From Alphaproteobacteria bacterium (lineage in GTDB: Bacteria; Pseudomonadota; Alphaproteobacteria; Rhodobacterales; Rhodobacteraceae), in the NCBI GenBank assembly GCA_030425145.1, contig JAUHVK010000006.1, forward strand, positions 1-64,000: DNA of 64,000 bases, in the 5' to 3' direction. Of the stretch, positions 1 through 64,000 are shown piece after piece. How positions within the stretch are numbered: the stretch's first letter is position 1; each line of letters opens with the position of its first letter. The translations under genes and the position numbers were made by a program. Below the pieces are notes generated by a model that saw only the letters and a list, made by a program, of their open reading frames with translations, made no database searches and had not been told where the DNA came from.

Positions 1-1188
1 TTCCAGAACCCTGTTTTCATTCCCGGCCCGACCAACATCCCTGAATCGCTGCGCAAAGCCTGCGATATGCCGACAATCGACCACCGGTCGCCGCTGTTCG
101 GTCAGATCCTGCACCCAGCCCGCAAGGCGGTTCAGCAGATCCTGAAAAGCACCAGCGCCGAGGTTCTCATCTTTCCGGCATCGGGGACTGGTGGTTGGGA
201 AACCGCGCTGACCAACACTCTGAGCGCGGGCGACACCGTTCTGGTCGGACGCAACGGTATGTTCTCGTACCGCTGGATCGACATGTGCGAACGCTTTGGT
301 CTGGACGTGATCATCGTCGACGTGGCGTGGGGCAAGGGCATTCCTGCTGACCGCTATGAAGAGATCCTCACCAAGGATACATCGCATCGGATCAAGGCGG
401 TTCTCGCCACGCATAACGAAACCGCGACGGGCGTGACGTCCGACATCGCAGCCGTGCGACGTGCGATGGACGCGGCCCAGCACCCGGCCCTGCTTATGGT
501 GGATGGTGTGTCGTCAATCGCGTCGATTGATTTCCGCTTTGACGAATGGGGTGTCGATGTCGCCGTGACCGGGTCGCAAAAGGGCTTCATGCTGCCCGCC
601 GGTCTGGCCATTCTGGGCTTCAGTCAGAAGGCGATGGAAGCGACCAAGACCGCAGGTCTTTTCCGCACGTTCTTTGATGTGCACGATATGATGAAGGGGT
701 ACGCCAGTAACGCCTATCCTTACACGCCTGCCGTCGGTCTGATGAACGGCCTCAACGAGGCGTGCCGCATGTTGCAGGCCGAAGGTCTGGAGAACGTGTT
801 CGCTCGCCATGCCCGCATCGCCGAAGGTGTGCGCGCTGCGGTGGACGCGTGGGGTTTGAAGCTTTGCGCGGAAACGCCGGATGTCTATTCCGATACGGTG
901 TCGGCAATCCGAACCCCCGAGGGGTTCAACGCATCCGACATCGTGTCCCATGCGGCGAACACCTATGGCGTGGCCTTTGGCACCGGTCTGGGTGACGTTG
1001 CCGGCAAGGTGTTCCGCATAGGTCACCTGGGTAGCCTCACAGACGTGATGGCGCTGTCGGGTATCGCCACGGCTGAGATGTGCATGGTTGACCTTGGCCT
1101 CGACATCAAACTTGGCTCGGGTGTGGCTGCGGCGCAGGATTACTACCGTCACGGATCGAAAATCGCGCAGAAAGTGGCGGCCGAATGA
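1..1188 (+). CDS. bhcA: L-aspartate:glyoxylate aminotransferase BhcA (5' partial)
   Basis: This is a PLP fold-type I, class V aminotransferase. The reading frame is open from base 1, so the true start lies just outside the window; 395 residues are visible and family members are only a few residues longer. The PLP lysine is Lys194 of the visible part, in T-G-S-Q-K-G-F, and the N-terminal P-G-P-T-N-I-P motif is typical of the aspartate/serine:glyoxylate aminotransferase group. In the beta-hydroxyaspartate cycle BhcA transfers the amino group of aspartate to glyoxylate, giving oxaloacetate and glycine. It is the first of four cycle genes in canonical order and overlaps bhcB by four bases (ATGA). 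A serine:glyoxylate aminotransferase would look similar, but the three partners that follow make BhcA the much better reading. Confidence 0.9.
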   Translation, partial: FQNPVFIPGPTNIPESLRKACDMPTIDHRSPLFGQILHPARKAVQQILKSTSAEVLIFPASGTGGWETALTNTLSAGDTVLVGRNGMFSYRWIDMCERFGLDVIIVDVAWGKGIPADRYEEILTKDTSHRIKAVLATHNETATGVTSDIAAVRRAMDAAQHPALLMVDGVSSIASIDFRFDEWGVDVAVTGSQKGFMLPAGLAILGFSQKAMEATKTAGLFRTFFDVHDMMKGYASNAYPYTPAVGLMNGLNEACRMLQAEGLENVFARHARIAEGVRAAVDAWGLKLCAETPDVYSDTVSAIRTPEGFNASDIVSHAANTYGVAFGTGLGDVAGKVFRIGHLGSLTDVMALSGIATAEMCMVDLGLDIKLGSGVAAAQDYYRHGSKIAQKVAAE

Positions 1189-2156
1189 AAGACATGGGCA
1201 TGATCATTCCGACCTATGAGGACATGCTGGCCGCGCATGAGCGGATCAAGCCGCATATCCGCCAGACGCCTGTGATGGTGTCGGATTACCTGAATGAACT
1301 GACCGGGGCGCAGTTGTTCTTCAAATGCGAGAACTTCCAGGAGCCGGGAGCGTTCAAGGTGCGCGGAGGGTCGAACGCGGTGTTCGGGCTGAGCGATGAA
1401 GAGGCGCAGCGCGGGGTCTGCACACATTCCTCTGGCAACCACGCTTTGTGTCTGAGCTATGCGGCTGGCCGCCGGGGTATTCCCTGCAACGTGGTTATGC
1501 CGCGCACGGCGCCGCAGGCCAAGAAGGACGCGGTGCGTCGCTATGGCGGCACCATCACCGAATGTGAACCGTCGACCACATCGCGAGAGGCGGTGTTTGC
1601 CGACGTGCAGGCGCGCACCGGCGGTGAATTCGTGCACCCTTACAACGATCCGCGCGTGATCGCGGGGCAGGGCACCTGTTCCAAGGAATTCATGGAGCAG
1701 ACCGATGGTCTGGACATGATGGTGGCTCCAATCGGGGGCGGGGGAATGATCTCGGGCACCTGTCTGACGCTGTCGACACTGGCGCCCGAGGTCAACATCA
1801 TCGCCGCCGAGCCGGAACAGGCCGACGACGCCTATCGCAGCTTCAAGGCTGGGCACATCATTGCTGATGACGCGCCCGAGACCATTGCCGATGGTCTCAA
1901 GGTGCCGCTCAAGGATCTGACTTGGCATTTCGTGTCGAACCATGTGTCCGATATCATGACCGCGTCGGAGCAGGAGATCATCGACGCGATGAAGATCACG
2001 TGGAAGTACCTGCGCATCGTGATGGAGCCGTCCTGCGCCGTGCCGCTGGCTGTGATCCTCAAGAAAAAAGAGGCGTTCGCGGGAAAACGTGTCGGGGTGA
2101 TCGTCACCGGGGGCAATGTGGACCTCGATAAACTGCCGTGGATGACCGGTGCGTGA
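1185..2156 (+). CDS. bhcB: beta-hydroxyaspartate dehydratase BhcB
   Basis: This 323-aa enzyme of PLP fold type II (serine/threonine dehydratase family) dehydrates (2R,3S)-beta-hydroxyaspartate to iminosuccinate in the cytoplasm. The PLP lysine is Lys58 in F-K-V-R-G-G, the phosphate-binding loop S-S-G-N-H lies near residue 82, and the glycine-rich P-I-G-G-G-G loop near residue 182. The first ATG overlaps the bhcA stop and would couple translation. In-frame ATGs at codons 4 and 6 are possible alternatives, because homologues begin close to I-P-T-Y-E-D-M. The protein resembles threo-3-hydroxyaspartate ammonia-lyase, but in this cluster the imine is captured by BhcD rather than hydrolysed. Confidence 0.9.
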   Translation: MKDMGMIIPTYEDMLAAHERIKPHIRQTPVMVSDYLNELTGAQLFFKCENFQEPGAFKVRGGSNAVFGLSDEEAQRGVCTHSSGNHALCLSYAAGRRGIPCNVVMPRTAPQAKKDAVRRYGGTITECEPSTTSREAVFADVQARTGGEFVHPYNDPRVIAGQGTCSKEFMEQTDGLDMMVAPIGGGGMISGTCLTLSTLAPEVNIIAAEPEQADDAYRSFKAGHIIADDAPETIADGLKVPLKDLTWHFVSNHVSDIMTASEQEIIDAMKITWKYLRIVMEPSCAVPLAVILKKKEAFAGKRVGVIVTGGNVDLDKLPWMTGA

Positions 2157-2165
2157 GATCGCGCA

Positions 2166-2190
2166 CCCTACCGAATGTGATAGTGTAGGG
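2166..2190 (+). other. weak hairpin between bhcB and bhcC
   Basis: Six-base inverted repeats CCCTAC (2166-2171) and GTAGGG (2185-2190) are separated by 13 bases in the 75-bp gap between bhcB and bhcC. There is no U-tract. It may tune relative expression within the operon, but the stem is short and could be chance. Confidence 0.25.
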
Positions 2191-2231
2191 AGTGTGCTTG
2201 CGCGCACCGCCCGAGGGAAGGAAGAGAGCTG

Positions 2232-3395
2232 ATGAAAGACATGACTGTGTTCGACGATTACGAAGTGGGTTACGACATCCCCGCCAAGCCGGGCATGAGC
2301 GAAGCCGAGGTGCAGACACCCTGCCTTGTGCTCGACCTCGACGCGCTGGAGCGCAACATCAAGAAGATGGGCGATTACGCCAAGGCGCATGGGATGCGCC
2401 ACCGCGTGCATGGCAAGATGCACAAATCGGTGGATGTGGCGCAGTTGCAGGTCGAATTGGGCGGTGCGTGCGGTGTCTGCTGTCAGAAGGTGTCAGAGGC
2501 CGAAGTGTTCGCCCGTGGTGGCATCAAGGACGTGCTGGTGTCGAACCAGGTGCGTGATCCGGCCAAGATCGACCGTCTGGCACGTATGCCCAAGCTGGGT
2601 GCGCGGACGATATGCTGTGTCGATGATCTGGCAAACGTCGCCGATCTGTCTGCAGCGGCGGTCAAGCATGGCACGCAGATCGAATGTCTCGTCGAGATCG
2701 ATTGCGGCGCGGGCCGTTGCGGTGTGACAACCACCCCGGCGGTTGTGGAGATCGCCAAGGCGATCGACGCGGCAGAGGGCCTCAAGTTCGCGGGCATCCA
2801 GGCCTATCAGGGCGCGATGCAGCACTTGGACAGCTATGACGACCGCAAGGCAAAGATCGACATTGCAGTGGCGCAGGTGAAAGACGCTGTGGACGCGTTG
2901 AAAGCCGAAGGTCTGGAGTGTGACATCGTCGGTGGTGGTGGCACCGGGTCGTATTACTTCGAGTCGAACTCGGGTGTGTATAACGAGCTGCAGTGCGGGT
3001 CTTATGCGTTCATGGATGCCGATTATGGCCGTATCCTCGACGAGAACGGCAAGCGCATCGACCAGGGCGAGTGGGAAAACGCGCTGTTCATCCTGACCTC
3101 GGTGATGAGCCACGCGAAGGCCGATAAGGCCATCGTCGACGCGGGCCTCAAGGCGCAGTCGGTGGACTCTGGTCTGCCGCTGGTCTTTGGCCGTGATGAT
3201 GTGGAGTACATCAAGTGCTCGGATGAGCATGGGGTGGTGATGGATCCGAACGGCGCACTCAAGGTCAATGACAAGCTCAAGCTGGTTCCGGGTCACTGTG
3301 ACCCGACCTGCAACGTCCACGACTGGTATGTCGGTGTGCGGAACGGCGTTGTCGAAACCGTCTGGCCGGTGTCGGCGCGCGGTCGCGCGTATTGA
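2232..3395 (+). CDS. bhcC: beta-hydroxyaspartate aldolase BhcC
   Basis: This 387-aa protein belongs to the PLP fold-type III D-threonine aldolase family. It condenses glycine with glyoxylate to (2R,3S)-beta-hydroxyaspartate. The alanine-racemase-like barrel begins around residue 28 (Q-T-P-C-L-V-L-D). The lysine-containing H-G-K-M-H-K motif at residues 60-65 corresponds to the PLP-lysine region of D-threonine aldolases. A C-terminal G-H-C-D-P-T motif supplies the divalent-metal ligands typical of these enzymes. The ATG at 2232 has a purine-rich Shine-Dalgarno (GGAAGAGAG) just upstream. Position and sequence both fit BhcC; a generic D-threonine aldolase is the only serious alternative. Confidence 0.9.
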   Translation: MKDMTVFDDYEVGYDIPAKPGMSEAEVQTPCLVLDLDALERNIKKMGDYAKAHGMRHRVHGKMHKSVDVAQLQVELGGACGVCCQKVSEAEVFARGGIKDVLVSNQVRDPAKIDRLARMPKLGARTICCVDDLANVADLSAAAVKHGTQIECLVEIDCGAGRCGVTTTPAVVEIAKAIDAAEGLKFAGIQAYQGAMQHLDSYDDRKAKIDIAVAQVKDAVDALKAEGLECDIVGGGGTGSYYFESNSGVYNELQCGSYAFMDADYGRILDENGKRIDQGEWENALFILTSVMSHAKADKAIVDAGLKAQSVDSGLPLVFGRDDVEYIKCSDEHGVVMDPNGALKVNDKLKLVPGHCDPTCNVHDWYVGVRNGVVETVWPVSARGRAY

Positions 3396-3403
3396 TCCGA
3401 CCG

Positions 3404-3425
3404 TTTGGGGGGCCAGCCCCCCAAA
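3404..3425 (+). terminator. strong hairpin after bhcC, possible attenuator
   Basis: A perfect 10-bp inverted repeat (TTTGGGGGGC, 3404-3413, and its complement, 3416-3425) leaves a two-base loop, so in RNA the inner pairs would open. A T5 tract follows 12 bases later (3438-3442). It lies eight bases after the bhcC stop and about 80 bases before the bhcD start, so it may terminate part of the bhcABC transcript or stabilise its 3' end. Confidence 0.55.
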
Positions 3426-3432
3426 CCCCCCG

Positions 3433-3454
3433 GCATATTTTTGAAAAGAAGAAG
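3433..3454 (+). repeat. 22-bp dispersed intergenic repeat, copy A
   Basis: A 22-base sequence beginning GCATATTTTTG and ending AAGAAG recurs exactly, on the other strand, at 62098-62119. Here it follows the hairpin after bhcC. Both copies sit in short gaps between co-directional genes and read in the direction of transcription. Confidence 0.6.
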
Positions 3455-3506
3455 ACAGGACGGTGCGCAGTGTGGTCTGTCGCACCGTTCTTTCGAGGGA
3501 GAAACC

Positions 3507-4472
3507 ATGTATATCGTTCCAGAAGCCATGATCGCCGATCTGGTGTCCCGCGAAGCCTCGTTCGAGGCGGTGGAGCAGGTGTTTGCCGCGATGGCGGCGA
3601 AGGATGCCTATAACTTTCCGGTGGTGCGCGAGGCGATTGACCATGAGGATGCGCTTTATGGCTTCAAGGGCGGGTTCGACCGGGTTGGCGGTTCGCTGGG
3701 CCTGAAGGCTGGGGGTTATTGGCCGCACAATCTCGAGAAGCGCGGGCTGATCAACCACCAGTCGACGGTGTTCCTGTTCGATCCGGATACCGGCAAGGTG
3801 CGGGCAATGGTGGGTGGCAACCTGTTGACGGCGTTGCGCACGGCGGCGGCCTCATCAGTGTCGATCAAGCATCTGGCGCGGGCGGATGCCAAAGTCATGG
3901 GCATGATCGGCGCGGGCCATCAGGCGACGTTCCAGCTGCGCGCCGCGCTGGAGCAGCGGTCGTTCGAGAAGGTGGTCGGTTGGAATTATCATCCCGAGAT
4001 GCTGCCCAATATCGAGAAGGTCGCGAACGAGGCGGGTGTCCCGTTTGAGGCGGTGGACCTGCCGGGGATGGCCGACGCGGATGTGATCATCTCGATCACC
4101 TCGGCCTTTGCGCCGTCGCTGATGGCGGATCATGTCAGCCCCGGAACACATCTGGCCTGCATGGGGACCGACACCAAAGGCAAGCAGGAGGTCGAGGCGG
4201 CGCTTCTGGCACGGGCCAAGGTGTTCACCGACGAAGTGGCGCAATCGATCAGCATTGGCGAGGCGCAGCACGCAGTGGCCGCCGGTTTGATCGCAGAGAG
4301 CGACGTGACCGAGATTGGTGCGGTGATCAACGGCACCCATCCGGGGCGGACATCGGACGAGGACATCACGCTGTTCGATGGCACCGGTGTTGGTCTTCAG
4401 GATTTGGCGGTCGCGTCAAAGGTTGTCGATCTGGCTATCGAGCGTGGTGTGGCGATCGAGGTGGATTTCTGA
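3507..4472 (+). CDS. bhcD: iminosuccinate reductase BhcD
   Basis: This 321-aa enzyme of the ornithine cyclodeaminase/mu-crystallin family reduces iminosuccinate to L-aspartate with NAD(P)H, regenerating the amino donor used by BhcA. The nucleotide-binding G-A-G-H-Q-A loop of the Rossmann domain lies near residue 130. The ATG at 3507 was chosen because it has an AGGGAG Shine-Dalgarno a few bases upstream and gives the family's N-terminus; the frame is open further upstream but encodes low-complexity, hairpin-derived sequence. Its stop is four bases from the convergent arsenite transporter gene. Confidence 0.9.
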   Translation: MYIVPEAMIADLVSREASFEAVEQVFAAMAAKDAYNFPVVREAIDHEDALYGFKGGFDRVGGSLGLKAGGYWPHNLEKRGLINHQSTVFLFDPDTGKVRAMVGGNLLTALRTAAASSVSIKHLARADAKVMGMIGAGHQATFQLRAALEQRSFEKVVGWNYHPEMLPNIEKVANEAGVPFEAVDLPGMADADVIISITSAFAPSLMADHVSPGTHLACMGTDTKGKQEVEAALLARAKVFTDEVAQSISIGEAQHAVAAGLIAESDVTEIGAVINGTHPGRTSDEDITLFDGTGVGLQDLAVASKVVDLAIERGVAIEVDF

Positions 4473-4476
4473 ACCG

Positions 4477-5562
4477 CTAGGCGTTGGGAAACCAGTGTCG
4501 CGTTCGGTTGGCGAACGCGACAAGGGACAGCATTACGGGGACTTCGACAAGAACGCCGACCACCGTGGCGAGTGCGGCACCGGAATTCAGTCCAAAGAGG
4601 CTGATTGCGACCGCGACGGCGAGTTCGAAGAAATTTGATGTCCCAATCAGAGCGCAGGGTGCGGCCACGTTGAACGGTACCCGCCACAGACGCGCCGCAA
4701 AATACGCGACGAGGAAGATGCCGTATGACTGGATCAGCAGCGGCACCGCAATCAGGGCAATGACCAGAGGTCGATCGAGGATCACTTCGCCCTGAAACCC
4801 GAACAGCAGAACAACCGTTGCCAGCAACCCGAAGACCGAAAACGGCTGTACGCGGGACTTGAATGCATCAATGGCGGGCTCGCCGCCTTGTCCAAGAAGG
4901 TTGCGGCGGGTGATGTAGCCGGCCATGAGCGGCAGGACGACGTAAAGACCAACCGAGAGAAGCAGCGTGTCCCACGGTACGGTGATGTCGGTCACGCCCA
5001 GAAGAAGCGCAACGATTGGCGCGAAGGCGAAAACCATGATCACATCGTTCACGCTCACCTGAACCAGCGTATATGTCGGATCGCCTTTGGTCAGATGCGA
5101 CCAGACAAAAACCATCGCTGTACAGGGTGCCGCCCCCAACAGGATGACGCCCGCGAGATAGGCCTGTGCATCATCAGGTGGGATCAGATCGGCAAAAATC
5201 ACCTCGAAGAACAGCACGCCAAGGGCTGCCATGGTGAAGGGTTTGACCAACCAGTTCACGATCAGTGTGATGACGAGGCCTTTGGGCTTGTCCCCAACAT
5301 GTTTGAGCGAGCTGAAATCCACACCCACCATCATCGGGTAGACCATGGCCCAGATCAGCACCGCAACTGGCAGATTGACCTTGGCAACTTCCAGAGAGGC
5401 CAATGCCCCGAACAGACCGGGCACGAGGTTTCCAAGCAATAGGCCCGCGCCAATGGCCAGTGCGACCCAGAGCGATAGCCAGCGCTCAAATGTCCCGAGA
5501 CCCTGATCAGTGGATTTGGACGCATCCGCCAAGTGTTTCGCCCCTCCAGCGCGCGGTTCCAA
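4477..5562 (-). CDS. ACR3-family arsenite efflux permease
   Basis: This 361-aa protein has about ten hydrophobic segments and matches the ACR3 branch of arsenite exporters: an N-terminal [10 protein letters not shown] segment, the V-Y-P-M-M-V-G-V-D region, and the conserved cysteine segment [13 protein letters not shown] near the middle. ACR3 proteins extrude As(III), and sometimes Sb(III), across the inner membrane using the proton-motive force. No ArsR repressor or ArsC reductase is visible nearby, so it is a solitary resistance gene here. The start at 5562 is the least certain point, because the first 25 residues are not typical of the family. Confidence 0.85.
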
Positions 5563-5671
5563 TAAGTTGGGTTTACCGCTGTCAGATAGCCCTGAATTTC
5601 GACTGCGCCGCGCCCGGTATCAGCGATAGCTTGGCGCGTTGGATGGCGCAACTTTGCATGATCGCGTTGTG

Positions 5672-5705
5672 CAAAAAGGAAGCCCCCGGCAAGTGTACCG
5701 GGGGC
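5672..5705 (-). terminator. rho-independent terminator of the NCS2 permease gene
   Basis: On the minus strand GCCCCCGG (5705-5698) pairs with CCGGGGGC (5689-5682) around an 8-base loop, and TTCCTTTTT follows directly. It lies about 25 bases after the stop of the permease gene at 5731, so it ends the puuE-allA-permease operon. Confidence 0.75.
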
Positions 5706-5730
5706 GCTCGGTTTCAGTGGTGCGGAGCGA

Positions 5731-7146
5731 TTACTCCCCCGGCATCGTACCCTTGCCGTGTCCGGCCATGCCGCCGTTGACCTCTTCGGTGGCTTCATTC
5801 GCCAGTTCTTCGGGCAGGACGAGGTTAAGCACGATGGCGATCAGCGCCGCAGGCAGGATGCCGGAGGTGGCGAGCACCTTAAGCGTCTGCGGCAGGTACT
5901 GGAGTGCGTCGGGTTCAAGTTGCAGGCCAAGGCCCAGCGACAGGGCAATCGCGAAGATCACCATGTTGCGGCGGTTCCAGTTGACGTCGGACAGCATCGA
6001 GATGCCCGCCGCGACAACCATGCCGAACATGACGATCACACCGCCACCCAGCACTTCGATCGGGACCGACGAGATCACCGCACCGACCTTGGGCACGAGG
6101 CCGCAGAGGATCAGGAACAGTGCGCCGATGGTGACGACGCCCCGGCTCATCACGCCGGTCATGGCGATCAGACCGACGTTCTGGCTGAAGGAGGTGTTGG
6201 GCAGCGCGCCGAAGAGACCCGAGACTGCGGTGCCCAGACCGTCGGCAAAGGTTGCGCCCTGGATTTCCTTGTCCGTGGCTTCGCGGCCTGCGCCGCCTTT
6301 GGTGATGCCCGACACGTCGCCCACGGTTTCCACCGCCGAGACAAAGGACATCAGGCAGAAGCCGAGGATCGCGGCGAAGGAGAATTCCAAGCCGAAATGC
6401 AGCGGGTTCGGCAGGGCGAAGGGAGCCGCGCGGCCCACATTGCCGAGGTTCACCTGACCCAGAGCAAAGGCCACCACGTAGCCGACCAGCAGCCCGACCA
6501 GTACCGCCGAGACCGACAGCATCCCCCGGGTGAAGAACTTGAGGCCCAGCGTGACGATGATCACGGTGCCGGCCATCGTCCAGTTCAGGAGCGAGCCGTA
6601 TTCCTCGGTCCCGATGGCGGGAACGCCGCCTGCTGCGTACTGGATGCCGACCTTGACCAGCGCGAGGCCGATCATGGTGACGACCAGGCCCGTGACCAGC
6701 GGCGGCAGGGCAAAGCGCAGTTTGCCGATGAAGAGGCCGAGGAAGGCATGGAACAGGCCGCCGACAAGGATGCCGCCCATCAGAACGGCGATGGCATCTA
6801 CGCCTTTGCCTGCGACCAGCGGGATCATGATCGGAATGAAGGCAAAGCTTGTGCCCTGCACGATAGGCAGACGCGCACCGACCGGGCCTATTCCGATGGT
6901 CTGGAACAGTGTGGCAATGCCTGCAAAGAACATCGACATCTGGATCATGTAGATCATCTGCGGGAAATCGGGGCTGTTCGAGCCAAAGCCGAAGCCCGCA
7001 GCCCCACAGACGATGATCGCCGGGGTGACGTTGGACACGAACATCGCCAGTACGTGCTGGATACCCAAGGGCACCGCCTTGGCAATGGGGGGTGTGTAAT
7101 TCGGATCGCGGAGCTGCTCCGGCGTGCCGATGGATGCGTCTGACAT
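5731..7146 (-). CDS. NCS2-family purine (urate/xanthine) permease
   Basis: This 471-aa inner-membrane transporter with about 14 hydrophobic segments belongs to the nucleobase-ascorbate (NCS2) family. The family signature Q-N-V-G-L-I-A-M-T-G is present, as is the TM8 substrate-binding glutamate in S-A-V-E-T-V-G-D. These features fit the xanthine/urate branch better than the uracil branch. It is the last gene of an operon with the PuuE-UraD fusion and AllA, so import of urate, xanthine or a related purine that feeds this pathway is the likely role. The start at 7146 is preceded by a GAGGGAGAAGG-type Shine-Dalgarno. The substrate cannot be fixed from sequence alone. Confidence 0.85.
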   Translation of the reverse strand: MSDASIGTPEQLRDPNYTPPIAKAVPLGIQHVLAMFVSNVTPAIIVCGAAGFGFGSNSPDFPQMIYMIQMSMFFAGIATLFQTIGIGPVGARLPIVQGTSFAFIPIMIPLVAGKGVDAIAVLMGGILVGGLFHAFLGLFIGKLRFALPPLVTGLVVTMIGLALVKVGIQYAAGGVPAIGTEEYGSLLNWTMAGTVIIVTLGLKFFTRGMLSVSAVLVGLLVGYVVAFALGQVNLGNVGRAAPFALPNPLHFGLEFSFAAILGFCLMSFVSAVETVGDVSGITKGGAGREATDKEIQGATFADGLGTAVSGLFGALPNTSFSQNVGLIAMTGVMSRGVVTIGALFLILCGLVPKVGAVISSVPIEVLGGGVIVMFGMVVAAGISMLSDVNWNRRNMVIFAIALSLGLGLQLEPDALQYLPQTLKVLATSGILPAALIAIVLNLVLPEELANEATEEVNGGMAGHGKGTMPGE

Positions 7147-7211
7147 GGTTCCTTCTCCCTCGTAACCATTTGATTATTGCCGGACGCCCCTCCTCAAAGG
7201 CAGCCGGTTCG

Positions 7212-7703
7212 TTAACTTCCGTCGATCACCTCGTAGGGGGTCTCGAGCCAGTGTTCTTCAAGATTGGCGCCATCGCCGATCCGGTCGATGACGGCAAAAA
7301 GTCCGCTGCCCGACAGCGGGGTCAGAACCCCGTGCCAGGTGTTGCGGTGCAGGTTGATGGCTTGTCCCGCTTGGGTCAGGAAGGCGCGGGGTGTGCCGGG
7401 TTTGCCATCCTCGTCCGGGGCGACGATCACCAGAAAGGGATCGTGGCTCATCGGGACAAAGGCCTGGCTGCCCAGCGGATGCCGTTCCAGCAGGTCGAGC
7501 CTGTAGGGCAGGCTGCGCAGTTCGGCCTTGAAGATACTGATCCCGGCGCGGCCACCCGAAAAGTCGAGCGTCGCGCGGTCGTGGTAGCGGCCGCAGAGGC
7601 CCTGATTGATGATCTTGTCCGGGTCACCTGCGCAATCAAGCAGGTCTCCGAACGGGGCGAAGGCGTCCGCCGTCAGCGGTTCTGTAACAATCTGACGGGT
7701 CAT
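7212..7703 (-). CDS. allA: ureidoglycolate lyase AllA
   Basis: This 163-aa cupin-like protein cleaves ureidoglycolate to glyoxylate and urea. Family-typical segments are the N-terminal A-F-A-P-F-G-D, the central F-V-P-M-S (site of the usual S-Q-A-F-V-P motif), and the histidine-bearing H-R-N-T-W-H-G-V. The length matches the family. Its start overlaps the stop of the upstream allantoinase fusion by four bases (ATGA), so the two are translationally coupled. The glyoxylate produced is the substrate of the beta-hydroxyaspartate cycle encoded at the left end of the window. Confidence 0.9.
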   Translation of the reverse strand: MTRQIVTEPLTADAFAPFGDLLDCAGDPDKIINQGLCGRYHDRATLDFSGGRAGISIFKAELRSLPYRLDLLERHPLGSQAFVPMSHDPFLVIVAPDEDGKPGTPRAFLTQAGQAINLHRNTWHGVLTPLSGSGLFAVIDRIGDGANLEEHWLETPYEVIDGS

Positions 7704-9112
7704 GCGCTGAGCTTGTCCAAGAGCCGGAGTTCGGCGATGCGTTCGACCTGACGGCAGGCCTCGGCGAATTCGGTGTCGCGGTCGTTGCCGATGCGACGGT
7801 GGAAGGCGTCGAGGATGCTGGCCTTGGTGTTGTCCTTGACCGCGATGATGAACGGGAAACCGTGGCGCGCGACGTAATCGGCGTTGAGTTTCTGGAACGT
7901 GGCGCGTTCGTCGTCGGTCAGCATGTCGAGACCCGCACCGGCCTGCTCGGCGGTGGATTCGGCGGTGAGCCGTCCAGCGGAGGCGAGTTTGCCAGCAAGG
8001 TCCGGGTGGGCGTTCAGCACCCCAAGGCGTTCCTCATCCGACGCGCTGCGGAAGGCGCGACAGAGCAGGTTGTGCACGCCACGCGCGCTGTCGTGGGTTG
8101 GCCCGGATTCGTAGGCGCAGGCGCGCTCGGCGATCCACGGCGAATGTTCGAAGATACCTCCAAAGGCCGCGACGAACTCCTCTTGGGTCATCTCGGACGG
8201 GCGTTGTGCTGTCGGCGCGGGGTGTTCCTTGGCCCAGTGCTGCGCGATCTGCTGGCGGGTGGCGAACCAGACGCCCTCGTGCCCGGCCATGTAATCCAAC
8301 GCACGCTTCAGAGCGGCGGCGCGGCCGGGGCGACCGACGATCCGGCAATGCAGACCGATGGAGAGCATTTTGGGCGAACCCTCGGCACCTTCGGCATATA
8401 GGTAGTCGAAGCTGTCCTTGAGGTAGCTCTCGAACTGGTCGCCATTGGTATAGCCCGCCTGAATGCCGAACCGCATGTCGTTGCAGTCCATCGTGTAGGG
8501 CATGATGAGCTGGTCGATATCGCCGAAACGCATCCAATAGGGCAGGTCATCGGCATAGCTGTCGGCGACGTAGTCGAACCCGCCCTGTTCCGCGACCAGC
8601 CGGATCGTGTTGTTCGAGCAGCGCCCTGTGTACCAGCCCTTGGGCGGTTTCCCGACCACCTCGGTGTGCAGGCGGATCGCCTCGACGATCTGCGCGCGTT
8701 CCTCGCCCTCGGGCATGTCCTTGTGCTCGACCCATTTCAGGCCATGCGACGCGATTTCCCACCCTGCGTCCTTCATCGCGGCGACCTGTTCGGGCGCGCG
8801 GGCAAGCGCCGTGGCCACGCCGTAGATGGTGATGGGAATGTCCTTCATCATCCGATGCAGACGCCAGAACCCGGCGCGCGCGCCGTATTCGTAGATCGAC
8901 TCCATGTTCCAGTGCCGTTGACCGGGCCAGGGCTGCGCACCGGTGATTTCGGACAGGAACGCTTCGGAGGCGGCATCACCATGCAGGATGTTGTTCTCGC
9001 CGCCCTCTTCGTAGTTGAGCACGATCTGAACGGCGATCTTTGCCCCACCCGGCCAATTGGCCTTGGGGGGCGTAGCGCCATAGCCTGTCATGTCGCGTGG
9101 GTAGCGTTGCAC
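7700..9112 (-). CDS. puuE: allantoinase PuuE fused to OHCU decarboxylase
   Basis: This is a two-domain enzyme of 470 aa. Residues 1-300 are a cofactor-independent allantoinase of the polysaccharide-deacetylase fold (R-Y-P-R-D-M-T-G-Y-G start, then N-Y-E-E-G-G-E). Residues from about 305 to 470 are a 2-oxo-4-hydroxy-4-carboxy-5-ureidoimidazoline decarboxylase (UraD), with N-A-H-P-D-L-A-G-K and the C-terminal F-P-F-I-I-A-V-K motif. The polypeptide therefore converts OHCU to S-allantoin and then allantoin to allantoate. I place the start at the GTG at 9112, because AGGAGG lies eight bases upstream and the protein then begins as homologues do; the frame is open upstream to a TTG at 9172. AllA follows with an ATGA overlap. 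Confidence 0.88.
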   Translation of the reverse strand: MQRYPRDMTGYGATPPKANWPGGAKIAVQIVLNYEEGGENNILHGDAASEAFLSEITGAQPWPGQRHWNMESIYEYGARAGFWRLHRMMKDIPITIYGVATALARAPEQVAAMKDAGWEIASHGLKWVEHKDMPEGEERAQIVEAIRLHTEVVGKPPKGWYTGRCSNNTIRLVAEQGGFDYVADSYADDLPYWMRFGDIDQLIMPYTMDCNDMRFGIQAGYTNGDQFESYLKDSFDYLYAEGAEGSPKMLSIGLHCRIVGRPGRAAALKRALDYMAGHEGVWFATRQQIAQHWAKEHPAPTAQRPSEMTQEEFVAAFGGIFEHSPWIAERACAYESGPTHDSARGVHNLLCRAFRSASDEERLGVLNAHPDLAGKLASAGRLTAESTAEQAGAGLDMLTDDERATFQKLNADYVARHGFPFIIAVKDNTKASILDAFHRRIGNDRDTEFAEACRQVERIAELRLLDKLSA

Positions 9113-9262
9113 GTATTTGTCCTCCTGGTCGCGGTTGTCTATGTAATCCGAATAATCCAAATCGTTTTTCAAGAAATCCCGAAAGCTGTGTCAAATGGCT
9201 TACGGTTTGCGCAATTCCCGACCTTCGCTGCATAAAGTGGCAGGTGAGCACAGGAGGCCACG
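9113..9262. promoter_or_regulatory. divergent promoter region of puuE-uraD and hiuH
   Basis: These 150 bases separate two divergent purine-catabolic genes. The AGGAGG sites for both are visible (9121-9126 on the minus strand, 9252-9257 on the plus strand). The AT-rich stretch at about 9140-9180 is the likely promoter zone. I could not identify convincing -35/-10 pairs or an operator. Confidence 0.5.
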
Positions 9263-9619
9263 ATGTCTGGTTATTTGACGACACATGTTCTGGATACCGC
9301 ACGGGGCTGTCCAGCCGAAGGGATCCGGATCGTTCTGTCCCGCGTCACCGAGGCCGGGACCGAGCAGATCGCCGAGACCGTGACCAATGACGACGGACGC
9401 ACCGACAGCCCGATCCTGCCGGTTGATGCGTTCCAGACCGGAACCTACGAGTTGGTGTTCTTCGCGGGCGACTACCTGCGCGCGACCGGTCAGGCTGGGG
9501 CCGATCCATTGTTTCTGGATGAGGTGCCGATCCGGTTTGGCATGTCAGACGCAGCTGCGCATTACCATGTGCCGCTTCTGCTGTCGCCGTATGGGTATTC
9601 GACCTATCGGGGGAGTTGA
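9263..9619 (+). CDS. uraH: 5-hydroxyisourate hydrolase
   Basis: This 118-aa transthyretin-related protein has both family hallmarks: L-T-T-H-V-L-D at the N-terminus and the C-terminal Y-R-G-S tetrapeptide that separates HIU hydrolases from transthyretin. It hydrolyses 5-hydroxyisourate, the PuuD product, to OHCU, which the UraD domain of the neighbouring fusion then decarboxylates. A strong AGGAGG sits six bases before the ATG. It is transcribed away from the puuE operon from a shared intergenic region. Confidence 0.95.
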
Positions 9620-9661
9620 GCCCAGGGTCAGACTGGGGCTCGTACGGTAAGCGCGAATGTC

Positions 9662-10489
9662 CTAGGTGGCCTCGCGTACACCCTTAACGGTGACAAATTC
9701 ACCCGGTATGCCATAGCTGCCGTCATTTCGCCGAAAGTCCGCGACTGAGGCCAGGAAGGCGTTTTGAACTTCCGTCCAAATCTCATTTGAAAACCGTTTG
9801 ACCGCGAGGGCGACTGGCCCGCCCAATAACACGGCGTCCAGAACGTCATGTTCGGTTTCAAACTCAAGGGTTTCGCAGTGGCGGACTTCTTCGATCTGCC
9901 CCAGACCCGCATCTTCGAAAATACGCTTTAGAATTCCGGGCGCGCCCGTTCCAAAAAACATTGGGCACACCTCGGATGCCACATGGGAGTCCACGATGGG
10001 AAACACTTCGGCCCATCCACAATTCCTGCGGTTCCCCCAAACGGTTGCTGCGACGGTACCGCCGGACCGTGCCACACGTGCCATTTCGGAAACAGCTGCG
10101 GCGGGATCGGGCGTATACATGAGACCAAGCGCACATATTGCTGCATCAAAGCTCTGGTTTGGCAGGTCCAGTTTCTCTGCACCCATACGCTTTGCTTTGA
10201 CATTCGGAGTCGGGCTCGTCTCCAGCCTTGCTTTCAAGTCATCGATCATGCCTTGGGACAGGTCCGTTGCAAGAACTGAGCCTGCGGCACCCACCATCTC
10301 AGCCAGGCGCAACGTGACCAGACCACTGCCGCAGGCCGTCTCGACCACGTTCTGTCCACTTTGGACTCGTGCCATGTGAAGAAGTCGATCATGGGCGGGG
10401 CGCAGCTGTTTACCCCATGAGTCATGATAATGCGCCGACGCCGCATCCCACCCATAGCGCTGGACGCGCATTTGAAGCCGAGCATCCAT
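9662..10489 (-). CDS. class I SAM-dependent methyltransferase, substrate unknown
   Basis: This 275-aa protein has a Rossmann-type SAM-binding core. Motif I reads V-V-E-T-A-C-G-S-G-L-V-T near residue 49, the acidic residue after the second strand is in A-T-D-L-S, and motif IV lies around F-D-A-A-I-C-A-L-G. The shape is that of the UbiE/methyltransferase-11 group, but nothing identifies the acceptor. Its ATG shares one base with the OsmC-gene stop (TAATG), so it is translationally coupled as the last gene of a tautomerase-OsmC-methyltransferase operon that interrupts the purine genes. Confidence 0.75.
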   Translation of the reverse strand: MDARLQMRVQRYGWDAASAHYHDSWGKQLRPAHDRLLHMARVQSGQNVVETACGSGLVTLRLAEMVGAAGSVLATDLSQGMIDDLKARLETSPTPNVKAKRMGAEKLDLPNQSFDAAICALGLMYTPDPAAAVSEMARVARSGGTVAATVWGNRRNCGWAEVFPIVDSHVASEVCPMFFGTGAPGILKRIFEDAGLGQIEEVRHCETLEFETEHDVLDAVLLGGPVALAVKRFSNEIWTEVQNAFLASVADFRRNDGSYGIPGEFVTVKGVREAT

Positions 10490-11007
10490 TACAAGACTCT
10501 CTCGACGACGGAAATCGCGGTGCGAACTGGTTGAGCATCCCGATATGCGAGGAACCAGGGATCGCTGTTCAGTGCGCGCGTGACCACGTCTCCAATTTTT
10601 TCCTCTGATTCAGAGCTGGAGATCTCGATGCGGATACGCGTGTCGCTTGGAACCGGGCTCGCACCCTCCATGGCGAGTACGCCGCGATTGTCCCAGTCTT
10701 GTTCAATCCCAACTGTCACGCTGTCCAGCGCCACGTTCTCTCTTGCGCCTGTCATCTTGATCCCGATTGCCAGACACCCACAAATCCCCGCTCTGGCGAA
10801 AAAACCGGGTGTCGGCCCTTCATCGCTGCCTCCAATCGCTTGAGGCATATCGAGAGTGACGCGGTGACCATCCTGTTCAAAAGTGCAGGTCAATCCGTCG
10901 TGAACCACCGCCGATCCACGATGAACGGTCCGGGCTGTCTCGGGACGCTGCCTGTAAACAGCCTGTGCCCTCAGCTGTGCTTCGCGGGCATGAGTGTTGC
11001 GATCCAT
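10489..11007 (-). CDS. OsmC/Ohr-family protein
   Basis: This 172-aa protein has the OsmC architecture: an N-terminal beta-rich part with G-G-S-D-E-G-P-T-P-G-F-F-A-R-A, and the central helix carrying the cysteines in G-I-C-G-C-L-A-I-G-I. Members reduce organic or fatty-acid hydroperoxides with two redox cysteines. Here the only cysteines near that helix are the C-G-C pair, so peroxidase chemistry is uncertain. The ATG at 11007 was chosen for the GGAGAAG eight bases before it; a longer start at 11079 would overlap the tautomerase gene. It is the middle gene of a three-gene operon. Confidence 0.75.
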   Translation of the reverse strand: MDRNTHAREAQLRAQAVYRQRPETARTVHRGSAVVHDGLTCTFEQDGHRVTLDMPQAIGGSDEGPTPGFFARAGICGCLAIGIKMTGARENVALDSVTVGIEQDWDNRGVLAMEGASPVPSDTRIRIEISSSESEEKIGDVVTRALNSDPWFLAYRDAQPVRTAISVVERVL

Positions 11008-11075
11008 TGGGTCTTCTCCATTTTCTGAGGTTTTGGCCGGATCGCGCCAGGTTGGTCGGTCCGGCCAATCCGAAC

Positions 11076-11291
11076 TCAACCTGCCGCCATCGCCTTGATG
11101 TCGTCAGCGCTGGGCGTGTTGCCACCGATACCCCAATGGCCGCTGCGCACTTCCTTGACCCGAACCCAGGTCACGGGCCGCATGTTTTCGCCTTCGACCT
11201 CAACCATCGCGTTGGTGACTTTTTCGATCATTTTCGCCTTTTGTGCGTCGTCAAAAACGCCTTCGATCACTTCGATATCTACCAGTGGCAT
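11076..11291 (-). CDS. 4-oxalocrotonate tautomerase-family protein
   Basis: This 71-aa protein has the family size and begins M-P-L-V-D-I-E-V, so Pro2 becomes the N-terminal catalytic proline after methionine removal. GGAGG is placed six bases before the start. Tautomerases of this group catalyse keto-enol or dehalogenation reactions; the substrate is not evident. It is the first gene of the operon with the OsmC and methyltransferase genes and is divergent from the HxlR-type regulator. Confidence 0.8.
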   Translation of the reverse strand: MPLVDIEVIEGVFDDAQKAKMIEKVTNAMVEVEGENMRPVTWVRVKEVRSGHWGIGGNTPSADDIKAMAAG

Positions 11292-11443
11292 GGTTCACCT
11301 CCGTTGCTTCCAATCTCTGGTGGGCTGAGGTTCGCATTGGTCGCGCGAGGCAAACCAGTTCTGCAAATGCAGTAAATCCACTATAGTTTCTGAAGTAGAC
11401 GCCAGCCTGCGCGAGATGCTTTGCTGCAGGAGGAGGTGCCGAT
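11292..11443. promoter_or_regulatory. divergent regulatory region, tautomerase operon and HxlR gene
   Basis: A 152-bp gap lies between two divergent starts. It holds the Shine-Dalgarno sites of both genes and an AT-richer centre at about 11360-11400 that probably carries the promoters and the regulator's binding site. No clear inverted repeat was seen. Confidence 0.45.
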
Positions 11444-12160
11444 ATGTCAGATTCCAATTACCCAAAGTTTTGCCCGGTAGCGATGGCAGCCAGTCTGCTT
11501 GAGCCACGTTGGACCATGCTGCTGCTGTGCGAAATGTGGTCCGGTTCGACACGCTTCAACGAGATTCAAAGGGGCGTACCGGGCATGTCGCCGGGACTGC
11601 TTTCCAAGCGCCTGAAGGAAATGGAAGCCAACGGACTTGTCACGCGCCAAGCCGACAGTCTGGGCCGCGCCGAGTATCTGACAACCGCCCTTGCGGATGA
11701 ATTGGAGCCGTTGATCCGTGGACTGGGTGAATGGGCGCATCGCAACATTGACTGCGAGGTGTCGCTCCAAAACCTGGATGCACGGCTGCTGATGTGGAAA
11801 ATCCGGGGAAAGATTGACCGGCTTCAACTGCCAAAGCCAAAATGTGTGATCCAGTTCGTTCTGAATGATGCCCCGAATGAAACCGCGAATTATTGGCTTG
11901 TCGCAAAGCCAGGGGAAGAAACCGACCTGTGCTATACCGACCCCAAATTCGACGTCGACCTGTTCGTTGTGTGCGAACTTCGCGCGCTGACATCCGCATG
12001 GATGGGACACACGACATTCGAAAAGGAAATCGATGCCGGACGAATTACGCTAACTGGGCATGACCTTATGGAACGGACATTGACCAAGTGGCTGATGCGG
12101 AGCAGCTTTGCCGAGGTCTCCAAAAGCGCCAATGAGGAAAGACATCGGGCTGCCGTCTAG
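11444..12160 (+). CDS. HxlR-family regulator with C-terminal SCP2-like domain
   Basis: This 238-aa protein has residues 8-100 forming an HxlR-type winged helix: C-P-V-A-M-A-A-S-L-L-E-P-R-W-T near the start and the recognition region P-G-M-S-P-G-L-L-S-K-R-L. Residues from about 115 to 225 look like a sterol-carrier-protein-2-type ligand pocket, which would give it an effector-binding role. An AGGAGG precedes the ATG. Divergent placement suggests it controls the tautomerase-OsmC-methyltransferase operon, perhaps in response to a hydrophobic ligand. The SCP2 assignment rests on pattern and length, not on an alignment. Confidence 0.75.
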   Translation: MSDSNYPKFCPVAMAASLLEPRWTMLLLCEMWSGSTRFNEIQRGVPGMSPGLLSKRLKEMEANGLVTRQADSLGRAEYLTTALADELEPLIRGLGEWAHRNIDCEVSLQNLDARLLMWKIRGKIDRLQLPKPKCVIQFVLNDAPNETANYWLVAKPGEETDLCYTDPKFDVDLFVVCELRALTSAWMGHTTFEKEIDAGRITLTGHDLMERTLTKWLMRSSFAEVSKSANEERHRAAV

Positions 12161-12183
12161 GATTCGCGGCACTCTCACCTCGA

Positions 12184-13092
12184 TCAGGCGCTCTTGATCG
12201 CCGTGCCGATCCTGCCGATGACGAAATCCATGAAAAGCCGTGTCTTGGGATCCTGTCTGCGGCGATGGGTGAAGAGGCACGCCATCTGAATCGGGACGGG
12301 TGGCGTGTCTTTGGCCACCGCGATCAAACGCCCGGCGCGCAGGTGATCGGCCACTTCGAACATGGGTTTGAGCGCGATACCCTGACCATCCAGCGCCCAA
12401 TCGGTCAGAACGTCGCCATCATCGGATTCAAACCGCCCCCGGACCTTGAAACGCTTTGGGCCCTCGGAGGTCTGGAGGCGCCATTGGAATTCCGTTGCAC
12501 CCGGAAACCGCAGGTTCAGGCATTCGTGGTTCTGGTTCAGCAGGTCGTCGCCCGTGTTCGGCATGCCGCGCGCCTTGATGTAACTGGGCGCGGCGCAGAG
12601 CACACGGTCGACATCGGCAATCTTGCGGATGCGCAAGGTGCTGTCTTCGGGTTCACCCAGAAACACCGCGAGGTCGAGGCCTTCGGTGGTGAGATCGACC
12701 TTGCGATCGGTGAGGCGCAAGCGAACGGACACCTCGGGGTATTGCTCGATAAAGGCGGGTACCTGCGGCGCGATCAGGCGACGACCGACGCCCAGAGGGG
12801 CCGCGACATAAATGGAGCCGCGGGGTTTTTCGGTGATGTCGACCACCTGCGCCTCGGCGGCTTCCACCGCTTCGAGCACTTCGATGGCCCCGGCATAAAA
12901 CAGACGCCCCTGTTCGGTTGGCGTCAGGTTGCGCGTGGTGCGTTGGAACAAACGCACTGAGAGGTGTTCCTCAAGCTGAGCGATCCGAGTTGATGTGACG
13001 GCGGGTGAAATGCGCAAATCGCGCCCTGCAGCGGACATACTGCCTAATTCATAGACACGCACGAAGGTGCGGATGTTGTCGAGATAGCTCAT
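12184..13092 (-). CDS. LysR-family regulator divergent from puuD
   Basis: This 302-aa protein has an N-terminal LysR winged helix (M-S-Y-L-D-N-I-R-T-F-V-R-V through R-L-F-Q-R-T-T-R) and a periplasmic-binding-like effector domain. The frame is open upstream to 13176, but the ATG at 13092 gives the standard LysR N-terminus. It is divergent from puuD with a 98-bp gap, the usual arrangement for a LysR regulator and its target, so control of urate oxidation is the natural inference. The effector is unknown; urate or a pathway intermediate is a guess. Confidence 0.85.
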   Translation of the reverse strand: MSYLDNIRTFVRVYELGSMSAAGRDLRISPAVTSTRIAQLEEHLSVRLFQRTTRNLTPTEQGRLFYAGAIEVLEAVEAAEAQVVDITEKPRGSIYVAAPLGVGRRLIAPQVPAFIEQYPEVSVRLRLTDRKVDLTTEGLDLAVFLGEPEDSTLRIRKIADVDRVLCAAPSYIKARGMPNTGDDLLNQNHECLNLRFPGATEFQWRLQTSEGPKRFKVRGRFESDDGDVLTDWALDGQGIALKPMFEVADHLRAGRLIAVAKDTPPVPIQMACLFTHRRRQDPKTRLFMDFVIGRIGTAIKSA

Positions 13093-13190
13093 TATTCGCA
13101 GATTTTTGATACAGCTTGGAGTTTCATCGGAATAGCAGAAGAATGGCCGAGCCGCTAGTTTGGTGGAAATTGCCAAGGGAGCCTATCGCC

Positions 13191-14417
13191 ATGTATGATT
13201 TCGCCGTTCTCTGGGACTGGATTTCCTTTGCCGTGCGCTGGCTGCATGTCATCACCGCGATGGCTTGGATCGGCGCGAGTTTCTATTTCATCGCACTGGA
13301 CCTGATGCTGAAACCGGCCAAGGACATGCCAGAAGGGGCGCATGGCGAAGAGTGGGAAGTCCACGGCGGCGGATTTTACCATACGGTAAAATACCTCGTC
13401 GCCCCGGCGCGGCTGCCCGAGCACCTGACTTGGCATAAGTGGCAGAGTTACACGACGTGGCTGTCCGGAGCGGCTTTGCTGATGATCGTCTATTGGGTGG
13501 GCGGCGAGTTGTTCCTACTCGACCCGACCAAGGCCGATCTGGCGCTGTGGCAAGGGATCGTGATTTCCGGGCTGTCGCTGACCATCGGCTGGCTGCTGTA
13601 TGATTTCCTGTGTAAATCCGCGCTGGGCGAACAGCCGACGGTTCTGATGCTGCTTCTCTTTGCGATCCTTGTGGTGATGGCGTGGGGCTATGATCAGGTG
13701 TTCACCGGGCGCGCGGCGCTGCTGCATCTGGGGGCGTTCACCGCGACGATCATGACAGCCAACGTGTTCTTCATCATCATGCCGAACCAGCGGATTGTGG
13801 TGGCGGACCTCAAGGCGGGGCGCACGCCGGATCCCAAGTACGGCAAGATCGCCAAGCTGCGGTCGACCCACAACAACTACCTGACGCTGCCGGTGATCTT
13901 CCTGATGTTGTCGAACCACTACCCTCTGGCCTTCGGCACCGAGTTCGCGTGGTTGATCGCGTCACTGGTGTTCCTGATGGGAGTGACGATCCGGCATTAT
14001 TTCAACTCCATGCACGCGGGCAAAGGCCAGCCGCACTGGACCTGGGCGGTGACGGCGGTGATCTTTATCGCGATTGCGTGGCTGTCGACGCTGGGCGGGA
14101 CGGAGACCTATGACGAGGCGGCAGAGCGTCCGATGACCGAGTTTGAAATGCGCTTTGCGTCCGCCGACGGGTTCGAGGATGCGTATAACGTGGTGCAGGG
14201 CAATTGCTCGATGTGCCACGCGCGCGAGCCTTTGTGGGACGGCATCCGCTGGGCGCCCAAGGGTGTCTATCTGGAGACCGAGGCGGACGTGGCGCAGCAT
14301 GCGCACCAGATTTATCTGCAGGCGGGACGGTCCCACGCGATGCCGCCACCGAATGCGATCCAGATGGATGCCGAGGCGCGGGCGCAGATCGTGGCTTGGT
14401 ATCGGGCGGTGGAGTAA
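13191..14417 (+). CDS. puuD: membrane urate oxidase with cytochrome c domain PuuD
   Basis: This 408-aa protein has an N-terminal membrane domain of several hydrophobic helices carrying conserved histidines (W-L-H-V-I-T-A-M-A-W-I-G and later G-F-Y-H-T-V-K). It ends in a cytochrome c domain with C-S-M-C-H at residues 339-343 and a likely axial methionine in H-A-M-P-P-P. PuuD oxidises urate to 5-hydroxyisourate and passes electrons to the respiratory chain instead of making peroxide. The ATG at 13191 has an AAGGGAG Shine-Dalgarno and gives the family N-terminus. It starts the route completed by HIU hydrolase, UraD-PuuE and AllA to the left. Confidence 0.9.
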   Translation: MYDFAVLWDWISFAVRWLHVITAMAWIGASFYFIALDLMLKPAKDMPEGAHGEEWEVHGGGFYHTVKYLVAPARLPEHLTWHKWQSYTTWLSGAALLMIVYWVGGELFLLDPTKADLALWQGIVISGLSLTIGWLLYDFLCKSALGEQPTVLMLLLFAILVVMAWGYDQVFTGRAALLHLGAFTATIMTANVFFIIMPNQRIVVADLKAGRTPDPKYGKIAKLRSTHNNYLTLPVIFLMLSNHYPLAFGTEFAWLIASLVFLMGVTIRHYFNSMHAGKGQPHWTWAVTAVIFIAIAWLSTLGGTETYDEAAERPMTEFEMRFASADGFEDAYNVVQGNCSMCHAREPLWDGIRWAPKGVYLETEADVAQHAHQIYLQAGRSHAMPPPNAIQMDAEARAQIVAWYRAVE

Positions 14418-14588
14418 GGTGCGATGCAACGCGGTAAACGGCTGCTGTGAGCCCAAAATGCATGATGTTGCAGGCCACCTTAATGTCAGTGATGCGCAGA
14501 ATGCAGGCTTTGCAAAGTCGCGTGATCGGCATCTGAGCCGATACGTAGCAGTGTTGCAAACCGTTCAATAACCAGCCACGTTTAGTGC

Positions 14589-15440
14589 ATGCCGGAAGAA
14601 AATATACCGATAGGACAGCTTTACTCGCGCATCTATTTGCAGCCCACTGCAACTGTGCGCGACAGTGCGCGAATGCGGATGAGGGTCTTGCGTGCGATTG
14701 AGCGGCATATTCCCAGTCACAAGCGAGGAACGGGTTTCGGTGCAGATGTTGAAGGAGAACTCGGCATCGAGATCGTTAGCTCTGGCGGGTATAATCCAGC
14801 ATACGTATCATGGGACCGCCTTGTGCGACAAGAATTGTCGATCAGTGACCTATTGAACGTCCTGACTATGCTCTGGCGCACAGTCGACGTCAGAGGACGC
14901 GACAATTTCAGACGCAACATCACGCGAATTTTCGCGGAAGAAGCAATCGGTTTCTCTGTAGACGAGGAGATGGGTTTTCATCCGGCGTTTGACGAAGAAT
15001 TCGAGCGCTCGCTCAGCTCAATTGTACGCATCCTGAACGGCGATGGGTTTCGGCACGAAGCGGATTTTGTCGCACTGTCTGAAACTGCGCTACTTGCGAA
15101 TCCAATCGACGGGCGCGCAGCCATACGAGCCGTATTTGACGCGGCTGAAAATCTGTTCAAACGCATCACAGGCAAGCAAAACATCACCAACGGACATGTG
15201 CGACAAGAACTCGCCGTCGTCGCTATGCAGGGTGTTCCGCAAGACGGCAAATCGAACGTTGCCGTGAACAAAATACTAAACGCTTTCGAGGATTGGGTTG
15301 CTGCATGCCACGTCTACCGTCATGCACCCGGTGAGGCCGAGACCACGCAACCAACTGAGGCAATCGCCATCCTTATTGTGTCGCAGGGCTATTGTTTCGT
15401 GCGCTGGCTCGCCGAATTGTCCGCCGCCCAGAGTGAGTGA
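14589..15440 (+). CDS. hypothetical protein, orphan insert
   Basis: This 283-aa protein is not recognised. It is predicted soluble and mostly helical, with no signal peptide, membrane segment or obvious catalytic motif. The N-terminal half carries basic residues (R-M-R-M-R-V-L-R-A-I-E-R-H). The C-terminal tail, V-R-W-L-A-E-L, resembles the end of helical proteins often found among accessory or defence genes, but I cannot assign a family. It is flanked by 171 bp on the left, in which I see nothing, and 151 bp with a hairpin on the right. It is unrelated to the metabolic genes on either side, and its base composition is lower in GC than its neighbours by eye. Confidence 0.6.
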   Translation: MPEENIPIGQLYSRIYLQPTATVRDSARMRMRVLRAIERHIPSHKRGTGFGADVEGELGIEIVSSGGYNPAYVSWDRLVRQELSISDLLNVLTMLWRTVDVRGRDNFRRNITRIFAEEAIGFSVDEEMGFHPAFDEEFERSLSSIVRILNGDGFRHEADFVALSETALLANPIDGRAAIRAVFDAAENLFKRITGKQNITNGHVRQELAVVAMQGVPQDGKSNVAVNKILNAFEDWVAACHVYRHAPGEAETTQPTEAIAILIVSQGYCFVRWLAELSAAQSE

Positions 15441-15543
15441 GGCCGTCCATTGAACGTCTGCTTTGGGTTTGCCTTTTGCCGTTCATGACGCAGGGTTAAG
15501 GTCCGCCCAGTCAGTTCAGTCTGCATTGCTGACGCCCGTGAAG

Positions 15544-15571
15544 ACCCGCATCTTGCCTGAAAGATGCGGGT
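15544..15571. terminator. hairpin between convergent genes
   Basis: Perfect 11-bp inverted repeats ACCCGCATCTT (15544-15554) and AAGATGCGGGT (15561-15571) enclose a six-base loop between the convergent genes ending at 15440 and 15592. There is no clear U-tract on either strand. It is a plausible bidirectional transcription stop or 3'-end stabiliser. Confidence 0.55.
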
Positions 15572-15591
15572 ATCTAATCGTCTTGCCCCCC

Positions 15592-16737
15592 TTACAACAC
15601 CGACTCGAACAACGCCCGCGTGTTGGCCTCGGTCATGGTGACCGGGTTGCCGCCTGTGGAAGGGTCGTTCAGCGCATCGCGTACGAGGATGTCGAGGTTC
15701 GCATCTTTCACACCCAGATCGGTCAGCGTTTTCGGGATCGCGAAACCCGCGTTGAACTGATCGACAAAGGCGCAGAAGCCGTCGAACCCGCCGTCGATGC
15801 CCAGATAGCCCGCCGCGCGGTCAAAGCGGTCGCGGATGGCGTCGGCGTTGAACTTGAGCACGGTGGGCATGAAGACCGCGTTGGTGGTGCCGTGATGCGT
15901 GTGGTGATGCGCGCCGATGGGGTGCGACAGGGCATGGATCGCGCCGAGGCCTTTCTGGAAGGCGGTCGCGCCCATAGCGGCGGCGCTCATCATGTTGGCG
16001 CGGGCTTCGATGTCTGTCCCGTCTGCATAGGCGCGGGGCAGGTTGTCGACGACAAGGCGCATACCTTCCAAAGCGATGCCCTGGCTCATCGGGTGGTAGT
16101 GCGGGCTGGAATAGGCTTCGACGCAATGGGCGAAGGCATCAAGCCCGGTGCCAGCAGTGATGAACTTGGGCATGCCCACGGTCAGTTCGGGGTCGCAGAT
16201 CACCACCGCGGGGAGCATCTTGGGGTGGAAGATGATCTTTTTCTCGTGGGTTTCGGAATTGGTGATGACGCTGGCGCGGCCCACTTCGGATCCGGTGCCT
16301 GCGGTGGTCGGCACGGCGACGATGGGGTGGATGCCGGCAGGGTCAGCGCGGGTCCACCAGTCGCCGATGTCTTCGAAATCCCAGAGCGGGCGGGACTGGC
16401 CTGCCATGAAGGCAAGCGTTTTGGCGAGGTCGAGACCGGAGCCACCGCCAAATGCGATGACGCCATCAAAGCCACCTTCGCGGTAGATCTTGAGGCCTTC
16501 CTCGACGTTTCTTTCGTTCGGGTTGGGATCGACATCCGAGAACATCGCACGACCCAGACCCGCCTGTTCGACAAGGTTCAGGGTCTTTGTGGTGATCTCC
16601 ATATCCGCGAGGCCCCGGTCGGTGACGAGGAGCGGTTTGGAGATGCCAGCGGCAAGGCACGCCTCGGCGATTTCCGAGATGCGGCCCGCGCCGAAACGGA
16701 TGGCGGTGGGGTAGGACCAGTTTGCTTTCAGCGACAT
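15592..16737 (-). CDS. iron-containing (group III) alcohol dehydrogenase
   Basis: This 381-aa protein is the usual length for the iron-dependent ADH family. It has the nucleotide loop G-G-G-S-G-L-D-L-A-K near residue 98 and P-T-T-A-G-T-G-S-E. The metal-ligand histidines lie in D-A-F-A-H-C-V-E-A-Y and H-A-L-S-H-P-I-G-A-H-H-H. It is the last gene of a seven-gene operon and starts five bases after the aldehyde dehydrogenase stop. With that enzyme it would oxidise an alcohol through an aldehyde to an acid. Given the glutamine-synthetase-like ligase in the operon, the alcohol may be gamma-glutamylated; that is inference. Confidence 0.85.
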   Translation of the reverse strand: MSLKANWSYPTAIRFGAGRISEIAEACLAAGISKPLLVTDRGLADMEITTKTLNLVEQAGLGRAMFSDVDPNPNERNVEEGLKIYREGGFDGVIAFGGGSGLDLAKTLAFMAGQSRPLWDFEDIGDWWTRADPAGIHPIVAVPTTAGTGSEVGRASVITNSETHEKKIIFHPKMLPAVVICDPELTVGMPKFITAGTGLDAFAHCVEAYSSPHYHPMSQGIALEGMRLVVDNLPRAYADGTDIEARANMMSAAAMGATAFQKGLGAIHALSHPIGAHHHTHHGTTNAVFMPTVLKFNADAIRDRFDRAAGYLGIDGGFDGFCAFVDQFNAGFAIPKTLTDLGVKDANLDILVRDALNDPSTGGNPVTMTEANTRALFESVL

Positions 16738-16741
16738 CGGC

Positions 16742-18118
16742 TTATGCCTTCTTGAGATGGTAGGATTTGGGGCGTGTCAGGGCCTGATACGCCAGTTTCG
16801 ACAGACCTTGGCCGCGTCCGGTGTCTTTGCAGCCGGTCCAGCAAAGTGCGGGGTCAAGGAAGTCGCAGCGGTTGAGGAAGACGGTGCCGGTCTCGATCCG
16901 GTCGCCGATGGCTTCGGCGGTGGCGGTGTCGGCGGACCAGATCGACGCGGTGAGGCCGAACTGGCTGTCATTCATCAGCGCGATGGCTTCTTCGTCGTCC
17001 TTGACCGGCATGATGCCGACGACGGGACCAAAGCTTTCGTCGCGCATGACGCGCATCTTATGGTTCACGTTGGTCAGGATCTGCGGTGTCAGGTACGCGC
17101 CGCCATCGTCGGCGGGCATGGTGCCGATATGCGCTTTCGCGCCATCGGCAAGCGCCTCTTCGATCTGGGCGCGGACTTCTTTCGCGAAGCGGACATTGGC
17201 CATCGGGCCCATCGTGGTGTCGGGATCGAGCGGGTTGCCGAGTTTCTGGGCGTTGACCCAAGCGACGGCTTTTTCGACGAATTGGTCGAAAAGGCTTTCG
17301 TGCACATAGATGCGTTCGATCCCGCAGCAGCACTGGCCCGAGTTGAACATCGCGCCATCGAGCAACGTGTCGACCGCAGCGTCGATATTGGCGTCGGCGC
17401 GAACATAGCCGGGGTCTTTGCCGCCAAGTTCGGTCGAGACCGGGATGAAGGTGCCCGCTGCGGCGCGTTCGATGGCCTGACCGCCGCCGACCGAGCCGGT
17501 GAAGTTGACGAAGTCCACCGCGCGTTCCGAGAGAAGCGCGGAGGTGGTGTCGTGGTCAAGGACGAGGTTCTGGAACACGTCCGCGGGCACGCCCGCTGCG
17601 TGAAACGCTTCGGCCAGATGGTCGCCTACGGCGAGGGTTTGTCCAGCGTGTTTCAGGATCACCGTGTTGCCCGCGATGAGGGCGGGGGCCACGGTGTTGA
17701 TCGCGGTCATGTAGGGATAGTTCCACGGCGCGATGACCAGAACGGTGCCCCAGGGAGTGCGCTTGATCAGGCGGCGGAACGCGTCGCTGTCTTCGATCTG
17801 CATCGGAGCGAGCGACTCTTCGGCGACGTCTGCCATATAGGTCAGGCGTTCATTGAAGCCGCCATATTCGCCGCCATAACGGACGGGACGGCCCATCTGA
17901 TGCGCCAATTCGGTCGCCATGCGGTCGGTTTGCTGGCCGATGATTTCGCCCGCCTTGCGCACCAAAGCGATGCGTTCGGACAGCGGGCGCGCGGCCCAAT
18001 CGGCTTGGGCGGCCTTGGCGCGCTTGGCGGCGTCAAAAGCGGCGTCGCGGGTGAGCACCTCACGGGTGAGGTACACCGATCCGTCAATCGGGGAGATCAG
18101 GTCTACGGTCTTGGTCAT
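16742..18118 (-). CDS. NAD(P)-dependent aldehyde dehydrogenase
   Basis: This 458-aa ALDH-superfamily enzyme is slightly shorter than the common 480-500 aa. It has the oxyanion asparagine in A-P-W-N-Y-P-Y, the general-base glutamate in T-E-L-G-G-K-D and the nucleophile region F-N-S-G-Q-C-C-C, where the first cysteine of the triple is the expected catalytic one. It starts three bases after the glutamine-synthetase-like gene stops and is followed by the iron ADH. The group resembles the dehydrogenases that act on gamma-glutamyl aldehydes or succinate semialdehyde; the exact substrate is not set by sequence. Confidence 0.88.
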   Translation of the reverse strand: MTKTVDLISPIDGSVYLTREVLTRDAAFDAAKRAKAAQADWAARPLSERIALVRKAGEIIGQQTDRMATELAHQMGRPVRYGGEYGGFNERLTYMADVAEESLAPMQIEDSDAFRRLIKRTPWGTVLVIAPWNYPYMTAINTVAPALIAGNTVILKHAGQTLAVGDHLAEAFHAAGVPADVFQNLVLDHDTTSALLSERAVDFVNFTGSVGGGQAIERAAAGTFIPVSTELGGKDPGYVRADANIDAAVDTLLDGAMFNSGQCCCGIERIYVHESLFDQFVEKAVAWVNAQKLGNPLDPDTTMGPMANVRFAKEVRAQIEEALADGAKAHIGTMPADDGGAYLTPQILTNVNHKMRVMRDESFGPVVGIMPVKDDEEAIALMNDSQFGLTASIWSADTATAEAIGDRIETGTVFLNRCDFLDPALCWTGCKDTGRGQGLSKLAYQALTRPKSYHLKKA

Positions 18119-18121
18119 GTC

Positions 18122-19483
18122 TTAGGCTCTTTCAAATCCGCGCTGGAGTTCCCAGTCGGTGACAACAGCGTCAAATGTTTCCTGCTCAACTTCGGCAGCG
18201 CGTGTGTAGTGGTCGATCACGTCATCGCCCATCGCCTTGCGGAGCATGTTGGAACTGCGCAGGGTTTCGGTTGCGGCGCGAAGGGTGGCAGGGATCTCGG
18301 GGATGTGGTGCATGTGGTAGACGTCGCCAGAGACCGGCTCTTCCAGTGACAGCTTTTCCTCCATCCCGGCAATCCCGGCAGCAAGTTGTGCAGCACAGGC
18401 GAGATAAGGATTGATGTCGCTTCCGGGAATGCGGCATTCGATCCGGACGCCTTTGGTGCCGTCGCCGACAAGACGGTAGCCTGCGGTGCGGTTGTCCACC
18501 GACCATGCGATCTTGGTGGGGGCAAAGGTGCCCGGCAGGAAGCGCTTGTAGCTGTTGATATAGGGCGCAAGGAAAACGGTCATGTCGGGGGCGTATTTGA
18601 TGAGGCCCGCGACGTAGGATTTCATCGTGTCCGACATGGTCAGCTTGGCGTCCGCGTCGTGGAACACGTTTGTGTCGCCTTTGAACAGAGACTGGTGCAC
18701 GTGGGCGGCGCTGCCCACCTTGTCGGCGCGCCACTTGGGCAGGAAGCTGGCCGCGTGGCCGTTCATCTGGGCTATTTCCTTGACCGCATGTTTCGCGATC
18801 GTGTGGTTGTCGGCGCAGGCAAGCGCATCGGCGTAGCGGATGTTCAGCTCTTCCTGACCGGTTTCCGCTTCGCCCTTGGAGTTTTCGACCGGCACACCAG
18901 CCGCCACCAGATGGTTGCGGATCGGGCGCATGACGTGTTCTTCGCGGGTGGTCTGGAGGATGTTGTAATCCTCGTTATAGCCGCTGATCGGGGTCAGGTT
19001 GCGATAGTCGGATTTGCGGATCTCGTCGTAGCTGTGCTCGAAGAGGAAGAACTCCAGCTCGGTCGCCATCATGGGCGTGAGACCCATCGCATCAAGGCGT
19101 GCGATCTGCTTTTTGAGCATCTGGCGCGGGGAATGGGGGACCGGTTCGTGCGTGTGGTGGTCGATCAGATCACAGAGCACCATCGCCGTGCCTTCGAGCC
19201 ACGGCATCGGGCGCAGCGTGGCCATGTCCGGCTTCATCACGTAGTCGCCATAGCCTGCGGCCCAGCTGGTGGATTTGTAGCCATCCGGGGTCGCCATTTC
19301 GAGATCGGTGGCGAGCAGGTAATTGCAGCAATGGGTCTCTTTCCAGGCGGATTCAATGAAGTTCGAAACGTGGAAACGTTTGCCCATAAGCCGGCCCTGC
19401 ATGTCCACCATGCAGACGAGAACAGTGTCGATTGCGCCGGTTTCGGCGGCGTTGCTCAAAGCATCCAGGGTCATGTGGGCCAT
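18122..19483 (-). CDS. glutamine-synthetase-like gamma-glutamyl ligase
   Basis: This 453-aa protein of the type I glutamine synthetase fold has the metal-binding A-T-E-L-E-F-F-L-F, G-E-A-E-T-G-Q-E-E, the H-V-H histidine in G-S-A-A-H-V-H-Q-S and the ATP/glutamate-loop region R-F-L-P-G-T-F-A-P. It differs from housekeeping GlnA in length and in the lack of the usual adenylylation tyrosine region. This fits the PuuA/IpuC/GlnA4-like ligases that attach glutamate to an amine. The start at 19483 (M-A-H-M-T-L-D) was chosen because the longer frame runs into the upstream gene. Context: between the TRAP binding protein and ALDH/ADH. A true ammonia-assimilating enzyme is less likely. Confidence 0.8.
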   Translation of the reverse strand: MAHMTLDALSNAAETGAIDTVLVCMVDMQGRLMGKRFHVSNFIESAWKETHCCNYLLATDLEMATPDGYKSTSWAAGYGDYVMKPDMATLRPMPWLEGTAMVLCDLIDHHTHEPVPHSPRQMLKKQIARLDAMGLTPMMATELEFFLFEHSYDEIRKSDYRNLTPISGYNEDYNILQTTREEHVMRPIRNHLVAAGVPVENSKGEAETGQEELNIRYADALACADNHTIAKHAVKEIAQMNGHAASFLPKWRADKVGSAAHVHQSLFKGDTNVFHDADAKLTMSDTMKSYVAGLIKYAPDMTVFLAPYINSYKRFLPGTFAPTKIAWSVDNRTAGYRLVGDGTKGVRIECRIPGSDINPYLACAAQLAAGIAGMEEKLSLEEPVSGDVYHMHHIPEIPATLRAATETLRSSNMLRKAMGDDVIDHYTRAAEVEQETFDAVVTDWELQRGFERA

Positions 19484-19511
19484 TGGCGTGTCCTTTACTT
19501 TCACGGTCAAA

Positions 19512-19534
19512 GCGACCCCCGGAGAGGGGATCGC
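19512..19534 (-). other. hairpin after the TRAP binding-protein gene
   Basis: On the minus strand GCGATCCCC and GGGGGTCGC pair over nine positions (one G-U) around a five-base loop, followed by TTTG. It lies 22 bases after the dctP stop and 28 bases before the ligase start. Hairpins here commonly protect the abundant binding-protein message and reduce downstream reading. Confidence 0.5.
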
Positions 19535-19556
19535 CTTTCGATGGAATGTGCTTCGA

Positions 19557-20594
19557 TTATTCGAAGTTGTACGGGGCGCCAGCCTGGTTGATGACGCTGT
19601 TGTACTCGCGGAAGATGCTGATGATCTTCTGCTGGATCTCGCCTTCCTCGGCAACCTCGTTCCAGAACTCCTTGGCGGCGTTCTCGACCTCGGCCCATTC
19701 GCTCGGCGGAACTTGGCGCAGTTGCAGCTTGTCGCCATTGGCGCGCAGCGCCGCTTCGCCACCCCAGTACCACTGGTTGCGATAGGTGTGGCCGGCTTCG
19801 GTGGCTGCCATCACGACGGACTTGAGGTGATCCGGCAGGTCTGCCCAGCGTTGCTGGTTGACGAACCAGGAACCGATCCATGCGCCCGAGATGTTGTTGG
19901 TCAGGAAGTAGTCGGTCACATCCGCCCAGCCGACGGTGTAGTCTTCGGTGATGCCGGACCAGGCCATGCCGTCAAGCTCGCCCGTCTGCACCGCGACTTC
20001 GGCGTCTTCGTAGGGGATCGAAACCGGCACGACGCCGAATTTCGACAGGAAACGACCAGCGGTCGGGAAGGAATAGAGGCGCAGACCGTCGAGGTCGGCA
20101 ACCGAGGTGATTTCCTTCGTGGTGTTGAAGTTACACGGGTCCTGACCGGCAGCGGAGATCCACTGAACGCCGACCTTGGCGTACTCTTCTTCCCAGATTT
20201 CCTTGAGGCCGTACTGGTTGAACAGAACAGGCACGTCGAGGATGTGCTTGGTGGCGAAGGGGAAGTAGCCGCCGAACTGGCGCAGCGGGGTCGGGGACGC
20301 CATGGAGTCGTCGTCCGAGTGTACGCCGTCGATGGTGCCGCGCTGAAGCGCCTGGAACAGTTCACCCGTGGGCACGATCTGGTCGGCGTAGAAAAGCTCG
20401 ACCGTGAGTTCACCGTTAGAGTTGTTGTTGATGTAGTCGATGACCGGCTTGGTCACGTGCTCACCCAGAGCGGCCCCGGCATAGGTCTGGAAGCGCCAGG
20501 TGATGCCGGACTGTGCCTTGACGATTGCGGGGGCTGCAAGGCTTGCTGCTGCACCGATCCCGGCGGTTCTGAGAAACTTACGTCTTGTGGTCAT
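19557..20594 (-). CDS. TRAP transporter substrate-binding protein DctP
   Basis: This 345-aa periplasmic solute receptor of the DctP/TAXI-like TRAP family is exported by the Tat route: the N-terminus reads T-T-R-R-K-F-L-R-T-A-G, followed by a hydrophobic stretch and an A-x-A-type cleavage region near residue 27. The family's conserved arginine and the F-Q-T-Y-A-G start of the mature protein are visible. It belongs to an operon with DctM and DctQ, so it delivers the substrate to a sodium-driven uptake system. The ligand is probably the compound degraded by the downstream ligase and dehydrogenases. Confidence 0.88.
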   Translation of the reverse strand: MTTRRKFLRTAGIGAAASLAAPAIVKAQSGITWRFQTYAGAALGEHVTKPVIDYINNNSNGELTVELFYADQIVPTGELFQALQRGTIDGVHSDDDSMASPTPLRQFGGYFPFATKHILDVPVLFNQYGLKEIWEEEYAKVGVQWISAAGQDPCNFNTTKEITSVADLDGLRLYSFPTAGRFLSKFGVVPVSIPYEDAEVAVQTGELDGMAWSGITEDYTVGWADVTDYFLTNNISGAWIGSWFVNQQRWADLPDHLKSVVMAATEAGHTYRNQWYWGGEAALRANGDKLQLRQVPPSEWAEVENAAKEFWNEVAEEGEIQQKIISIFREYNSVINQAGAPYNFE

Positions 20595-20642
20595 GTCATT
20601 TCCTCTCGGTTGGGTTGCTGCCCCGCTTCCGGGGTCTTTTGG

Positions 20643-21968
20643 TTATTTGTCGTACACGTATTCCGGCAGCCAAAGGGCAATCTCCGGGAAGATCATGATG
20701 ATCGCGAGTGCCATCACCATCACTGCTACGAAGGGAAGGATGGATGTGTAGATGTCGCGGAGGCCGACTTCAGGCGGAGCCATCGCGCGCATCAGGAACA
20801 GGTTATAGCCGAAGGGCGGCGTCATATAGGCGATCTGAGTCGTGATCGTGTAGAGGATTCCGTACCAGATCAGGTCGAAGCCAAGTGCACCCACCAGCGG
20901 AACGTAAAGCGGCGCGACGATCACCAGCATGGCGGTGTCATCAAGGAACGTGCCCATGATGATGAAGCTGAGCTGCATCAGGATCAGGATCATCCACGGG
21001 TTCAGACCAAGCTGCTCGGTAAACAGGTTTTCGATCGCCTTGACCGCGCCCAGACCGTCGAACACGGCGCCAAAGGCCAGCGCGGCGAGGATGATCCACA
21101 TGAACATACACGAGATGCCAAGTGTGTTACGGACCGAGTTCTCGAACACCTCACGGGTCATCCTGCCCTTGAGGACGGCGGCCATGAAGGCGGCGATGGC
21201 TCCGATGGCCGAGCTTTCGACAAGTGAAGTCCAACCGTTCACGAATGGCACCATCATCACGAAGAAAATGACGAGCGGCAGCAGGCCGGCGCGCAGCAAG
21301 CGCAGCTTTTCAGCGCGAGGAATGTCGCGTTCCTCGGCGGAAAGGACCGGTCCAAGAGAGGGGTTCAGTTTGCAGCGGATCACGATGTAGAAGATGAACA
21401 TCGTTGCCATCATCAGGCCCGGTATCACACCTGCGAGCCAAAGTTGACCTACCGGCTGGCGGGCGATCATCGCGTAGAGGACCAGCACCACCGAGGGTGG
21501 CACAAGGATACCCAGCGATGACCCTGCCTGGATCACCCCCGTGACCATGCGTTTATCGTATCCGCGCCTTAAGAGTTCGGGCAGCGCGATGGTGGCGCCG
21601 ATGGCCATGCCCGCAACGCTCAGCCCGTTCATGGCGGAGATCAGAACCATCAGGCCGATGGTGCCGACAGCGAGGCCGCCAGACAGGCCACCCATCCAAA
21701 CGTGGAACATCTTGTAGAGGTCGTCTGCGATGCGGCTTTCCGAGAGCACGTAACCCATGAAAATGAACATCGGCAGCGTCAGCAGCGGATACCATTTCAT
21801 CAACTTCATCGCAGCCGAGAAACCGAGGTCATACCCACCCCGGTCCCCCCAGAGGAAGAACGCCGCGACGACGGCCACGAAGCCGATTGCACCGAACACG
21901 CGCTGACCCGTCAGGAGCATCAGCATCATGGTCGAGAACATGAGTGCCGCAATCAATTCATACGGCAT
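20643..21968 (-). CDS. TRAP transporter large permease DctM
   Basis: This 441-aa very hydrophobic protein with about 12 transmembrane segments is the family-standard length for the large TRAP subunit. Characteristic segments include G-S-S-L-G-I-L-V-P-P-S, a re-entrant-type loop, and Y-M-T-P-P-F-G-Y-N-L-F near the C-terminus. It forms the ion-coupled transport pathway with DctQ in the inner membrane. The start shares its base with the DctQ stop (both at 21968), indicating coupling. Confidence 0.9.
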   Translation of the reverse strand: MPYELIAALMFSTMMLMLLTGQRVFGAIGFVAVVAAFFLWGDRGGYDLGFSAAMKLMKWYPLLTLPMFIFMGYVLSESRIADDLYKMFHVWMGGLSGGLAVGTIGLMVLISAMNGLSVAGMAIGATIALPELLRRGYDKRMVTGVIQAGSSLGILVPPSVVLVLYAMIARQPVGQLWLAGVIPGLMMATMFIFYIVIRCKLNPSLGPVLSAEERDIPRAEKLRLLRAGLLPLVIFFVMMVPFVNGWTSLVESSAIGAIAAFMAAVLKGRMTREVFENSVRNTLGISCMFMWIILAALAFGAVFDGLGAVKAIENLFTEQLGLNPWMILILMQLSFIIMGTFLDDTAMLVIVAPLYVPLVGALGFDLIWYGILYTITTQIAYMTPPFGYNLFLMRAMAPPEVGLRDIYTSILPFVAVMVMALAIIMIFPEIALWLPEYVYDK

Positions 21969-22549
21969 CAGACTTTTGCCCCCATGTCATGTCCTTTGAG
22001 GCGCAGAATGTCCTTGGCCAGTTCGCAGAGCACTTGAAGCAGCATCAGGAAAATCCCGATCACCATGATAACCTTGATTGGCCAGAGATACGGCCGCCAC
22101 GAGGTGGGGCTGCGTTCGAGGAAGCCCAGCTCTGCGTTGCCAGTGGCGAGCCCCGCGAAGAAGCTGATCGGTTCGGAGCCGAAATAGCCCAGCGAATATG
22201 CAGTCGAAGCGATGCCGCCGTAGAGCAGGAAAACCAGGTAGACGAGCAGGAATACCACGGTCACTGCGTCGATGGCGGCTTTGCGGCGGTCGCTCATCTC
22301 GCCGTAGATCAGGTCCATGCGCACATTCGATCCGAGTTGGATCGAATAGGGGCCGCCTAGGATGTAATAGGCGACCATTGCGAATTGAGCCATTTCCAGT
22401 GTCCAGAGCGACGGGACAAGGAACACCTTACTGATCGAGGACCAGAGCAGAATGCCCATCATCGCGAAGATGCCGTACATCACGATCCGCCCGATCATGC
22501 GGTTGAACGGGTCGATCACCCGGACATAGGCCAAGAGCGCACCGGTCAT
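21968..22549 (-). CDS. TRAP transporter small permease DctQ
   Basis: This 193-aa protein has four predicted transmembrane helices and the conserved arginine/aspartate region N-V-R-M-D-L-I-Y after the second helix, typical of DctQ. It partners with DctM. Its start overlaps the stop of the upstream N-formylglutamate amidohydrolase-like gene by four bases, placing both in one operon. Confidence 0.88.
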   Translation of the reverse strand: MTGALLAYVRVIDPFNRMIGRIVMYGIFAMMGILLWSSISKVFLVPSLWTLEMAQFAMVAYYILGGPYSIQLGSNVRMDLIYGEMSDRRKAAIDAVTVVFLLVYLVFLLYGGIASTAYSLGYFGSEPISFFAGLATGNAELGFLERSPTSWRPYLWPIKVIMVIGIFLMLLQVLCELAKDILRLKGHDMGAKV

Positions 22550-23316
22550 GTGGCCTCCTGCGTGGCCAAGGCTTTGGTCAGCATGGTGCTCAGGATGTCG
22601 GTGAACCGGGCGACACCGGCCGCGTCGGAAATCAGGTCGTTGCGCACTTCGATCATTACGTTCTGAAGGCCGCGCGGGATAGCGTGTTCGCGCAGCGTGT
22701 GGGTGACGCCATCGGTCACGGAATAGGGCGCGTTCAATTGCGCATCGAGGTCGTCGGGACGGTTGGCCAGCATGGCGCGGGCAAGCCTGTCGTCGCTGTC
22801 ATGCAGCAGGCCGAGCTCGACCGATCGTGGCTGGCCGAACCATGTGGGCGTGAAGGAATGGATGGTCACAAGGACGGGCGACTTTGTGAACCCGTCGAGG
22901 GTGGATGACAGCAGCGTGCGGAACGGGTCGTAAACCTCGGTCACGCGGGCCGCGCGGGCGGCGTCGTCGAGTCCGACATTCCCGGGCACGTCGATCACTT
23001 CGGACCGTTCCGGAAACGCGCCGGGCGCGCTGGGCGGGCGGTTGCAATCATAGACCAGCCGCGACACGCGTGACGCGACGAGCGGTGCATCGAGTTTTTC
23101 CGACAGCGCAACAGCAAGGTCGCGCCCGCCAATATCCCACGCGGCATGGCTGTGCCGGTGTTCCGGGGCAACGCCCAGATCGGCAAGCGATGCGGGGATA
23201 AAGGCGCTGGCATGTTCGCAAACAAGACAGATTGGTGCCGTGCCTTGCGGGTTCACCACCTCGGCGGCGGGGCCGTCGTTGGGGCCCAGAATCTTATGGT
23301 CTGCGGATGTCGTCAC
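22546..23316 (-). CDS. N-formylglutamate amidohydrolase-family hydrolase
   Basis: This 256-aa protein of the FGase family has the zinc-site pattern L-V-C-E-H-A-S near residue 32, the histidine in H-S-H-A-A-W-D-I-G and the glutamate in M-I-E-V-R-N-D. Characterised members release glutamate from N-formylglutamate, but here no histidine-utilisation genes are present. The gene is the first of an operon with a TRAP system, a gamma-glutamyl-ligase-like protein and two dehydrogenases, so cleavage of an N- or gamma-substituted glutamate product is a plausible role. The start codon appears to be GTG with a weak ribosome site. Confidence 0.8.
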   Translation of the reverse strand: MTTSADHKILGPNDGPAAEVVNPQGTAPICLVCEHASAFIPASLADLGVAPEHRHSHAAWDIGGRDLAVALSEKLDAPLVASRVSRLVYDCNRPPSAPGAFPERSEVIDVPGNVGLDDAARAARVTEVYDPFRTLLSSTLDGFTKSPVLVTIHSFTPTWFGQPRSVELGLLHDSDDRLARAMLANRPDDLDAQLNAPYSVTDGVTHTLREHAIPRGLQNVMIEVRNDLISDAAGVARFTDILSTMLTKALATQEAT

Positions 23317-23322
23317 ACCGCC

Positions 23323-23351
23323 ATTAGGGTTCTGGCACTGCGACCTGTCAA
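23323..23351 (-). promoter_or_regulatory. candidate sigma-70 promoter of the TRAP/ligase operon
   Basis: On the minus strand TTGACA (23351-23346) is followed after exactly 17 bases by CCTAAT (23328-23323). The -10 box ends six bases before the GTG at 23316, so the transcript would be leaderless or nearly so unless translation starts further in. Confidence 0.4.
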
Positions 23352-23389
23352 GACAATTTCGTTGATTATTGTACTAAGATCGGTATCAC

Positions 23390-23405
23390 TGTAGAGATTG
23401 CTACA
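23390..23405. promoter_or_regulatory. candidate RpiR operator
   Basis: An inverted repeat TGTAG-N6-CTACA lies 15 bases before the RpiR-family start. The form is close to operators known for some RpiR regulators (TGTAN-type half sites, for example HexR). It could serve autoregulation and control of the divergent operon. Confidence 0.45.
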
Positions 23406-23419
23406 AAAGGCGTCGGGCG

Positions 23420-24286
23420 ATGGCGAAACCTTTTTCAGTCAAGGACAGATTGCAAGATCAGGCCGGGGCTCTGACCCCCGCCGAACGGCAATTGTCGAGC
23501 GTCCTGTTGCGCGATTATCCGGTGGGCGGGCTGCAATCCATCACCCGCATTGCGGAGGCTGCGGGCGTGTCGACGCCGACGGTGATCCGGCTGGCGCGTA
23601 AGCTGGGCTTTGACGGATTCCCGGAGTTGCAGGCGGCGATGCGCGAGGAGGCGTCGGAGCAGTTCAAGACGCCCATTCGCAAGCGCGAGGGCTGGGGCGA
23701 CACAAAGCCTGGATCAGCCGCGTTCACGGCCTTTGCCGAGGCGGTTTTCGACAATCTGAGCCGCACTATCGACCGGCTGGAGCCGGGTACTCTGGACGCC
23801 ATCGCAGGGGTTCTGGCAGATCGCCAGCGGCCGGTATATCTGTCGGGTGGCCGGATCACACGGTCGAATGCAGATTACTTTTACAACCACCTTCAGATCA
23901 TCCGCCCGGCGGTGACATTGCTGGGTGCGTCACCGAATGTCTGGCCGCAATACATTCTGGACATGGATCGCGCGTCTGTTCTGATCCTGTTCGACATTCG
24001 GCGCTATGAGCGGGACCTGGAACGCCTCGCAGAGTTGGCGAAAGAGCGGGGGGCGGAGATCATTCTATTCACCGACCAATGGGGGTCACCGATCTCGCGT
24101 CTCGCGGATCACGTGGTGAATGCAATGATCGAAGTGCCGTCGAGCTGGGATTCGACCCTGGCGATCAACCTGATCATCGAAGCTTTGATTGCCGAGGTTC
24201 AAACCCGCGTGTCCGAGAGTGCGCGGGAGCGGATCGAGGCGCTGGAGGATATGTTCCAGTCGACCCGAATTTTCCGCAAACCTTAA
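23420..24286 (+). CDS. RpiR/MurR-family regulator
   Basis: This 288-aa protein has an N-terminal helix-turn-helix of the RpiR type (residues 10-85, with A-A-G-V-S-T-P-T-V-I-R-L-A-R-K-L-G-F) and a SIS domain from about residue 125 to 260 (V-Y-L-S-G-G-R-I-T). SIS domains in such regulators bind phosphosugars or other small effectors. It is divergent from the seven-gene operon starting at 23316, the arrangement expected for its regulator. Its stop overlaps that of the convergent DMT permease gene by four bases. Confidence 0.87.
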   Translation: MAKPFSVKDRLQDQAGALTPAERQLSSVLLRDYPVGGLQSITRIAEAAGVSTPTVIRLARKLGFDGFPELQAAMREEASEQFKTPIRKREGWGDTKPGSAAFTAFAEAVFDNLSRTIDRLEPGTLDAIAGVLADRQRPVYLSGGRITRSNADYFYNHLQIIRPAVTLLGASPNVWPQYILDMDRASVLILFDIRRYERDLERLAELAKERGAEIILFTDQWGSPISRLADHVVNAMIEVPSSWDSTLAINLIIEALIAEVQTRVSESARERIEALEDMFQSTRIFRKP

Positions 24287-25110
24287 CTGAGCGCGAGGAT
24301 CATCACGCCAAGGGCAACCACAAAAGCGGCGATCAGGCGGCGGTTGGCGGGGCCTTCCCTAAGCCAGATGACCCCGATCAGTGCGGCAAAGATCACCGAG
24401 GTTTCGCGCACCGCCGATACGATACCGATGGGCGCGAGGGTTTTGGCGAAGAGTGCGAGCCCGTAGGCCACGCCAGAAATCACGCCTCCAGCCAGTCCAA
24501 GAGCAAGGGATCGCTGGCCGATCTTGCGCACCCGTTCGAAACGGGTGGCGATGACGAATGCGGCCACGCAAATCTCGGCGGCAAAGAGCCAGACGACATA
24601 GCCGATGGGCGTGCCCGACACCCGGATGCCCATGCCGTCGACGACGGAATAGGCCGCAATCACAGCCGAGGTGGCAAGCGCTGCCGCGATCCCGCGTTTG
24701 TCGGCGTGCCGAATGGCGGCAAGCACCATGATCCCGGCGGACACTGTCAAAATTCCGATCCATGCCCAGAGCGACAGGGACTCGTCTGCCCAGACCATCG
24801 CACCTAAGGCGACCATCACCGGGGCGGTACCGCGCGCGATCGGGTAGATCAGGGACAAGTCGCCAAAGCGGTAAGCGATATTGAGGCCGTAGTAGTATGC
24901 CCAATGGATCACCGTCGAGGCGATGATGAAGGGAAACGCCTCGGCTGCGGGGATAGGGAAAAAAGGCATTAGGGCAAAAGCGGGCAGGCAATGGCCCGTC
25001 GCCACCAGCCCAAGCGTGACCGCGCGGTCGCCCGAGGTTTTGACCAGCGCGTTCCAGAGCGCATGGAGCAGCGCCGCCAACAGGACGATGAGGAGGACGG
25101 TTGTGCTCAC
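24283..25110 (-). CDS. EamA/DMT-superfamily permease
   Basis: This 275-aa integral membrane protein has about ten transmembrane helices in two repeats of the EamA type. The GTG start overlaps the stop of the preceding PLP-enzyme gene (GTGA), so it is the last gene of the phosphonate operon. DMT transporters of this kind export or import amino acids and small metabolites. Movement of AEP, of a related phosphonate, or of a degradation product is possible, but nothing in the sequence fixes substrate or direction. Confidence 0.75.
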   Translation of the reverse strand: MSTTVLLIVLLAALLHALWNALVKTSGDRAVTLGLVATGHCLPAFALMPFFPIPAAEAFPFIIASTVIHWAYYYGLNIAYRFGDLSLIYPIARGTAPVMVALGAMVWADESLSLWAWIGILTVSAGIMVLAAIRHADKRGIAAALATSAVIAAYSVVDGMGIRVSGTPIGYVVWLFAAEICVAAFVIATRFERVRKIGQRSLALGLAGGVISGVAYGLALFAKTLAPIGIVSAVRETSVIFAALIGVIWLREGPANRRLIAAFVVALGVMILALS

Positions 25111-26450
25111 CCGGCGGCCCGGATCGTGTCGATGACGATGCTGAGGGCTGTATCGAGATCAGCTTGGCTGATCACCAGCGGGGGTGAAAGTGTCAGAACA
25201 CTGCCAGCGCTGATTTTGAAGCTGAGGCCTTTGTCGAGGCAAGCATAATAGATGCGCTCGGCGCGGTCGGGATCGGGGGTGCGGCTATCGCGGTCGGTGA
25301 CGATCTCGATCCCGAACATGAGACCACGCCCTCGGATGTCGCCGACATGCGGGTGATTGTGCAGCGCTTCCTTCAGGCGGTTCTGTGAGTGGGAGCCCAA
25401 AGCGGCGGAGCGGTCGACCAGACCTTCGTCCTCGATGATGTCGAGGGTGGTCAGCGCAGCGCGGGCGGTGACGGGATTTTTCTCATGCGTGTAGTGGCCG
25501 ATAGCGAAGTCGCCAGCGACGTTCAGATCGTCACGCGCAACGATCCCGGCGATAGGGAGCATACCGCCACCAAGCGCCTTGCCGAGAACCACGATGTCGG
25601 GTTCGATCCCGTCGTGGTCGAAGGCGAACATGCGGCCTGTCTTGCCAAGACCCGTCGGGATTTCATCCATGATGAGCAGCGCGCCGTGTTTGCGGCACGC
25701 GGCCTGCACGGCCTGCCAGTAGCCGGGTGGGGGGACGACCGGAACGGCGCGCATGGGCTCGGCGATCACGGCGGCCACATCGCCTTCGCGGGCAAGCGCG
25801 TATTCGACCATGTTGGCGCAGGCCAGTGCGCAGGTTTGGGGGCCGGGGTGGCCATAGGCGCAGTGATAGCAGTGGAAGGGCGCGACGTGCTCGGCACCTG
25901 GCAGAAGCGGGCCCGCGATGTGGCTGCGGAAGGTGGCTTCACCCCCGACGCTGGATGCGCCAAAGCCTGCACCGTGGAAGGCGTCCCAGAAGCTGATTGT
26001 CTTGAAGCGGCCTGTGGCGGCGCGGGCAAGGCGCAGGGCCACTTCGACCGCGTCTGATCCGCCGGTGGTGAAAAGAACGCGGTTTAGGGTGCCGGGTGCA
26101 ATCTGGCCCAGGCGTTCAGCGAGCTTGACCGAGACATCATTCGTGAATCGCCGTGGCGAGAACGGCAACGCGTCGATCTGGCCTTTCACCGCCTTCACAA
26201 GACGCGGGTGACCGTAGCCGATGTGGTGGACGGAGTTGCCGTGGAAATCCATGAACCGGCGGCCGCTGGTGTCCTCGATCCAGATGCCTTCTGCCTTGGC
26301 GATGGTGCTCAGGCAAGGCGAGGATAGGGATTGATGCAGGAACGCATTTGCATCCCGTGCAAGCAAATCGCGGGTTTCGTTGTGTGTTTCCCGCGACGCC
26401 CATTCGGCACGCGCGGCACTGGTGTTGGCTTCGCCTTCGGTGTGTCGCAT
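25107..26450 (-). CDS. class III aminotransferase-fold enzyme, PbfA-like
   Basis: This 447-aa PLP fold-type I protein of the class III aminotransferase family has L-I-M-D-E-I-P-T-G-L-G near the middle and the PLP lysine in V-L-G-K-A-L-G-G-G-M. In AEP operons with phnW, phnY and phnA this family member is usually PbfA, a lyase that removes ammonia from (R)-1-hydroxy-2-aminoethylphosphonate to give phosphonoacetaldehyde. That name is inferred from context. The ATG at 26450 overlaps the phosphodiesterase stop by one base (TGATG) and was preferred over a longer frame that would run through that gene. An AEP:pyruvate-type transaminase is an alternative. Confidence 0.72.
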   Translation of the reverse strand: MRHTEGEANTSAARAEWASRETHNETRDLLARDANAFLHQSLSSPCLSTIAKAEGIWIEDTSGRRFMDFHGNSVHHIGYGHPRLVKAVKGQIDALPFSPRRFTNDVSVKLAERLGQIAPGTLNRVLFTTGGSDAVEVALRLARAATGRFKTISFWDAFHGAGFGASSVGGEATFRSHIAGPLLPGAEHVAPFHCYHCAYGHPGPQTCALACANMVEYALAREGDVAAVIAEPMRAVPVVPPPGYWQAVQAACRKHGALLIMDEIPTGLGKTGRMFAFDHDGIEPDIVVLGKALGGGMLPIAGIVARDDLNVAGDFAIGHYTHEKNPVTARAALTTLDIIEDEGLVDRSAALGSHSQNRLKEALHNHPHVGDIRGRGLMFGIEIVTDRDSRTPDPDRAERIYYACLDKGLSFKISAGSVLTLSPPLVISQADLDTALSIVIDTIRAAG

Positions 26451-27235
26451 CAGGCGGGATCCTCGATATCTGTCATCTGAACCACAATCCGGTCCGGGCC
26501 GACCAGGATCACCGCATATTGTGGGCGTTCCTCGAGCGCGACGAAATTGGACCAGTCCCATGTCTGGTGGGGCGGGCGGGTCTGATGTGCGATGGAGCGG
26601 AGCGCGGTAAACGGAACGCGGCCGATCACTCCAGAGATCGGCCGATGAACGTGGCCGACAAACAGGTGTTCGACCTGAGGGGCGGCAGAAAGAAGATCAA
26701 CAACGGGTTGGTGGTCCAGCAAGGGCATGTCGTCGAGCAATCCAAGGCCCAGAGGGCCGGGCGGGTGGTGTGTAAAGACGAGGACACGCCTGTCGTGGGT
26801 TTGATCCAGTTCGGATGCGAGCCAGTCAAGACGTTCGGTATCCATCTGCCCCGCATCGCTGCCTGGCAGATGCGTGTCGAGACAGAGCAGGGTCACATCC
26901 CCGTCAATGTCATGGCGGTATTGATAGTATCCGTCAGGCCCGGTTCCGGGCCGAGGGAGCGCGGCCATCATGTTCGCGCGATTGTCGTGATTGCCGATCA
27001 TTGGAAGGAACGGTACGCGCAAGTCGGCCAACCGCTGGTTCAGCGCGGAATATTCCTCGGGCGTGCCGGTGTCGCACAAGTCGCCGGATGCCACACAACA
27101 GTGCGCATCGAGATGGTGTCTGTTCACCTGCTCGATCATCTGTCGCAGCCGCGCGCGGCTGTTCACGCCTTCGACCTGCCCAGAGACCGTCTGGTGCAGG
27201 TCGGAGATCCAGACGATCTTGTGGGTGAAGGCCAT
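26450..27235 (-). CDS. GpdQ/CpdA-like metallophosphodiesterase
   Basis: This 261-aa binuclear metallophosphoesterase has all the metal-binding signatures in order: S-D-L-H at residues 11-14, G-D-L-C-D around residue 50, G-N-H-D-N near residue 83, T-H-H-P-P and G-H-V-H-R. It is soluble, with no signal peptide. Relatives hydrolyse cyclic nucleotides or glycerophosphodiesters. Because it sits inside an AEP-degradation operon, between phnY and the PbfA-like gene, a role in releasing phosphonates from diesters is suggested. The ATG at 27235 (M-A-F-T-H-K-I-V-W) is preferred; the frame is open further but overlaps phnY. Confidence 0.8.
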   Translation of the reverse strand: MAFTHKIVWISDLHQTVSGQVEGVNSRARLRQMIEQVNRHHLDAHCCVASGDLCDTGTPEEYSALNQRLADLRVPFLPMIGNHDNRANMMAALPRPGTGPDGYYQYRHDIDGDVTLLCLDTHLPGSDAGQMDTERLDWLASELDQTHDRRVLVFTHHPPGPLGLGLLDDMPLLDHQPVVDLLSAAPQVEHLFVGHVHRPISGVIGRVPFTALRSIAHQTRPPHQTWDWSNFVALEERPQYAVILVGPDRIVVQMTDIEDPA

Positions 27236-27240
27236 AGGCG

Positions 27241-28680
27241 TCAGGGCCAGGGCAGGCTGTAGGTCTTGACGTTGGTGAAGAACTTCATCGCTTCGATGAC
27301 GCCTTCCTTCACTCCATTGCCGCTGTCCTTGATGCCGCCGAAGGGGGACATCTCGATCCGGTAGCCCGGCTGTTCCCAGATGTTGCACGTGCCGACGTTG
27401 AGCCCGTTGATAAAGGCAATCGCGCGGTTCAGGTCGTTGGTGCAGACGCCGGAGGAGAGGCCGAAATCGGTGCTGTTGGAGATACGCATCACCTCTTCGT
27501 CGTTGTCGGGCACGCGGACGATGGGAATGATCGGTCCGAAGGTTTCCTCCATCACCAGTTCGCTGTCATGCGGTACATGATCGACCACGATTGGCGGGAG
27601 CAGGGCGCCTTTGCGGCCCGGATCGTAGAGCACTTTCGCGCCTTGGTCTGCGGCCATGTAGACCCGCTTTTCAAAGAGTTCGGCGGCCTGCGCGTGGATC
27701 ACGCAGCCAAGCTCGGTGGCCGGATCCTGGGGATCGCCGAATTTGATCTTCTTGGCTTTCTCGACCACCAGCGGCACGAATTTGTCAGCAACGCTTTCCT
27801 GCACAAGAATGCGCTTTATCGCGGTGCAACGCTGGCCGGAGTTGCCGGTGGCACCTGCAACGGCAATGGTCGCCGCCTTGTCGAGATCGGCATCGCTCAG
27901 GTCGTTGCAGACGATCAGGGGATCGTTGCCGCCGAGTTCCAGCGCGGTGCGTTTGTAACCGGCCTTGGAGGCGATGAGTTTGCCGACGGGGACACCGCCG
28001 GTGAAGGTGATGATGTCGATGTTTTCGTTGGTCACCATCTCGTCGCCGATATCCGCGGGCATACCGGTTACGACCTGGAACATCTCGGGCGGCAGGCCGG
28101 CTTCGTAGAGGATGTCGGCCAGCGTTAGCGCGGTCAGCGGGGTCAGTTCTGTCGGTTTGCACACCATGCAGTTGTTGGTGGCAATCGACGGCGCGATCTT
28201 GTGGCTGACCATGTTCAGAGGGTGGTTGAACGGGGTGATCGCGCTGATGGCGCGGACGGGTTCGCGCATGGTGAAGATCTTGCGCGCCTTGCCGTTGTGA
28301 GTGAGGTCGCACGAGAAAATCTCGCCATCATCCTTGAGCGCCTCGGCAGCGGCGAATTGGTAGACATCCTGCGCGCGCTTGGTCTCGTAGATGCTATGCT
28401 GGTGGCAGATGCCCAATTCCAGCGTCAACCATTTGGCAAGGTAATCGCGGCGTTCACCAATCAGTTCCCCGGTGCGTTGCAGGATTTGGCTGCGTTCGTA
28501 ACGGGTGAGCTTGGGTTTGTAGTTCGCGGCAATCTCGAACGCGCGGCGGGCATGTTCGGCGGTCCCCATGGGGACGGTGCCGATCACCTCGTCGGTGTAG
28601 GGATAGCGGACTTCGAGCCGCGCCTCGGTGTCGACCTTTTCACCACCGATGCGCATCTGTTCGTGACGGATTTCGGTCAT
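27241..28680 (-). CDS. phnY: phosphonoacetaldehyde dehydrogenase PhnY
   Basis: This 479-aa ALDH-superfamily enzyme has the oxyanion region I-T-P-F-N-H-P, the glutamate in L-E-L-G-G-N-D and the catalytic cysteine in N-S-G-Q-R-C-T-A. In the pathway with PhnW and PhnA it oxidises phosphonoacetaldehyde to phosphonoacetate. The ATG overlaps the phnA stop by four bases. Sequence alone would only give aldehyde dehydrogenase; the PhnY name rests on the flanking phosphonoacetate hydrolase and AEP transaminase. Confidence 0.87.
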
Positions 28681-29936
28681 GCGGGCACCTCTTCCAGCGC
28701 GGCGGCGGTGGTTGCGTAGAAGAACGCATCGAAATTGCGAAGCGTCGGCGCGTCGGGCAGGTCGATCACACGGTTCACGATGAACGGCACTTCCTGTTCG
28801 GTCAGCCCGCCATGGCTGCGCAGCGGCTCCTTGAGCGCGGCGAGGTCATGACGGTGGGCGCTGGTGCCGATGGTCATGTTCTCGGTCGAGATCATCACGA
28901 TGTCGCCGATGCGATCGGCGGGGAGTTCGTATTTCTGGACAGCGGTGGCCTTGTCCACAACTTCGAGCATTTCCGGAAGCCCTCGCAGGCGGGCGATGAT
29001 GTCGGCCTGATCTGCGCCCGAAGGCAGGTAAGCCGTGGCGAACGACCCGAGCGCGCCGTGGTGCACGACATACGGGTCGGTGATCGGCAGGATCACGCGC
29101 GCGGCTGCCTCGCCCAACCATTCGTCGAGCAGATCCTGAACGTAGATCACCGCCGGGTCGCCGTTGGCGTCATGCTTGGGCTTCATGCCGTGGTCGGCGG
29201 TTACGACGATGGCGGCGCCCATGGCATCAAGCTCTGTCAGGTAACGGTCGAACATCGCGTAGAAGTCTTTGGCACCCTGTTCATCAGGGGCGAACTTGTG
29301 CTGGATGTAGTCGGTGGTGGACAGGTACATCACGTCCGGTTTCCACTCTTTCAGCAGTTTCACACCTGCGGCGAAGACGAATTCCGACAGGTCGGCGGAA
29401 TAGACCTCGGGCACCGGCATGCCGAGCCAGTCCGACGCCTTGTCGATGCCGTGTTCCGCTTTGGTCGTGTCGCCGGATCGCTCGGACGAAAACGCGATGG
29501 CGCGGTCTTCGTCGAATTTCAGACCCGCGCCCAGCAGCGCGCGCAGCTTGTCCTTGGCGGTGACAACGGCGACCCGCGCGCCAGCCTCGTAGAACTTGGA
29601 GAACACGGTGGGCGCGCGCAGGAAGCGAACGTCGTTCATCATGACTTCCTGACCGGTTTCCGGTTCATAAAGGAAGTTGCCGCAGATGCCGTGCACCGCA
29701 GGAGGACGACCCGTCGCAATGCTCATGTTGTTGGGGTTGGTGAAGGAGGGGATGACCGAATGGGCCAGACGGTCTGTCCCGGTTTCGCGGATGCGCTTTA
29801 GCGTGGGCATCAGCCCTTCGGCGATGGCGACCTCAAGATATTCGGGTTCGCAGCCATCCAGACAGATTGCAATCGCGCAGGTCTTGGGCGCGGGGTAAGT
29901 GCGGTCGTTGGCGACCACGGGATTGTTAATCGGCAT
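28677..29936 (-). CDS. phnA: phosphonoacetate hydrolase PhnA
   Basis: This 419-aa member of the alkaline phosphatase superfamily cleaves the C-P bond of phosphonoacetate to acetate and phosphate. The first metal aspartate is in C-L-D-G-C-E-P, the nucleophilic threonine in P-S-F-T-N-P-N-N, and further metal ligands are in T-A-D-H-G-M and the C-terminal G-T-S-A-H-R-H. These are the hallmarks of phosphonoacetate hydrolase rather than a generic nucleotide pyrophosphatase. It follows phnW after ten bases and precedes phnY with a four-base overlap. Confidence 0.92.
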
Positions 29937-29946
29937 ATCTCTTCCT

Positions 29947-31128
29947 TCAGGCGGCGAGTTTCTTGCGTTCTTCCAAAGCGGCGGCCGGCGGGGCCGCGCT
30001 GCTCACGTTCATGTCGGTCAGGGCGTCGCGGGCGGCGTCCACCACGCGGCGCATCACGTGTTCGTCCATCTGCCCGATCACCCCGATGCGGAAACTGTCC
30101 ACCACGGTCAGCTTGCCGGGATAGATGATGAACCCACGTGCTTTCATGGCGTCATAAAAGCCCTGAAAGGTAAAGTTCGGATCGACAGGGCAGAAGAAGG
30201 TCACGATGATCGGGCTGAGCCAGCGGTCTGCGAGCAAAGTTTCGAAGCCAAGTTCGCGCATGCCCTGCACTACCACGTCGCGGTTGCGCGTGTAGCGCGC
30301 ACCACGGGCGGGCACGCCGCCTTCGGCTTCATGCAGGTCGAGCGCTTTGAGGAACGCCGCGACGACGTGCGTCGGGGGCGTAAAGCGCCACTGGCCGGTT
30401 TTCTCCATCGTCGCCCATTGTGCATGTACGTCGAGCGACAGGGAATGGGAGTTGCCTTTCGACGCCTCGATCTCGTCCTTGCGGGCGATGACAAAGCCGA
30501 AACCTGGGACACCTTCGATACATTTGTTGGCCGAGGACACAAATGCGGTGCAGTTGAGTTTGACCGGGTCGAGCGGCAGAGCACCGAAGGCGGACATGCT
30601 GTCGATCAGGAGCTTGCGCCCTGCGGCTTTGGTTGCCTCGGCAATCTCTTCGACCGGGTTTTGAATGCCGCTGGAGGTTTCGCAATGTATCGCCAGCACA
30701 TGGGTGATGGCAGGATCATTGGCGAGGATGGCTGCAACTTCGTCGCCGCGGGGGGGCAGGTAATCGCCTTTGTCGAGCAGATGGTAGTCGCGTCCGAGGT
30801 AACCAAGGGTTTGAGCTGCGCGGAGCCCATAGGCGCCATTGGCGAGCACCAAGACCTTACCATCGCGGGGTACAAAGCTGCCGAGCATCGCTTCGACGCA
30901 ATAACTGCCGGACCCTTGGATCGGCACGCAGTCATAGTCGGGCGCGCCATCGCCGATTAGGGCCAGAAGACGCGATCGGAGTGCGCGGGTCATGGCGCGG
31001 AAATCGTCGTCCCAACTGCCCCAATCCTTAAGCATCGCCTGTTTGACGGAATAGGCCGTGGTTAGCGGGCCGGGAGTGAGCAGATAGGGTTCCCCTAGTT
31101 CCGGGGCAGGCAGCGGTGTGGCAGACAT
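29947..31128 (-). CDS. phnW: 2-aminoethylphosphonate:pyruvate transaminase PhnW
   Basis: This 393-aa fold-type I PLP enzyme of class V transfers the amino group of AEP to pyruvate, giving phosphonoacetaldehyde and alanine. It starts with the family pattern [10 protein letters not shown], has S-S-G-I-Q-N-P in the middle, and the PLP lysine in S-S-A-N-K-C-I-E. The ATG at 31128 is chosen because it has a GGGA ribosome site and the usual N-terminus; an upstream ATG at 31179 is possible. It is the first gene of the operon phnW-phnA-phnY-phosphodiesterase-pbfA-like-permease. Its C-terminal tail is a little longer than usual. Confidence 0.92.
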
Positions 31129-31248
31129 GGCGCGTTCCCAAAGCTGGTGTGGCATTGGATATGCGGTGCACGTAGGCATATGTAAAATCTTTGTTCTCTA
31201 TTGATTGATAGTTTATGGTTATGAGTATCCGGACGGTTTGGAGTTCTT

Positions 31249-32124
31249 ATGCGGTATAGCCAATTGCGCGCGTTTCATCACGTTGCCCTGCACGGCGGGT
31301 TTTCCCGTGCTGCGCGCGCCTTGAACATCTCGCAACCGTCCGTGTCGGATCAGGTGCGCCAGCTTGAGCAGCGGCACGATGTTCTTTTGTTTACGCGCGA
31401 GGCGCGTCAGGTGCGGATGACGGAAGCCGGCGAAGCGTTGTTCCGCCTGACCAGCGAGATGTTCGAAGTTGAGGAGCGGATTGGTGCACTGTTTGATGAG
31501 AACCGTACGGCGTTGTCCGGGCACCTTAGGATCATGGCGGATTCCGCAATGCATATCACGGACGCGGTGCGCCGCTTCCGAGAAGCCAGCCCGGATGTTT
31601 TCGTCACCATCCGTACCGGCAATACTGAAGACCTGCTGAGGCGTTTGCGCAATTATGAGGCTGAAATCGGGGTGGTTGGCAATTCGGTGTCTGCTCCGGA
31701 TCTCGAAAGCATCGATCTTGGGCGCACGCCCATTCTGGCCTTGGTGGCCAAGGGGTATCTGCCGCAAGGGACGCGGAAACTGCGGTTTCGCGATCTGGGG
31801 CGATACCCTCTGATTTACCGCGAAGTCGGGTCACGGACCCGGGCGCAGGTTGAAGAAGAGGCGGATCGGCTGAAACTGGGCCTGACTGCGTCGATTGAGG
31901 TAGAGGGGCGTGAGGCGATGCGTGAAGTGGTGGCGTCGGGCGCAGGGATAGGATTCATCAGCGAGGCCGAATTCGGGCATGATCGACGGCTCAAGGCGAT
32001 CCCGTTTGAGGATGTGGATATCGGGATGTCTGAATCGCTGGTCACGTTGTCAGCGCGTCGGGATGTTCCGTTGATCCGAGGCTTTGTCAAAGCGGTGCAG
32101 AAGTCATTGGTGTCTGGGGCTTGA
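31249..32124 (+). CDS. LysR-family regulator of the AEP operon
   Basis: This 291-aa protein has a canonical LysR winged helix (M-R-Y-S-Q-L-R-A-F-H-H-V, then N-I-S-Q-P-S-V-S-D-Q-V) and a periplasmic-binding-like effector domain from about residue 90. It is divergent from phnW with a 120-bp gap, the arrangement of LysR activators that control AEP degradation genes in other proteobacteria. The expected effector is AEP or phosphonoacetaldehyde. The phosphonate monoester hydrolase gene follows on the same strand and may also be in its regulon. Confidence 0.87.
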   Translation: MRYSQLRAFHHVALHGGFSRAARALNISQPSVSDQVRQLEQRHDVLLFTREARQVRMTEAGEALFRLTSEMFEVEERIGALFDENRTALSGHLRIMADSAMHITDAVRRFREASPDVFVTIRTGNTEDLLRRLRNYEAEIGVVGNSVSAPDLESIDLGRTPILALVAKGYLPQGTRKLRFRDLGRYPLIYREVGSRTRAQVEEEADRLKLGLTASIEVEGREAMREVVASGAGIGFISEAEFGHDRRLKAIPFEDVDIGMSESLVTLSARRDVPLIRGFVKAVQKSLVSGA

Positions 32125-32223
32125 GAATTACACCTATAGGTTTTTCCTATGGACTTATACAATTCACTTGTCTTTACATATGGTCTTTGCGCGTCATGAT
32201 TGGACCTGAATCTGGGAATTGTC

Positions 32224-33723
32224 GTGTCAGTACCAAAGCCGAATACACTGTTTATCGTCATCGATCAGTTGCGCGCGGATTGCGTGTTTGGCGCGCTGGA
32301 ATCGCATCTTGATCTGCCAAATATTCGGGCATTTGCTGCTGATGCGGTGACTTTCAGGAACCATTATTCTGTCACATCCCCCTGTGGCCCGTCCCGGGTG
32401 TCGTTGCTGACGGCGCAATATACCTCGAACCACGGCGCCAAGCGCAATGGCACGCCGCTCAAGCGGGACACACCCAACCTAGCAACGGTTGCACGAGAGC
32501 ATGGTTTTGACCCGTTGCTCTTCGGGTATACCGACACGTCGCACGACCCGCGGTTTCTGTCGCCGGACGATCCGCGGCTGTTTTCATACGAAGAGCTGGC
32601 CCCCGGTTTCGATGAAGTTGTGAGGATGCGTCTGGAAGGCGATTCCAGCGCGTGGGAAAATCATCTGCGGGAACATGGATATGAAGTGCCGCCTTATCCC
32701 GAGATGTATCGGCCGGTTGGGGATACGCCGGATTCACCCGCCCTCTACGCTGCCAAGCACAGTGACACGGCCTATCTGACTGATCGGGTGATTGAGGATC
32801 TTGGGAAGCGGCCGCAGGGGTGGTTCGGGTTGGTCACGTATATCCGACCGCATCCGCCATTCGTAGCGCCTGCGCCGTACAACGAGATGTACGACGCGGC
32901 AGACATGCCTTCGGCGGCCAAGCTGAACGACCCCGATTGGCACCCGTACTTGGCGACCGCACGTCGCAAGAGCAACGTGGCGTCGACTGTGGTTGGGTTT
33001 CCTGAACTTGAGAACTCAGACGAGACGACTCGGATTATCCGCAAGCTCTATTTCGGGCTGGCGACCGAGGTGGACCATCACGTGGGACGTCTGATCGACT
33101 GGCTTAAGGAAACGGGGCAGTATGACAACACGCTGATTGTCCTGACTGCCGATCATGGTGAAATGCTGGGCGACTACGGGTTGTGGGGGAAGATGACCTT
33201 CCACGATGCCGCGTTCCATGTGCCGCTGATCATCCGCGAACCGCACGCCGCGCATCGTGGAATCACCGTAAATGCGCCGACCGAGTCCATTGATGTCACC
33301 CCGTCTCTGCTGGATTGCCTTGGTCTGGACGTGCCGCACTCTATGGATGGGCGCAGCCTGAAACCGTTCCTGGATGGCGTCACGCCAAGCCATTGGCGCG
33401 AGTTCTCGGTTTCCGAGCTTGATTTTGGTGACCCGATAACGCCGACGCTTTGGCAGACCGATCACGGATTGTCCGTGGATACGGCGAATCTTGCTGTCCT
33501 GCGCCGTGGTTCAATGCGATTCGTTCAATTTGCCGGAGGCCTGCCGCCGATCCTTATGGATGTCTCAGATGGCATTGAGGGGCGAAATTTGGCGAAAAAT
33601 TCCGCACATATGCAGACAATGCTTGATTTGATGCAGGATATGCTTTGCCATCGGATGGTTAACACCGACGGAACGTTTTCGAGAACACTGGTCACCGATG
33701 ATGGTGTGAAAGTGGCCTCATGA
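32224..33723 (+). CDS. phosphonate monoester hydrolase / arylsulfatase-family enzyme
   Basis: This enzyme of about 499 aa belongs to the alkaline-phosphatase/sulfatase superfamily. With the GTG start at 32224, the formylglycine site is Cys54 in S-P-C-G-P-S-R, the first metal aspartate is Asp14 in I-V-I-D-Q-L-R-A-D, and T-A-D-H-G-E-M-L-G-D supplies further ligands. The pattern and the absence of a signal peptide fit the phosphonate monoester hydrolase (PMH/PehA) group, which hydrolyses phosphonate and phosphate monoesters and diesters, and sulfate esters weakly. A TTG at 32200 is an alternative start. The phosphonate neighbourhood supports a PMH over a true sulfatase. Confidence 0.8.
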   Translation: MSVPKPNTLFIVIDQLRADCVFGALESHLDLPNIRAFAADAVTFRNHYSVTSPCGPSRVSLLTAQYTSNHGAKRNGTPLKRDTPNLATVAREHGFDPLLFGYTDTSHDPRFLSPDDPRLFSYEELAPGFDEVVRMRLEGDSSAWENHLREHGYEVPPYPEMYRPVGDTPDSPALYAAKHSDTAYLTDRVIEDLGKRPQGWFGLVTYIRPHPPFVAPAPYNEMYDAADMPSAAKLNDPDWHPYLATARRKSNVASTVVGFPELENSDETTRIIRKLYFGLATEVDHHVGRLIDWLKETGQYDNTLIVLTADHGEMLGDYGLWGKMTFHDAAFHVPLIIREPHAAHRGITVNAPTESIDVTPSLLDCLGLDVPHSMDGRSLKPFLDGVTPSHWREFSVSELDFGDPITPTLWQTDHGLSVDTANLAVLRRGSMRFVQFAGGLPPILMDVSDGIEGRNLAKNSAHMQTMLDLMQDMLCHRMVNTDGTFSRTLVTDDGVKVAS

Positions 33724-33740
33724 ATTCCGAGGAACTGGCC

Positions 33741-33758
33741 CTGTCATGCATCTGTCAT
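33741..33758 (+). promoter_or_regulatory. PhoB box upstream of the ABC importer
   Basis: Two perfect CTGTCAT half-sites (33741-33747 and 33752-33758) are separated by GCAT. This is exactly the 11-bp periodic direct repeat recognised by PhoB in alphaproteobacteria. It lies 18 bases after the hydrolase stop and about 205 bases before the binding-protein gene, so phosphate limitation should induce the importer operon. The leader downstream contains a small GGGGG-AACAG-CCCCC hairpin at 33921-33935. Confidence 0.8.
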
Positions 33759-33964
33759 GCTTGCCAGACATACAGCACCCGGCTGTTCTGCTGGGGCCTG
33801 AAGACACGAAGGAGACACTGGGCCTGAGTTCTGTCCACCGCGCGGTAATATCTGACAAACGGCACGCGTGAGCCTGTGGACATCTAGAATGACCGACCTT
33901 TCAACGGATCGGCGCAAAAAGGGGGAACAGCCCCCATCACCACTTGGAACCAACAGGAGAGAAA

Positions 33965-36004
33965 ATGAAACGACTTCTACTTTCAGGCGTGGCCGTGATT
34001 GCCCTGCCGGCAGCCGCATATGCGAACTGCCCGGCAGTCACAGTCGCCGACATGCAAGGCGTCGCCGCCGGTGAATTCCCTCAGCAGTATGAATTGAGCG
34101 CCTTTCAAGAGGCTGCCGGCTGCTCCATGGAGTTCTCGGCAAACCCGGAAATCGAAGCGCTGAACGCGCAGATCAAGGGCAACCCCGATCTGCCGCCGCT
34201 GGCAGACCGTCTTCCTTCGGAACCGCTTGTCGTCGTGCCATATGACAGCGTCGGTCAATATGGCGGTGAGCTGAACGTTCTGTCCAACGCGACAGAAGCG
34301 GGCACGTCCGACTTCCTGTCGGTGCGGCACGTCAACCTCGTGCGCTATTCCGACGATCTTCAGACCATCGTTCCGAACATCGCGAAATCGTGGACATGGA
34401 ATGACGACTACACACAGCTGACATTCAAGCTGCGCGAAGGGCACAAGTGGTCCGATGGCGCACCGTTCACCAGCGCTGATGTGGCGTTCTGGCATGACAA
34501 CCTCATGCTCGATACGAATATCTTTGAGCAGCCGAAAGACTACGTCACGGTTGGCGGCGAAAAGATGACGGTTGAAACCCCTGATGCGACAACGGTGATC
34601 TTTAACCTGCCCGCACCGAAGCCGGGTCTGCTGTCCCACTTCGCGACCTCTTATGCACAAGGCTTCCAGCCCAAGCATTTCCTTGGCCAGTTCCATCCGT
34701 CGATCAACGCGGACGCAGACAGCTATGCGCAGTCGCTGGGCTTTGAGAATGGCTATGACGCGATCATGGCTTATTACGGCAACTCGGACTGGACCGACAC
34801 ACCGACACCGATGCTGTCGCGTGGCGAAATCGTCGATGGGCTGCCGAAAGCAACCGTTCCGACGCTGGAATCGCACATCTACATCACCGACACGACCGAA
34901 GGTCGGAAACTGGTGGCAAACCCCTACTTCCATCAGGTCGACACAACCGGTCAGCAGCTTCCTTACATCTCGACCCAGGACGAGCTGTACATCAACGACA
35001 ACGAGGTGCGCATCCTCAAGCTGGTGAACGGCGAGGTGGATTACAAATCGCAATCCGTCCGTCTTGAATCGGCGCCGCTGCTTCTGGAAAACCAAGAGAA
35101 GGGCAACTATTCGATCCAGTTGAAGCCGACAGTTGGTATGCCAGCATTCAGCTTCAACCTGACGTCCGAGGATGAATCCAAGCGCGCGCTGTTCAACGAT
35201 ATTCGTTTCCGTGAAGCGATGTCGGTGGCCATCAACCGCGACGAGCTGAACGAAATCGCGTATTTCGGGCAGGGCACGCCCAGCCAGATCGCACCGTTCA
35301 ACCCGGCACCTGATTTCGTTGACCCGAGCTGGGAAAGCTACAAGGCCGGATTCGATCCGGACACCGCAAAGGCGCTGCTGGATGAAATCGGCATGGTCGA
35401 TACAGACGGCGACGGTTTCCGCGAATTGCCGAATGGCGACAAGATCACGCTGAACATGCAGTTCTCGACCCAAGGCATCGCCGGTGCGGTTGTGGAACTT
35501 GTTGGTCAGAACTGGGCGGATGTCGGTGTTCAGACTCAGGTCAAAGAGGTGACGCCGGATGAATATCGCTCTGCGCAGTCTGCCAACAACCTTGATGTCG
35601 GTCTGTGGCAGTACGGTGCGCCGCTGGCGATTCACCTTGGTCTCAACAGCTTCTTCCGTCCGCCGTTCGGCACCTACTTCGAGCACCGCACAGGGATGCT
35701 CTGGGCGGAATGGCTCGATACCAATGGCGCGTCGGGCGTAGAACCGCCGGAATGGGCCAAGAAACTGGCAACAGACATCGACGCGTTCCAGTCGGCAGTT
35801 CCGGGCACGGACGAGTCCAACGAGCTGGGTGCCGGTCTTGTAGAGAACTTCGTGAGCAACCTTGTGATGATCGGCACGGTGAAAGCACCTGAACCGATCT
35901 ATGCAAGCAACAACCTCAAGAACTTCACCGAGTTCAAGACGTGGTCATATGAGTACTACCGGACCTACCCCTATCGCGCGACGCAGTGGTGGTTGGACGA
36001 GTAA
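33965..36004 (+). CDS. ABC transporter substrate-binding protein (family 5)
   Basis: This 679-aa periplasmic binding protein of the oligopeptide/nickel family 5 has a Sec signal peptide (M-K-R-L-L-L-S-G-V-A-V-I-A-L-P-A-A-A-Y-A, cleavage near residue 20). It is longer than typical DppA/OppA proteins of about 530 aa. An acidic D-T-D-G-D-G-F-R-E loop occurs around residue 480. The ATG at 33965 is preceded by AGGAGAG. It heads a five-gene importer operon preceded by a PhoB box, so its ligand is probably phosphorus-containing (for example a phosphonate or phosphate ester) rather than a peptide; that is inference from regulation and neighbours. Confidence 0.87.
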   Translation: MKRLLLSGVAVIALPAAAYANCPAVTVADMQGVAAGEFPQQYELSAFQEAAGCSMEFSANPEIEALNAQIKGNPDLPPLADRLPSEPLVVVPYDSVGQYGGELNVLSNATEAGTSDFLSVRHVNLVRYSDDLQTIVPNIAKSWTWNDDYTQLTFKLREGHKWSDGAPFTSADVAFWHDNLMLDTNIFEQPKDYVTVGGEKMTVETPDATTVIFNLPAPKPGLLSHFATSYAQGFQPKHFLGQFHPSINADADSYAQSLGFENGYDAIMAYYGNSDWTDTPTPMLSRGEIVDGLPKATVPTLESHIYITDTTEGRKLVANPYFHQVDTTGQQLPYISTQDELYINDNEVRILKLVNGEVDYKSQSVRLESAPLLLENQEKGNYSIQLKPTVGMPAFSFNLTSEDESKRALFNDIRFREAMSVAINRDELNEIAYFGQGTPSQIAPFNPAPDFVDPSWESYKAGFDPDTAKALLDEIGMVDTDGDGFRELPNGDKITLNMQFSTQGIAGAVVELVGQNWADVGVQTQVKEVTPDEYRSAQSANNLDVGLWQYGAPLAIHLGLNSFFRPPFGTYFEHRTGMLWAEWLDTNGASGVEPPEWAKKLATDIDAFQSAVPGTDESNELGAGLVENFVSNLVMIGTVKAPEPIYASNNLKNFTEFKTWSYEYYRTYPYRATQWWLDE

Positions 36005-36018
36005 TCGATTATGATCTT

Positions 36019-36046
36019 GATGTGGGCGGCCCGCGCCGCCCACATC
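36019..36046 (+). other. very stable hairpin after the binding-protein gene
   Basis: A perfect 12-bp stem GATGTGGGCGGC / GCCGCCCACATC with a four-base loop begins 15 bases after the binding-protein stop and is followed by TTTCC. It probably blocks 3' decay and limits read-through into the permease genes, giving excess binding protein. Confidence 0.7.
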
Positions 36047-36123
36047 TTTCCTCAAGAAAGACGGCGGACTGACCGACACACCGGATCAACCGGGGGCGCA
36101 GACGCCATGCAGGGGCATGCTTC

Positions 36124-37128
36124 ATGTTGAATTTTGCGCGCTTCGTGGTGACACGTGCAGTGCTTGCAATGATCACGCTGATCATTGTGTCGCTGGTCGT
36201 GTTCTCGCTCATGGAGTTGGTGCCCGGCGATTGTGCCGAGCGATATCTCGCGTTCAAGAATACCCAAGGGTCGGGGATCTCCGCCGCAGATATTGAAAGC
36301 GAGCGTATCCGACTTGGTCTGGACCGGCCGTTTCTTGAGCGCTGGGGCAAATGGATCATCAATGCGTTTCAAGGCGAATTCGGTGACAGCTGTATCCTGC
36401 GCGTTGATATTGCGCAGCTGCTCGGAGACAAGTTCTGGATTTCGCTTGGGCTCTGCCTTGCGTCCCTGATGCTGGCCTATGCCATCGCGTTGCCTGTCGG
36501 GATCATCGCCGCGGCATCGGACAATGCGATCCTGAATAACTCGCTGCGCTTGTTCAGCTATCTGGGCCTTGCCATGCCGAACTTCCTACTGGCGCTGATG
36601 ATCATGCTGTTCTCGACGGTCTATTTCGGCGACACGCTGACGGGGCTGTTTTCCGCCCAATATCGGGATGCGCCATGGAGCGTGGACCGTGTGTTGGACT
36701 TGCTCAGCAATGCATGGCTACCGATCTTTATCCTTGGCTGGTCGGCGACCGCGTTTGCATTGCAAACGGTGCGGGCGTTGATGTCGGACGAGATCGGCAA
36801 GCTCTATGTGACCGCTGCGTCTGCACGTGGTGTGCATGGGCGCAAGCTGCTGTGGAATTACCCGGCGCGTCATGCTCTTGGCCCGATCGTCAACAGCCTT
36901 GGCTTTGACCTCAACCGTATCTTCAACGAGCTTCCCATCGTTGCACTCATCCTGACGCTCACCGAAGCCGGGTCGCTTTTGATCGAGGCACTGGCGCGGT
37001 CGAACGATCAGCAGTTGGCCGGAGCCATCATCTTCCTACTGACCGCGTCCATCGTGACGCTGAACTTCCTGACGGACGTGTTGCTGGCGGTGCTTGATCC
37101 GCGCGTTCGCAAGAGCATCGTGAGGTGA
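36124..37128 (+). CDS. ABC transporter permease (DppB/OppB type)
   Basis: This 334-aa inner-membrane protein has six predicted helices. The first helix and following loop match the DppB type (V-F-S-L-M-E-L-V-P-G-D). The cytoplasmic coupling (EAA-like) loop lies around A-A-S-A-R-G-V-H-G-R-K near residue 235. It pairs with the next gene to form the transmembrane pore. An AGGGG site precedes the ATG. Confidence 0.88.
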   Translation: MLNFARFVVTRAVLAMITLIIVSLVVFSLMELVPGDCAERYLAFKNTQGSGISAADIESERIRLGLDRPFLERWGKWIINAFQGEFGDSCILRVDIAQLLGDKFWISLGLCLASLMLAYAIALPVGIIAAASDNAILNNSLRLFSYLGLAMPNFLLALMIMLFSTVYFGDTLTGLFSAQYRDAPWSVDRVLDLLSNAWLPIFILGWSATAFALQTVRALMSDEIGKLYVTAASARGVHGRKLLWNYPARHALGPIVNSLGFDLNRIFNELPIVALILTLTEAGSLLIEALARSNDQQLAGAIIFLLTASIVTLNFLTDVLLAVLDPRVRKSIVR

Positions 37129-37132
37129 CGCC

Positions 37133-38332
37133 ATGACGACGACACCCGATCCCATGAAGCCGAATATGGCTGAGACCACTGGTCCGCATGTTCAGATTGT
37201 CGAAACCGAAGATGCGGTAGAGCGCCGCTCTAAAGAGGCGTATTTCACCGCCTCACAGGGCCAGTTGATCTGGGCGCGGTTCAAGAAGCAGCGCGCGGCT
37301 ATGATCGCCGCGAGCGTGCTGCTGTTCCTCGTTCTGTCGGGCATCTTTGCGCCCTTCCTGTCGCCCTACAATCCGACGATTGCGGGCAAGAACGACGAAT
37401 ACACCAATGGCGCGCCGCAGATCCCGATGTTCTGTGATGTGAATGGCTGTTCGATCCGCCCGTTCGTCCATGCGGTCGAACGCGAGCGTTCAATGGCCAC
37501 GAATTTCCGTTGGGTGACGAAGATCAACGAAGACGAGCGTCAATACATCCATTTCTTCGTGGAAGGATGGGAGTATAAACTGTTCGGTTTCATCCCGATG
37601 GACACGCATCTTTTCGGCGCACCGGACGGGTTTGTGCATGTCTTTGGAACCGATGACGCCGGCAAGGACATCTTTTCCCGCACGTTCCACGCCATCTGGA
37701 CCTCGCTTCAGGTCGGCACCATTGGTGTATTGATCGCCTTTGTGCTCGCCCTCGTGATCGGCGGGGTGTCGGGGTATTACGGAGGTTGGATCGACTCTGT
37801 CTTACAGATGATCACCGATGCTGTTCGAACGGTGCCCGCGATCCCGCTTTTCATGGCGGTGGCGGCGTTCATGCCGCCGGAATTGTCGGCTGAAGAACGG
37901 TTCTTCTACATATCGCTCATTCTCGGCCTGATCGGATGGCCAACTCTGGCGCGGCGGGTGCGGACACACCTGTTGACAGAGCGGAACCAGGAATACGTGC
38001 TGGCGGCACAGCTGTGCGGTGCGTCTTCCGGCCATGTGATCCGGCGTCACCTTCTGCCGAGTTTCACCAGCTACATCATCGTCGATCTGGTGATCTCGTT
38101 CCCTTACATGGTGCTGTCGGAAACTGCGCTGTCCTTCATCGGTCTTGGCCTCAAGGATCCGGTGAACAGCCTTGGCGTCATGCTTCAGAATGTGACCAGC
38201 GCCGACGTGCTTCTCAACTACCAATGGTACTTCATCCCGGTGATCTTTTTCATCGCACTGGTGATGGCGTTCGTGTTCGTCGGCGACGGCTTGCGCGACG
38301 CGGCAGACCCCTATTCGGATAATAACAAATGA
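37133..38332 (+). CDS. ABC transporter permease (DppC/OppC type) with extra periplasmic loop
   Basis: This 399-aa protein is longer than ordinary DppC proteins of about 300 aa. After the first helix (residues 55-80) there is a hydrophilic insert of roughly 90 residues, up to about residue 160, predicted periplasmic. The standard core with G-T-D-D-A-G-K-D-I-F-S-R and five more helices follows. The insert contains a cysteine pair, C-D-V-N-G-C. It begins five bases after the DppB-type gene and overlaps the next ATPase gene by four bases. Similar long loops occur in YejE-type permeases. Confidence 0.86.
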   Translation: MTTTPDPMKPNMAETTGPHVQIVETEDAVERRSKEAYFTASQGQLIWARFKKQRAAMIAASVLLFLVLSGIFAPFLSPYNPTIAGKNDEYTNGAPQIPMFCDVNGCSIRPFVHAVERERSMATNFRWVTKINEDERQYIHFFVEGWEYKLFGFIPMDTHLFGAPDGFVHVFGTDDAGKDIFSRTFHAIWTSLQVGTIGVLIAFVLALVIGGVSGYYGGWIDSVLQMITDAVRTVPAIPLFMAVAAFMPPELSAEERFFYISLILGLIGWPTLARRVRTHLLTERNQEYVLAAQLCGASSGHVIRRHLLPSFTSYIIVDLVISFPYMVLSETALSFIGLGLKDPVNSLGVMLQNVTSADVLLNYQWYFIPVIFFIALVMAFVFVGDGLRDAADPYSDNNK

Positions 38333-39324
38333 CGGCTCTGATCGACGTAAAGAACCTGACACTCAAGTTCCGCACCGATGAGGGGCTGATTACCGCTGTC
38401 GACAATGTCAGCTTCTCGCTCAACAAAGGCGAGGTGATGGGGCTTGTGGGGGAGTCCGGTTCGGGCAAGTCCGTGACGGCCAAGGCTCTGATGCACCTGA
38501 ACGCTAAGAATGCCGTCTATACGCCGGAAAGCAAGATCACCCTGCATACCGACAAGGGGCCGGTGGACGTGTTGTCCTTGCGCACGCCTCGCGAGTTGAA
38601 CATCGTGCGCGGCGGGGCGGTGTCGATGATTTTCCAAGAGCCGATGGCCAGCTTTGCGCCTGCGATCACAATCGGCAAACAGATGGTCGAGCAGCTTCAA
38701 CTGCATGGCGACTATACCTGGGACAAGGCCAAGCGCTGGTCGATTGAGATGCTGGATCGCGTTGGCATCTCGGATGCCGGCAAGCGGTTCGATCAATACG
38801 CGTTCGAACTGTCGGGCGGGATGCGCCAACGCGCCATGATCGCAATGGCGCTATCGACACAGCCGAAGCTGCTGATCGCAGATGAACCGACAACGGCCCT
38901 TGATGTGACCATTCAGGCGCAGGTGATCGACCTGATGAAAGACCTCGTGGCGGAATTCCACATGGGGATCGTTTTCATCACACATGACCTTGGCGTAGTG
39001 GCGCAGACCGCCGACAAGGTGAATGTGATGTATCTGGGGCGGATGATCGAGGAAGGGCCGGTGCGCGAAGTCATCCGCAATCCGAAACACCCCTACACCC
39101 AGGGTCTGTTGGCGGCGCTGCCGAAACTCGAAGACCTCAATGCTCCGCTGACCCCGGTTCCTGGCGACATTCCATCGCCGCTTGAACGGCCCTCAGGCTG
39201 TGTATTCCATACCCGCTGTTCCAAAGTTGTGGGTGACGTTTGCAAGAGCGTTGATCCTCAGGATCGCCGCATTGACGCGACCCACAAGGTGGCCTGCCAT
39301 ATCTACGACGAGGTGCCGGCATGA
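38329..39324 (+). CDS. ABC transporter ATP-binding protein (DppD type)
   Basis: This 331-aa ATPase has Walker A G-E-S-G-S-G-K-S near residue 45, signature L-S-G-G-M-R-Q-R near residue 162, Walker B L-L-I-A-D-E-P and the C-terminal oligopeptide-transporter extension with C-V-F-H-T-R-C. It energises import together with the next gene. ATGA overlaps occur at both ends of the gene. Confidence 0.93.
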
Positions 39325-40322
39325 GTGATGTTCTGATCCGTGCCAAAGGGCTGTCTGTCGGTTTCCCGATTGGTGGTGGGCTGTTCAATAAGCAAGTTCT
39401 CAAAGCGGTGGACAATGTATCCCTCGACATTGAAAAGGGGTCGTTCTTCGGGCTGGTCGGTGAAAGCGGGTCCGGCAAGACCACCTTGGGGCGCGCGCTG
39501 CTCAAGGCGGCGCCGATCACGGCTGGCGGAGCACATTACAGCGACGGAGAGGTCGACTACGATCTCGAGAAGATTTCGAAAGAGCAGCTCAAGGACTACC
39601 GCAAGCGGGCGCAATTGATCTTTCAGGATCCCTATGCCGCGCTCAGCCCGCGCATGACCGTGCGGGATATCATCGCTGAACCGCTCGAGGTGATGAAGCT
39701 GACGAAGAGTCGGCAGGAAACCGACGCCCGCGTGCGCGAGATCGCGGCGAAATGCCGGTTGAACCTCGAACACTTGCGGCGCTTTCCACACGCATTCTCG
39801 GGTGGCCAGCGCCAGCGCATTTCGATTGCCCGCGCGCTAGTGTCGGCGCCCAAATTCATCGTGGCAGACGAAAGCGTTGCTGCGCTCGACGTGTCCATTC
39901 AGGCAGACGTGCTGAACCTGCTCAAGCAGATTCAGTCGGACATGGGCCTGACCTTTCTGTTCATCAGCCATGACCTGTCGGTGGTGGCGCATACCTGCGA
40001 CCACGTTGCGGTCATGTATCTGGGTAGACTGGTGGAAACGGCACCGACGCGCAAACTCTTTGCGGCGCCGCGACACCCCTACACCAAGGCGCTCTTCTCG
40101 GCGATTCCGTCTCTGGACCCTGACGATCGCGGGGCTGCGCAAAAGCTGAAAGGCGAAATCCCGTCCCCGACAAATCAGCCGTCGGGATGCAAGTTCCACA
40201 CCCGTTGCCCGTTTGCGGTTGATCACTGCAAACAGGTGGAGCCGAAGCTGGAAACCGATGGGTCTGGGCATGATGTGGCTTGCCATCGCTGGAAAGAATT
40301 GATGGCACCAGAGGCGGCGTAA
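39321..40322 (+). CDS. ABC transporter ATP-binding protein (DppF type)
   Basis: This 333-aa ATPase partner has Walker A G-E-S-G-S-G-K-T near residue 50, signature F-S-G-G-Q-R-Q-R and a C-terminal C-K-F-H-T-R-C-P-F motif. The Walker B reads V-A-D-E-S-V-A-A-L-D, with serine where proline is usual; the catalytic glutamate is present, so activity is expected. Last gene of the importer operon; its stop directly abuts the convergent acyltransferase-like gene with no space for a separate terminator. Confidence 0.92.
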   Translation: MSDVLIRAKGLSVGFPIGGGLFNKQVLKAVDNVSLDIEKGSFFGLVGESGSGKTTLGRALLKAAPITAGGAHYSDGEVDYDLEKISKEQLKDYRKRAQLIFQDPYAALSPRMTVRDIIAEPLEVMKLTKSRQETDARVREIAAKCRLNLEHLRRFPHAFSGGQRQRISIARALVSAPKFIVADESVAALDVSIQADVLNLLKQIQSDMGLTFLFISHDLSVVAHTCDHVAVMYLGRLVETAPTRKLFAAPRHPYTKALFSAIPSLDPDDRGAAQKLKGEIPSPTNQPSGCKFHTRCPFAVDHCKQVEPKLETDGSGHDVACHRWKELMAPEAA

Positions 40323-42347
40323 TCAGCTATCGAGGAACCTGCGATACGGCGTGTGTGTCAGCGCGCGTTTGAGATCGGTCGCGAGGATCGGAGCCAGCGA
40401 CAACGCCCCTGTCGGGCTAAGCCGCGTCGACGAAATATAGTCGCTCGACAATCCGCCCCGCGCGTCACAGCGGGTTTCCGAACAGAACGCTGACCACGTG
40501 TCCACGTATGTCAGTTTGCCGGTTACGGCGAAGGTGCGGAACAGGTCGTCAACATCGGCATGAAGGTTCTGTGCCGTTGTCGCTGGGACGGATATCGCGA
40601 GGTCGGGCATCCCCATATAAAGGCTTGCGCCTGGCAGACTTGATCGCGCAGCAAGTTCCGCATCGAACCTCGGTTGTGCAGGAGCCTGGCGAAGTACGGA
40701 CACACGCAACCCGCGATCTGTCAGGGATTGAAGGGTGTTTTCTATAGCCTCGGCGATATAGGTCGATTGCCGCATGACATCAAAGGGGCTTCCATCCAAA
40801 GGCCCGATCCGCACTTTCGGGCGCATCCGCAATTCAGCATGGTCAATGTTCAGATAATACGCCCAATCCGCCACGAGGGTGACTTGCCTAAGGGATTTCA
40901 GATGCGGCAGGGCTTGCACCACCTGCGCCGACTGACGGTCGCATTCCTGCCCCGACACGTGAAATCCTGCGGGAAACCGGCTTTGCAGCCCATCAAGCGG
41001 AACGCAGTTCGGCTGTGCGATCAGGATCGTCGGAACATTCGCCCGGCGTGCGGCCTCCGCGAACCCTACGCGGATTGAATCAAGTTGATGGTCACCCCAG
41101 ACCAAGACCGCTGGTGGCCCCTCTGGGCCAAATTTACACACCTCGAGGCCGGCGAGGGGGCCTTCGGACATGCGCGGGCAGTTGAAAACCGGTTGATCCG
41201 CTTCCAAGGCGTGGAGATAGGCCTGTGCCGCATCAGGGAAACGGACTTTTGCTCCTTGGGTCGTCAGGCCGATTGCCCCATTGATCAGGAGAATGGTGGC
41301 CACAATGCCACTGACTACAAACTGGTGTGTGCCACTACGCTGTTCCACGTGTTGCCAGATCAACCAGGAGAAAATGGAGAACAGGAGGCATGGCATCAGC
41401 AATAAGACGAGATCGAGCTGGGAGTGCTCAGATAAGCTGAGACCAGCGTTTAGCTTTAACAGTGGAACAGCCCAAAGGAAGGTGTGAAGCACCATCCCGC
41501 TCCAGCGTCTGCGTGAAGCCGAGAGCTTACTTTTTCCAGCGTGCGGGCGGCTGCCGAGATACAGAAATGCCAATCCGAACGCCACAAGCGCCCGCGACAA
41601 TACAGTGTCGCCATAGGCGGTTATAGCCAGCACGCCGGCGACGACGTTGATGACACCGATCAAAGTTGCGAAGTCGAGAACGCGAAACCTGTTGATGATG
41701 ATGAACGGGATCGCGCCAAACAGAAACGCCCATAACCCCCCAATAGGAAGGCGTTGAACCATTGGTGTGTTGATCAGAGACAGGACGAGAGACACTGCCG
41801 CGAGGCCACCCAACGCCAGAAGAAGCCGTATCGTGTTCTGAGCTAGCAGGCGGTACAGCACCGTAAGGATCAGCCCACATTGCGCGATAAGGGCCGGTAA
41901 CCAGAGATGATCGAAAAGCCCGTCGAACCGCATCCCCGTGTCGATCGGGAAAAACACCTGTCCGATATTGGTGGTGAAAGTCGCGGCAAGTAGCAGCCCA
42001 TGACCAAGGTTTTTGTATTCCCAAGGCAGGAACACGAACCAGCCAACAGCGAACAACAGCAGCGCGCAGCACATCACACCGATCAAGTATGCCTGCAAAA
42101 CGCAGATGACTTGGGATTTGAAGATTTCGGAGCCACGGATCAGTTGATTGGCGCACCACCCGCCGCAGAATACGAGGATGATATCCTTGGCAAAGGCGTC
42201 CGCTCCGACTTGCCCAGCGCCCAAAGCTGCCAGCACAAACGCGATGCCCGTCACTGCAAGAAGGAATTGCCGAACTTCGGAGCGTGTCGATTCCGAGTCT
42301 TTGAACACAAAGACATTGGAAAGGATATGGCTCGGGCGCGTTGGCAC
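40323..42347 (-). CDS. acyltransferase-3/SGNH-type membrane protein with degenerate active sites
   Basis: This 674-aa protein has about ten transmembrane helices (to residue 365) followed by a soluble domain of some 300 residues, the layout of OafA/OatA-like O-acetyltransferases. The expected catalytic features are absent. The first helix lacks the F-H histidine, and the L-H-T-W-S-L-x-x-E-x-Q-F region is replaced by F-D-H-L-W-L-P-A-L-I. In the SGNH-like domain the G-D-S-H block reads G-D-H-Q (418-421), and the C-terminal D-x-x-H-L-S reads S-S-T-R-L-S. It neighbours a glycosyltransferase and a Wzy-like gene. It may be a pseudoenzyme or a very divergent family; the assignment rests on topology and weak similarity. 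Confidence 0.6.
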   Translation of the reverse strand: MPTRPSHILSNVFVFKDSESTRSEVRQFLLAVTGIAFVLAALGAGQVGADAFAKDIILVFCGGWCANQLIRGSEIFKSQVICVLQAYLIGVMCCALLLFAVGWFVFLPWEYKNLGHGLLLAATFTTNIGQVFFPIDTGMRFDGLFDHLWLPALIAQCGLILTVLYRLLAQNTIRLLLALGGLAAVSLVLSLINTPMVQRLPIGGLWAFLFGAIPFIIINRFRVLDFATLIGVINVVAGVLAITAYGDTVLSRALVAFGLAFLYLGSRPHAGKSKLSASRRRWSGMVLHTFLWAVPLLKLNAGLSLSEHSQLDLVLLLMPCLLFSIFSWLIWQHVEQRSGTHQFVVSGIVATILLINGAIGLTTQGAKVRFPDAAQAYLHALEADQPVFNCPRMSEGPLAGLEVCKFGPEGPPAVLVWGDHQLDSIRVGFAEAARRANVPTILIAQPNCVPLDGLQSRFPAGFHVSGQECDRQSAQVVQALPHLKSLRQVTLVADWAYYLNIDHAELRMRPKVRIGPLDGSPFDVMRQSTYIAEAIENTLQSLTDRGLRVSVLRQAPAQPRFDAELAARSSLPGASLYMGMPDLAISVPATTAQNLHADVDDLFRTFAVTGKLTYVDTWSAFCSETRCDARGGLSSDYISSTRLSPTGALSLAPILATDLKRALTHTPYRRFLDS

Positions 42348-42401
42348 GGTTGGACTCTCTAGCAGCTACGGCCCCCACCGTTGGGTAGTAATACTCTCGC
42401 G

Positions 42402-42464
42402 GTTGCCCCTGGGGCAACGGACAATTGGGAAACAGTGTGTTGTGATCTTCCGGGAACTGTTTCC
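42402..42464. repeat. two inverted repeats between the GT4 and acyltransferase-like genes
   Basis: The 125-bp gap holds GTTGCCCC-T-GGGGCAAC (42402-42418) and a longer pair GGAAACAGT (42428-42436) with ACTGTTTCC (42456-42464) around 19 bases. Neither is followed by a T-run in the direction of transcription. They may act as a processing or termination site after the glycosyltransferase gene, or as a regulator site for the next gene. Confidence 0.45.
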
Positions 42465-42472
42465 GATCCGGG

Positions 42473-43786
42473 TCACAATCCTGCCGCGAAAAAGTCGGGT
42501 TTGTTGGATTGCTTCTTAGTCAGAATCCAATCGTAGACGTCGCGCATCTGTTGGGCCTTGCGGTGCCAGAGGAAAAGGTCATCGACCCGTGCTTTGGCGT
42601 TTTTCGCAAGAGGCGCCAATGAGGTTGGATCTGCCGCAAGCGTTTCAAGGGTTTCGCGCAAGGCGGCGATAATCGTTTCGCGGCTGCGACACGGGATCTT
42701 GAATCCGGTATCCGGGGTCACGAGTTCACCCGGTCCGGCATAGTCCACCACGACCGGAACCACACCCAACGCCATTGCTTCGAGAACGACCCCGCCACCG
42801 AATTCGCGGATCGACGGAAAGCTGAGGATGTGGGATTGGCTTAGAATCGTCTGCACCTCAGAGTGTTCAATCCACTTGTGAAAGGTCAGGCCGGCCTCGC
42901 AGTTCAGCGTTTTTGCTTGTTCGGTCAGGGCATGAAGCATCGGACCGTCGCCGATGATATCGAGGGTCATGCGACCTGCGCGCAGAAGATCAGCGGCCGC
43001 CGCGATCAGCATGTCCGCGCCCTTGTAGGGGACCAGTCGCCCGACAAAGCACGCTTTCAGAACAGGGCCTTCAGGTTTTGCGATCCTGTTGAAGCGTGCA
43101 GGGTCAATGCCGTTTTCAGGGATGTAGATCGTCTTGTTCTGGCACGCCTGCGGCATCTCGCTTTGTGTATGGCGCGACCCGACGATGATCGCGGAGGCAT
43201 GTTTGAGCGTCGCGCTGCGTCCCGGTAGGTGCTTGTAGGCGCTGCGAAGATAGCTCAGCCACTCCTTTTCGGCGCGGCGTTCTGCGTCAAATTGGCGAGG
43301 CCACGGCACGCCGCCATTCAAAGGACCAAGAATGAACGGGACACCTGCACGGTCGACCTTGCGGGCGATTGGCGAGGTGATGGTCGGACTGAGCGGCGTA
43401 ATCCGGTGTACGATGTCGTACTCACCTGCTTTGATCGCCGGGCCAAACTGCTTCCAGACAAGATGCTCGAACCAAGGATATGTAAGTGCGTTGATCGCTT
43501 GCAGCGTGGTCCAGCCCTTACCTTCTCCCATCCGCAATTTCTCGGCCAGTGCCCAGAAAGGTCGCGCCACGGATTCAGAATCGATGACAGTGAAGTCCCG
43601 TCCTTCCACCAGACCGGTGCGCAAGATGGCATCCCTATTGCGGATTTGCGTGACCAGATGCACATCGGCCACCTCGCGCAGCGCTTTCGCGAGCGACCAA
43701 CCGACCAAGGGAACGCTGACCCATTCCGGATTCGCTGCTTCAGCTATGGCAAGAACCTTGGGCCGGGCGGTATTTGTTTGAGTCAT
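42473..43786 (-). CDS. GT4-family glycosyltransferase
   Basis: This 437-aa GT-B fold enzyme has the nucleotide-sugar-binding C-terminal half beginning at C-F-V-G-R-L-V-P-Y-K-G around residue 240, and the E-x7-E motif as E-F-G-G-G-V-V-L-E near residue 335. It is a retaining glycosyltransferase acting on a polysaccharide or glycolipid at the cytoplasmic face. It lies 15 bases downstream of the Wzy-like gene, so the pair probably builds one surface glycan. Donor and acceptor are not evident. Confidence 0.85.
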   Translation of the reverse strand: MTQTNTARPKVLAIAEAANPEWVSVPLVGWSLAKALREVADVHLVTQIRNRDAILRTGLVEGRDFTVIDSESVARPFWALAEKLRMGEGKGWTTLQAINALTYPWFEHLVWKQFGPAIKAGEYDIVHRITPLSPTITSPIARKVDRAGVPFILGPLNGGVPWPRQFDAERRAEKEWLSYLRSAYKHLPGRSATLKHASAIIVGSRHTQSEMPQACQNKTIYIPENGIDPARFNRIAKPEGPVLKACFVGRLVPYKGADMLIAAAADLLRAGRMTLDIIGDGPMLHALTEQAKTLNCEAGLTFHKWIEHSEVQTILSQSHILSFPSIREFGGGVVLEAMALGVVPVVVDYAGPGELVTPDTGFKIPCRSRETIIAALRETLETLAADPTSLAPLAKNAKARVDDLFLWHRKAQQMRDVYDWILTKKQSNKPDFFAAGL

Positions 43787-43801
43787 GACAGCCTGAAAGA
43801 C

Positions 43802-45196
43802 CTACAAAACAGGGTTCCATTGCAGCCTTTGGCTGGATTGATATGCGCCTCGGTTCTCGCGCAATGTCTCTGCGTAGCCGGTCAGGGCCCCGGCCATCAA
43901 CCAGGTGAGCGGAGTTAACGTCGCGTTCGGCAACATATCGAAAACGTTGACGGCCAACAGCAGGGACATCGGCGCGATCAGAAGTGAGTAATCCGATGGG
44001 TCCCGGTATCGCGTTTCGCGCCAGAGGAAGAAGACAGGAGTAACAAGCAATCCGAATTCGGCCAGGAACCCGAGCCAGCCCAATTGGCCGATCAGGATGA
44101 TCCAGCGGCCATCTGTAATTGTCTCGATCATGCCGTTCGATGGGTTCATGATCTGGTTGCGGTCGTAATTTCCCCAACCGAACAGCGGTTTTGCCTCGGC
44201 TCGCTCCAATAGCCGGTTCTCGTTGGTAAATCGGAACTCCAAGGAGGCGGCGCGATCCGGGTCGATGCTCTCGGCTAAGGCGAGGATCGGGGATTCTGGA
44301 ACCAACCCAACCCCTTTGAGAGCGGGATAAGCAATCGCGAATGCCGCAATGCAGACCGCAAGGCGCATCTGCCAGCGCATCCCGCAAAATACGATCACTG
44401 GGATCAGCACTGCTGCAAAGAGCCATGCGCCCAGTGACTTGGCCAGAACTAGTACACCAGTCAGGTAAAGCGCGACTGCAAGCATTTGCCAATTCGGTTT
44501 GACCGAATTCGTCTTCCAAAGTGCAAATGCTGCCACGATCGCCATGAGCAAATAGAAGGCTGCCCAGATTCCGTGATACAGGAACACCATCGGGCGGAAG
44601 CCGCCAAATCGGATCGTCTGGCCGAAATCGTGTTGGTAATAGCCATAGATCCACAGGTTCAATTGTGGCGACAGGCGAACTTCGATCAGCATCGGGAGCG
44701 AATAGACAAGCCCGCCGATCATGAAGGCGACCATGAGATCACGCTGATCGTCCGCCCGTGACAGAAACCTGCGGGCCAGCAGGAACGGTAAGACCAGCAA
44801 GACCTGTTGGATGACAAAGGCGATCCCGTCTCGGATCGACATTCCCTGAATGCTGAAATTCCCCCAGAAAACGGGAGAGCGGTTCAACAGCGCGGTCAAA
44901 ACCGGGGAAAAGATGAACAACAGTAATAAAGCGATCGTCACCGGGGACCGTGGCATGGGCCTGAAATCGCGGGAGTAATGCCAATACCACATGACCAGGG
45001 CGCTAAGCGCTGGGAGTGTGTGTTTTGTCAGCGGCGGGATCAGCGGGAAATCGAACGCGGCTGGCTGTTCGGGCAGGAAGAGGTAGCCAGCGAGCAGTGT
45101 TGCGATCACAGCCCGACCGGGCGGCAGTTTCTTGAAGAGAACAACTGTCACCAGTGGCCAAGAAGCCAATGCAAGTGTTGCCAATGCGTTTGGCAT
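43802..45196 (-). CDS. O-antigen polymerase/ligase-like membrane protein
   Basis: This 464-aa protein has about 12 transmembrane helices and a large periplasmic loop in its second half (roughly residues 300-365, containing R-L-L-E-R-A-E-A-K-P-L-F-G-W-G), the arrangement of the Wzy/WaaL/exopolysaccharide polymerase group. The G-W-G-N-Y segment after the E-R is characteristic. It is first in a two-gene operon with the GT4 enzyme. Whether it is a polymerase or a ligase cannot be told from sequence. Confidence 0.78.
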   Translation of the reverse strand: MPNALATLALASWPLVTVVLFKKLPPGRAVIATLLAGYLFLPEQPAAFDFPLIPPLTKHTLPALSALVMWYWHYSRDFRPMPRSPVTIALLLLFIFSPVLTALLNRSPVFWGNFSIQGMSIRDGIAFVIQQVLLVLPFLLARRFLSRADDQRDLMVAFMIGGLVYSLPMLIEVRLSPQLNLWIYGYYQHDFGQTIRFGGFRPMVFLYHGIWAAFYLLMAIVAAFALWKTNSVKPNWQMLAVALYLTGVLVLAKSLGAWLFAAVLIPVIVFCGMRWQMRLAVCIAAFAIAYPALKGVGLVPESPILALAESIDPDRAASLEFRFTNENRLLERAEAKPLFGWGNYDRNQIMNPSNGMIETITDGRWIILIGQLGWLGFLAEFGLLVTPVFFLWRETRYRDPSDYSLLIAPMSLLLAVNVFDMLPNATLTPLTWLMAGALTGYAETLRENRGAYQSSQRLQWNPVL

Positions 45197-45291
45197 TCAG
45201 TGTCCTGCCTTTGGCGCCCCGTCGGGCGCGTGATCCAAACCGCACAGTTCCAAGAGCGAGATATGTGCGGTGCCGATATCCCGGTTTGGGT

Positions 45292-45319
45292 ATTATACTG
45301 CAATCAAATAACGGCACAA
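45292..45319 (-). promoter_or_regulatory. candidate sigma-70 promoter of the polysaccharide genes
   Basis: On the minus strand a perfect TATAAT (45297-45292) is preceded at 16 bases by TTGTGC (45319-45314). It would start transcription about 90 bases before the Wzy-like gene. A GCGCCC/GGGCGC hairpin lies in that leader at 45214-45229. Confidence 0.42.
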
Positions 45320-45390
45320 ATGGCGCGGGAATGTAGCAAATACGTGTCTGCGCGCATTGCTGCCGACGTGTCGGCTGGTGGTTTTGGACA

Positions 45391-45411
45391 TAAGTGGCGT
45401 TGTAAAGTGGC
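45391..45411 (+). promoter_or_regulatory. direct repeat upstream of xsc, possible activator site
   Basis: AAGTGGC occurs twice with a 13-base period (45392-45398 and 45405-45411), about 85 bases before xsc, just after TTGGACATAA. It may be the binding site of a sulfonate-responsive regulator; no such regulator gene is in the window. The rest of the 297-bp gap (45197-45493) holds a ccgac-gt-gtcgg palindrome at 45363-45374, the promoter above, and otherwise nothing recognisable. Confidence 0.3.
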
Positions 45412-45493
45412 CCTACTGGAGACGGTGAGTCACCGCTAGTGTCCGCTCAAACGCGCGGGCCCCTTGTCTGCGCCCGTCTCAGGGAGAGCCACC

Positions 45494-47272
45494 ATGAAAA
45501 TGACCACCGAAGAAGCCTTTGTCAAAGTCCTCCAGATGCACGGGATCGAACATGCGTTCGGGATCATTGGATCGGCGTTCATGCCGATCTCCGACATTTT
45601 CCCGAAAGCTGGCATTACCTTTTGGGACTGCGCACATGAAGGCTCCGGCGGGATGATGTCGGATGGTTACACCCGCGCCTCGGGCAAGATGTCGATGATG
45701 ATCGCTCAGAACGGGCCGGGCATCACCAACTTCGTCACTGCGGTCAAAACCGCCTATTGGAACCACACGCCGCTCTTGTTGGTCACGCCGCAGGCGGCGA
45801 ACAAAACCATCGGGCAGGGCGGCTTCCAGGAAGTCGAACAGATGAAGCTGTTCGAGGACATGGTCGCCTATCAAGAAGAAGTGCGTGACGCGTCGCGCGT
45901 GGCCGAAGTGCTGAACCGTGTGATCCTGAACGCCAAGCGCGCCTCAGCACCGGCGCAAATCAACATGCCGCGCGATTTCTGGACTCAGGTGATCGACATC
46001 GAACTGCCGGAAGTCGTCGAGTTCGAGCGCCCCTCTGGTGGTGAAAGCGCGATCCAGCAGGCGGCTGACCTGATGTCGAATGCCAAGAACCCGGTCATTC
46101 TGAACGGTGCCGGTGTTGTTCTTGCCGGCGCAATTCCGGCATCCATGGCGCTGGCCGAACGGCTGACCGCGCCGGTCTGTGTGGGCTACCAGCACAACGA
46201 TGCGTTCCCGGGGTCGCACCCGCTCTTTGCTGGCCCGCTGGGGTACAACGGCTCCAAGGCTGCGATGGAGTTGATCGCCGATGCGGATGTCGTTCTGTGT
46301 CTCGGCACACGCCTCAACCCGTTCTCGACACTGCCGGGCTACGGTATCGACTACTGGCCCAAGAACGCCAAGATCATTCAGGTCGACATCAACCCGGACC
46401 GCATCGGTCTGACCAAGAAGGTCAGCGTGGGTATTGTTGGCGATGCGAAAAAAGTGGCCGAAGGCATCCTTGAGCGCCTGTCGGGCACCGCAGGTGATGA
46501 AGGCCGCGAAGACCGCAAGGCGCATATCGCGAAGTCCAAATCCACCTGGGCGCAACAGCTGTCCAGCATGGATCACGAGCAGGATGATCCCGGCACAACT
46601 TGGAACGAACGCGCTCGCGCAGCCAAGCCGGATTGGATGAGCCCGCGGATGGCGTGGCGTGCGATCCAGTCGGCACTGCCGAAGGAGGCGATCATTTCGT
46701 CCGACATCGGCAACAACTGCGCCATCGGTAACGCCTACCCGACCTTCGAACACGGGCGCAAATACCTCGCGCCGGGTCTTTTTGGCCCCTGCGGCTATGG
46801 TCTGCCCTCCATCATCGGTGCCAAGATCGGTTGCCCGGATGTGCCGGTTGTCGGTTTTTCCGGCGACGGGGCGTTCGGTATTGCCGTCACCGAGTTGACC
46901 GCAATTGGCCGTCCGGAATGGCCCGCGATCACCCAGATCGTTTTCCGCAACTACCAGTGGGGTGCGGAAAAGCGGAACTCCACACTGTGGTATGACGATA
47001 ACTTCGTGGGCACCGAACTGGATGAGGGTGTCAGCTATGCGGCCATCGCCAAGGCTTGCGGTCTCAAAGGTGTTGTCGCCCGCACGATGGACGAACTGCG
47101 CGACGCGCTGAACACCGCCATCAAAGACCAGATGGAAAACGGCAAGACCACGCTGATTGAAGCGATGATCAACCAGGAACTGGGTGAACCGTTCCGCCGC
47201 GATGCGATGAAGGCACCGGTCGCCGTCGCGGGGATTGATCCGGCGGACATGCGTCCGCAGAAGGTCTCCTGA
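45494..47272 (+). CDS. xsc: sulfoacetaldehyde acetyltransferase Xsc
   Basis: This 592-aa thiamine-diphosphate enzyme splits sulfoacetaldehyde with phosphate into acetyl phosphate and sulfite, the common point of taurine, isethionate and sulfoacetaldehyde degradation. The N-terminal pyrimidine domain has the ThDP glutamate in C-A-H-E-G-S-G-G, and the cofactor-binding G-D-G-A-F-G motif is near residue 458. Length and sequence fit Xsc rather than acetolactate synthase. The ATG at 45494 has an AGGGAG six bases before it. Acetate kinase follows, and the sulfite can go to SoeABC downstream. Confidence 0.93.
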   Translation: MKMTTEEAFVKVLQMHGIEHAFGIIGSAFMPISDIFPKAGITFWDCAHEGSGGMMSDGYTRASGKMSMMIAQNGPGITNFVTAVKTAYWNHTPLLLVTPQAANKTIGQGGFQEVEQMKLFEDMVAYQEEVRDASRVAEVLNRVILNAKRASAPAQINMPRDFWTQVIDIELPEVVEFERPSGGESAIQQAADLMSNAKNPVILNGAGVVLAGAIPASMALAERLTAPVCVGYQHNDAFPGSHPLFAGPLGYNGSKAAMELIADADVVLCLGTRLNPFSTLPGYGIDYWPKNAKIIQVDINPDRIGLTKKVSVGIVGDAKKVAEGILERLSGTAGDEGREDRKAHIAKSKSTWAQQLSSMDHEQDDPGTTWNERARAAKPDWMSPRMAWRAIQSALPKEAIISSDIGNNCAIGNAYPTFEHGRKYLAPGLFGPCGYGLPSIIGAKIGCPDVPVVGFSGDGAFGIAVTELTAIGRPEWPAITQIVFRNYQWGAEKRNSTLWYDDNFVGTELDEGVSYAAIAKACGLKGVVARTMDELRDALNTAIKDQMENGKTTLIEAMINQELGEPFRRDAMKAPVAVAGIDPADMRPQKVS

Positions 47273-47273
47273 T

Positions 47274-48434
47274 ATGAGCGACCCCGCGGAGAACGGACCG
47301 ATCTTGGTCCTCAATGCGGGGTCGTCCTCTATTAAGTTCGCGCTGTTCGATGACGCGCTGAATGAAACCCTTTCGGGCATGGCCGAGGCGATTGGCGGCG
47401 CGTCCAGTCTTAAAGTCGGCGATGACAAGCAGGACGTCCCACTGATTGACCATCGCGCCGCGCTGGAGGCGATCCTCAAAGCGTTGTCGGACCGTGGCAT
47501 CACGCCGGATACGCTTCGCGCGGTGGGGCATCGCGTGGTTCATGGCGGCCGAAAGCTGACAGCGCCGATGCGCGTGACTGACGAAGTGCGCGCCGAGATC
47601 GCCAACTGCACACCGCTTGCGCCGCTGCATAACCCACACAATCTCGCGCCCATGGAGGCCCTCTCGCGCCTCGCGCCCGACCTGCCCCAGTTCGCGAGTT
47701 TCGATACTTCGTTTCACGCGACCAACCCCAGCGTGGCCACCCGCTATGCCATCCCCAAGATGATGGAGACCAAAGGCATCCGCCGCTACGGGTTCCATGG
47801 TCTCAGCTATGCGTCATTGGTTCGTCGCCTTCCCGAGATTTCGGGTGAAGCTTTGCCATCCCGCCTGCTGGCGTTTCACCTCGGCAACGGCGCGTCGCTC
47901 TGCGCCATCCACAACGGCCAGTCCATCGCCACGACCATGGGGTATTCGCCACTTGATGGCCTGACGATGGGCACGCGCTCCGGCGGGATCGACGCCAACG
48001 CCGTGTTGCGGTTGGTCGAGGAAAACGGGCTGGAGCGCACCAAGGCGATCCTGAACCATGAAAGCGGCCTGCTGGGCCTGTCAGGCGGAAAGTCCGACAT
48101 GCGCAAGCTGATGCTGGATGCGTCGGCAGAAAGCGCCTTTGCGGTCGAGCATTTCTGCTACTGGACGTTGCGCCATGCCGGGTCACTGATCGCCGCGCTT
48201 GAGGGGCTGGATGCAATCGCCTTTACCGGCGGTATCGGTGAAAACGCTGTGGGCGTCCGGGCGCGCATCCTGCGCGGTCTGGAATGGGCCGGTGTCCGGA
48301 TCAACCCGGACTTCAATCACCGCTCCGGCCCGCGCCTGCATGCGAACAGTTCCAAAGTCGCTGTCTGGGTCATCCCTGCCGAAGAAGAGCGCATGATCGC
48401 GATGGACGCGCAGGCATTGTTGGAGGCCGCATGA
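47274..48434 (+). CDS. ackA: acetate kinase
   Basis: This 386-aa member of the acetate/propionate kinase family begins with the adenylate-binding I-L-V-L-N-A-G-S-S-S-I-K-F. It has G-H-R-V-V-H-G-G near residue 85, the F-H-L-G-N-G-A-S phosphate loop and T-G-G-I-G-E-N-A near the end. It starts two bases after the xsc stop, so it is probably cotranscribed. It would convert the acetyl phosphate made by Xsc to acetate plus ATP, giving a substrate-level phosphorylation outlet beside Pta. Confidence 0.92.
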   Translation: MSDPAENGPILVLNAGSSSIKFALFDDALNETLSGMAEAIGGASSLKVGDDKQDVPLIDHRAALEAILKALSDRGITPDTLRAVGHRVVHGGRKLTAPMRVTDEVRAEIANCTPLAPLHNPHNLAPMEALSRLAPDLPQFASFDTSFHATNPSVATRYAIPKMMETKGIRRYGFHGLSYASLVRRLPEISGEALPSRLLAFHLGNGASLCAIHNGQSIATTMGYSPLDGLTMGTRSGGIDANAVLRLVEENGLERTKAILNHESGLLGLSGGKSDMRKLMLDASAESAFAVEHFCYWTLRHAGSLIAALEGLDAIAFTGGIGENAVGVRARILRGLEWAGVRINPDFNHRSGPRLHANSSKVAVWVIPAEEERMIAMDAQALLEAA

Positions 48435-48444
48435 AACCCACGGA

Positions 48445-49308
48445 TCAGGCGCGCTGGGCCAAGGCGATGGTCACAAGCGTCGAAGCTATGATGTCGTCCA
48501 CCGTGGCTCCTCGGCTCAGATCGCAGACCGGTCGGGCAAAGCCTTGCAGGAAGGGGCCGATGGCCTGCGCGCCCGCGAGCTCCTGGCAGAGCTTATACGC
48601 GATATTGCCGGCATCGAGCAACGGGAAGACGAGGACATTGGCATCGCCACCGCCCAAACCCTTCTTCGCTGCAATGGTGGCATTCAACGCCGCATCGGCT
48701 TGGACCGGCCCGACAAAGCCGGTTGCCTCGGCCACTGTGCGTACCCGTTCCACGCTGTCGCCCGCGCCGCTGGTGCCTGTCGAGAACGACAAAAGCGCGA
48801 CCCGCGCATCGCCCAGTAGGGCTGTCGCGGTATCCGCCGAAGCACGCGCGATGGCTTCCAATGCGGCTGCATCCGGATCGACATTCACTGCGCAATCGGC
48901 AAACACGAATTCGCGCCCGTCGGGGAATACCATCAGGAAATACGACGACGGGATCGCCACGTCCTCGGCCAAACCAATCGCCATGCTGGCCGCTTCGATC
49001 ACGCGACGCGTCGGGCTGTCGGCCCCCGCGACCATTGCGTCGGCCTCGCCTGCCGCGACCATCGCAGCGGCGCGGTACAGGGGTTTCTGCAACAACCGGC
49101 GGGCCAGCGCCTCTTTCATCCCACGAGCGGACACGAGGGCGGCAACTTGCGCCTCTGTAATCTCATCGCTCACGTCGAGCGCGATACACAGCCCGTCCGC
49201 AGTCAATCGCTGCGTCGCCTCTGCGACACGCGGATCGTCCCGTTCCGGGAACACCACCCGTGTCTGCGACCCTGCTGCCGCGGCACGTGCCTTGTCGAGT
49301 ACGCTCAT
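48445..49308 (-). CDS. pta: phosphate acetyltransferase Pta, short form
   Basis: This 287-aa phosphate acetyl/butyryl transferase converts acetyl phosphate to acetyl-CoA. Recognisable segments are V-V-F-P-E-R-D-D-P-R-V near the start, A-M-V-A-G-A-D-S-P-T, S-Y-F-L-M-V-F, L-S-F-S-T-G-T-S, P-L-L-D-A-G-N-I-A-Y-K and C-D-L-S-R-G-A. It is shorter than the usual 320-335 aa: the N-terminal segment that normally carries I-L-V-G and about 40 further residues is compressed between residues 35 and 55. The active-site residues of the C-terminal domain are present. It converges with ackA (ten bases) and diverges from citrate synthase (36 bases). Confidence 0.88.
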   Translation of the reverse strand: MSVLDKARAAAAGSQTRVVFPERDDPRVAEATQRLTADGLCIALDVSDEITEAQVAALVSARGMKEALARRLLQKPLYRAAAMVAAGEADAMVAGADSPTRRVIEAASMAIGLAEDVAIPSSYFLMVFPDGREFVFADCAVNVDPDAAALEAIARASADTATALLGDARVALLSFSTGTSGAGDSVERVRTVAEATGFVGPVQADAALNATIAAKKGLGGGDANVLVFPLLDAGNIAYKLCQELAGAQAIGPFLQGFARPVCDLSRGATVDDIIASTLVTIALAQRA

Positions 49309-49344
49309 CTCATCCTCCCATTTCCGGCCGCAAAGGAGCCTTCA

Positions 49345-50478
49345 ATGACAGACAACGTCAAGATCAACCGAGGTTTGAAGGGTGTCTATTTTGAACGGTC
49401 TGGCGTGAGCGACATCGACGGAGCGGCGGGCACGCTGCATTACCGCGGCTATTCGATCCACGACCTGGCGACCCACGCGACCTTCGAAGAGGTCTGCCAT
49501 CTGCTGATGAAAGGCGAATTGCCGAACGCAAGTGAACTGGCCGCCTTCGACGCAGAACTGCGTGGAGCGCGGGCGGTGCCGGACGCGGTGCTCGACATCA
49601 TCCGCGTTTGCAAGGATGGGCACCCGATGGACGTGCTGCGCACCGCCGTGTCCGCGTTGGCGGCGCTGGAACCCGAAAGCCTGGAGACTGGAGAGGAGGC
49701 GTTCCTGCGCAACGGCATCAGACTGACCGCGCAGGTGCCCACGCTTGTTGCGGCGCATGAGGCGATCCGCAACGGGCGCGATCCTGTCGCGCCGGATGAC
49801 AGCCTCAGCCATGCCGCCAACTGGCTCTGGATGCTAAAGGGCGAAAAGCCGTCTGAGGATGCGGCCCGTCTGGCTGATGTCGATTTCGTCCTGCACGCAG
49901 AGCACGGTGCCAACGCCTCCAGCTTTGCCGCGCGGGTGACGGTCGGAACCGAGGCAAACCTGCACGGTGCCATCGTGAGCGCGCTCAGCACCCTCGCAGG
50001 CCCTGCGCATGGGGGTGCTGCGGAAGACGTGATGAAGATGGTCAAGGAGATCGGCACGCCGGACAAAGCGGCGGAGTACGTAAAGACCAAGCGCGCCAAC
50101 CGCGAGGCGGTCACTGGCTTTGGCCACCGTGTCTACCGCGCCGAAGACCCTCGTGCCCGGCACATGCGCGAGGGTGTGCGTAAGCTGGGCGAAGAGATGG
50201 GCGCACCGGAGTGGTACGAGATCCTGCAAGCGGTCGTTGAGGCGATGAAGCCCTACAGCCGCCACGGTCTGAACGTGAACGTGGATTTCTATTCCGGGGT
50301 GATCTACCAATTGCACGGCATCCCGATGGATCTGTACGTTCCGATCTTCGCGATCGGCCGGATGCCGGGTTGGGTGATCCAATGCATGGAACAGCAACGC
50401 GGCAATATCCTGATCCGTCCTCTCACGCTCTACAACGGGCCGGAGCCACGGGACTGGCAGCCAATCGAAGACCGTTAA
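49345..50478 (+). CDS. citrate/2-methylcitrate synthase
   Basis: This 377-aa short-form citrate synthase begins with the N-R-G-L-K-G-V-Y-F-E pattern. Catalytic histidines are in H-A-E-H-G-A-N-A-S and G-F-G-H-R-V-Y, and the catalytic aspartate in N-V-N-V-D-F-Y-S-G. It condenses acetyl-CoA (or propionyl-CoA) with oxaloacetate. AAGGAG lies nine bases before the ATG at 49345. The place between pta and soeABC suggests it draws off acetyl-CoA made from sulfonates; whether it prefers acetyl- or propionyl-CoA is not decidable here. Confidence 0.88.
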   Translation: MTDNVKINRGLKGVYFERSGVSDIDGAAGTLHYRGYSIHDLATHATFEEVCHLLMKGELPNASELAAFDAELRGARAVPDAVLDIIRVCKDGHPMDVLRTAVSALAALEPESLETGEEAFLRNGIRLTAQVPTLVAAHEAIRNGRDPVAPDDSLSHAANWLWMLKGEKPSEDAARLADVDFVLHAEHGANASSFAARVTVGTEANLHGAIVSALSTLAGPAHGGAAEDVMKMVKEIGTPDKAAEYVKTKRANREAVTGFGHRVYRAEDPRARHMREGVRKLGEEMGAPEWYEILQAVVEAMKPYSRHGLNVNVDFYSGVIYQLHGIPMDLYVPIFAIGRMPGWVIQCMEQQRGNILIRPLTLYNGPEPRDWQPIEDR

Positions 50479-50485
50479 GTCAAAA

Positions 50486-50499
50486 TGTAAGCGCTTTCA
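50486..50499. promoter_or_regulatory. LacI-type operator before soeA
   Basis: The 14-base near-palindrome TGTAAGCGCTTTCA (one mismatched pair) has the centred CG and TGnAAnC half-sites of LacI/GalR-family operators. It lies eight bases after the citrate synthase stop and 87 bases before soeA. A LacI-family gene lies at the other end of this operon, at 55499-56497. Confidence 0.6.
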
Positions 50500-50586
50500 T
50501 AATGCGTCTTTACCATCGGCGCAGAAACGTAAAGACTGTCGCCAATTCCGACTGGGGCGACACCCGGCGGATCAGGGAGGATAGAT

Positions 50587-53415
50587 ATGGGCCACGTCCA
50601 GCCAGAGCTGAACTTGTCACCAAAAGTCTCGGACGAGGTGCGCAAGACCACTTGTTACATGTGCGCCTGCCGCTGCGGGATCAACGTGCACATGAAAGAC
50701 GGCAAAGTCGCCTATATCGAAGGCAACCGGGACCATCCGGTGAACCGCGGTGTCCTATGTGCAAAGGGCAGCGCGGGCATCATGCAACACAATGCGCCTT
50801 CCCGTCTGCGTGCGCCTCTCAAAAGGGTTGGCCCTCGCGGTTCTGGCGAGTTTGAGGAAATCAGCTGGGACGAGGCGCTCCAGATCGCGACGGATTGGCT
50901 CAAGCCGATCCGCGATACGGCGCCAGAGCAGCTTGCCTTCTTCACAGGTCGGGACCAGTCGCAGTCCTTCACCAGCTTTTGGGCGCAGAATTTCGGCACT
51001 CCGAACTATGCCGCGCATGGTGGGTTCTGTTCGGTGAACATGGCCGCAGCCGGCATTTACACGATGGGCGGCGCCTTCTGGGAATTCGGTCAGCCGGATT
51101 GGGATCATACAAAGCTCTTCATGCTTTTTGGCGTGGCCGAAGACCACGACAGCAATCCGATCAAGATGGGCCTCGGCAAGATCAAGGCGCGCGGGGCCAA
51201 GGTGATCGGCGTCAACCCGATCCGCACCGGTTACAACGCCATCGCGGATGACTGGGTTGGTATTACGCCGGGCACGGATGGATTGTTCATCCTGTCACTG
51301 GTGCATGAGTTGATGAAAGCCGGGAAGATCGACCTTGATTACCTTGCCCGCTACACCAACGCGCCGGTTCTGGTGAACGGTGACACGAAGTCGCCAGAGC
51401 ATGGTCTGTTCCTGAAGGACGACAACGGCAAGCCGCTGGTCATGGATCGCGTGACTGGAAAACTCACTCCGTTCGATCAACCCGGCGTCAAACCCGACCT
51501 TGCCGCAAGCTACCGCCATGCCGGGATCACGCATAAGACCGTCATGCATCTGATGGCCGAGCGCTACCTTGATCCGCAATATGCGCCCGAAGCGGTGGCC
51601 GACACCTGCGGTGTGTCCGCGAAGAAGATCAAGCGTATTGCGGCTGAGATTGCCCGCGTTGCCTTTGACGAAGCCATCGAGATCGACCAGCCTTGGACCG
51701 ATTTCCGCGGCGAGAAGCATGACAAGATGGTGGGCCGCCCGGTCAGCTTCCATTCGATGCGGGGCATCAGCGCCCATTCCAACGGCTTCCAGACCTGCCG
51801 CGCGTTGCACGTACTGCAAATCCTGCTGGGCGCCGTCGAAACCCCCGGTGGCTTCCGCTTCAAACCGCCTTACCCCAAGCCCGCAACAGCGCATCCCAAG
51901 CCGCATTGCAAGGTGACACCGGGCAAGCCGCTGGATGGTCCGCATCTTGGCTTTGTGCATGGGCCGGATGACCTCTGCCTCAAGGAAGACGGCACCCCCG
52001 CCCGCATCGACAAGGCGTTCACATGGGAAAACCCGATGAGCGCCCATGGCCTGATGCACATGGTCATTTCCAACGCCTATGCAGGCGATCCGTACAAGAT
52101 CGACACGCTGTTCATGTACATGGCGAACATGTCGTGGAATTCGACGATGAACACGTCGGGCGTGATGAAGATGCTGACGGACAAGGACGAGAACGGCGAC
52201 TACGTGATCCCCCGCATCATCTATTCCGATGCCTATTCGTCCGAGATGGTGGCCTATGCAGACCTGATCCTGCCGGACACGACCTACCTCGAACGCCACG
52301 ACTGCATCTCGCTCCTTGACCGCCCGATCTGTGAGGCGGATGCGGCGGCGGATGCGATCCGCTGGCCGGTGGTCGAACCCGACCGTGACGTGCGCGGGTT
52401 CCAGTCGGTGCTGTGCGAACTGGGCGCAAAGCTCGACCTGCCCGGTTTCGTCAACGAGGACGGCAGCCAGAAATACGCTGATTATGCCGACTACATCACC
52501 AATCACCAGCGCCGCCCCGGCGTTGGCCCGCTGGCAGGCTGGCGTATGGGCGAAGACGGCCTGACCGGCGGGCGCGGCGACGTCAACGAGGCGCAGATCG
52601 ACAGCTACATCGCCAATGGCGGCTTCTGGATGGCGCATGTGCCCAAGGAGGGGCTGTACTACAAACCGTGGAACAAAGCCTATCAGGACTGGGCGGTGGA
52701 GATCGGCCTCTATGATGCGGCGGCGCCTTACATCTTCCAGCTTTACGTCGAACCCTTGCGGAAGTTCCAACTGGCCGCCGAAGGGCATGGCGACCGCCAG
52801 CCGCCGGATCACCTGCGTGAACGGATCAAAGAAACGCTCGATCCACTGCCGATCTGGTACGCTCCGTTCGAGGACAGCCGCGTTGATACCGACGAATTCG
52901 CGATCCACGCGCTGACCCAGCGCCCGATGGCGATGTATCACAGCTGGGGCACCCAGAACGCGTGGCTGCGCCAAATCCACGGGCGCAACCCGCTCTACCT
53001 GCCGACGAAGCTTTGGGAAAAGCACGGCTTCAACACCGGCGACTGGGCGCGCGTGACCTCGGCGCATGGTGACATCACCGTGCCTGTCGCGCACATGGCG
53101 GCGCTGAACGAAAACACCGTGTGGACGTGGAACGCCATCGGCAAGCGCAAGGGCGCATGGGCCCTGGACAAGGACGCGCCTGAGGCCACCAAGGGTTTCC
53201 TGCTCAACCACCTGATCCACGAATTGCTGCCGCCGAAAGGCGACGGGTTGCGCTGGGCCAACTCCGATCCGATCACAGGTCAGGCGGCATGGTTCGACCT
53301 GCGGGTGAAGATCGAAAAGGTCGCCGCCCCGGATGAAGCGCAGCCAGCGATGCCACCAATCAAGTCGCCAGTGGGGCAGGGGCCGGATGAACTCCGCTGG
53401 GAGGTAAAGGAATGA
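50587..53415 (+). CDS. soeA: sulfite dehydrogenase (quinone) molybdopterin subunit SoeA
   Basis: This 942-aa DMSO-reductase-superfamily molybdoenzyme has an N-terminal [4Fe-4S] motif of Cys23-x2-Cys26-x3-Cys30-x27-Cys58 and a likely molybdenum-ligating Cys148 in H-G-G-F-C-S-V-N. There is no twin-arginine signal at the N-terminus, which fits SoeA, a cytoplasm-facing sulfite oxidase, and argues against periplasmic Psr/Phs-type enzymes. With SoeB and SoeC it oxidises sulfite to sulfate and passes electrons to quinone. A GGAGG lies six bases before the ATG. Sulfite comes from Xsc upstream. A formate dehydrogenase-like or other DMSO-reductase-family role is the alternative. Confidence 0.87.
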   Translation: MGHVQPELNLSPKVSDEVRKTTCYMCACRCGINVHMKDGKVAYIEGNRDHPVNRGVLCAKGSAGIMQHNAPSRLRAPLKRVGPRGSGEFEEISWDEALQIATDWLKPIRDTAPEQLAFFTGRDQSQSFTSFWAQNFGTPNYAAHGGFCSVNMAAAGIYTMGGAFWEFGQPDWDHTKLFMLFGVAEDHDSNPIKMGLGKIKARGAKVIGVNPIRTGYNAIADDWVGITPGTDGLFILSLVHELMKAGKIDLDYLARYTNAPVLVNGDTKSPEHGLFLKDDNGKPLVMDRVTGKLTPFDQPGVKPDLAASYRHAGITHKTVMHLMAERYLDPQYAPEAVADTCGVSAKKIKRIAAEIARVAFDEAIEIDQPWTDFRGEKHDKMVGRPVSFHSMRGISAHSNGFQTCRALHVLQILLGAVETPGGFRFKPPYPKPATAHPKPHCKVTPGKPLDGPHLGFVHGPDDLCLKEDGTPARIDKAFTWENPMSAHGLMHMVISNAYAGDPYKIDTLFMYMANMSWNSTMNTSGVMKMLTDKDENGDYVIPRIIYSDAYSSEMVAYADLILPDTTYLERHDCISLLDRPICEADAAADAIRWPVVEPDRDVRGFQSVLCELGAKLDLPGFVNEDGSQKYADYADYITNHQRRPGVGPLAGWRMGEDGLTGGRGDVNEAQIDSYIANGGFWMAHVPKEGLYYKPWNKAYQDWAVEIGLYDAAAPYIFQLYVEPLRKFQLAAEGHGDRQPPDHLRERIKETLDPLPIWYAPFEDSRVDTDEFAIHALTQRPMAMYHSWGTQNAWLRQIHGRNPLYLPTKLWEKHGFNTGDWARVTSAHGDITVPVAHMAALNENTVWTWNAIGKRKGAWALDKDAPEATKGFLLNHLIHELLPPKGDGLRWANSDPITGQAAWFDLRVKIEKVAAPDEAQPAMPPIKSPVGQGPDELRWEVKE

Positions 53416-54161
53416 CGCAGCTTCCCGAAAAGACCGAGCGCAAGATGGGTCTGGTGATCGACCTCGACACCTGCGTCGGCTGCCATGCCTGTGTCGTGTC
53501 CTGTAAAGGTTGGAACACTGAAAACTACGGCGCGCCTCTGTCCGACCAGAAACCCTATGGTGCCGACCCATCTGGCACATTCCTGAACCGGGTTCATTCC
53601 TATGAAGTGCAGCCTGAAAGCGGTCCGGCGCAGCTCATCCATTTCCCGAAATCCTGCCTGCATTGCGAAGACGCGCCTTGCGTGACCGTCTGCCCGACCG
53701 GGGCCAGCTACAAGCGCACCGAGGATGGGATCGTTCTGGTGAACGAGAAAGACTGCATCGGCTGTGGCCTTTGCGCGTGGGCCTGTCCCTACGGTGCGCG
53801 CGAGTTGGACAAGGCGGAAGGGGTGATGAAGAAATGCACCCTTTGCGTGGACCGGATTTACAATGAAAACCTTCCCGAAGTGGACCGCGTGCCCGCCTGT
53901 GTGCGCACATGCCCGTCCAACGCCCGCCACTTCGGTGATCTGGGCGACCCGGACAGTGCGGTCAGCCAGCTTGTTGCTGAACGCAGTGGGATGGACCTGA
54001 TGCCGGAACAGGGCACCAAGCCCGTCAACAAATACCTGCCGCCGCGTCCCAAGGATCGGCTGAATGAAGAAATCGACATCCTCGCCCCGCTTCTTGCCCC
54101 CGTGGTGGAAGAGCCCAAAGGCTTCCTTGGATGGCTCGACAAAACGCTGGAGAAACTCTGA
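53412..54161 (+). CDS. soeB: sulfite dehydrogenase iron-sulfur subunit SoeB
   Basis: This 249-aa protein has four ferredoxin-type cysteine groups (C-V-G-C-H-A-C-V-V-S-C, C-L-H-C-E-D-A-P-C, C-I-G-C-G-L-C-A-W-A-C-P and C-T-L-C with C-V-R-T-C-P), giving four [4Fe-4S] centres. It relays electrons from SoeA to the membrane subunit. It overlaps soeA by four bases (ATGA), and its stop shares one base with the soeC start. Confidence 0.92.
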   Translation: MTQLPEKTERKMGLVIDLDTCVGCHACVVSCKGWNTENYGAPLSDQKPYGADPSGTFLNRVHSYEVQPESGPAQLIHFPKSCLHCEDAPCVTVCPTGASYKRTEDGIVLVNEKDCIGCGLCAWACPYGARELDKAEGVMKKCTLCVDRIYNENLPEVDRVPACVRTCPSNARHFGDLGDPDSAVSQLVAERSGMDLMPEQGTKPVNKYLPPRPKDRLNEEIDILAPLLAPVVEEPKGFLGWLDKTLEKL

Positions 54162-55033
54162 TGCACCCGGCTCCGTCCATCATTGCCTTCAGCACGTTCT
54201 CCGGACTTGGCTTGGGCCTGCTTTTCTGGCTTGGCATTGATCCCACAGCGCCGACCGGCTGGGTGGCCTTTGCGTTCTTCGCGATTGCCTATGCCTTGGC
54301 CGTCGGCGGGTTGATCTCTTCGACCTTCCACCTCGGCCGCCCCGAACGGGCGATCAAGGCGTTCACCCAATGGCAGACAAGCTGGCTCAGCCGCGAGGCC
54401 TGGTGCGCCGTTGCGGCACTGGTCACTATGGGGATCTACGCGTTCTTACTGGTGTTCTTCGACACACAGGTCTCGATCCTCGGCTGGATCGGCGCCGCTT
54501 TTGCGCTGGCGACCGTCTACACGACGTCGATGATCTATGCGCAGCTCAAGACCGTGCCGCGCTGGAACACGGCCCTGACCTCGGCACTCTTTATCGCGCT
54601 GTCGCTTGCCGGAGGAGCGCTGCTCTCTGGCCGCGTGACCTACGGCCTGATCCTGCTCTTGGTGGCAGGTGGCCTGCAGGCGATCTGGTGGAAGACCGGC
54701 GACACGCGGTTCAAGCAAAGCGGGACCGACCTCAAGACCGCAACGGGCCTTGGCCGCATCGGCGAAGTCCGTGCGTTCGAGCCGCCGCATACAGGTACCA
54801 ACTACTTGCTGAACGAGATGGTCTACACCGTGGGGCGCAAGCACGCGCAGAAACTTCGGATGATCTCCCTCGTTCTGATGCTGGTTCTTCCGGTGATCCT
54901 GTTGCTGCTGCCCTTCCCGCACATCTTTGGCCTCCTAGCGGTTCTCAGCCACATCGCCGGCGTTCTGGTCTCCCGCTGGCTGTTCTTCGCAGAAGCAGAG
55001 CACGTCGTCGGCCTATACTACGGGATGCGGTGA
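54161..55033 (+). CDS. soeC: sulfite dehydrogenase membrane anchor SoeC
   Basis: This 290-aa DmsC-type integral membrane protein has eight predicted helices. It anchors SoeAB to the inner membrane and should reduce quinone. Conserved features of the group are the S-S-T-F-H-L-G-R-P-E-R-A segment near residue 55 and Y-L-L-N-E-M around residue 210. The ATG at 54161 (M-H-P-A-P-S-I-I) is chosen because it overlaps the soeB stop; an upstream ATG in frame at 54131 lies inside soeB. Confidence 0.9.
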   Translation: MHPAPSIIAFSTFSGLGLGLLFWLGIDPTAPTGWVAFAFFAIAYALAVGGLISSTFHLGRPERAIKAFTQWQTSWLSREAWCAVAALVTMGIYAFLLVFFDTQVSILGWIGAAFALATVYTTSMIYAQLKTVPRWNTALTSALFIALSLAGGALLSGRVTYGLILLLVAGGLQAIWWKTGDTRFKQSGTDLKTATGLGRIGEVRAFEPPHTGTNYLLNEMVYTVGRKHAQKLRMISLVLMLVLPVILLLLPFPHIFGLLAVLSHIAGVLVSRWLFFAEAEHVVGLYYGMR

Positions 55034-55036
55034 CCC

Positions 55037-55495
55037 ATGCCATTCCTTCCAGGGTTTGATGAGCGCTGGAAGGACGTTCCAGACTGCATTCTCGGGATCA
55101 CCAAGGACATTTGGGAAGACCGCGGCATTCACACGCTGCACCGATACTATGGGCCTGAGCTTGTTGTGCGGTCCCCGGCTTCCGTCATCAAAGGCAATAG
55201 CGGGATCATCGCCGCGACCGAGGCCACCTTGGCCGGATTCCCGGACCGGCAGCTTCAGGGCGAAGACGTGATCTGGTGTGCTACTGGCGACGACAGTTTC
55301 CTGTCCTCGCACCGCATCTATTGCACCGCGACTCATGAAGGGCCGGGCATGTTCGGTGCACCCACCGGGGCCGAGGTGTATATCATGGCCATCACCCATG
55401 CCGAATTTGGACGAAGCGACCTGCGGCGCGAATGGACGTTGATAGACGAGACCGCGATCTGGAAACAGATCCTGTTGGCGACCGGAGATCTCTGA
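55037..55495 (+). CDS. NTF2/SnoaL-like protein in the soe operon
   Basis: This 152-aa soluble protein has the alpha/beta cone pattern of the SnoaL/NTF2 superfamily (D-I-W-E-D-R-G-I-H-T-L-H-R-Y-Y at the start, T-H-E-G-P-G-M-F-G near the end). It starts three bases after soeC and so is probably cotranscribed with soeABC. No enzyme activity can be assigned. A second NTF2-like gene lies beyond the LacI gene, so the two proteins may act as a pair. Its stop is three bases from the convergent LacI gene. Confidence 0.65.
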   Translation: MPFLPGFDERWKDVPDCILGITKDIWEDRGIHTLHRYYGPELVVRSPASVIKGNSGIIAATEATLAGFPDRQLQGEDVIWCATGDDSFLSSHRIYCTATHEGPGMFGAPTGAEVYIMAITHAEFGRSDLRREWTLIDETAIWKQILLATGDL

Positions 55496-55498
55496 TCG

Positions 55499-56497
55499 TT
55501 AGGCGCTGGTCCGCCGCACCAGCGTGACTGGCAATGGGGCAGGGGAGGTGACTTCTGTTCCGTTGATCTCGGACAGCAGAGCGCTCACCGTCGTGGTGAC
55601 CATCGCCTCGGCATCTTGCTTGATAGTGGTCAGGCTATACGCGGGCCAGGCGGCACTCGGGACATCGTCGAAGCCGATCAGCGCCACATCGCCCGGTACC
55701 GAAAGCCCAAGTTCCGACCGCAGCACATCCATCACGCCGAAGGCCATATAGTCGTTGGCCACGAATACCGCATCGGGGTGATCCGGCGTGTCGAACATGC
55801 GCCGAGCCGCTTCCTTGGCGCGGGGCAGGCGGTAGTCGCCAAGCTCCCGCGCAAACAGGCCAAGTCCAGCGGCGCGCAGCCCCTCCATAAAACCCGCTTC
55901 GCGGTCGCGCTGCGTACTTGCGCCTTCCCAACCGGCGATGTGCCCAATGCGCGTGCGCCCCAGCGAGATGAGATGGTCCGCCGCCAGACGGCCCCCCATC
56001 CGGTTGTCCGACACCACTGCCAACTCGCCCTCAGCCTCCAGCTTTCGGTTGAACAGCACCACCGGGACACCGGACGCGCGGCAGCGGTCTGCCATGTCGG
56101 AACTCAGCGCGACGGAGGCGAGGATCAAACCGTCGACCTGATAGTCGAGGATCTGGCTCACCACGTCTTCGACATCATCCGCCGAGTGGGCGGCCATGAA
56201 GACCAGCACGTGATATCCCTCGCGCTCCAGCGCCTCGGACAGCAGTTCCAGAACGGTCGGGTAGAAATGGTTGTCGAGATACGCCACCACCAGCCCGATG
56301 ATCTTGCTCTTCCCGGTCAGCATCGCGCGGGCCAAAACGTTCGGGCGATACCCCAGCGCATGTGCGGCCTCGCGCACCTTGATGGCGGTGCGTTCGCTCA
56401 CCGAGGCGCCGGGCGTGAACACGCGGCTTACCGCAGACCGGCTCACACCGGCGCGCTTGGCTACATCGAGCGAGGTGATCTTACGCGTCGTCGTCAT
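55499..56497 (-). CDS. LacI/GalR-family regulator
   Basis: This 332-aa protein has the LacI helix-turn-helix with hinge (L-D-V-A-K-R-A-G-V-S-R-S-A-V-S-R-V) at residues 8-25 and the periplasmic-binding-like effector domain (I-G-L-V-V-A-Y-L-D-N-H-F-Y). The start overlaps the upstream NTF2-like stop by four bases, so the two form an operon. It is convergent with the soeABC operon. Candidate operators of its family lie before soeA (50486-50499) and before its own operon (57028-57043). The effector is unknown. Confidence 0.88.
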   Translation of the reverse strand: MTTTRKITSLDVAKRAGVSRSAVSRVFTPGASVSERTAIKVREAAHALGYRPNVLARAMLTGKSKIIGLVVAYLDNHFYPTVLELLSEALEREGYHVLVFMAAHSADDVEDVVSQILDYQVDGLILASVALSSDMADRCRASGVPVVLFNRKLEAEGELAVVSDNRMGGRLAADHLISLGRTRIGHIAGWEGASTQRDREAGFMEGLRAAGLGLFARELGDYRLPRAKEAARRMFDTPDHPDAVFVANDYMAFGVMDVLRSELGLSVPGDVALIGFDDVPSAAWPAYSLTTIKQDAEAMVTTTVSALLSEINGTEVTSPAPLPVTLVRRTSA

Positions 56498-57021
56498 GGG
56501 GCCGGTGGGGTCTTTTCGCTCCGGTCATGGGCTTCCCAGCCTTCGCCGTCAAAGACATCAACGCCAAGCTGCGCCAACACATGCGGGGAATCGACCATCA
56601 CGTAATTGTCGACGATTTTGCCGTCGACGACCTTCCGGAAATCCATACAGCGGATGGTGACGCGTTTGTCCGTTGGCTCCACGCCCATGAAGCGCCCGGA
56701 ATGCACGGCCTCCTGCCGCCCGAATGCCGCCGCCCATTCGCCCATATAGAGCCGCGCCTCATCGACACAGACCTTGTCCGAAAACGCCGCCTGGAACGGC
56801 TTTTGCCAATTGTCCTGAAATTCCCGCAGACCCTCTTCGGTCCCGCGGCCGGTATTGCCCATCCAGCGGAACCCTTCGGCGAAGAACTCACCGATATCAG
56901 CAATCCGATGGTCGTTGAGACCATCCACCATGCCTTCGATCACCCGGCGGGTGTCTGCGGTCTTGGACATGTCCGTATCGCGGGTCAGAACCGCCTGTTC
57001 GGGTCGCGCGCCTGCCATCAT
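56494..57021 (-). CDS. NTF2/SnoaL-like (ester-cyclase-like) protein
   Basis: This 175-aa soluble protein of the SnoaL-like polyketide-cyclase fold contains F-F-A-E-G-F-R-W-M-G-N and the later D-F-R-K-V-V-D-G-K-I-V-D-N-Y-V. Proteins of this type are often small hydrolases or isomerases, but no substrate can be named. It is cotranscribed with and upstream of the LacI gene. The first two codons are both ATG; GAGGA lies directly before the first, so the second ATG at 57018 may be used. Confidence 0.7.
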   Translation of the reverse strand: MMAGARPEQAVLTRDTDMSKTADTRRVIEGMVDGLNDHRIADIGEFFAEGFRWMGNTGRGTEEGLREFQDNWQKPFQAAFSDKVCVDEARLYMGEWAAAFGRQEAVHSGRFMGVEPTDKRVTIRCMDFRKVVDGKIVDNYVMVDSPHVLAQLGVDVFDGEGWEAHDRSEKTPPAP

Positions 57022-57027
57022 TCCTCA

Positions 57028-57043
57028 CTGCATGCGTTTGCAG
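57028..57043. promoter_or_regulatory. candidate LacI-family operator before the NTF2-LacI operon
   Basis: CTGCATGCGTTTGCAG has matching outer arms (CTGCA/TGCAG) around a central CG and one canonical half site (CGTTTGCA). It sits seven bases before the NTF2-like start, where a repressor could block translation or transcription. Its half sites differ from the operator before soeA. Confidence 0.4.
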
Positions 57044-57079
57044 GAGACTGGCCGAAACCGGGTTGCTTTTGCAAGCGCG

Positions 57080-57724
57080 TTACTTGGACTTCCAGCTGTC
57101 CAGCCACCGGCGGAACCCGCTGCGACGACGCGCAATGCCATCGCCAACCGCATCGAAGCCCTCTTCGACATCCTCAAGAACCGGATCGATGCGCGCGATG
57201 CGGAACCGCCGCCAGCGCACATAGATCGCCCAGAAAAGCGCCGCGAGCGTCGTCAGGATCACGATATTGATCCACGGGATGATCTGCACATCGGGGCCAT
57301 CCACAGGCCGCACGCTGATCGCGTTGGGAAAGATCGTCAGGAACTCGTTGCGCCAGCCGTAATGCTTGATCACCACCCATTGCGGATCAGTCGATGTGCT
57401 GCGCAGGTCTGCCGCTTCGGCCTGCAAATTCGACGTGTCGAACTTGAAGTAAGGCGGCCAGCCCCAGCCCGTGTCCTCGTTGCGATAGACCATGACATCG
57501 TCACCGGCCCGGCGGGTCTGGATGAAAAAAACATCGCGGTTGGCCATCGTTCCGTCGGTTCCCACATCCGGCTGCGCCCAGAACCAGCGGTTCTCGCCCG
57601 GATCGACACGCTTTTCGTAGGTGTCGGTGATCCGCGCGACATCATGCTGGGGCAGCGTGTAGTGCAGGAACGACGCGAACAGCACCCAGAAAGTCAGGAT
57701 GATGGCCCATTTTACATAACCCAC
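57080..57724 (-). CDS. DUF1523-family membrane protein
   Basis: This 214-aa protein has an N-terminal hydrophobic helix (residues 5-25), a soluble middle with R-V-D-P-G-E-N-R-W-F and Y-G-W-R-N-E-F-L-T-I-F-P-N-A, a second hydrophobic helix at about 145-165, and a basic C-terminal tail. The pattern matches the DUF1523 family common in Rhodobacteraceae; its function is not known. It is the last gene of the long minus-strand operon that starts beyond the right edge. Confidence 0.75.
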   Translation of the reverse strand: MGYVKWAIILTFWVLFASFLHYTLPQHDVARITDTYEKRVDPGENRWFWAQPDVGTDGTMANRDVFFIQTRRAGDDVMVYRNEDTGWGWPPYFKFDTSNLQAEAADLRSTSTDPQWVVIKHYGWRNEFLTIFPNAISVRPVDGPDVQIIPWINIVILTTLAALFWAIYVRWRRFRIARIDPVLEDVEEGFDAVGDGIARRRSGFRRWLDSWKSK

Positions 57725-57736
57725 GGCGTCGTCCCC

Positions 57737-58003
57737 TCAGTGGAAATTCGTCAAATAGATGATGATAGAGATAATCGTCAGCGGCACGATATACACCCCC
57801 AGAATGAGCTTTCGGCGCAGTGACCCGTCGTAATCACGCAATCCTGCTTCGACAAAAGTCTCTCGGTCACCCTGCTGGATCTCCTCGTCCCACTCCTTCT
57901 CAAGCTTGTCGCGCCGCACTGCCCGCGAATAGAGCGACAGGCAGATATAGACCACGCTCAGGACCAGAAATCCGATCACCAGCAACCGTGCGAGTGCAAA
58001 CAT
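57737..58003 (-). CDS. small membrane protein, unknown
   Basis: This 88-aa protein has hydrophobic helices at residues 3-24 and 66-86 joined by a charged stretch (R-R-D-K-L-E-K-E-W-D-E-E-I). It lies between the DUF6638-like and DUF1523 genes with gaps of 3 and 12 bases, so it is part of the operon. I do not recognise a family. Confidence 0.7.
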   Translation of the reverse strand: MFALARLLVIGFLVLSVVYICLSLYSRAVRRDKLEKEWDEEIQQGDRETFVEAGLRDYDGSLRRKLILGVYIVPLTIISIIIYLTNFH

Positions 58004-58006
58004 ACC

Positions 58007-59341
58007 CTACCTCCGAACCGCGCCCCAGGGGCCGACGCGTGTGATGATATCCTCGCGCACGGGCGAAGGCTCTTCAAGCGGCGCGTCATGGCCGAACAAA
58101 GCCTCCCGCGCACCGGCCTTGTCCGCCACATATTCCCGCGTCAGGAAATCCACCACATAGGCGCGCTTGGTGTCCGTCCACCCGCGATAGGCGGCGTAGA
58201 ACGCCTCCTTGTGGCAGATGTAAAGCTGCCGGATGTCCTTGGGCGACAGCTCGGACAGCAGCATGTTCACCAGCGTCGCATCCTTTGTGTCACTGGCCCG
58301 CAGCGTGTAGAAATACGCCGGGTTGTCGCTCGCGATCCGGGGCCATTTCGCATCCCCATCGGCCCATTGCACCAACTGGTTCAGCGCGTGCCATTCGGGC
58401 GGCAACCGGTCAGAGTACCGCCGTGCTAGCCCGCGAATGTCCCGCCGCGTGGCCCCGGTCAGGTCGATCTCCGCCTCCTGCGCGATATCCACAACGATGA
58501 AATCCATCTTCTGCCGCAGGATGGCCGAGGCATCGATCCCCCGCGCCTTAACAATCGGTTCCACCAGCCCGTTCAGGTCCAGAAACTTCGCCACCTTGTT
58601 CCGCTGGTCCAGCCCGAACGTATAGGCAATCGGCAATCCCGGCACGACATCCCCGACACAGACCGCCGCCGGATGCTCCACGCTGCGAAACACGTAGATG
58701 CCGCCGAAATGGCTGGTGTGGAAATTCTCCTGCTTGAACGCCATGTGCTGCAGCCGCACCGGGTTGCGCACCACGTCGCCCGTGCGTTTCGCGAGGGTGA
58801 TCATGTCGGCGATCAGCACGTCATCGTGCCAGCCGTCCTCCTCGGTCTTGAACCGGTCCACCAGCGCCGCGAGCCGGTTCGCGTCCTTGAGCGTGCCCTG
58901 CGTCGTATCCGCCTCGATGGTGATCGTCCCGATATCGAACAGCCGCGCCGGGTGCGACACGTCGAAGACCGAATCCACCAACTCCCCCGCCACCGCGTCC
59001 TTGGCGGTGAGCGCGAAGAGCTGGCTCTCGTTCGCCTCGATGAACTGCCGCAGGATGCCCCGCGAGGTCGAGAATTTCGCATCGAGCAGCGGTGCTGTCT
59101 TCTGCTGCGTCGTCAGCAGGATAAACTGCCGGTTCACCCCGTTGTGGTTGAGGTAGAGCGGGTCGCCCAGCTCGTCCCCGATCTCGGGCGCATAGCCGGA
59201 GATGTCGATGTGGAAATCGGTCTGCGTCGTGGTCTTGCCCGTCAGGTGTTTGAGCGCCCGGTTGTACCGCTCCACCAGCGCCGGTGAGGTCACATGGATC
59301 AGGTTGCCGAACATCAGCCCGGATTGGATGAGGCGGTTCAT
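58007..59341 (-). CDS. uncharacterised protein, DUF6638-like
   Basis: This 444-aa soluble protein has no visible signal peptide or membrane segment. It starts M-N-R-L-I-Q-S-G-L-M-F-G-N-L and has a D-G-W-H-D-D-V-L-I-A-D-M segment in the middle. I associate the pattern with the uncharacterised DUF6638 family, from memory and without a search. Its start overlaps the stop of the AT-rich upstream gene by four bases (ATGA). No catalytic motif is evident. Confidence 0.6.
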   Translation of the reverse strand: MNRLIQSGLMFGNLIHVTSPALVERYNRALKHLTGKTTTQTDFHIDISGYAPEIGDELGDPLYLNHNGVNRQFILLTTQQKTAPLLDAKFSTSRGILRQFIEANESQLFALTAKDAVAGELVDSVFDVSHPARLFDIGTITIEADTTQGTLKDANRLAALVDRFKTEEDGWHDDVLIADMITLAKRTGDVVRNPVRLQHMAFKQENFHTSHFGGIYVFRSVEHPAAVCVGDVVPGLPIAYTFGLDQRNKVAKFLDLNGLVEPIVKARGIDASAILRQKMDFIVVDIAQEAEIDLTGATRRDIRGLARRYSDRLPPEWHALNQLVQWADGDAKWPRIASDNPAYFYTLRASDTKDATLVNMLLSELSPKDIRQLYICHKEAFYAAYRGWTDTKRAYVVDFLTREYVADKAGAREALFGHDAPLEEPSPVREDIITRVGPWGAVRR

Positions 59342-60138
59342 GGTCCAACAGCGATGATTGGTGCTACCCGAGTCGAAATGGGGCCTCCAATCATATGATT
59401 GGGAATACCAATTTCTTTTGGAAGTGGCTCAGTTTGGAATTTTCCACTCTCGTATTTTTCTAATGCAAAATCCATGACTACACCATTCAATGCGCTAACA
59501 GTCCTCTCAACCCAAGCTGCCCAATCGGAAACAATCTCTCCTAGATCGTGTTTCTTTGGGTCGGACGCGACGTGCCTATGTAATCGCGAGGCAAAAGCGG
59601 CCTCCTCGCCGAACGGGAAGAATGAATTAAAGCGATTTTTGTGAAAATATAGGCAAAAATCGGTGCCGGGCGGAAGAGTTCTCAGATTTTTTCTGAAGGC
59701 TCTTTCTGGAACGTGGTTGCTTGTTTCATTGCGCATATACTCTGCAATCTTTGGTGTATCTTCCTGATCTCGCAATTCTGCGAGCGCTTTATTGATTATC
59801 GGCTTAAGTTCTTCATCAAGGCACTTGTTTTCAAGTTTTTCCAAGGACCGAACTAGCTCAAAGACCTTTGCAGAGAGCGTTCGCATGAAGAAATTCCACT
59901 GCAGTGCCAATGAAAAATTCCAGGGTTCCAATGCCGAGTTTGGCGGTATGCAGCAGATTTGTAGCCTTCTAAGAACATTGCACTCATTAGCTACATGACA
60001 AACGAGGGCGAAGTAGACCTTCTCGTCCTCGGTCAATTGCGAATAATCGTCCATCGTCAATTCGACTACGTCAAACGTAATCTTCTCATCCTTAGCGAGG
60101 TGTTTCCATCTTATCCATTTGATAAACTTCTTTATCAT
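59338..60138 (-). CDS. AT-rich hypothetical protein inserted in the AAA operon
   Basis: This 266-aa protein is predicted soluble, helical and rich in Lys, Glu and Phe, with no motif that I recognise. Its DNA is clearly more AT-rich than the genes on both sides and uses AT-ending codons that they avoid. It is nevertheless tightly fitted into the operon: ten bases after the AAA gene and with a four-base overlap with the next gene. This composition points to recent acquisition. It may be a cargo or accessory gene; function unknown. Confidence 0.6.
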   Translation of the reverse strand: MIKKFIKWIRWKHLAKDEKITFDVVELTMDDYSQLTEDEKVYFALVCHVANECNVLRRLQICCIPPNSALEPWNFSLALQWNFFMRTLSAKVFELVRSLEKLENKCLDEELKPIINKALAELRDQEDTPKIAEYMRNETSNHVPERAFRKNLRTLPPGTDFCLYFHKNRFNSFFPFGEEAAFASRLHRHVASDPKKHDLGEIVSDWAAWVERTVSALNGVVMDFALEKYESGKFQTEPLPKEIGIPNHMIGGPISTRVAPIIAVGP

Positions 60139-60148
60139 ATTTCTTTAC

Positions 60149-62083
60149 TCACCCCTTCCCCTCCAACCACCTCTTCTTCGCCTCTTCCGTCCGCCCGAAG
60201 TCCCGCACCATCGCTTCGATCGCCACCTCATCCGACTTGTCCGCATATCGGAATTCGGAATCCGCGTAGCGGTTGATCTCCTGGATCACCATCTCGACCG
60301 TGATCGGCCGCCGCAACTCCTCGATCATCGCCGCCTTCTCGTCATAGGGTTTGAACAGGAACAGGTCCGGCTGCTCCATCCATTCGTCCGGCAGTTCGAA
60401 ATCCATCGCGCGGACCTTCACCGCGTCGGTGATGTTCTTGATCGCGCGCCCCGTAAAGCGCGGGTCGGCCTCCTGAATGGCTTTGAGGTAGGTGCCCATC
60501 TTCGCAATCGTGTCGAGCGCGCCGATCTGCGACGATACCCGGTCGAACACCTCCATCAACCCCGGTTCCTTGGGCCGGTTGTGCGACTCGAACGACGCCG
60601 CCACCGCCTTCTGGATCTGCTGCGCGGCGTAAAGCTCGTGATCCCCCAGCGGAATGTCGTGCTTCTTGCCCATGAGCAGCGCAAGGATGTCGATGTAATC
60701 CTCCCGCGTCTGCGGCCCGTCCACAAGGAACCGCGCCCCCGCCCGCTGCCGCAGCGCATCGTCCACGTTCTCGGGGAAGTTCGAGAACATCCCGAAGGTG
60801 CAGTTCCCCCGCACCACGGTATTGGCCCCGGCGAACGCCTCCATGAACACCGCCGTGACCTCCTGCTGGCCCGCGCTGGACTGCCGGTCGCCGCGCTTGC
60901 CCGCAATCTGGTCGATATCGTCAATCGTCCCGAACCCGATCACGCCGGGGTCGAGCACGTTGTTGATAAACGCCTTCGCGTTCTGCCCCGACTTGCCCTG
61001 ATAGCTGTCGATATTGTCGATGCCAAAGTTCTGGTAGCGGAACGTATAACCCACATTCTGGCAATACTCGTGGATCATCCCCGCCATCATCTGGATGAGC
61101 GTCGTCTTCCCCGTCCCCGGCGCGCCGTCGCCCATGAAGGTAAAGATAAACCCCCCGAGTTCGGCAAACGGATTGAGTCGCCGCTCGAAATCATAGGCCA
61201 TCAGCATCTTCGCGAGCCGCATCGCCTGGTACTTGGCGATATGGTTGCCCACCACCTGATGCGGCTTCTTGAACTGCATGGTGAGCGTCGTGCCCTTGGC
61301 CTTGGTCGCGGGCGTGAACCCCTGGAGCGTCAGGTCATCCGCCTCCACCCGCCAATTGGCCGAAGTAAACGCCCCCGTCCGCGCCCCGTTTTGGGCACGC
61401 AATGCGATCCGTTCCATCAATTGCTCAGAGAACGCCAACACCGTCGCTACCATGCGCGGCTCATCACTCGCATGAGTGCTGAGCTTCTGGTCCAACTCCC
61501 AAAGCGCCCCATGCAGGGCCAACTGCGCGTTGTCGGTCAGAACCTCCTGCACCTCCCCCACATCGACCGTCACTTCCGACGCCTGCGACGCCAATAGAAA
61601 CGCCGTCGCATTGGCAAACACATAGCCAACCGCCAGCGCCTCGCCCTCAAGCAAAGCCGAAAACTCCGCTTTCCGATCCGCCCCCAATGAGCCCTGCAAA
61701 TTCGCCCGCTTCATCTCGCCCAAGGGCGTCGCGTCCGAAAACGCCTCACCCACAGCAAGCGCAATCCCAAGCGCCCGCCGCAGCCCATGCATCACCGACG
61801 CCTGCGCGGGCGACACGAGCGGATCATCTCCATCCGCCCCGGCAATCCGATCCAGCAGATGCACCCCCTCGGGCCGCGCCGTAGACCGTGTCACCAACCC
61901 CGGCGTCGTCGACCGAAACCGCCGCCGCGTTCCGATCCCTGAAGATCGCTCCACCGCCGCAGGTTCCGATGCTGCCGCCACCCGTGGCGTGTGATCGAAC
62001 CCCTCCAGCATCGCATTGGCCGCCGCATAATGCTTGCGGATCGCCTCTTCGCGCAATTCCATCAGATCTGACGTTATGGACAT
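60149..62083 (-). CDS. AAA-family ATPase, uncharacterised
   Basis: This 644-aa protein has an N-terminal region of about 300 residues without recognised motifs. An AAA module follows: Walker A G-D-G-A-P-G-T-G-K-T-T (Lys326), Walker B G-T-I-D-D-I-D-Q, a sensor-type N-C-T-F-G-M-F-S-N-F-P, and an arginine-finger-like D-D-A-L-R-Q-R-A-G-A-R. A C-terminal helical lid ends near residue 600. It probably works as an oligomeric remodelling ATPase. The partners on both sides, a coiled-coil protein, a 372-aa protein and membrane proteins, suggest a membrane-associated complex, but no function is established. Confidence 0.78.
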   Translation of the reverse strand: MSITSDLMELREEAIRKHYAAANAMLEGFDHTPRVAAASEPAAVERSSGIGTRRRFRSTTPGLVTRSTARPEGVHLLDRIAGADGDDPLVSPAQASVMHGLRRALGIALAVGEAFSDATPLGEMKRANLQGSLGADRKAEFSALLEGEALAVGYVFANATAFLLASQASEVTVDVGEVQEVLTDNAQLALHGALWELDQKLSTHASDEPRMVATVLAFSEQLMERIALRAQNGARTGAFTSANWRVEADDLTLQGFTPATKAKGTTLTMQFKKPHQVVGNHIAKYQAMRLAKMLMAYDFERRLNPFAELGGFIFTFMGDGAPGTGKTTLIQMMAGMIHEYCQNVGYTFRYQNFGIDNIDSYQGKSGQNAKAFINNVLDPGVIGFGTIDDIDQIAGKRGDRQSSAGQQEVTAVFMEAFAGANTVVRGNCTFGMFSNFPENVDDALRQRAGARFLVDGPQTREDYIDILALLMGKKHDIPLGDHELYAAQQIQKAVAASFESHNRPKEPGLMEVFDRVSSQIGALDTIAKMGTYLKAIQEADPRFTGRAIKNITDAVKVRAMDFELPDEWMEQPDLFLFKPYDEKAAMIEELRRPITVEMVIQEINRYADSEFRYADKSDEVAIEAMVRDFGRTEEAKKRWLEGKG

Positions 62084-62097
62084 CGGGCACGCCCCCG

Positions 62098-62119
62098 CTT
62101 CTTCTTTTCAAAAATATGC
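62098..62119 (-). repeat. 22-bp dispersed intergenic repeat, copy B
   Basis: Exact copy, on the minus strand, of the 22-base element at 3433-3454. It lies in the 64-bp gap between the 372-aa gene and the AAA ATPase gene, followed in the reading direction by CGGGGGCG. In contrast to copy A there is no strong hairpin directly before it. Confidence 0.6.
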
Positions 62120-62147
62120 AAACACGACCTCTCCAAAGGTGCGCCGC

Positions 62148-63266
62148 TCAATAACTCAAAACCCGCCCCGCATCGTTCACCACGAACTTTCGCACGCTGG
62201 CAAAGCCTGGCGGGTTCAATTCCGCCAGCGCCTGAAACGGCCGCTCCGGCAGGATCACCATGCGTTCGGTCGCCGTTGTCCCGGTCTCGGCCCCTCGTCC
62301 CGCAAACGGGTCCAGGGCAAACACCTCGCGGTCCACTTTGGAAAACCAGCCCGATTTCTCCTGCCGGACCCTTTCGCTTTCCAGCTCTTCGAGCGTCCAG
62401 GCCAGCGCCCAATCCTGCCCGTCGGGCGCACGCGCCTGCTCCAGCACATCGCGGATCGGGCCGGACTGTTGGGTGAAGGAATGCGAGTACATCGGCCCGA
62501 TGTGAAACCGCCGCAGCCGCTTGGGGTGCAGATCGTCGAAGGTCTCGTCAAACCCCTGCGCGATGGTCAAAAGCTTCAGCCCGCCAAGCGATTGCGCCAT
62601 CAGATGCGCCTGCACCTCGGGCCAGCGCCGGTCGTCCTTGGGAAGCGCATCGCGCCCGCTGTCCTCGACCTCCATCAGGTAGATCGTCGGCAGGTTCACC
62701 TGGCTGTCATAGACCCCCCAATGCAGCAGATACCGCCGGCGCGGCTCGGTCCCCGACAGCCACAGGCATTGCGGATCATTGCGTGCCCAGAACAACTTTC
62801 CGCGCGTCAGTTCCTCATAGTAAAGCCGCTGGCTCATCGTGAACTGTAACCGCGTCGGGATCGCCTGATCACCGATGATCTCGGCCACCATCTGGTCCTT
62901 GAGCACGTCGACCGAGGGCATGGTCCGCAAATGCTGATCCGCCTGCGCGGCATCATTCGCCATAACCAGCAATTCCGTCACCGTCGGAAACCCGCTGTCC
63001 TTCACGTCCATCGTCAAAGAGCCGAAGAACTGCCCCGTGTCGCGCCCAACCAGCAGGTACTTCATCGACAGCGCCCGGAAGGTCAGGTTGAGCGCCGTCA
63101 CATAGCGCGTCAGAACCTCGACCTCATCTTTGGTCAGACGCTTCTCCACATGTAGCATCGCGGCAACCCGGCCCAGATGGACGAGGATCTTTTCGAACTT
63201 TGCAAAATACCGGCGGCTGGCTTGGGTGTCAGGCAGGCCCCGGTGATCATTGGCCGCGTTGGTCAT
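62148..63266 (-). CDS. uncharacterised 372-aa protein of the AAA operon
   Basis: This 372-aa protein is not recognised. It is predicted soluble. The N-terminal 90 residues are helical; the middle carries W-L-S-G-T-E-P-R-R-R-Y-L-L-H-W-G-V-Y and Y-L-M-E-V-E-D-S, and the C-terminal half has R-R-F-H-I-G-P-M-Y-S. There is no nuclease, kinase or membrane signature. It overlaps the coiled-coil gene by four bases and precedes the AAA ATPase by 64 bases, so it is a likely partner of both. Confidence 0.65.
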   Translation of the reverse strand: MTNAANDHRGLPDTQASRRYFAKFEKILVHLGRVAAMLHVEKRLTKDEVEVLTRYVTALNLTFRALSMKYLLVGRDTGQFFGSLTMDVKDSGFPTVTELLVMANDAAQADQHLRTMPSVDVLKDQMVAEIIGDQAIPTRLQFTMSQRLYYEELTRGKLFWARNDPQCLWLSGTEPRRRYLLHWGVYDSQVNLPTIYLMEVEDSGRDALPKDDRRWPEVQAHLMAQSLGGLKLLTIAQGFDETFDDLHPKRLRRFHIGPMYSHSFTQQSGPIRDVLEQARAPDGQDWALAWTLEELESERVRQEKSGWFSKVDREVFALDPFAGRGAETGTTATERMVILPERPFQALAELNPPGFASVRKFVVNDAGRVLSY

Positions 63267-64000
63267 GCTCCATACAGGTTCTTGTCATGTTTCTCGACGA
63301 TCGCTTGGAAACGGCGGGCAAAGCGTTCATCCGCCTTGGCCTTGGCCTCAAGCACCTCGCGGGCGAACACCATGTGGTCCTCGTGGCTTTCCAGCATGTC
63401 GGCCATCTTCTGATTGGTCGCTGCGCCGATCCCGGCCATCGCGGTCTGGGCTTCCTGATCGGTCTTCACCCCGATCTCGTTGATCCGGTGCGCCACGTCC
63501 TGCTGCTGCGCGGTCTTGAGAGACTTCGACAGCGCATCATACAGAACCACGCGCTGCTTGGTGTCGGTCTGGAGCTTGTTGATCAGCACCATCTGCGTCG
63601 CCGCCTGGTTCTGCAGCGAGTCGATCCAGGTCTTGCCCTTCTCGATATAGCGCTCAAGCGTCTGGCTCTTGGCCAGTTTGACCTGCTCGTCCTGCACCAT
63701 GGCGTTGTAGGCGGCGTTCAGCTCGGCCAGTTCGGTTTCCAGCTTGGTTCGCGCGGCGGCATCCTGTTCGACGCTGATCTTGTTTTCCAACTCGATGATC
63801 TTGGGGTCCATCGCCAGAATCTCGGCCCGAACGCTCTCAAGCTCACCAACAGTCGCTTCGCGTTCATCCAAGGTCTCGGAAAGGTTCACTTCCACCTTGT
63901 CCTTCTGCTCGTTGAGCAGATTCAACTGGCCCTGTAGCAGATTCACGATCACGTCCGATTTGGCGATCAGATCCTGCAGTTTATCGTCAATGGACGCGGT
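63263..64000 (-). CDS. coiled-coil protein (partial at the right edge)
   Basis: The frame is open to the window edge, so the start is outside; at least 245 residues are present. Nearly the whole visible length is charged, heptad-like helix (L-S-E-T-L-D-E-R-E-A, A-R-T-K-L-E-T-E-L-A-E-L), with no membrane segment. The general pattern is reminiscent of TelA-like toxic-anion-resistance proteins, but the resemblance is weak. It is the most upstream visible gene of the AAA operon and overlaps the next gene by four bases. Confidence 0.65.
   Translation of the reverse strand, partial: TASIDDKLQDLIAKSDVIVNLLQGQLNLLNEQKDKVEVNLSETLDEREATVGELESVRAEILAMDPKIIELENKISVEQDAAARTKLETELAELNAAYNAMVQDEQVKLAKSQTLERYIEKGKTWIDSLQNQAATQMVLINKLQTDTKQRVVLYDALSKSLKTAQQQDVAHRINEIGVKTDQEAQTAMAGIGAATNQKMADMLESHEDHMVFAREVLEAKAKADERFARRFQAIVEKHDKNLYGA

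Follow-up and report, generated by a model that had tools for sequence, protein, structure and literature searches.

Which molecule does the family 5 ABC importer beside a set of AEP breakdown genes bring into the cell? The question is raised by an island of a marine bacterium at 24283..40322 of the window (the whole stretch of 64,000 nucleotides analysed), in which the AEP genes occupy the minus strand and a phosphonate monoester hydrolase (PMH) and the importer occupy the plus strand (Table 1). The minus strand encodes PhnW, PhnA, PhnY, a GpdQ-like metallophosphoesterase, PbfA and an EamA protein. The plus strand carries, in this order, a LysR gene, PMH, a perfect PhoB box and the importer genes, which span 33965-40322 from the binding protein to ATPase 2. 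The island comprises 13 genes, or 12 without the LysR gene. A first-pass annotation had proposed uptake of an esterified phosphonate followed by de-esterification and AEP breakdown. Its formylglycine PMH, family 5 importer and perfect PhoB box are all found where it placed them; the genes for PbfA, the EamA protein and LysR had gone unnamed, and the neighbouring ethanolamine-type operon had likewise been missed.

Table 1. Features of the island and of the adjacent operon, in order of position in the window.
Feature	Position	Strand	Basis
Fe-type alcohol dehydrogenase, probable gamma-glutamylethanolamide dehydrogenase	15592..16737	-	NCBIfam Fe-ADH below cut-off; order as MED193_10056
Aldehyde dehydrogenase, probable gamma-glutamylacetaldehydeamide dehydrogenase	16742..18118	-	Pfam Aldedh; gene order
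Glutamine-synthetase-like, probable ethanolamine gamma-glutamylase	18122..19477	-	TIGR00653 260 bits, cut-off 429; gene order
TRAP binding protein, probable EtoX	19557..20594	-	Pfam DctP; gene order
TRAP large permease, probable EtoW	20643..21968	-	TIGR00786 249, cut-off 268
TRAP small permease, probable EtoV	21968..22549	-	Pfam DctQ
N-formylglutamate amidohydrolase family, probable gamma-glutamylglycine amidohydrolase	22546..23316	-	Pfam FGase; gene order
RpiR-family regulator	23420..24286	+	NCBIfam MurR/RpiR models, below cut-off
EamA/DUF6 membrane protein of phosphonate clusters	24283..25110	-	TIGR03340 152 bits, below cut-off 288
PbfA	25107..26450	-	NF049939 675 bits, cut-off 525
GpdQ-like class III metallophosphoesterase	26450..27235, ATG at 27235	-	Pfam PF00149
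PhnY, phosphonoacetaldehyde dehydrogenase	27241..28680	-	TIGR03250 768 bits, cut-off 636
PhnA, phosphonoacetate hydrolase	28677..29936	-	TIGR02335 504 bits, cut-off 408
PhnW, 2-aminoethylphosphonate-pyruvate transaminase	29947..31179, start uncertain	-	NF010006 551/296; TIGR02326 474/401
LysR-type regulator of AEP clusters (AepR-like)	31249..32124	+	TIGR03339 270, below cut-off 341
Phosphonate monoester hydrolase (formylglycine enzyme)	32224..33723, GTG start	+	4upk E 5e-168; CGPSR
PhoB box, two perfect CTGTCAT half-sites 11 bp apart	33741..33758	+	CTGTCATgcatCTGTCAT
Family 5 (cluster C) periplasmic binding protein	33965..36004	+	Pfam SBP_bac_5; signal peptide by eye
Importer permease 1	36124..37128	+	Pfam BPD_transp_1
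Importer permease 2	37133..38332	+	NCBIfam Opp4C-like, below cut-off
Importer ATPase 1	38329..39324	+	NCBIfam OppD-like, below cut-off
Importer ATPase 2	39321..40322	+	NCBIfam DppF-like, below cut-off

The AEP route announced by the first-pass annotation is present, with PhnW, PhnA and PhnY all above curated cut-offs and arranged as a phnWAY operon on one strand with short gaps or 4-base overlaps. PbfA passes its equivalog-domain cut-off and is sited within the AEP cluster, and its start codon, the ATG at 26450, shares bases with the stop codon of the gene before. A gene for the EamA protein lies close to the importer in 20 of 106 distinct loci among the matches listed. The island was also said to lack any known AEP importer. 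This holds for the island itself and fails for the genome, where a PhnD-type binding protein, PhnC, PhnE and PhnE accompany a second PhnA-PhnY elsewhere (G000:C27). The family 5 system might simply carry free AEP, hydroxy-AEP or another free aminophosphonate, with PMH clearing internal side products. Apart from the EamA protein it is the island's sole transporter, and most bacteria with PhnWX or PhnWAY were, until 2021, without a known AEP transporter according to the portions of PMC8316502 covered. We nevertheless regard a free aminophosphonate as an improbable cargo. The genome already has PhnCDE, and the large-cleft cluster C binding protein is unlike AepX and PhnS, which the passages covered place in pfam13343. 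Use of free AEP moreover requires no PMH, although PMH accompanies the importer more constantly than any other partner gene.

The binding protein combines an SBP_bac_5 domain with the large-cleft cluster C fold (model pLDDT 86.9) and matched neither the PhnD nor the SBP_bac_6 family, the Pfam hits being solely SBP_bac_5 and the NCBIfam hits solely peptide/nickel-type models. The nearest solved structures are 7ver/7veu and 5ipw; among these, one ligand is an oligogalacturonate and 5ipw is annotated as oligopeptide-binding. The next relatives bind alpha-galactosides (melibiose/raffinose), chito-oligosaccharide binders are also among the solved relatives, and AccA is among the fold matches. The ligand could thus be a sugar or a peptide. 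A pectin-like ligand, as the nearest fold would suggest, was rejected because the four SPH1118 ligand arginines are replaced: Arg57, Arg438, Arg466 and Arg496 correspond to Leu118, Thr502, Pro531 and Asn561 in an alignment mapped by eye. SPH1118 Trp594 corresponds to Tyr662, which is invariant. Uptake of peptides or phosphorus-free oligosaccharides, with a merely historical genomic place, would fit these solved relatives and the recurrence of an MlrC-like protein (a peptidase-family name; 182 bits, cut-off 999) in 7 of the 120 loci listed. Against the non-conserved arginines, the Pho box and the linkage and co-occurrence with phosphorus genes, we consider such a role very improbable.

The PhoB box points to phosphate starvation. 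It matches 14 of 14 positions of the consensus, and membership of the importer in the Pho regulon is predicted from this sequence. The PMH gene precedes the box and the binding-protein gene lies downstream, an arrangement suited to control of the importer genes rather than of PMH; common Pho control of both was rejected for the window on this ground. Counting boxes with at least 12 of 14 positions at most 350 bp upstream of a gene, 26 of the 113 binding-protein loci listed have one (24/104 without repeated records) and 87 do not. Such a box arose in 0.9% of 2260 base shuffles, and occurs upstream of PMH in 1/63, PhnW in 1/33, PhnA in 1/23 and the first permease in 0/106 cases.

PMH appears to be a phosphonate monoester hydrolase by its active-site residues. 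The best solved relative, 4upk, bears the name "phosphonate monoester hydrolase", and the CxPSR formylglycine motif is kept. Alignments to 4upk, 2vqr and 4upi place a PMH-type Tyr and Thr where the sulfatase 4upi has Lys and His, positions that we take to tell PMH from sulfatase. The protein missed the PehA equivalog cut-off (NF045661; 390 bits vs 900), and no signal peptide was seen by eye. To our knowledge, the physiological substrates of the PMH family are not established. Choline sulfatase and RlPMH have 9 of 11 active-site residues in common according to the published passages covered. The PMH described here shares the motif and active-site residues with RlPMH (2vqr) and 4upk and, unlike that family as known, is linked with both AEP genes and an importer. 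The second esterase claimed for the island, a GpdQ-like phosphodiesterase, is less secure. All motifs of the metal site are found (DxH, GD, GNHD, H and GHxH), and the best solved matches, 2dxl and 2zo9, are named "Phosphohydrolase" and represent GpdQ. The similarity is weak (E about 1e-20) and the SpdA equivalog cut-off was missed (162 vs 400). Among 198 genomes, the gene recurs at 60% identity or more in just two others, and this sporadic occurrence led us to drop it as a core part.

The stretch at 15592-24286 looks like an ethanolamine operon by gene families and order. The order RpiR, GGAH, EtoVWX, ETAGA, GAADDH, GETADH matches the operon of MED193 (Phaeobacter sp.) in the portions of PMC10132767 covered, a comparison made at protein-family level against the published gene order rather than MED193 sequence. 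The operon here adjoins the AEP, PMH and importer genes, unlike the MED193 operon as described there. The start of the glutamylase is uncertain, with the reading frame open to 19762. Among the matches listed, the glutamylase family lies near the importer in ten other distinct loci. In seven distinct loci it is present in a stretch free of AEP genes, and two of their genomes (G093, G164) do carry PhnA further off. The distance is at most 16 kb in 6 of 30 genomes with both (window included), counting places on the same contig, with 11 compared by script and 19 judged by eye to lie on other contigs.

Is the association of importer, PMH and AEP genes peculiar to this genome? We surveyed 198 genomes of the family, one per genus. 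Orthologs of the binding protein were taken at 47% identity or more (36 of 54 matching genomes kept, 18 at 30 to 34% dropped) and PMH at 275 bits or more (39 of 50 kept, 11 at about 207 to 217 bits dropped). The binding protein occurs in 36 genomes, PhnA or PhnX in 43 and both in 29 (Fisher p 7e-18), so that PhnA or PhnX is found in 29/36 importer genomes versus 14/162 others. PMH accompanies the importer in 30/36 (p 1e-21); these tests ignore phylogeny, and the cut-offs were chosen after the tables were seen. PhnJ showed no such link among these genomes (11/36 vs 76/162, p 0.09), and C-P lyase was accordingly rejected as the usual partner. Physical linkage agrees: PMH lies no more than 15 kb from the binding protein in 23/36 genomes, and PhnA or PhnX in 16/36 (window included). 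Importer, PMH, PhnW and PhnX share one strand in four genomes: G020, G046, G053 and, with a different gene order, G076. In neighbour clustering without preset markers, the families that rank next behind the importer subunits are PMH and PhnY/PhnW. The neighbourhoods came from marker tblastn and conservation-scored reading frames; family 13 (18 loci) was excluded because its coordinates indicated spurious frames antisense to the ATPase gene, and families in at most seven loci are mostly unnamed, making this a partial survey of neighbours. Two different C-P hydrolases, PhnA in some genera and PhnX in others, with one common importer-PMH partner favour ester uptake. A chance neighbour or a simple importer of free AEP fits this cross-genus linkage less well.

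The co-occurrence called for by the first-pass annotation is seen for the importer, PMH and PhnA/PhnX; the GpdQ-like gene is sporadic. The annotation named importers conserved without phosphonate genes as a finding that would refute its reading, and some such importers do occur. Neither PhnA nor PhnX is found in 7/36 importer genomes (five of the seven have PhnJ), and 6/36 are without PMH at the cut-off. Among the matches listed, 22 of 77 importer loci of at least 17 kb have no PMH, AEP or ethanolamine genes nearby. We extended the survey to 16 further importer genomes from the best 80 of at least 585 matches, a choice that leans to close relatives. They comprise 15 without such genes nearby and L181; L179, L196 and L221 were left out as repeats of family genomes. 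PhnW is above cut-off in ten, PMH reaches 275 bits in eight (two at 210 and 227 bits were dropped), either is found in 15, and PMH without PhnW in five. The seven and the five genomes indicate that the importer may serve a wider substrate range, ordinary phosphodiesters included. By record title, the importer among the matches listed also occurs in some Gammaproteobacteria, mostly metagenome bins. Locus L151, titled Acidobacteria, encodes a protein 91% identical to the window's binding protein and is probably a misbinned contig.

Taken further, importer and PMH might serve solely to acquire ordinary phosphodiesters, either glycerophosphoethanolamine or a sugar phosphodiester, with the AEP genes beside them through a shared low-phosphate life. 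PMH has been reported as active on phosphodiesters too, in the passages of PMC5649143 covered. Besides the ethanolamine-type operon, DeoR/GlpR-type regulators and an inositol-phosphatase-like enzyme (IMPase) recur near importer and PMH, the latter in 12 of 106 distinct loci among the matches listed, 11 of them with PMH. PMH without PhnW in the further genomes would fit as well. We still judge this account unlikely, if far from negligible, since the importer is associated with PhnA or PhnX and not with PhnJ, and the single-strand importer-PhnW-PhnX-PMH arrays also argue against it. Where the importer is absent, PMH still lies close to PhnX (G138, G181) or at 3.5 to 3.6 kb from PhnJ (G008, G194).

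We suggest, as a modestly probable account, uptake of phosphonate monoesters and analogous phosphoethanolamine diesters, with PMH cleaving them inside the cell. Under phosphate starvation, the importer would take an aminoethyl-type organophosphorus ester intact from periplasm to cytoplasm. This cargo would be AEP or hydroxy-AEP in the form of a phosphonate monoester, an analogous phosphoethanolamine diester, or both. PMH would cut the ester bond, perhaps helped in this species by the GpdQ-like enzyme. AEP set free would pass through PhnW, PhnY and PhnA to acetate and phosphate, R-HAEP would reach phosphonoacetaldehyde via PbfA, and ethanolamine would enter the adjacent gamma-glutamyl pathway. 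The sequences themselves show what the genes are, how the operons are laid out, the Pho box, and the linkage and co-occurrence that underlie this proposal; from them we infer the direction of transport, the cytoplasmic site of hydrolysis and the action of PMH on the imported molecule. The alcohol half might, as a guess, be glycerol or a sugar, and the glyceryl-AEP of the first-pass annotation would be one example among possible esters. Sugar- or oligopeptide-type solved relatives, loci without partner genes (22/77), genomes without PhnA and PhnX (7/36) or PMH (6/36), boxless loci (87/113) and the sporadic GpdQ-like gene all speak against the proposal. The marine phosphonate esters described in the portions of PMC5649143 and PMC9381506 covered are methyl- and hydroxyethylphosphonate on polysaccharide. 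The PhnW route does not accept these two phosphonates, which also counts against the proposal. That the system is a dedicated PhoB-controlled importer of intact phosphonate esters (lipid head groups or pieces of glycan that carry AEP or HAEP) and of the matching phosphoethanolamine diesters, feeding PMH and then several C-P-breaking routes, is a tentative claim that we are somewhat inclined to doubt.

We know of no earlier uptake route for esterified phosphonates. If ester uptake is correct, this would be the first, found in many marine Alphaproteobacteria and some Gammaproteobacteria, with a carrier and an enzyme named for direct use of such esters by marine bacteria. PMH would gain a physiological role, ethanolamine and AEP use would be linked, and marker genes would be supplied for metagenomes. 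Phosphonates occur in lipids and glycans, often as esters, according to the passages of PMC8316502 and PMC9381506 covered, and importers in the literature covered are described for free phosphonates.

In the open-access literature covered in part, with subscription journals largely outside this scope, we found no description of the island's gene composition. The phnWAY and phnWX clusters with pbfA (PMC8154272, PMC12366243) have PhnW, PhnA, PhnY, PbfA and a LysR gene in common with it; PMH, the metallophosphoesterase and the family 5 importer go beyond them as described in the text passages. The words "phosphodiesterase" and "metallophos" are absent from both papers and "sulfatase" from PMC12366243. 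Their figures include transporter genes unnamed in the text passages, and the family 5 importer could therefore be among them, undiscussed. The Agrobacterium AccA/AccF agrocinopine system (PMC7356202) sets a precedent, since there a phosphodiester enters by way of a periplasmic binding protein and is cleaved inside the cell. Its ligands differ (sugar-2-phosphate diesters), its hydrolase is of another kind by name, and the text covered draws no tie to C-P bond cleavage. AepXVW, AepSTU, AepP, PhnCDE and PhnSTUV likewise place phosphonate import beside phosphonate-breaking genes. They are described for free AEP or phosphonates, with no ester hydrolase partner mentioned in the portions of PMC8316502 and PMC10574752 covered, and AepX, AepS and PhnS belong to pfam13343, binding-protein families other than that of the importer described here.

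Genes for 2-aminoethylphosphonate (AEP) breakdown and phosphonate monoester hydrolase (PMH) often accompany the window's family-5 ABC importer across the family. In a search sample of 198 genomes, one per genus, an ortholog of the importer's binding protein (at least 47% identity; next matches at most 34%) occurs in 36 genomes and PMH, at the analysis cut-off, in 39. PhnA and PhnX, two different AEP-route C-P hydrolases, are found in 28 and 15 genomes and never in the same one, and the C-P lyase marker PhnJ is found in 87. PhnA or PhnX occurs in 29 of 36 genomes with the binding protein versus 14 of 162 without (p 7e-18), PMH in 30 of 36 versus 9 of 162 (p 1e-21) and PhnJ, a useful control, in 11 of 36 versus 76 of 162 (p 0.09), in tests that count genera as independent although their independence is incomplete. 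Physical linkage supports an association of importer, PMH and AEP genes beyond chance. Counting the window, 23 of the 36 genomes have PMH no more than 15 kb from the binding protein, and 16 have PhnA or PhnX at such a distance, each of these 16 with PMH as well. Three genomes (G020, G046, G053) carry binding protein, permeases, ATPases, PhnW, PhnX and PMH on a single strand, and G076 likewise has PhnW, PhnX, PMH, binding protein, permeases and ATPases. Since PhnA and PhnX belong to different enzyme families, AEP breakdown is joined to the importer-PMH pair in at least two forms. G138 and G181 lack the importer, and their PMH and PhnX genes lie close together. In two genomes without an importer ortholog (contigs G008:C15 and G194:C89), the PMH gene lies 3.5 to 3.6 kb from C-P lyase phnJ.

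Locations of the gene clusters and neighboring features discussed
Feature	Coordinates	Strand	Remark
PhnW-PhnA-PhnY-metallophosphoesterase-PbfA-EamA operon	31179 to 24283	minus	compact; overlaps or gaps of at most about 10 bases
EamA/DUF6 permease	24283-25110		
LysR gene, PMH, PhoB box, binding protein, two permeases, two ATPases		plus	in this order
Probable ethanolamine genes	15592-24286		
Region after importer	40323-45196		
Second phosphonate cluster with PhnCDE-type importer	G000:C27:30000-45000 (L137)		elsewhere in the window's genome
PhnA and ethanolamine glutamylase	G100:C4:5866-12333		another genome of the family

Among the window proteins compared with family models, PhnW, PhnA, PhnY and PbfA exceed curated cut-offs, and EamA (phn_DUF6) and the LysR regulator match phosphonate-associated models below cut-off. 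The formylglycine site region of PMH reads CGPSR, and at two positions occupied by Lys and His in the sulfatase 4upi the enzyme has Tyr and Thr, as do the solved PMHs 4upk and 2vqr. Inspection by eye found a signal peptide at the start of the binding protein and none at that of PMH, so the natural inference is that the ligand would be bound outside the cell and hydrolysed inside. The window's PhoB box is a perfect match. Of 113 loci in relatives, 26 have a box of at least 12/14 ahead of the binding-protein gene, whereas each of eleven comparison genes has such a box at most once; most binding-protein orthologs (87/113) have no recognisable box within 350 bp. The EamA/DUF6 permease is near the importer in 20 of 106 distinct loci including the window, 18 of them with PMH. 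The genes that follow the importer encode a protein with an SGNH domain, a glycosyltransferase resembling EpsH (524 bits; cut-off 800) and a 464-aa product without a name; they may be the start of an exopolysaccharide region.

A scan of genome contigs gave at least 585 confirmed relatives, of which the best 80 were used; by record title, these 80 come from Rhodobacterales, Hyphomicrobiales, Kiloniellales, Gammaproteobacteria and SAR324, and many are metagenome bins. Conserved neighbors were clustered over 120 loci, five of them fetched via PMH or PhnA rather than the importer. Importer subunits occur in 102 to 106 loci per family, followed by PMH (66), PhnY/aldehyde dehydrogenase (39), PhnW (34), LysR (24), PhnA (24), EamA (22), PbfA, DeoR and Na/Pi transporter (18 each), IMPase (13), ethanolamine glutamylase (11), ethanolamine-operon alcohol dehydrogenase (10) and PhnX (10). 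Another 18-locus family was left out as antisense shadows. Each remaining family occurs in at most 7 loci, and a minority of these families were identified; the EnvZ-like kinase family and the MlrC-like family cover 7 loci apiece. Among 106 distinct importer loci, PMH is near 57, any AEP gene near 34, ethanolamine glutamylase near 11, and at least one of these near 66. None of the three is near the importer in 22 of 77 loci of at least 17 kb. In a further sample of 16 genomes with no AEP genes near the importer, PhnW exceeds its cut-off at some other place in 10, PMH is present in 8 (5 of them with no PhnW over the cut-off), and 15 hold at least one of the two. At L110, L115, L116, L214, L218 and L227, a DeoR/GlpR-type regulator, a HisN/IMPase-like phosphatase and a Na/Pi transporter adjoin PMH and importer, joined by an EamA protein in all except L110; no AEP genes were found in these stretches.

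The probable ethanolamine genes resemble the Phaeobacter sp. MED193 operon, as far as described in the text of PMC10132767, in protein families and gene order rather than by alignment of MED193 proteins, sharing the order RpiR, gamma-glutamylglycine amidohydrolase, EtoV, EtoW, EtoX, ethanolamine gamma-glutamylase and two dehydrogenases. Ethanolamine glutamylase is present in 30 of 36 importer genomes versus 87 of 162 others (p 0.001). In 6 of these 30 genomes at most 16 kb separate it from the binding protein, a result to which a uniform-placement estimate assigns p 3e-7, or p 6e-6 (5/29) with the window, which prompted the question, left out. Seven of 11 distinct loci with the glutamylase have no AEP gene in the stretch; two of those genomes, G093 and G164, hold PhnA about 12 kb off or on another contig. 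Phosphoethanolamine diesters are oxygen analogues of AEP monoesters. Co-occurrence and proximity of the glutamylase suggest, without proving, that the candidate ligand class includes such diesters. Uptake of phosphodiesters only is a less likely alternative, to which we give a minor share of our confidence. PhnA lies about 4 kb from ethanolamine glutamylase in G100, a genome without importer ortholog.

The second phosphonate cluster comprises LysR, an iron alcohol dehydrogenase of PsrA type (436 bits with TIGR03405, cut-off 424), a PhnD-type binding protein (passing the TIGR01098 cut-off, below that of TIGR03431), PhnC, two PhnE and a Na/Pi transporter, with PhnA and PhnY 83 and 87% identical to those of the window. 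PhnW was not found in this 15-kb stretch, nor a PhnJ match in the window's genome. This cluster might oxidise hydroxyethylphosphonate to phosphonoacetaldehyde.

The best reading of the gene content, which we consider slightly more probable than not, is that under phosphate control a phosphonate or phosphate ester with an aminoethyl group would enter uncleaved through the importer, PMH would cleave it inside the cell, and the product, AEP, hydroxy-AEP or ethanolamine, would then be broken down. Export of excess phosphate by cells growing on AEP is described in PMC8316502; here Na/Pi transporters, which lie close to the importer at 15 of the 106 distinct loci, may serve that purpose. We mark this reading down slightly because marine phosphonate esters in the published texts at hand are of methyl- and hydroxyethylphosphonate, and because 5ipw, one of the nearest solved relatives of the binding protein, is annotated as oligopeptide-binding. 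Uptake of free AEP by the importer appears improbable, and phosphorus-free ligands very improbable.

Searches of one open-access library, and the texts consulted, did not turn up such a gene combination; transporter genes that the text leaves unnamed do appear in published figures of AEP clusters. The nearest published idea found is in the accessible text of PMC5649143, where a Sulfitobacter PMH homologue is discussed with regard to the release of phosphonate esters from marine polysaccharides; that homologue is tied to C-P lyase strains and no importer is named. We do not claim the island as a member of the AccA/AccF system, which is, from the descriptions at hand, its nearest functional precedent.
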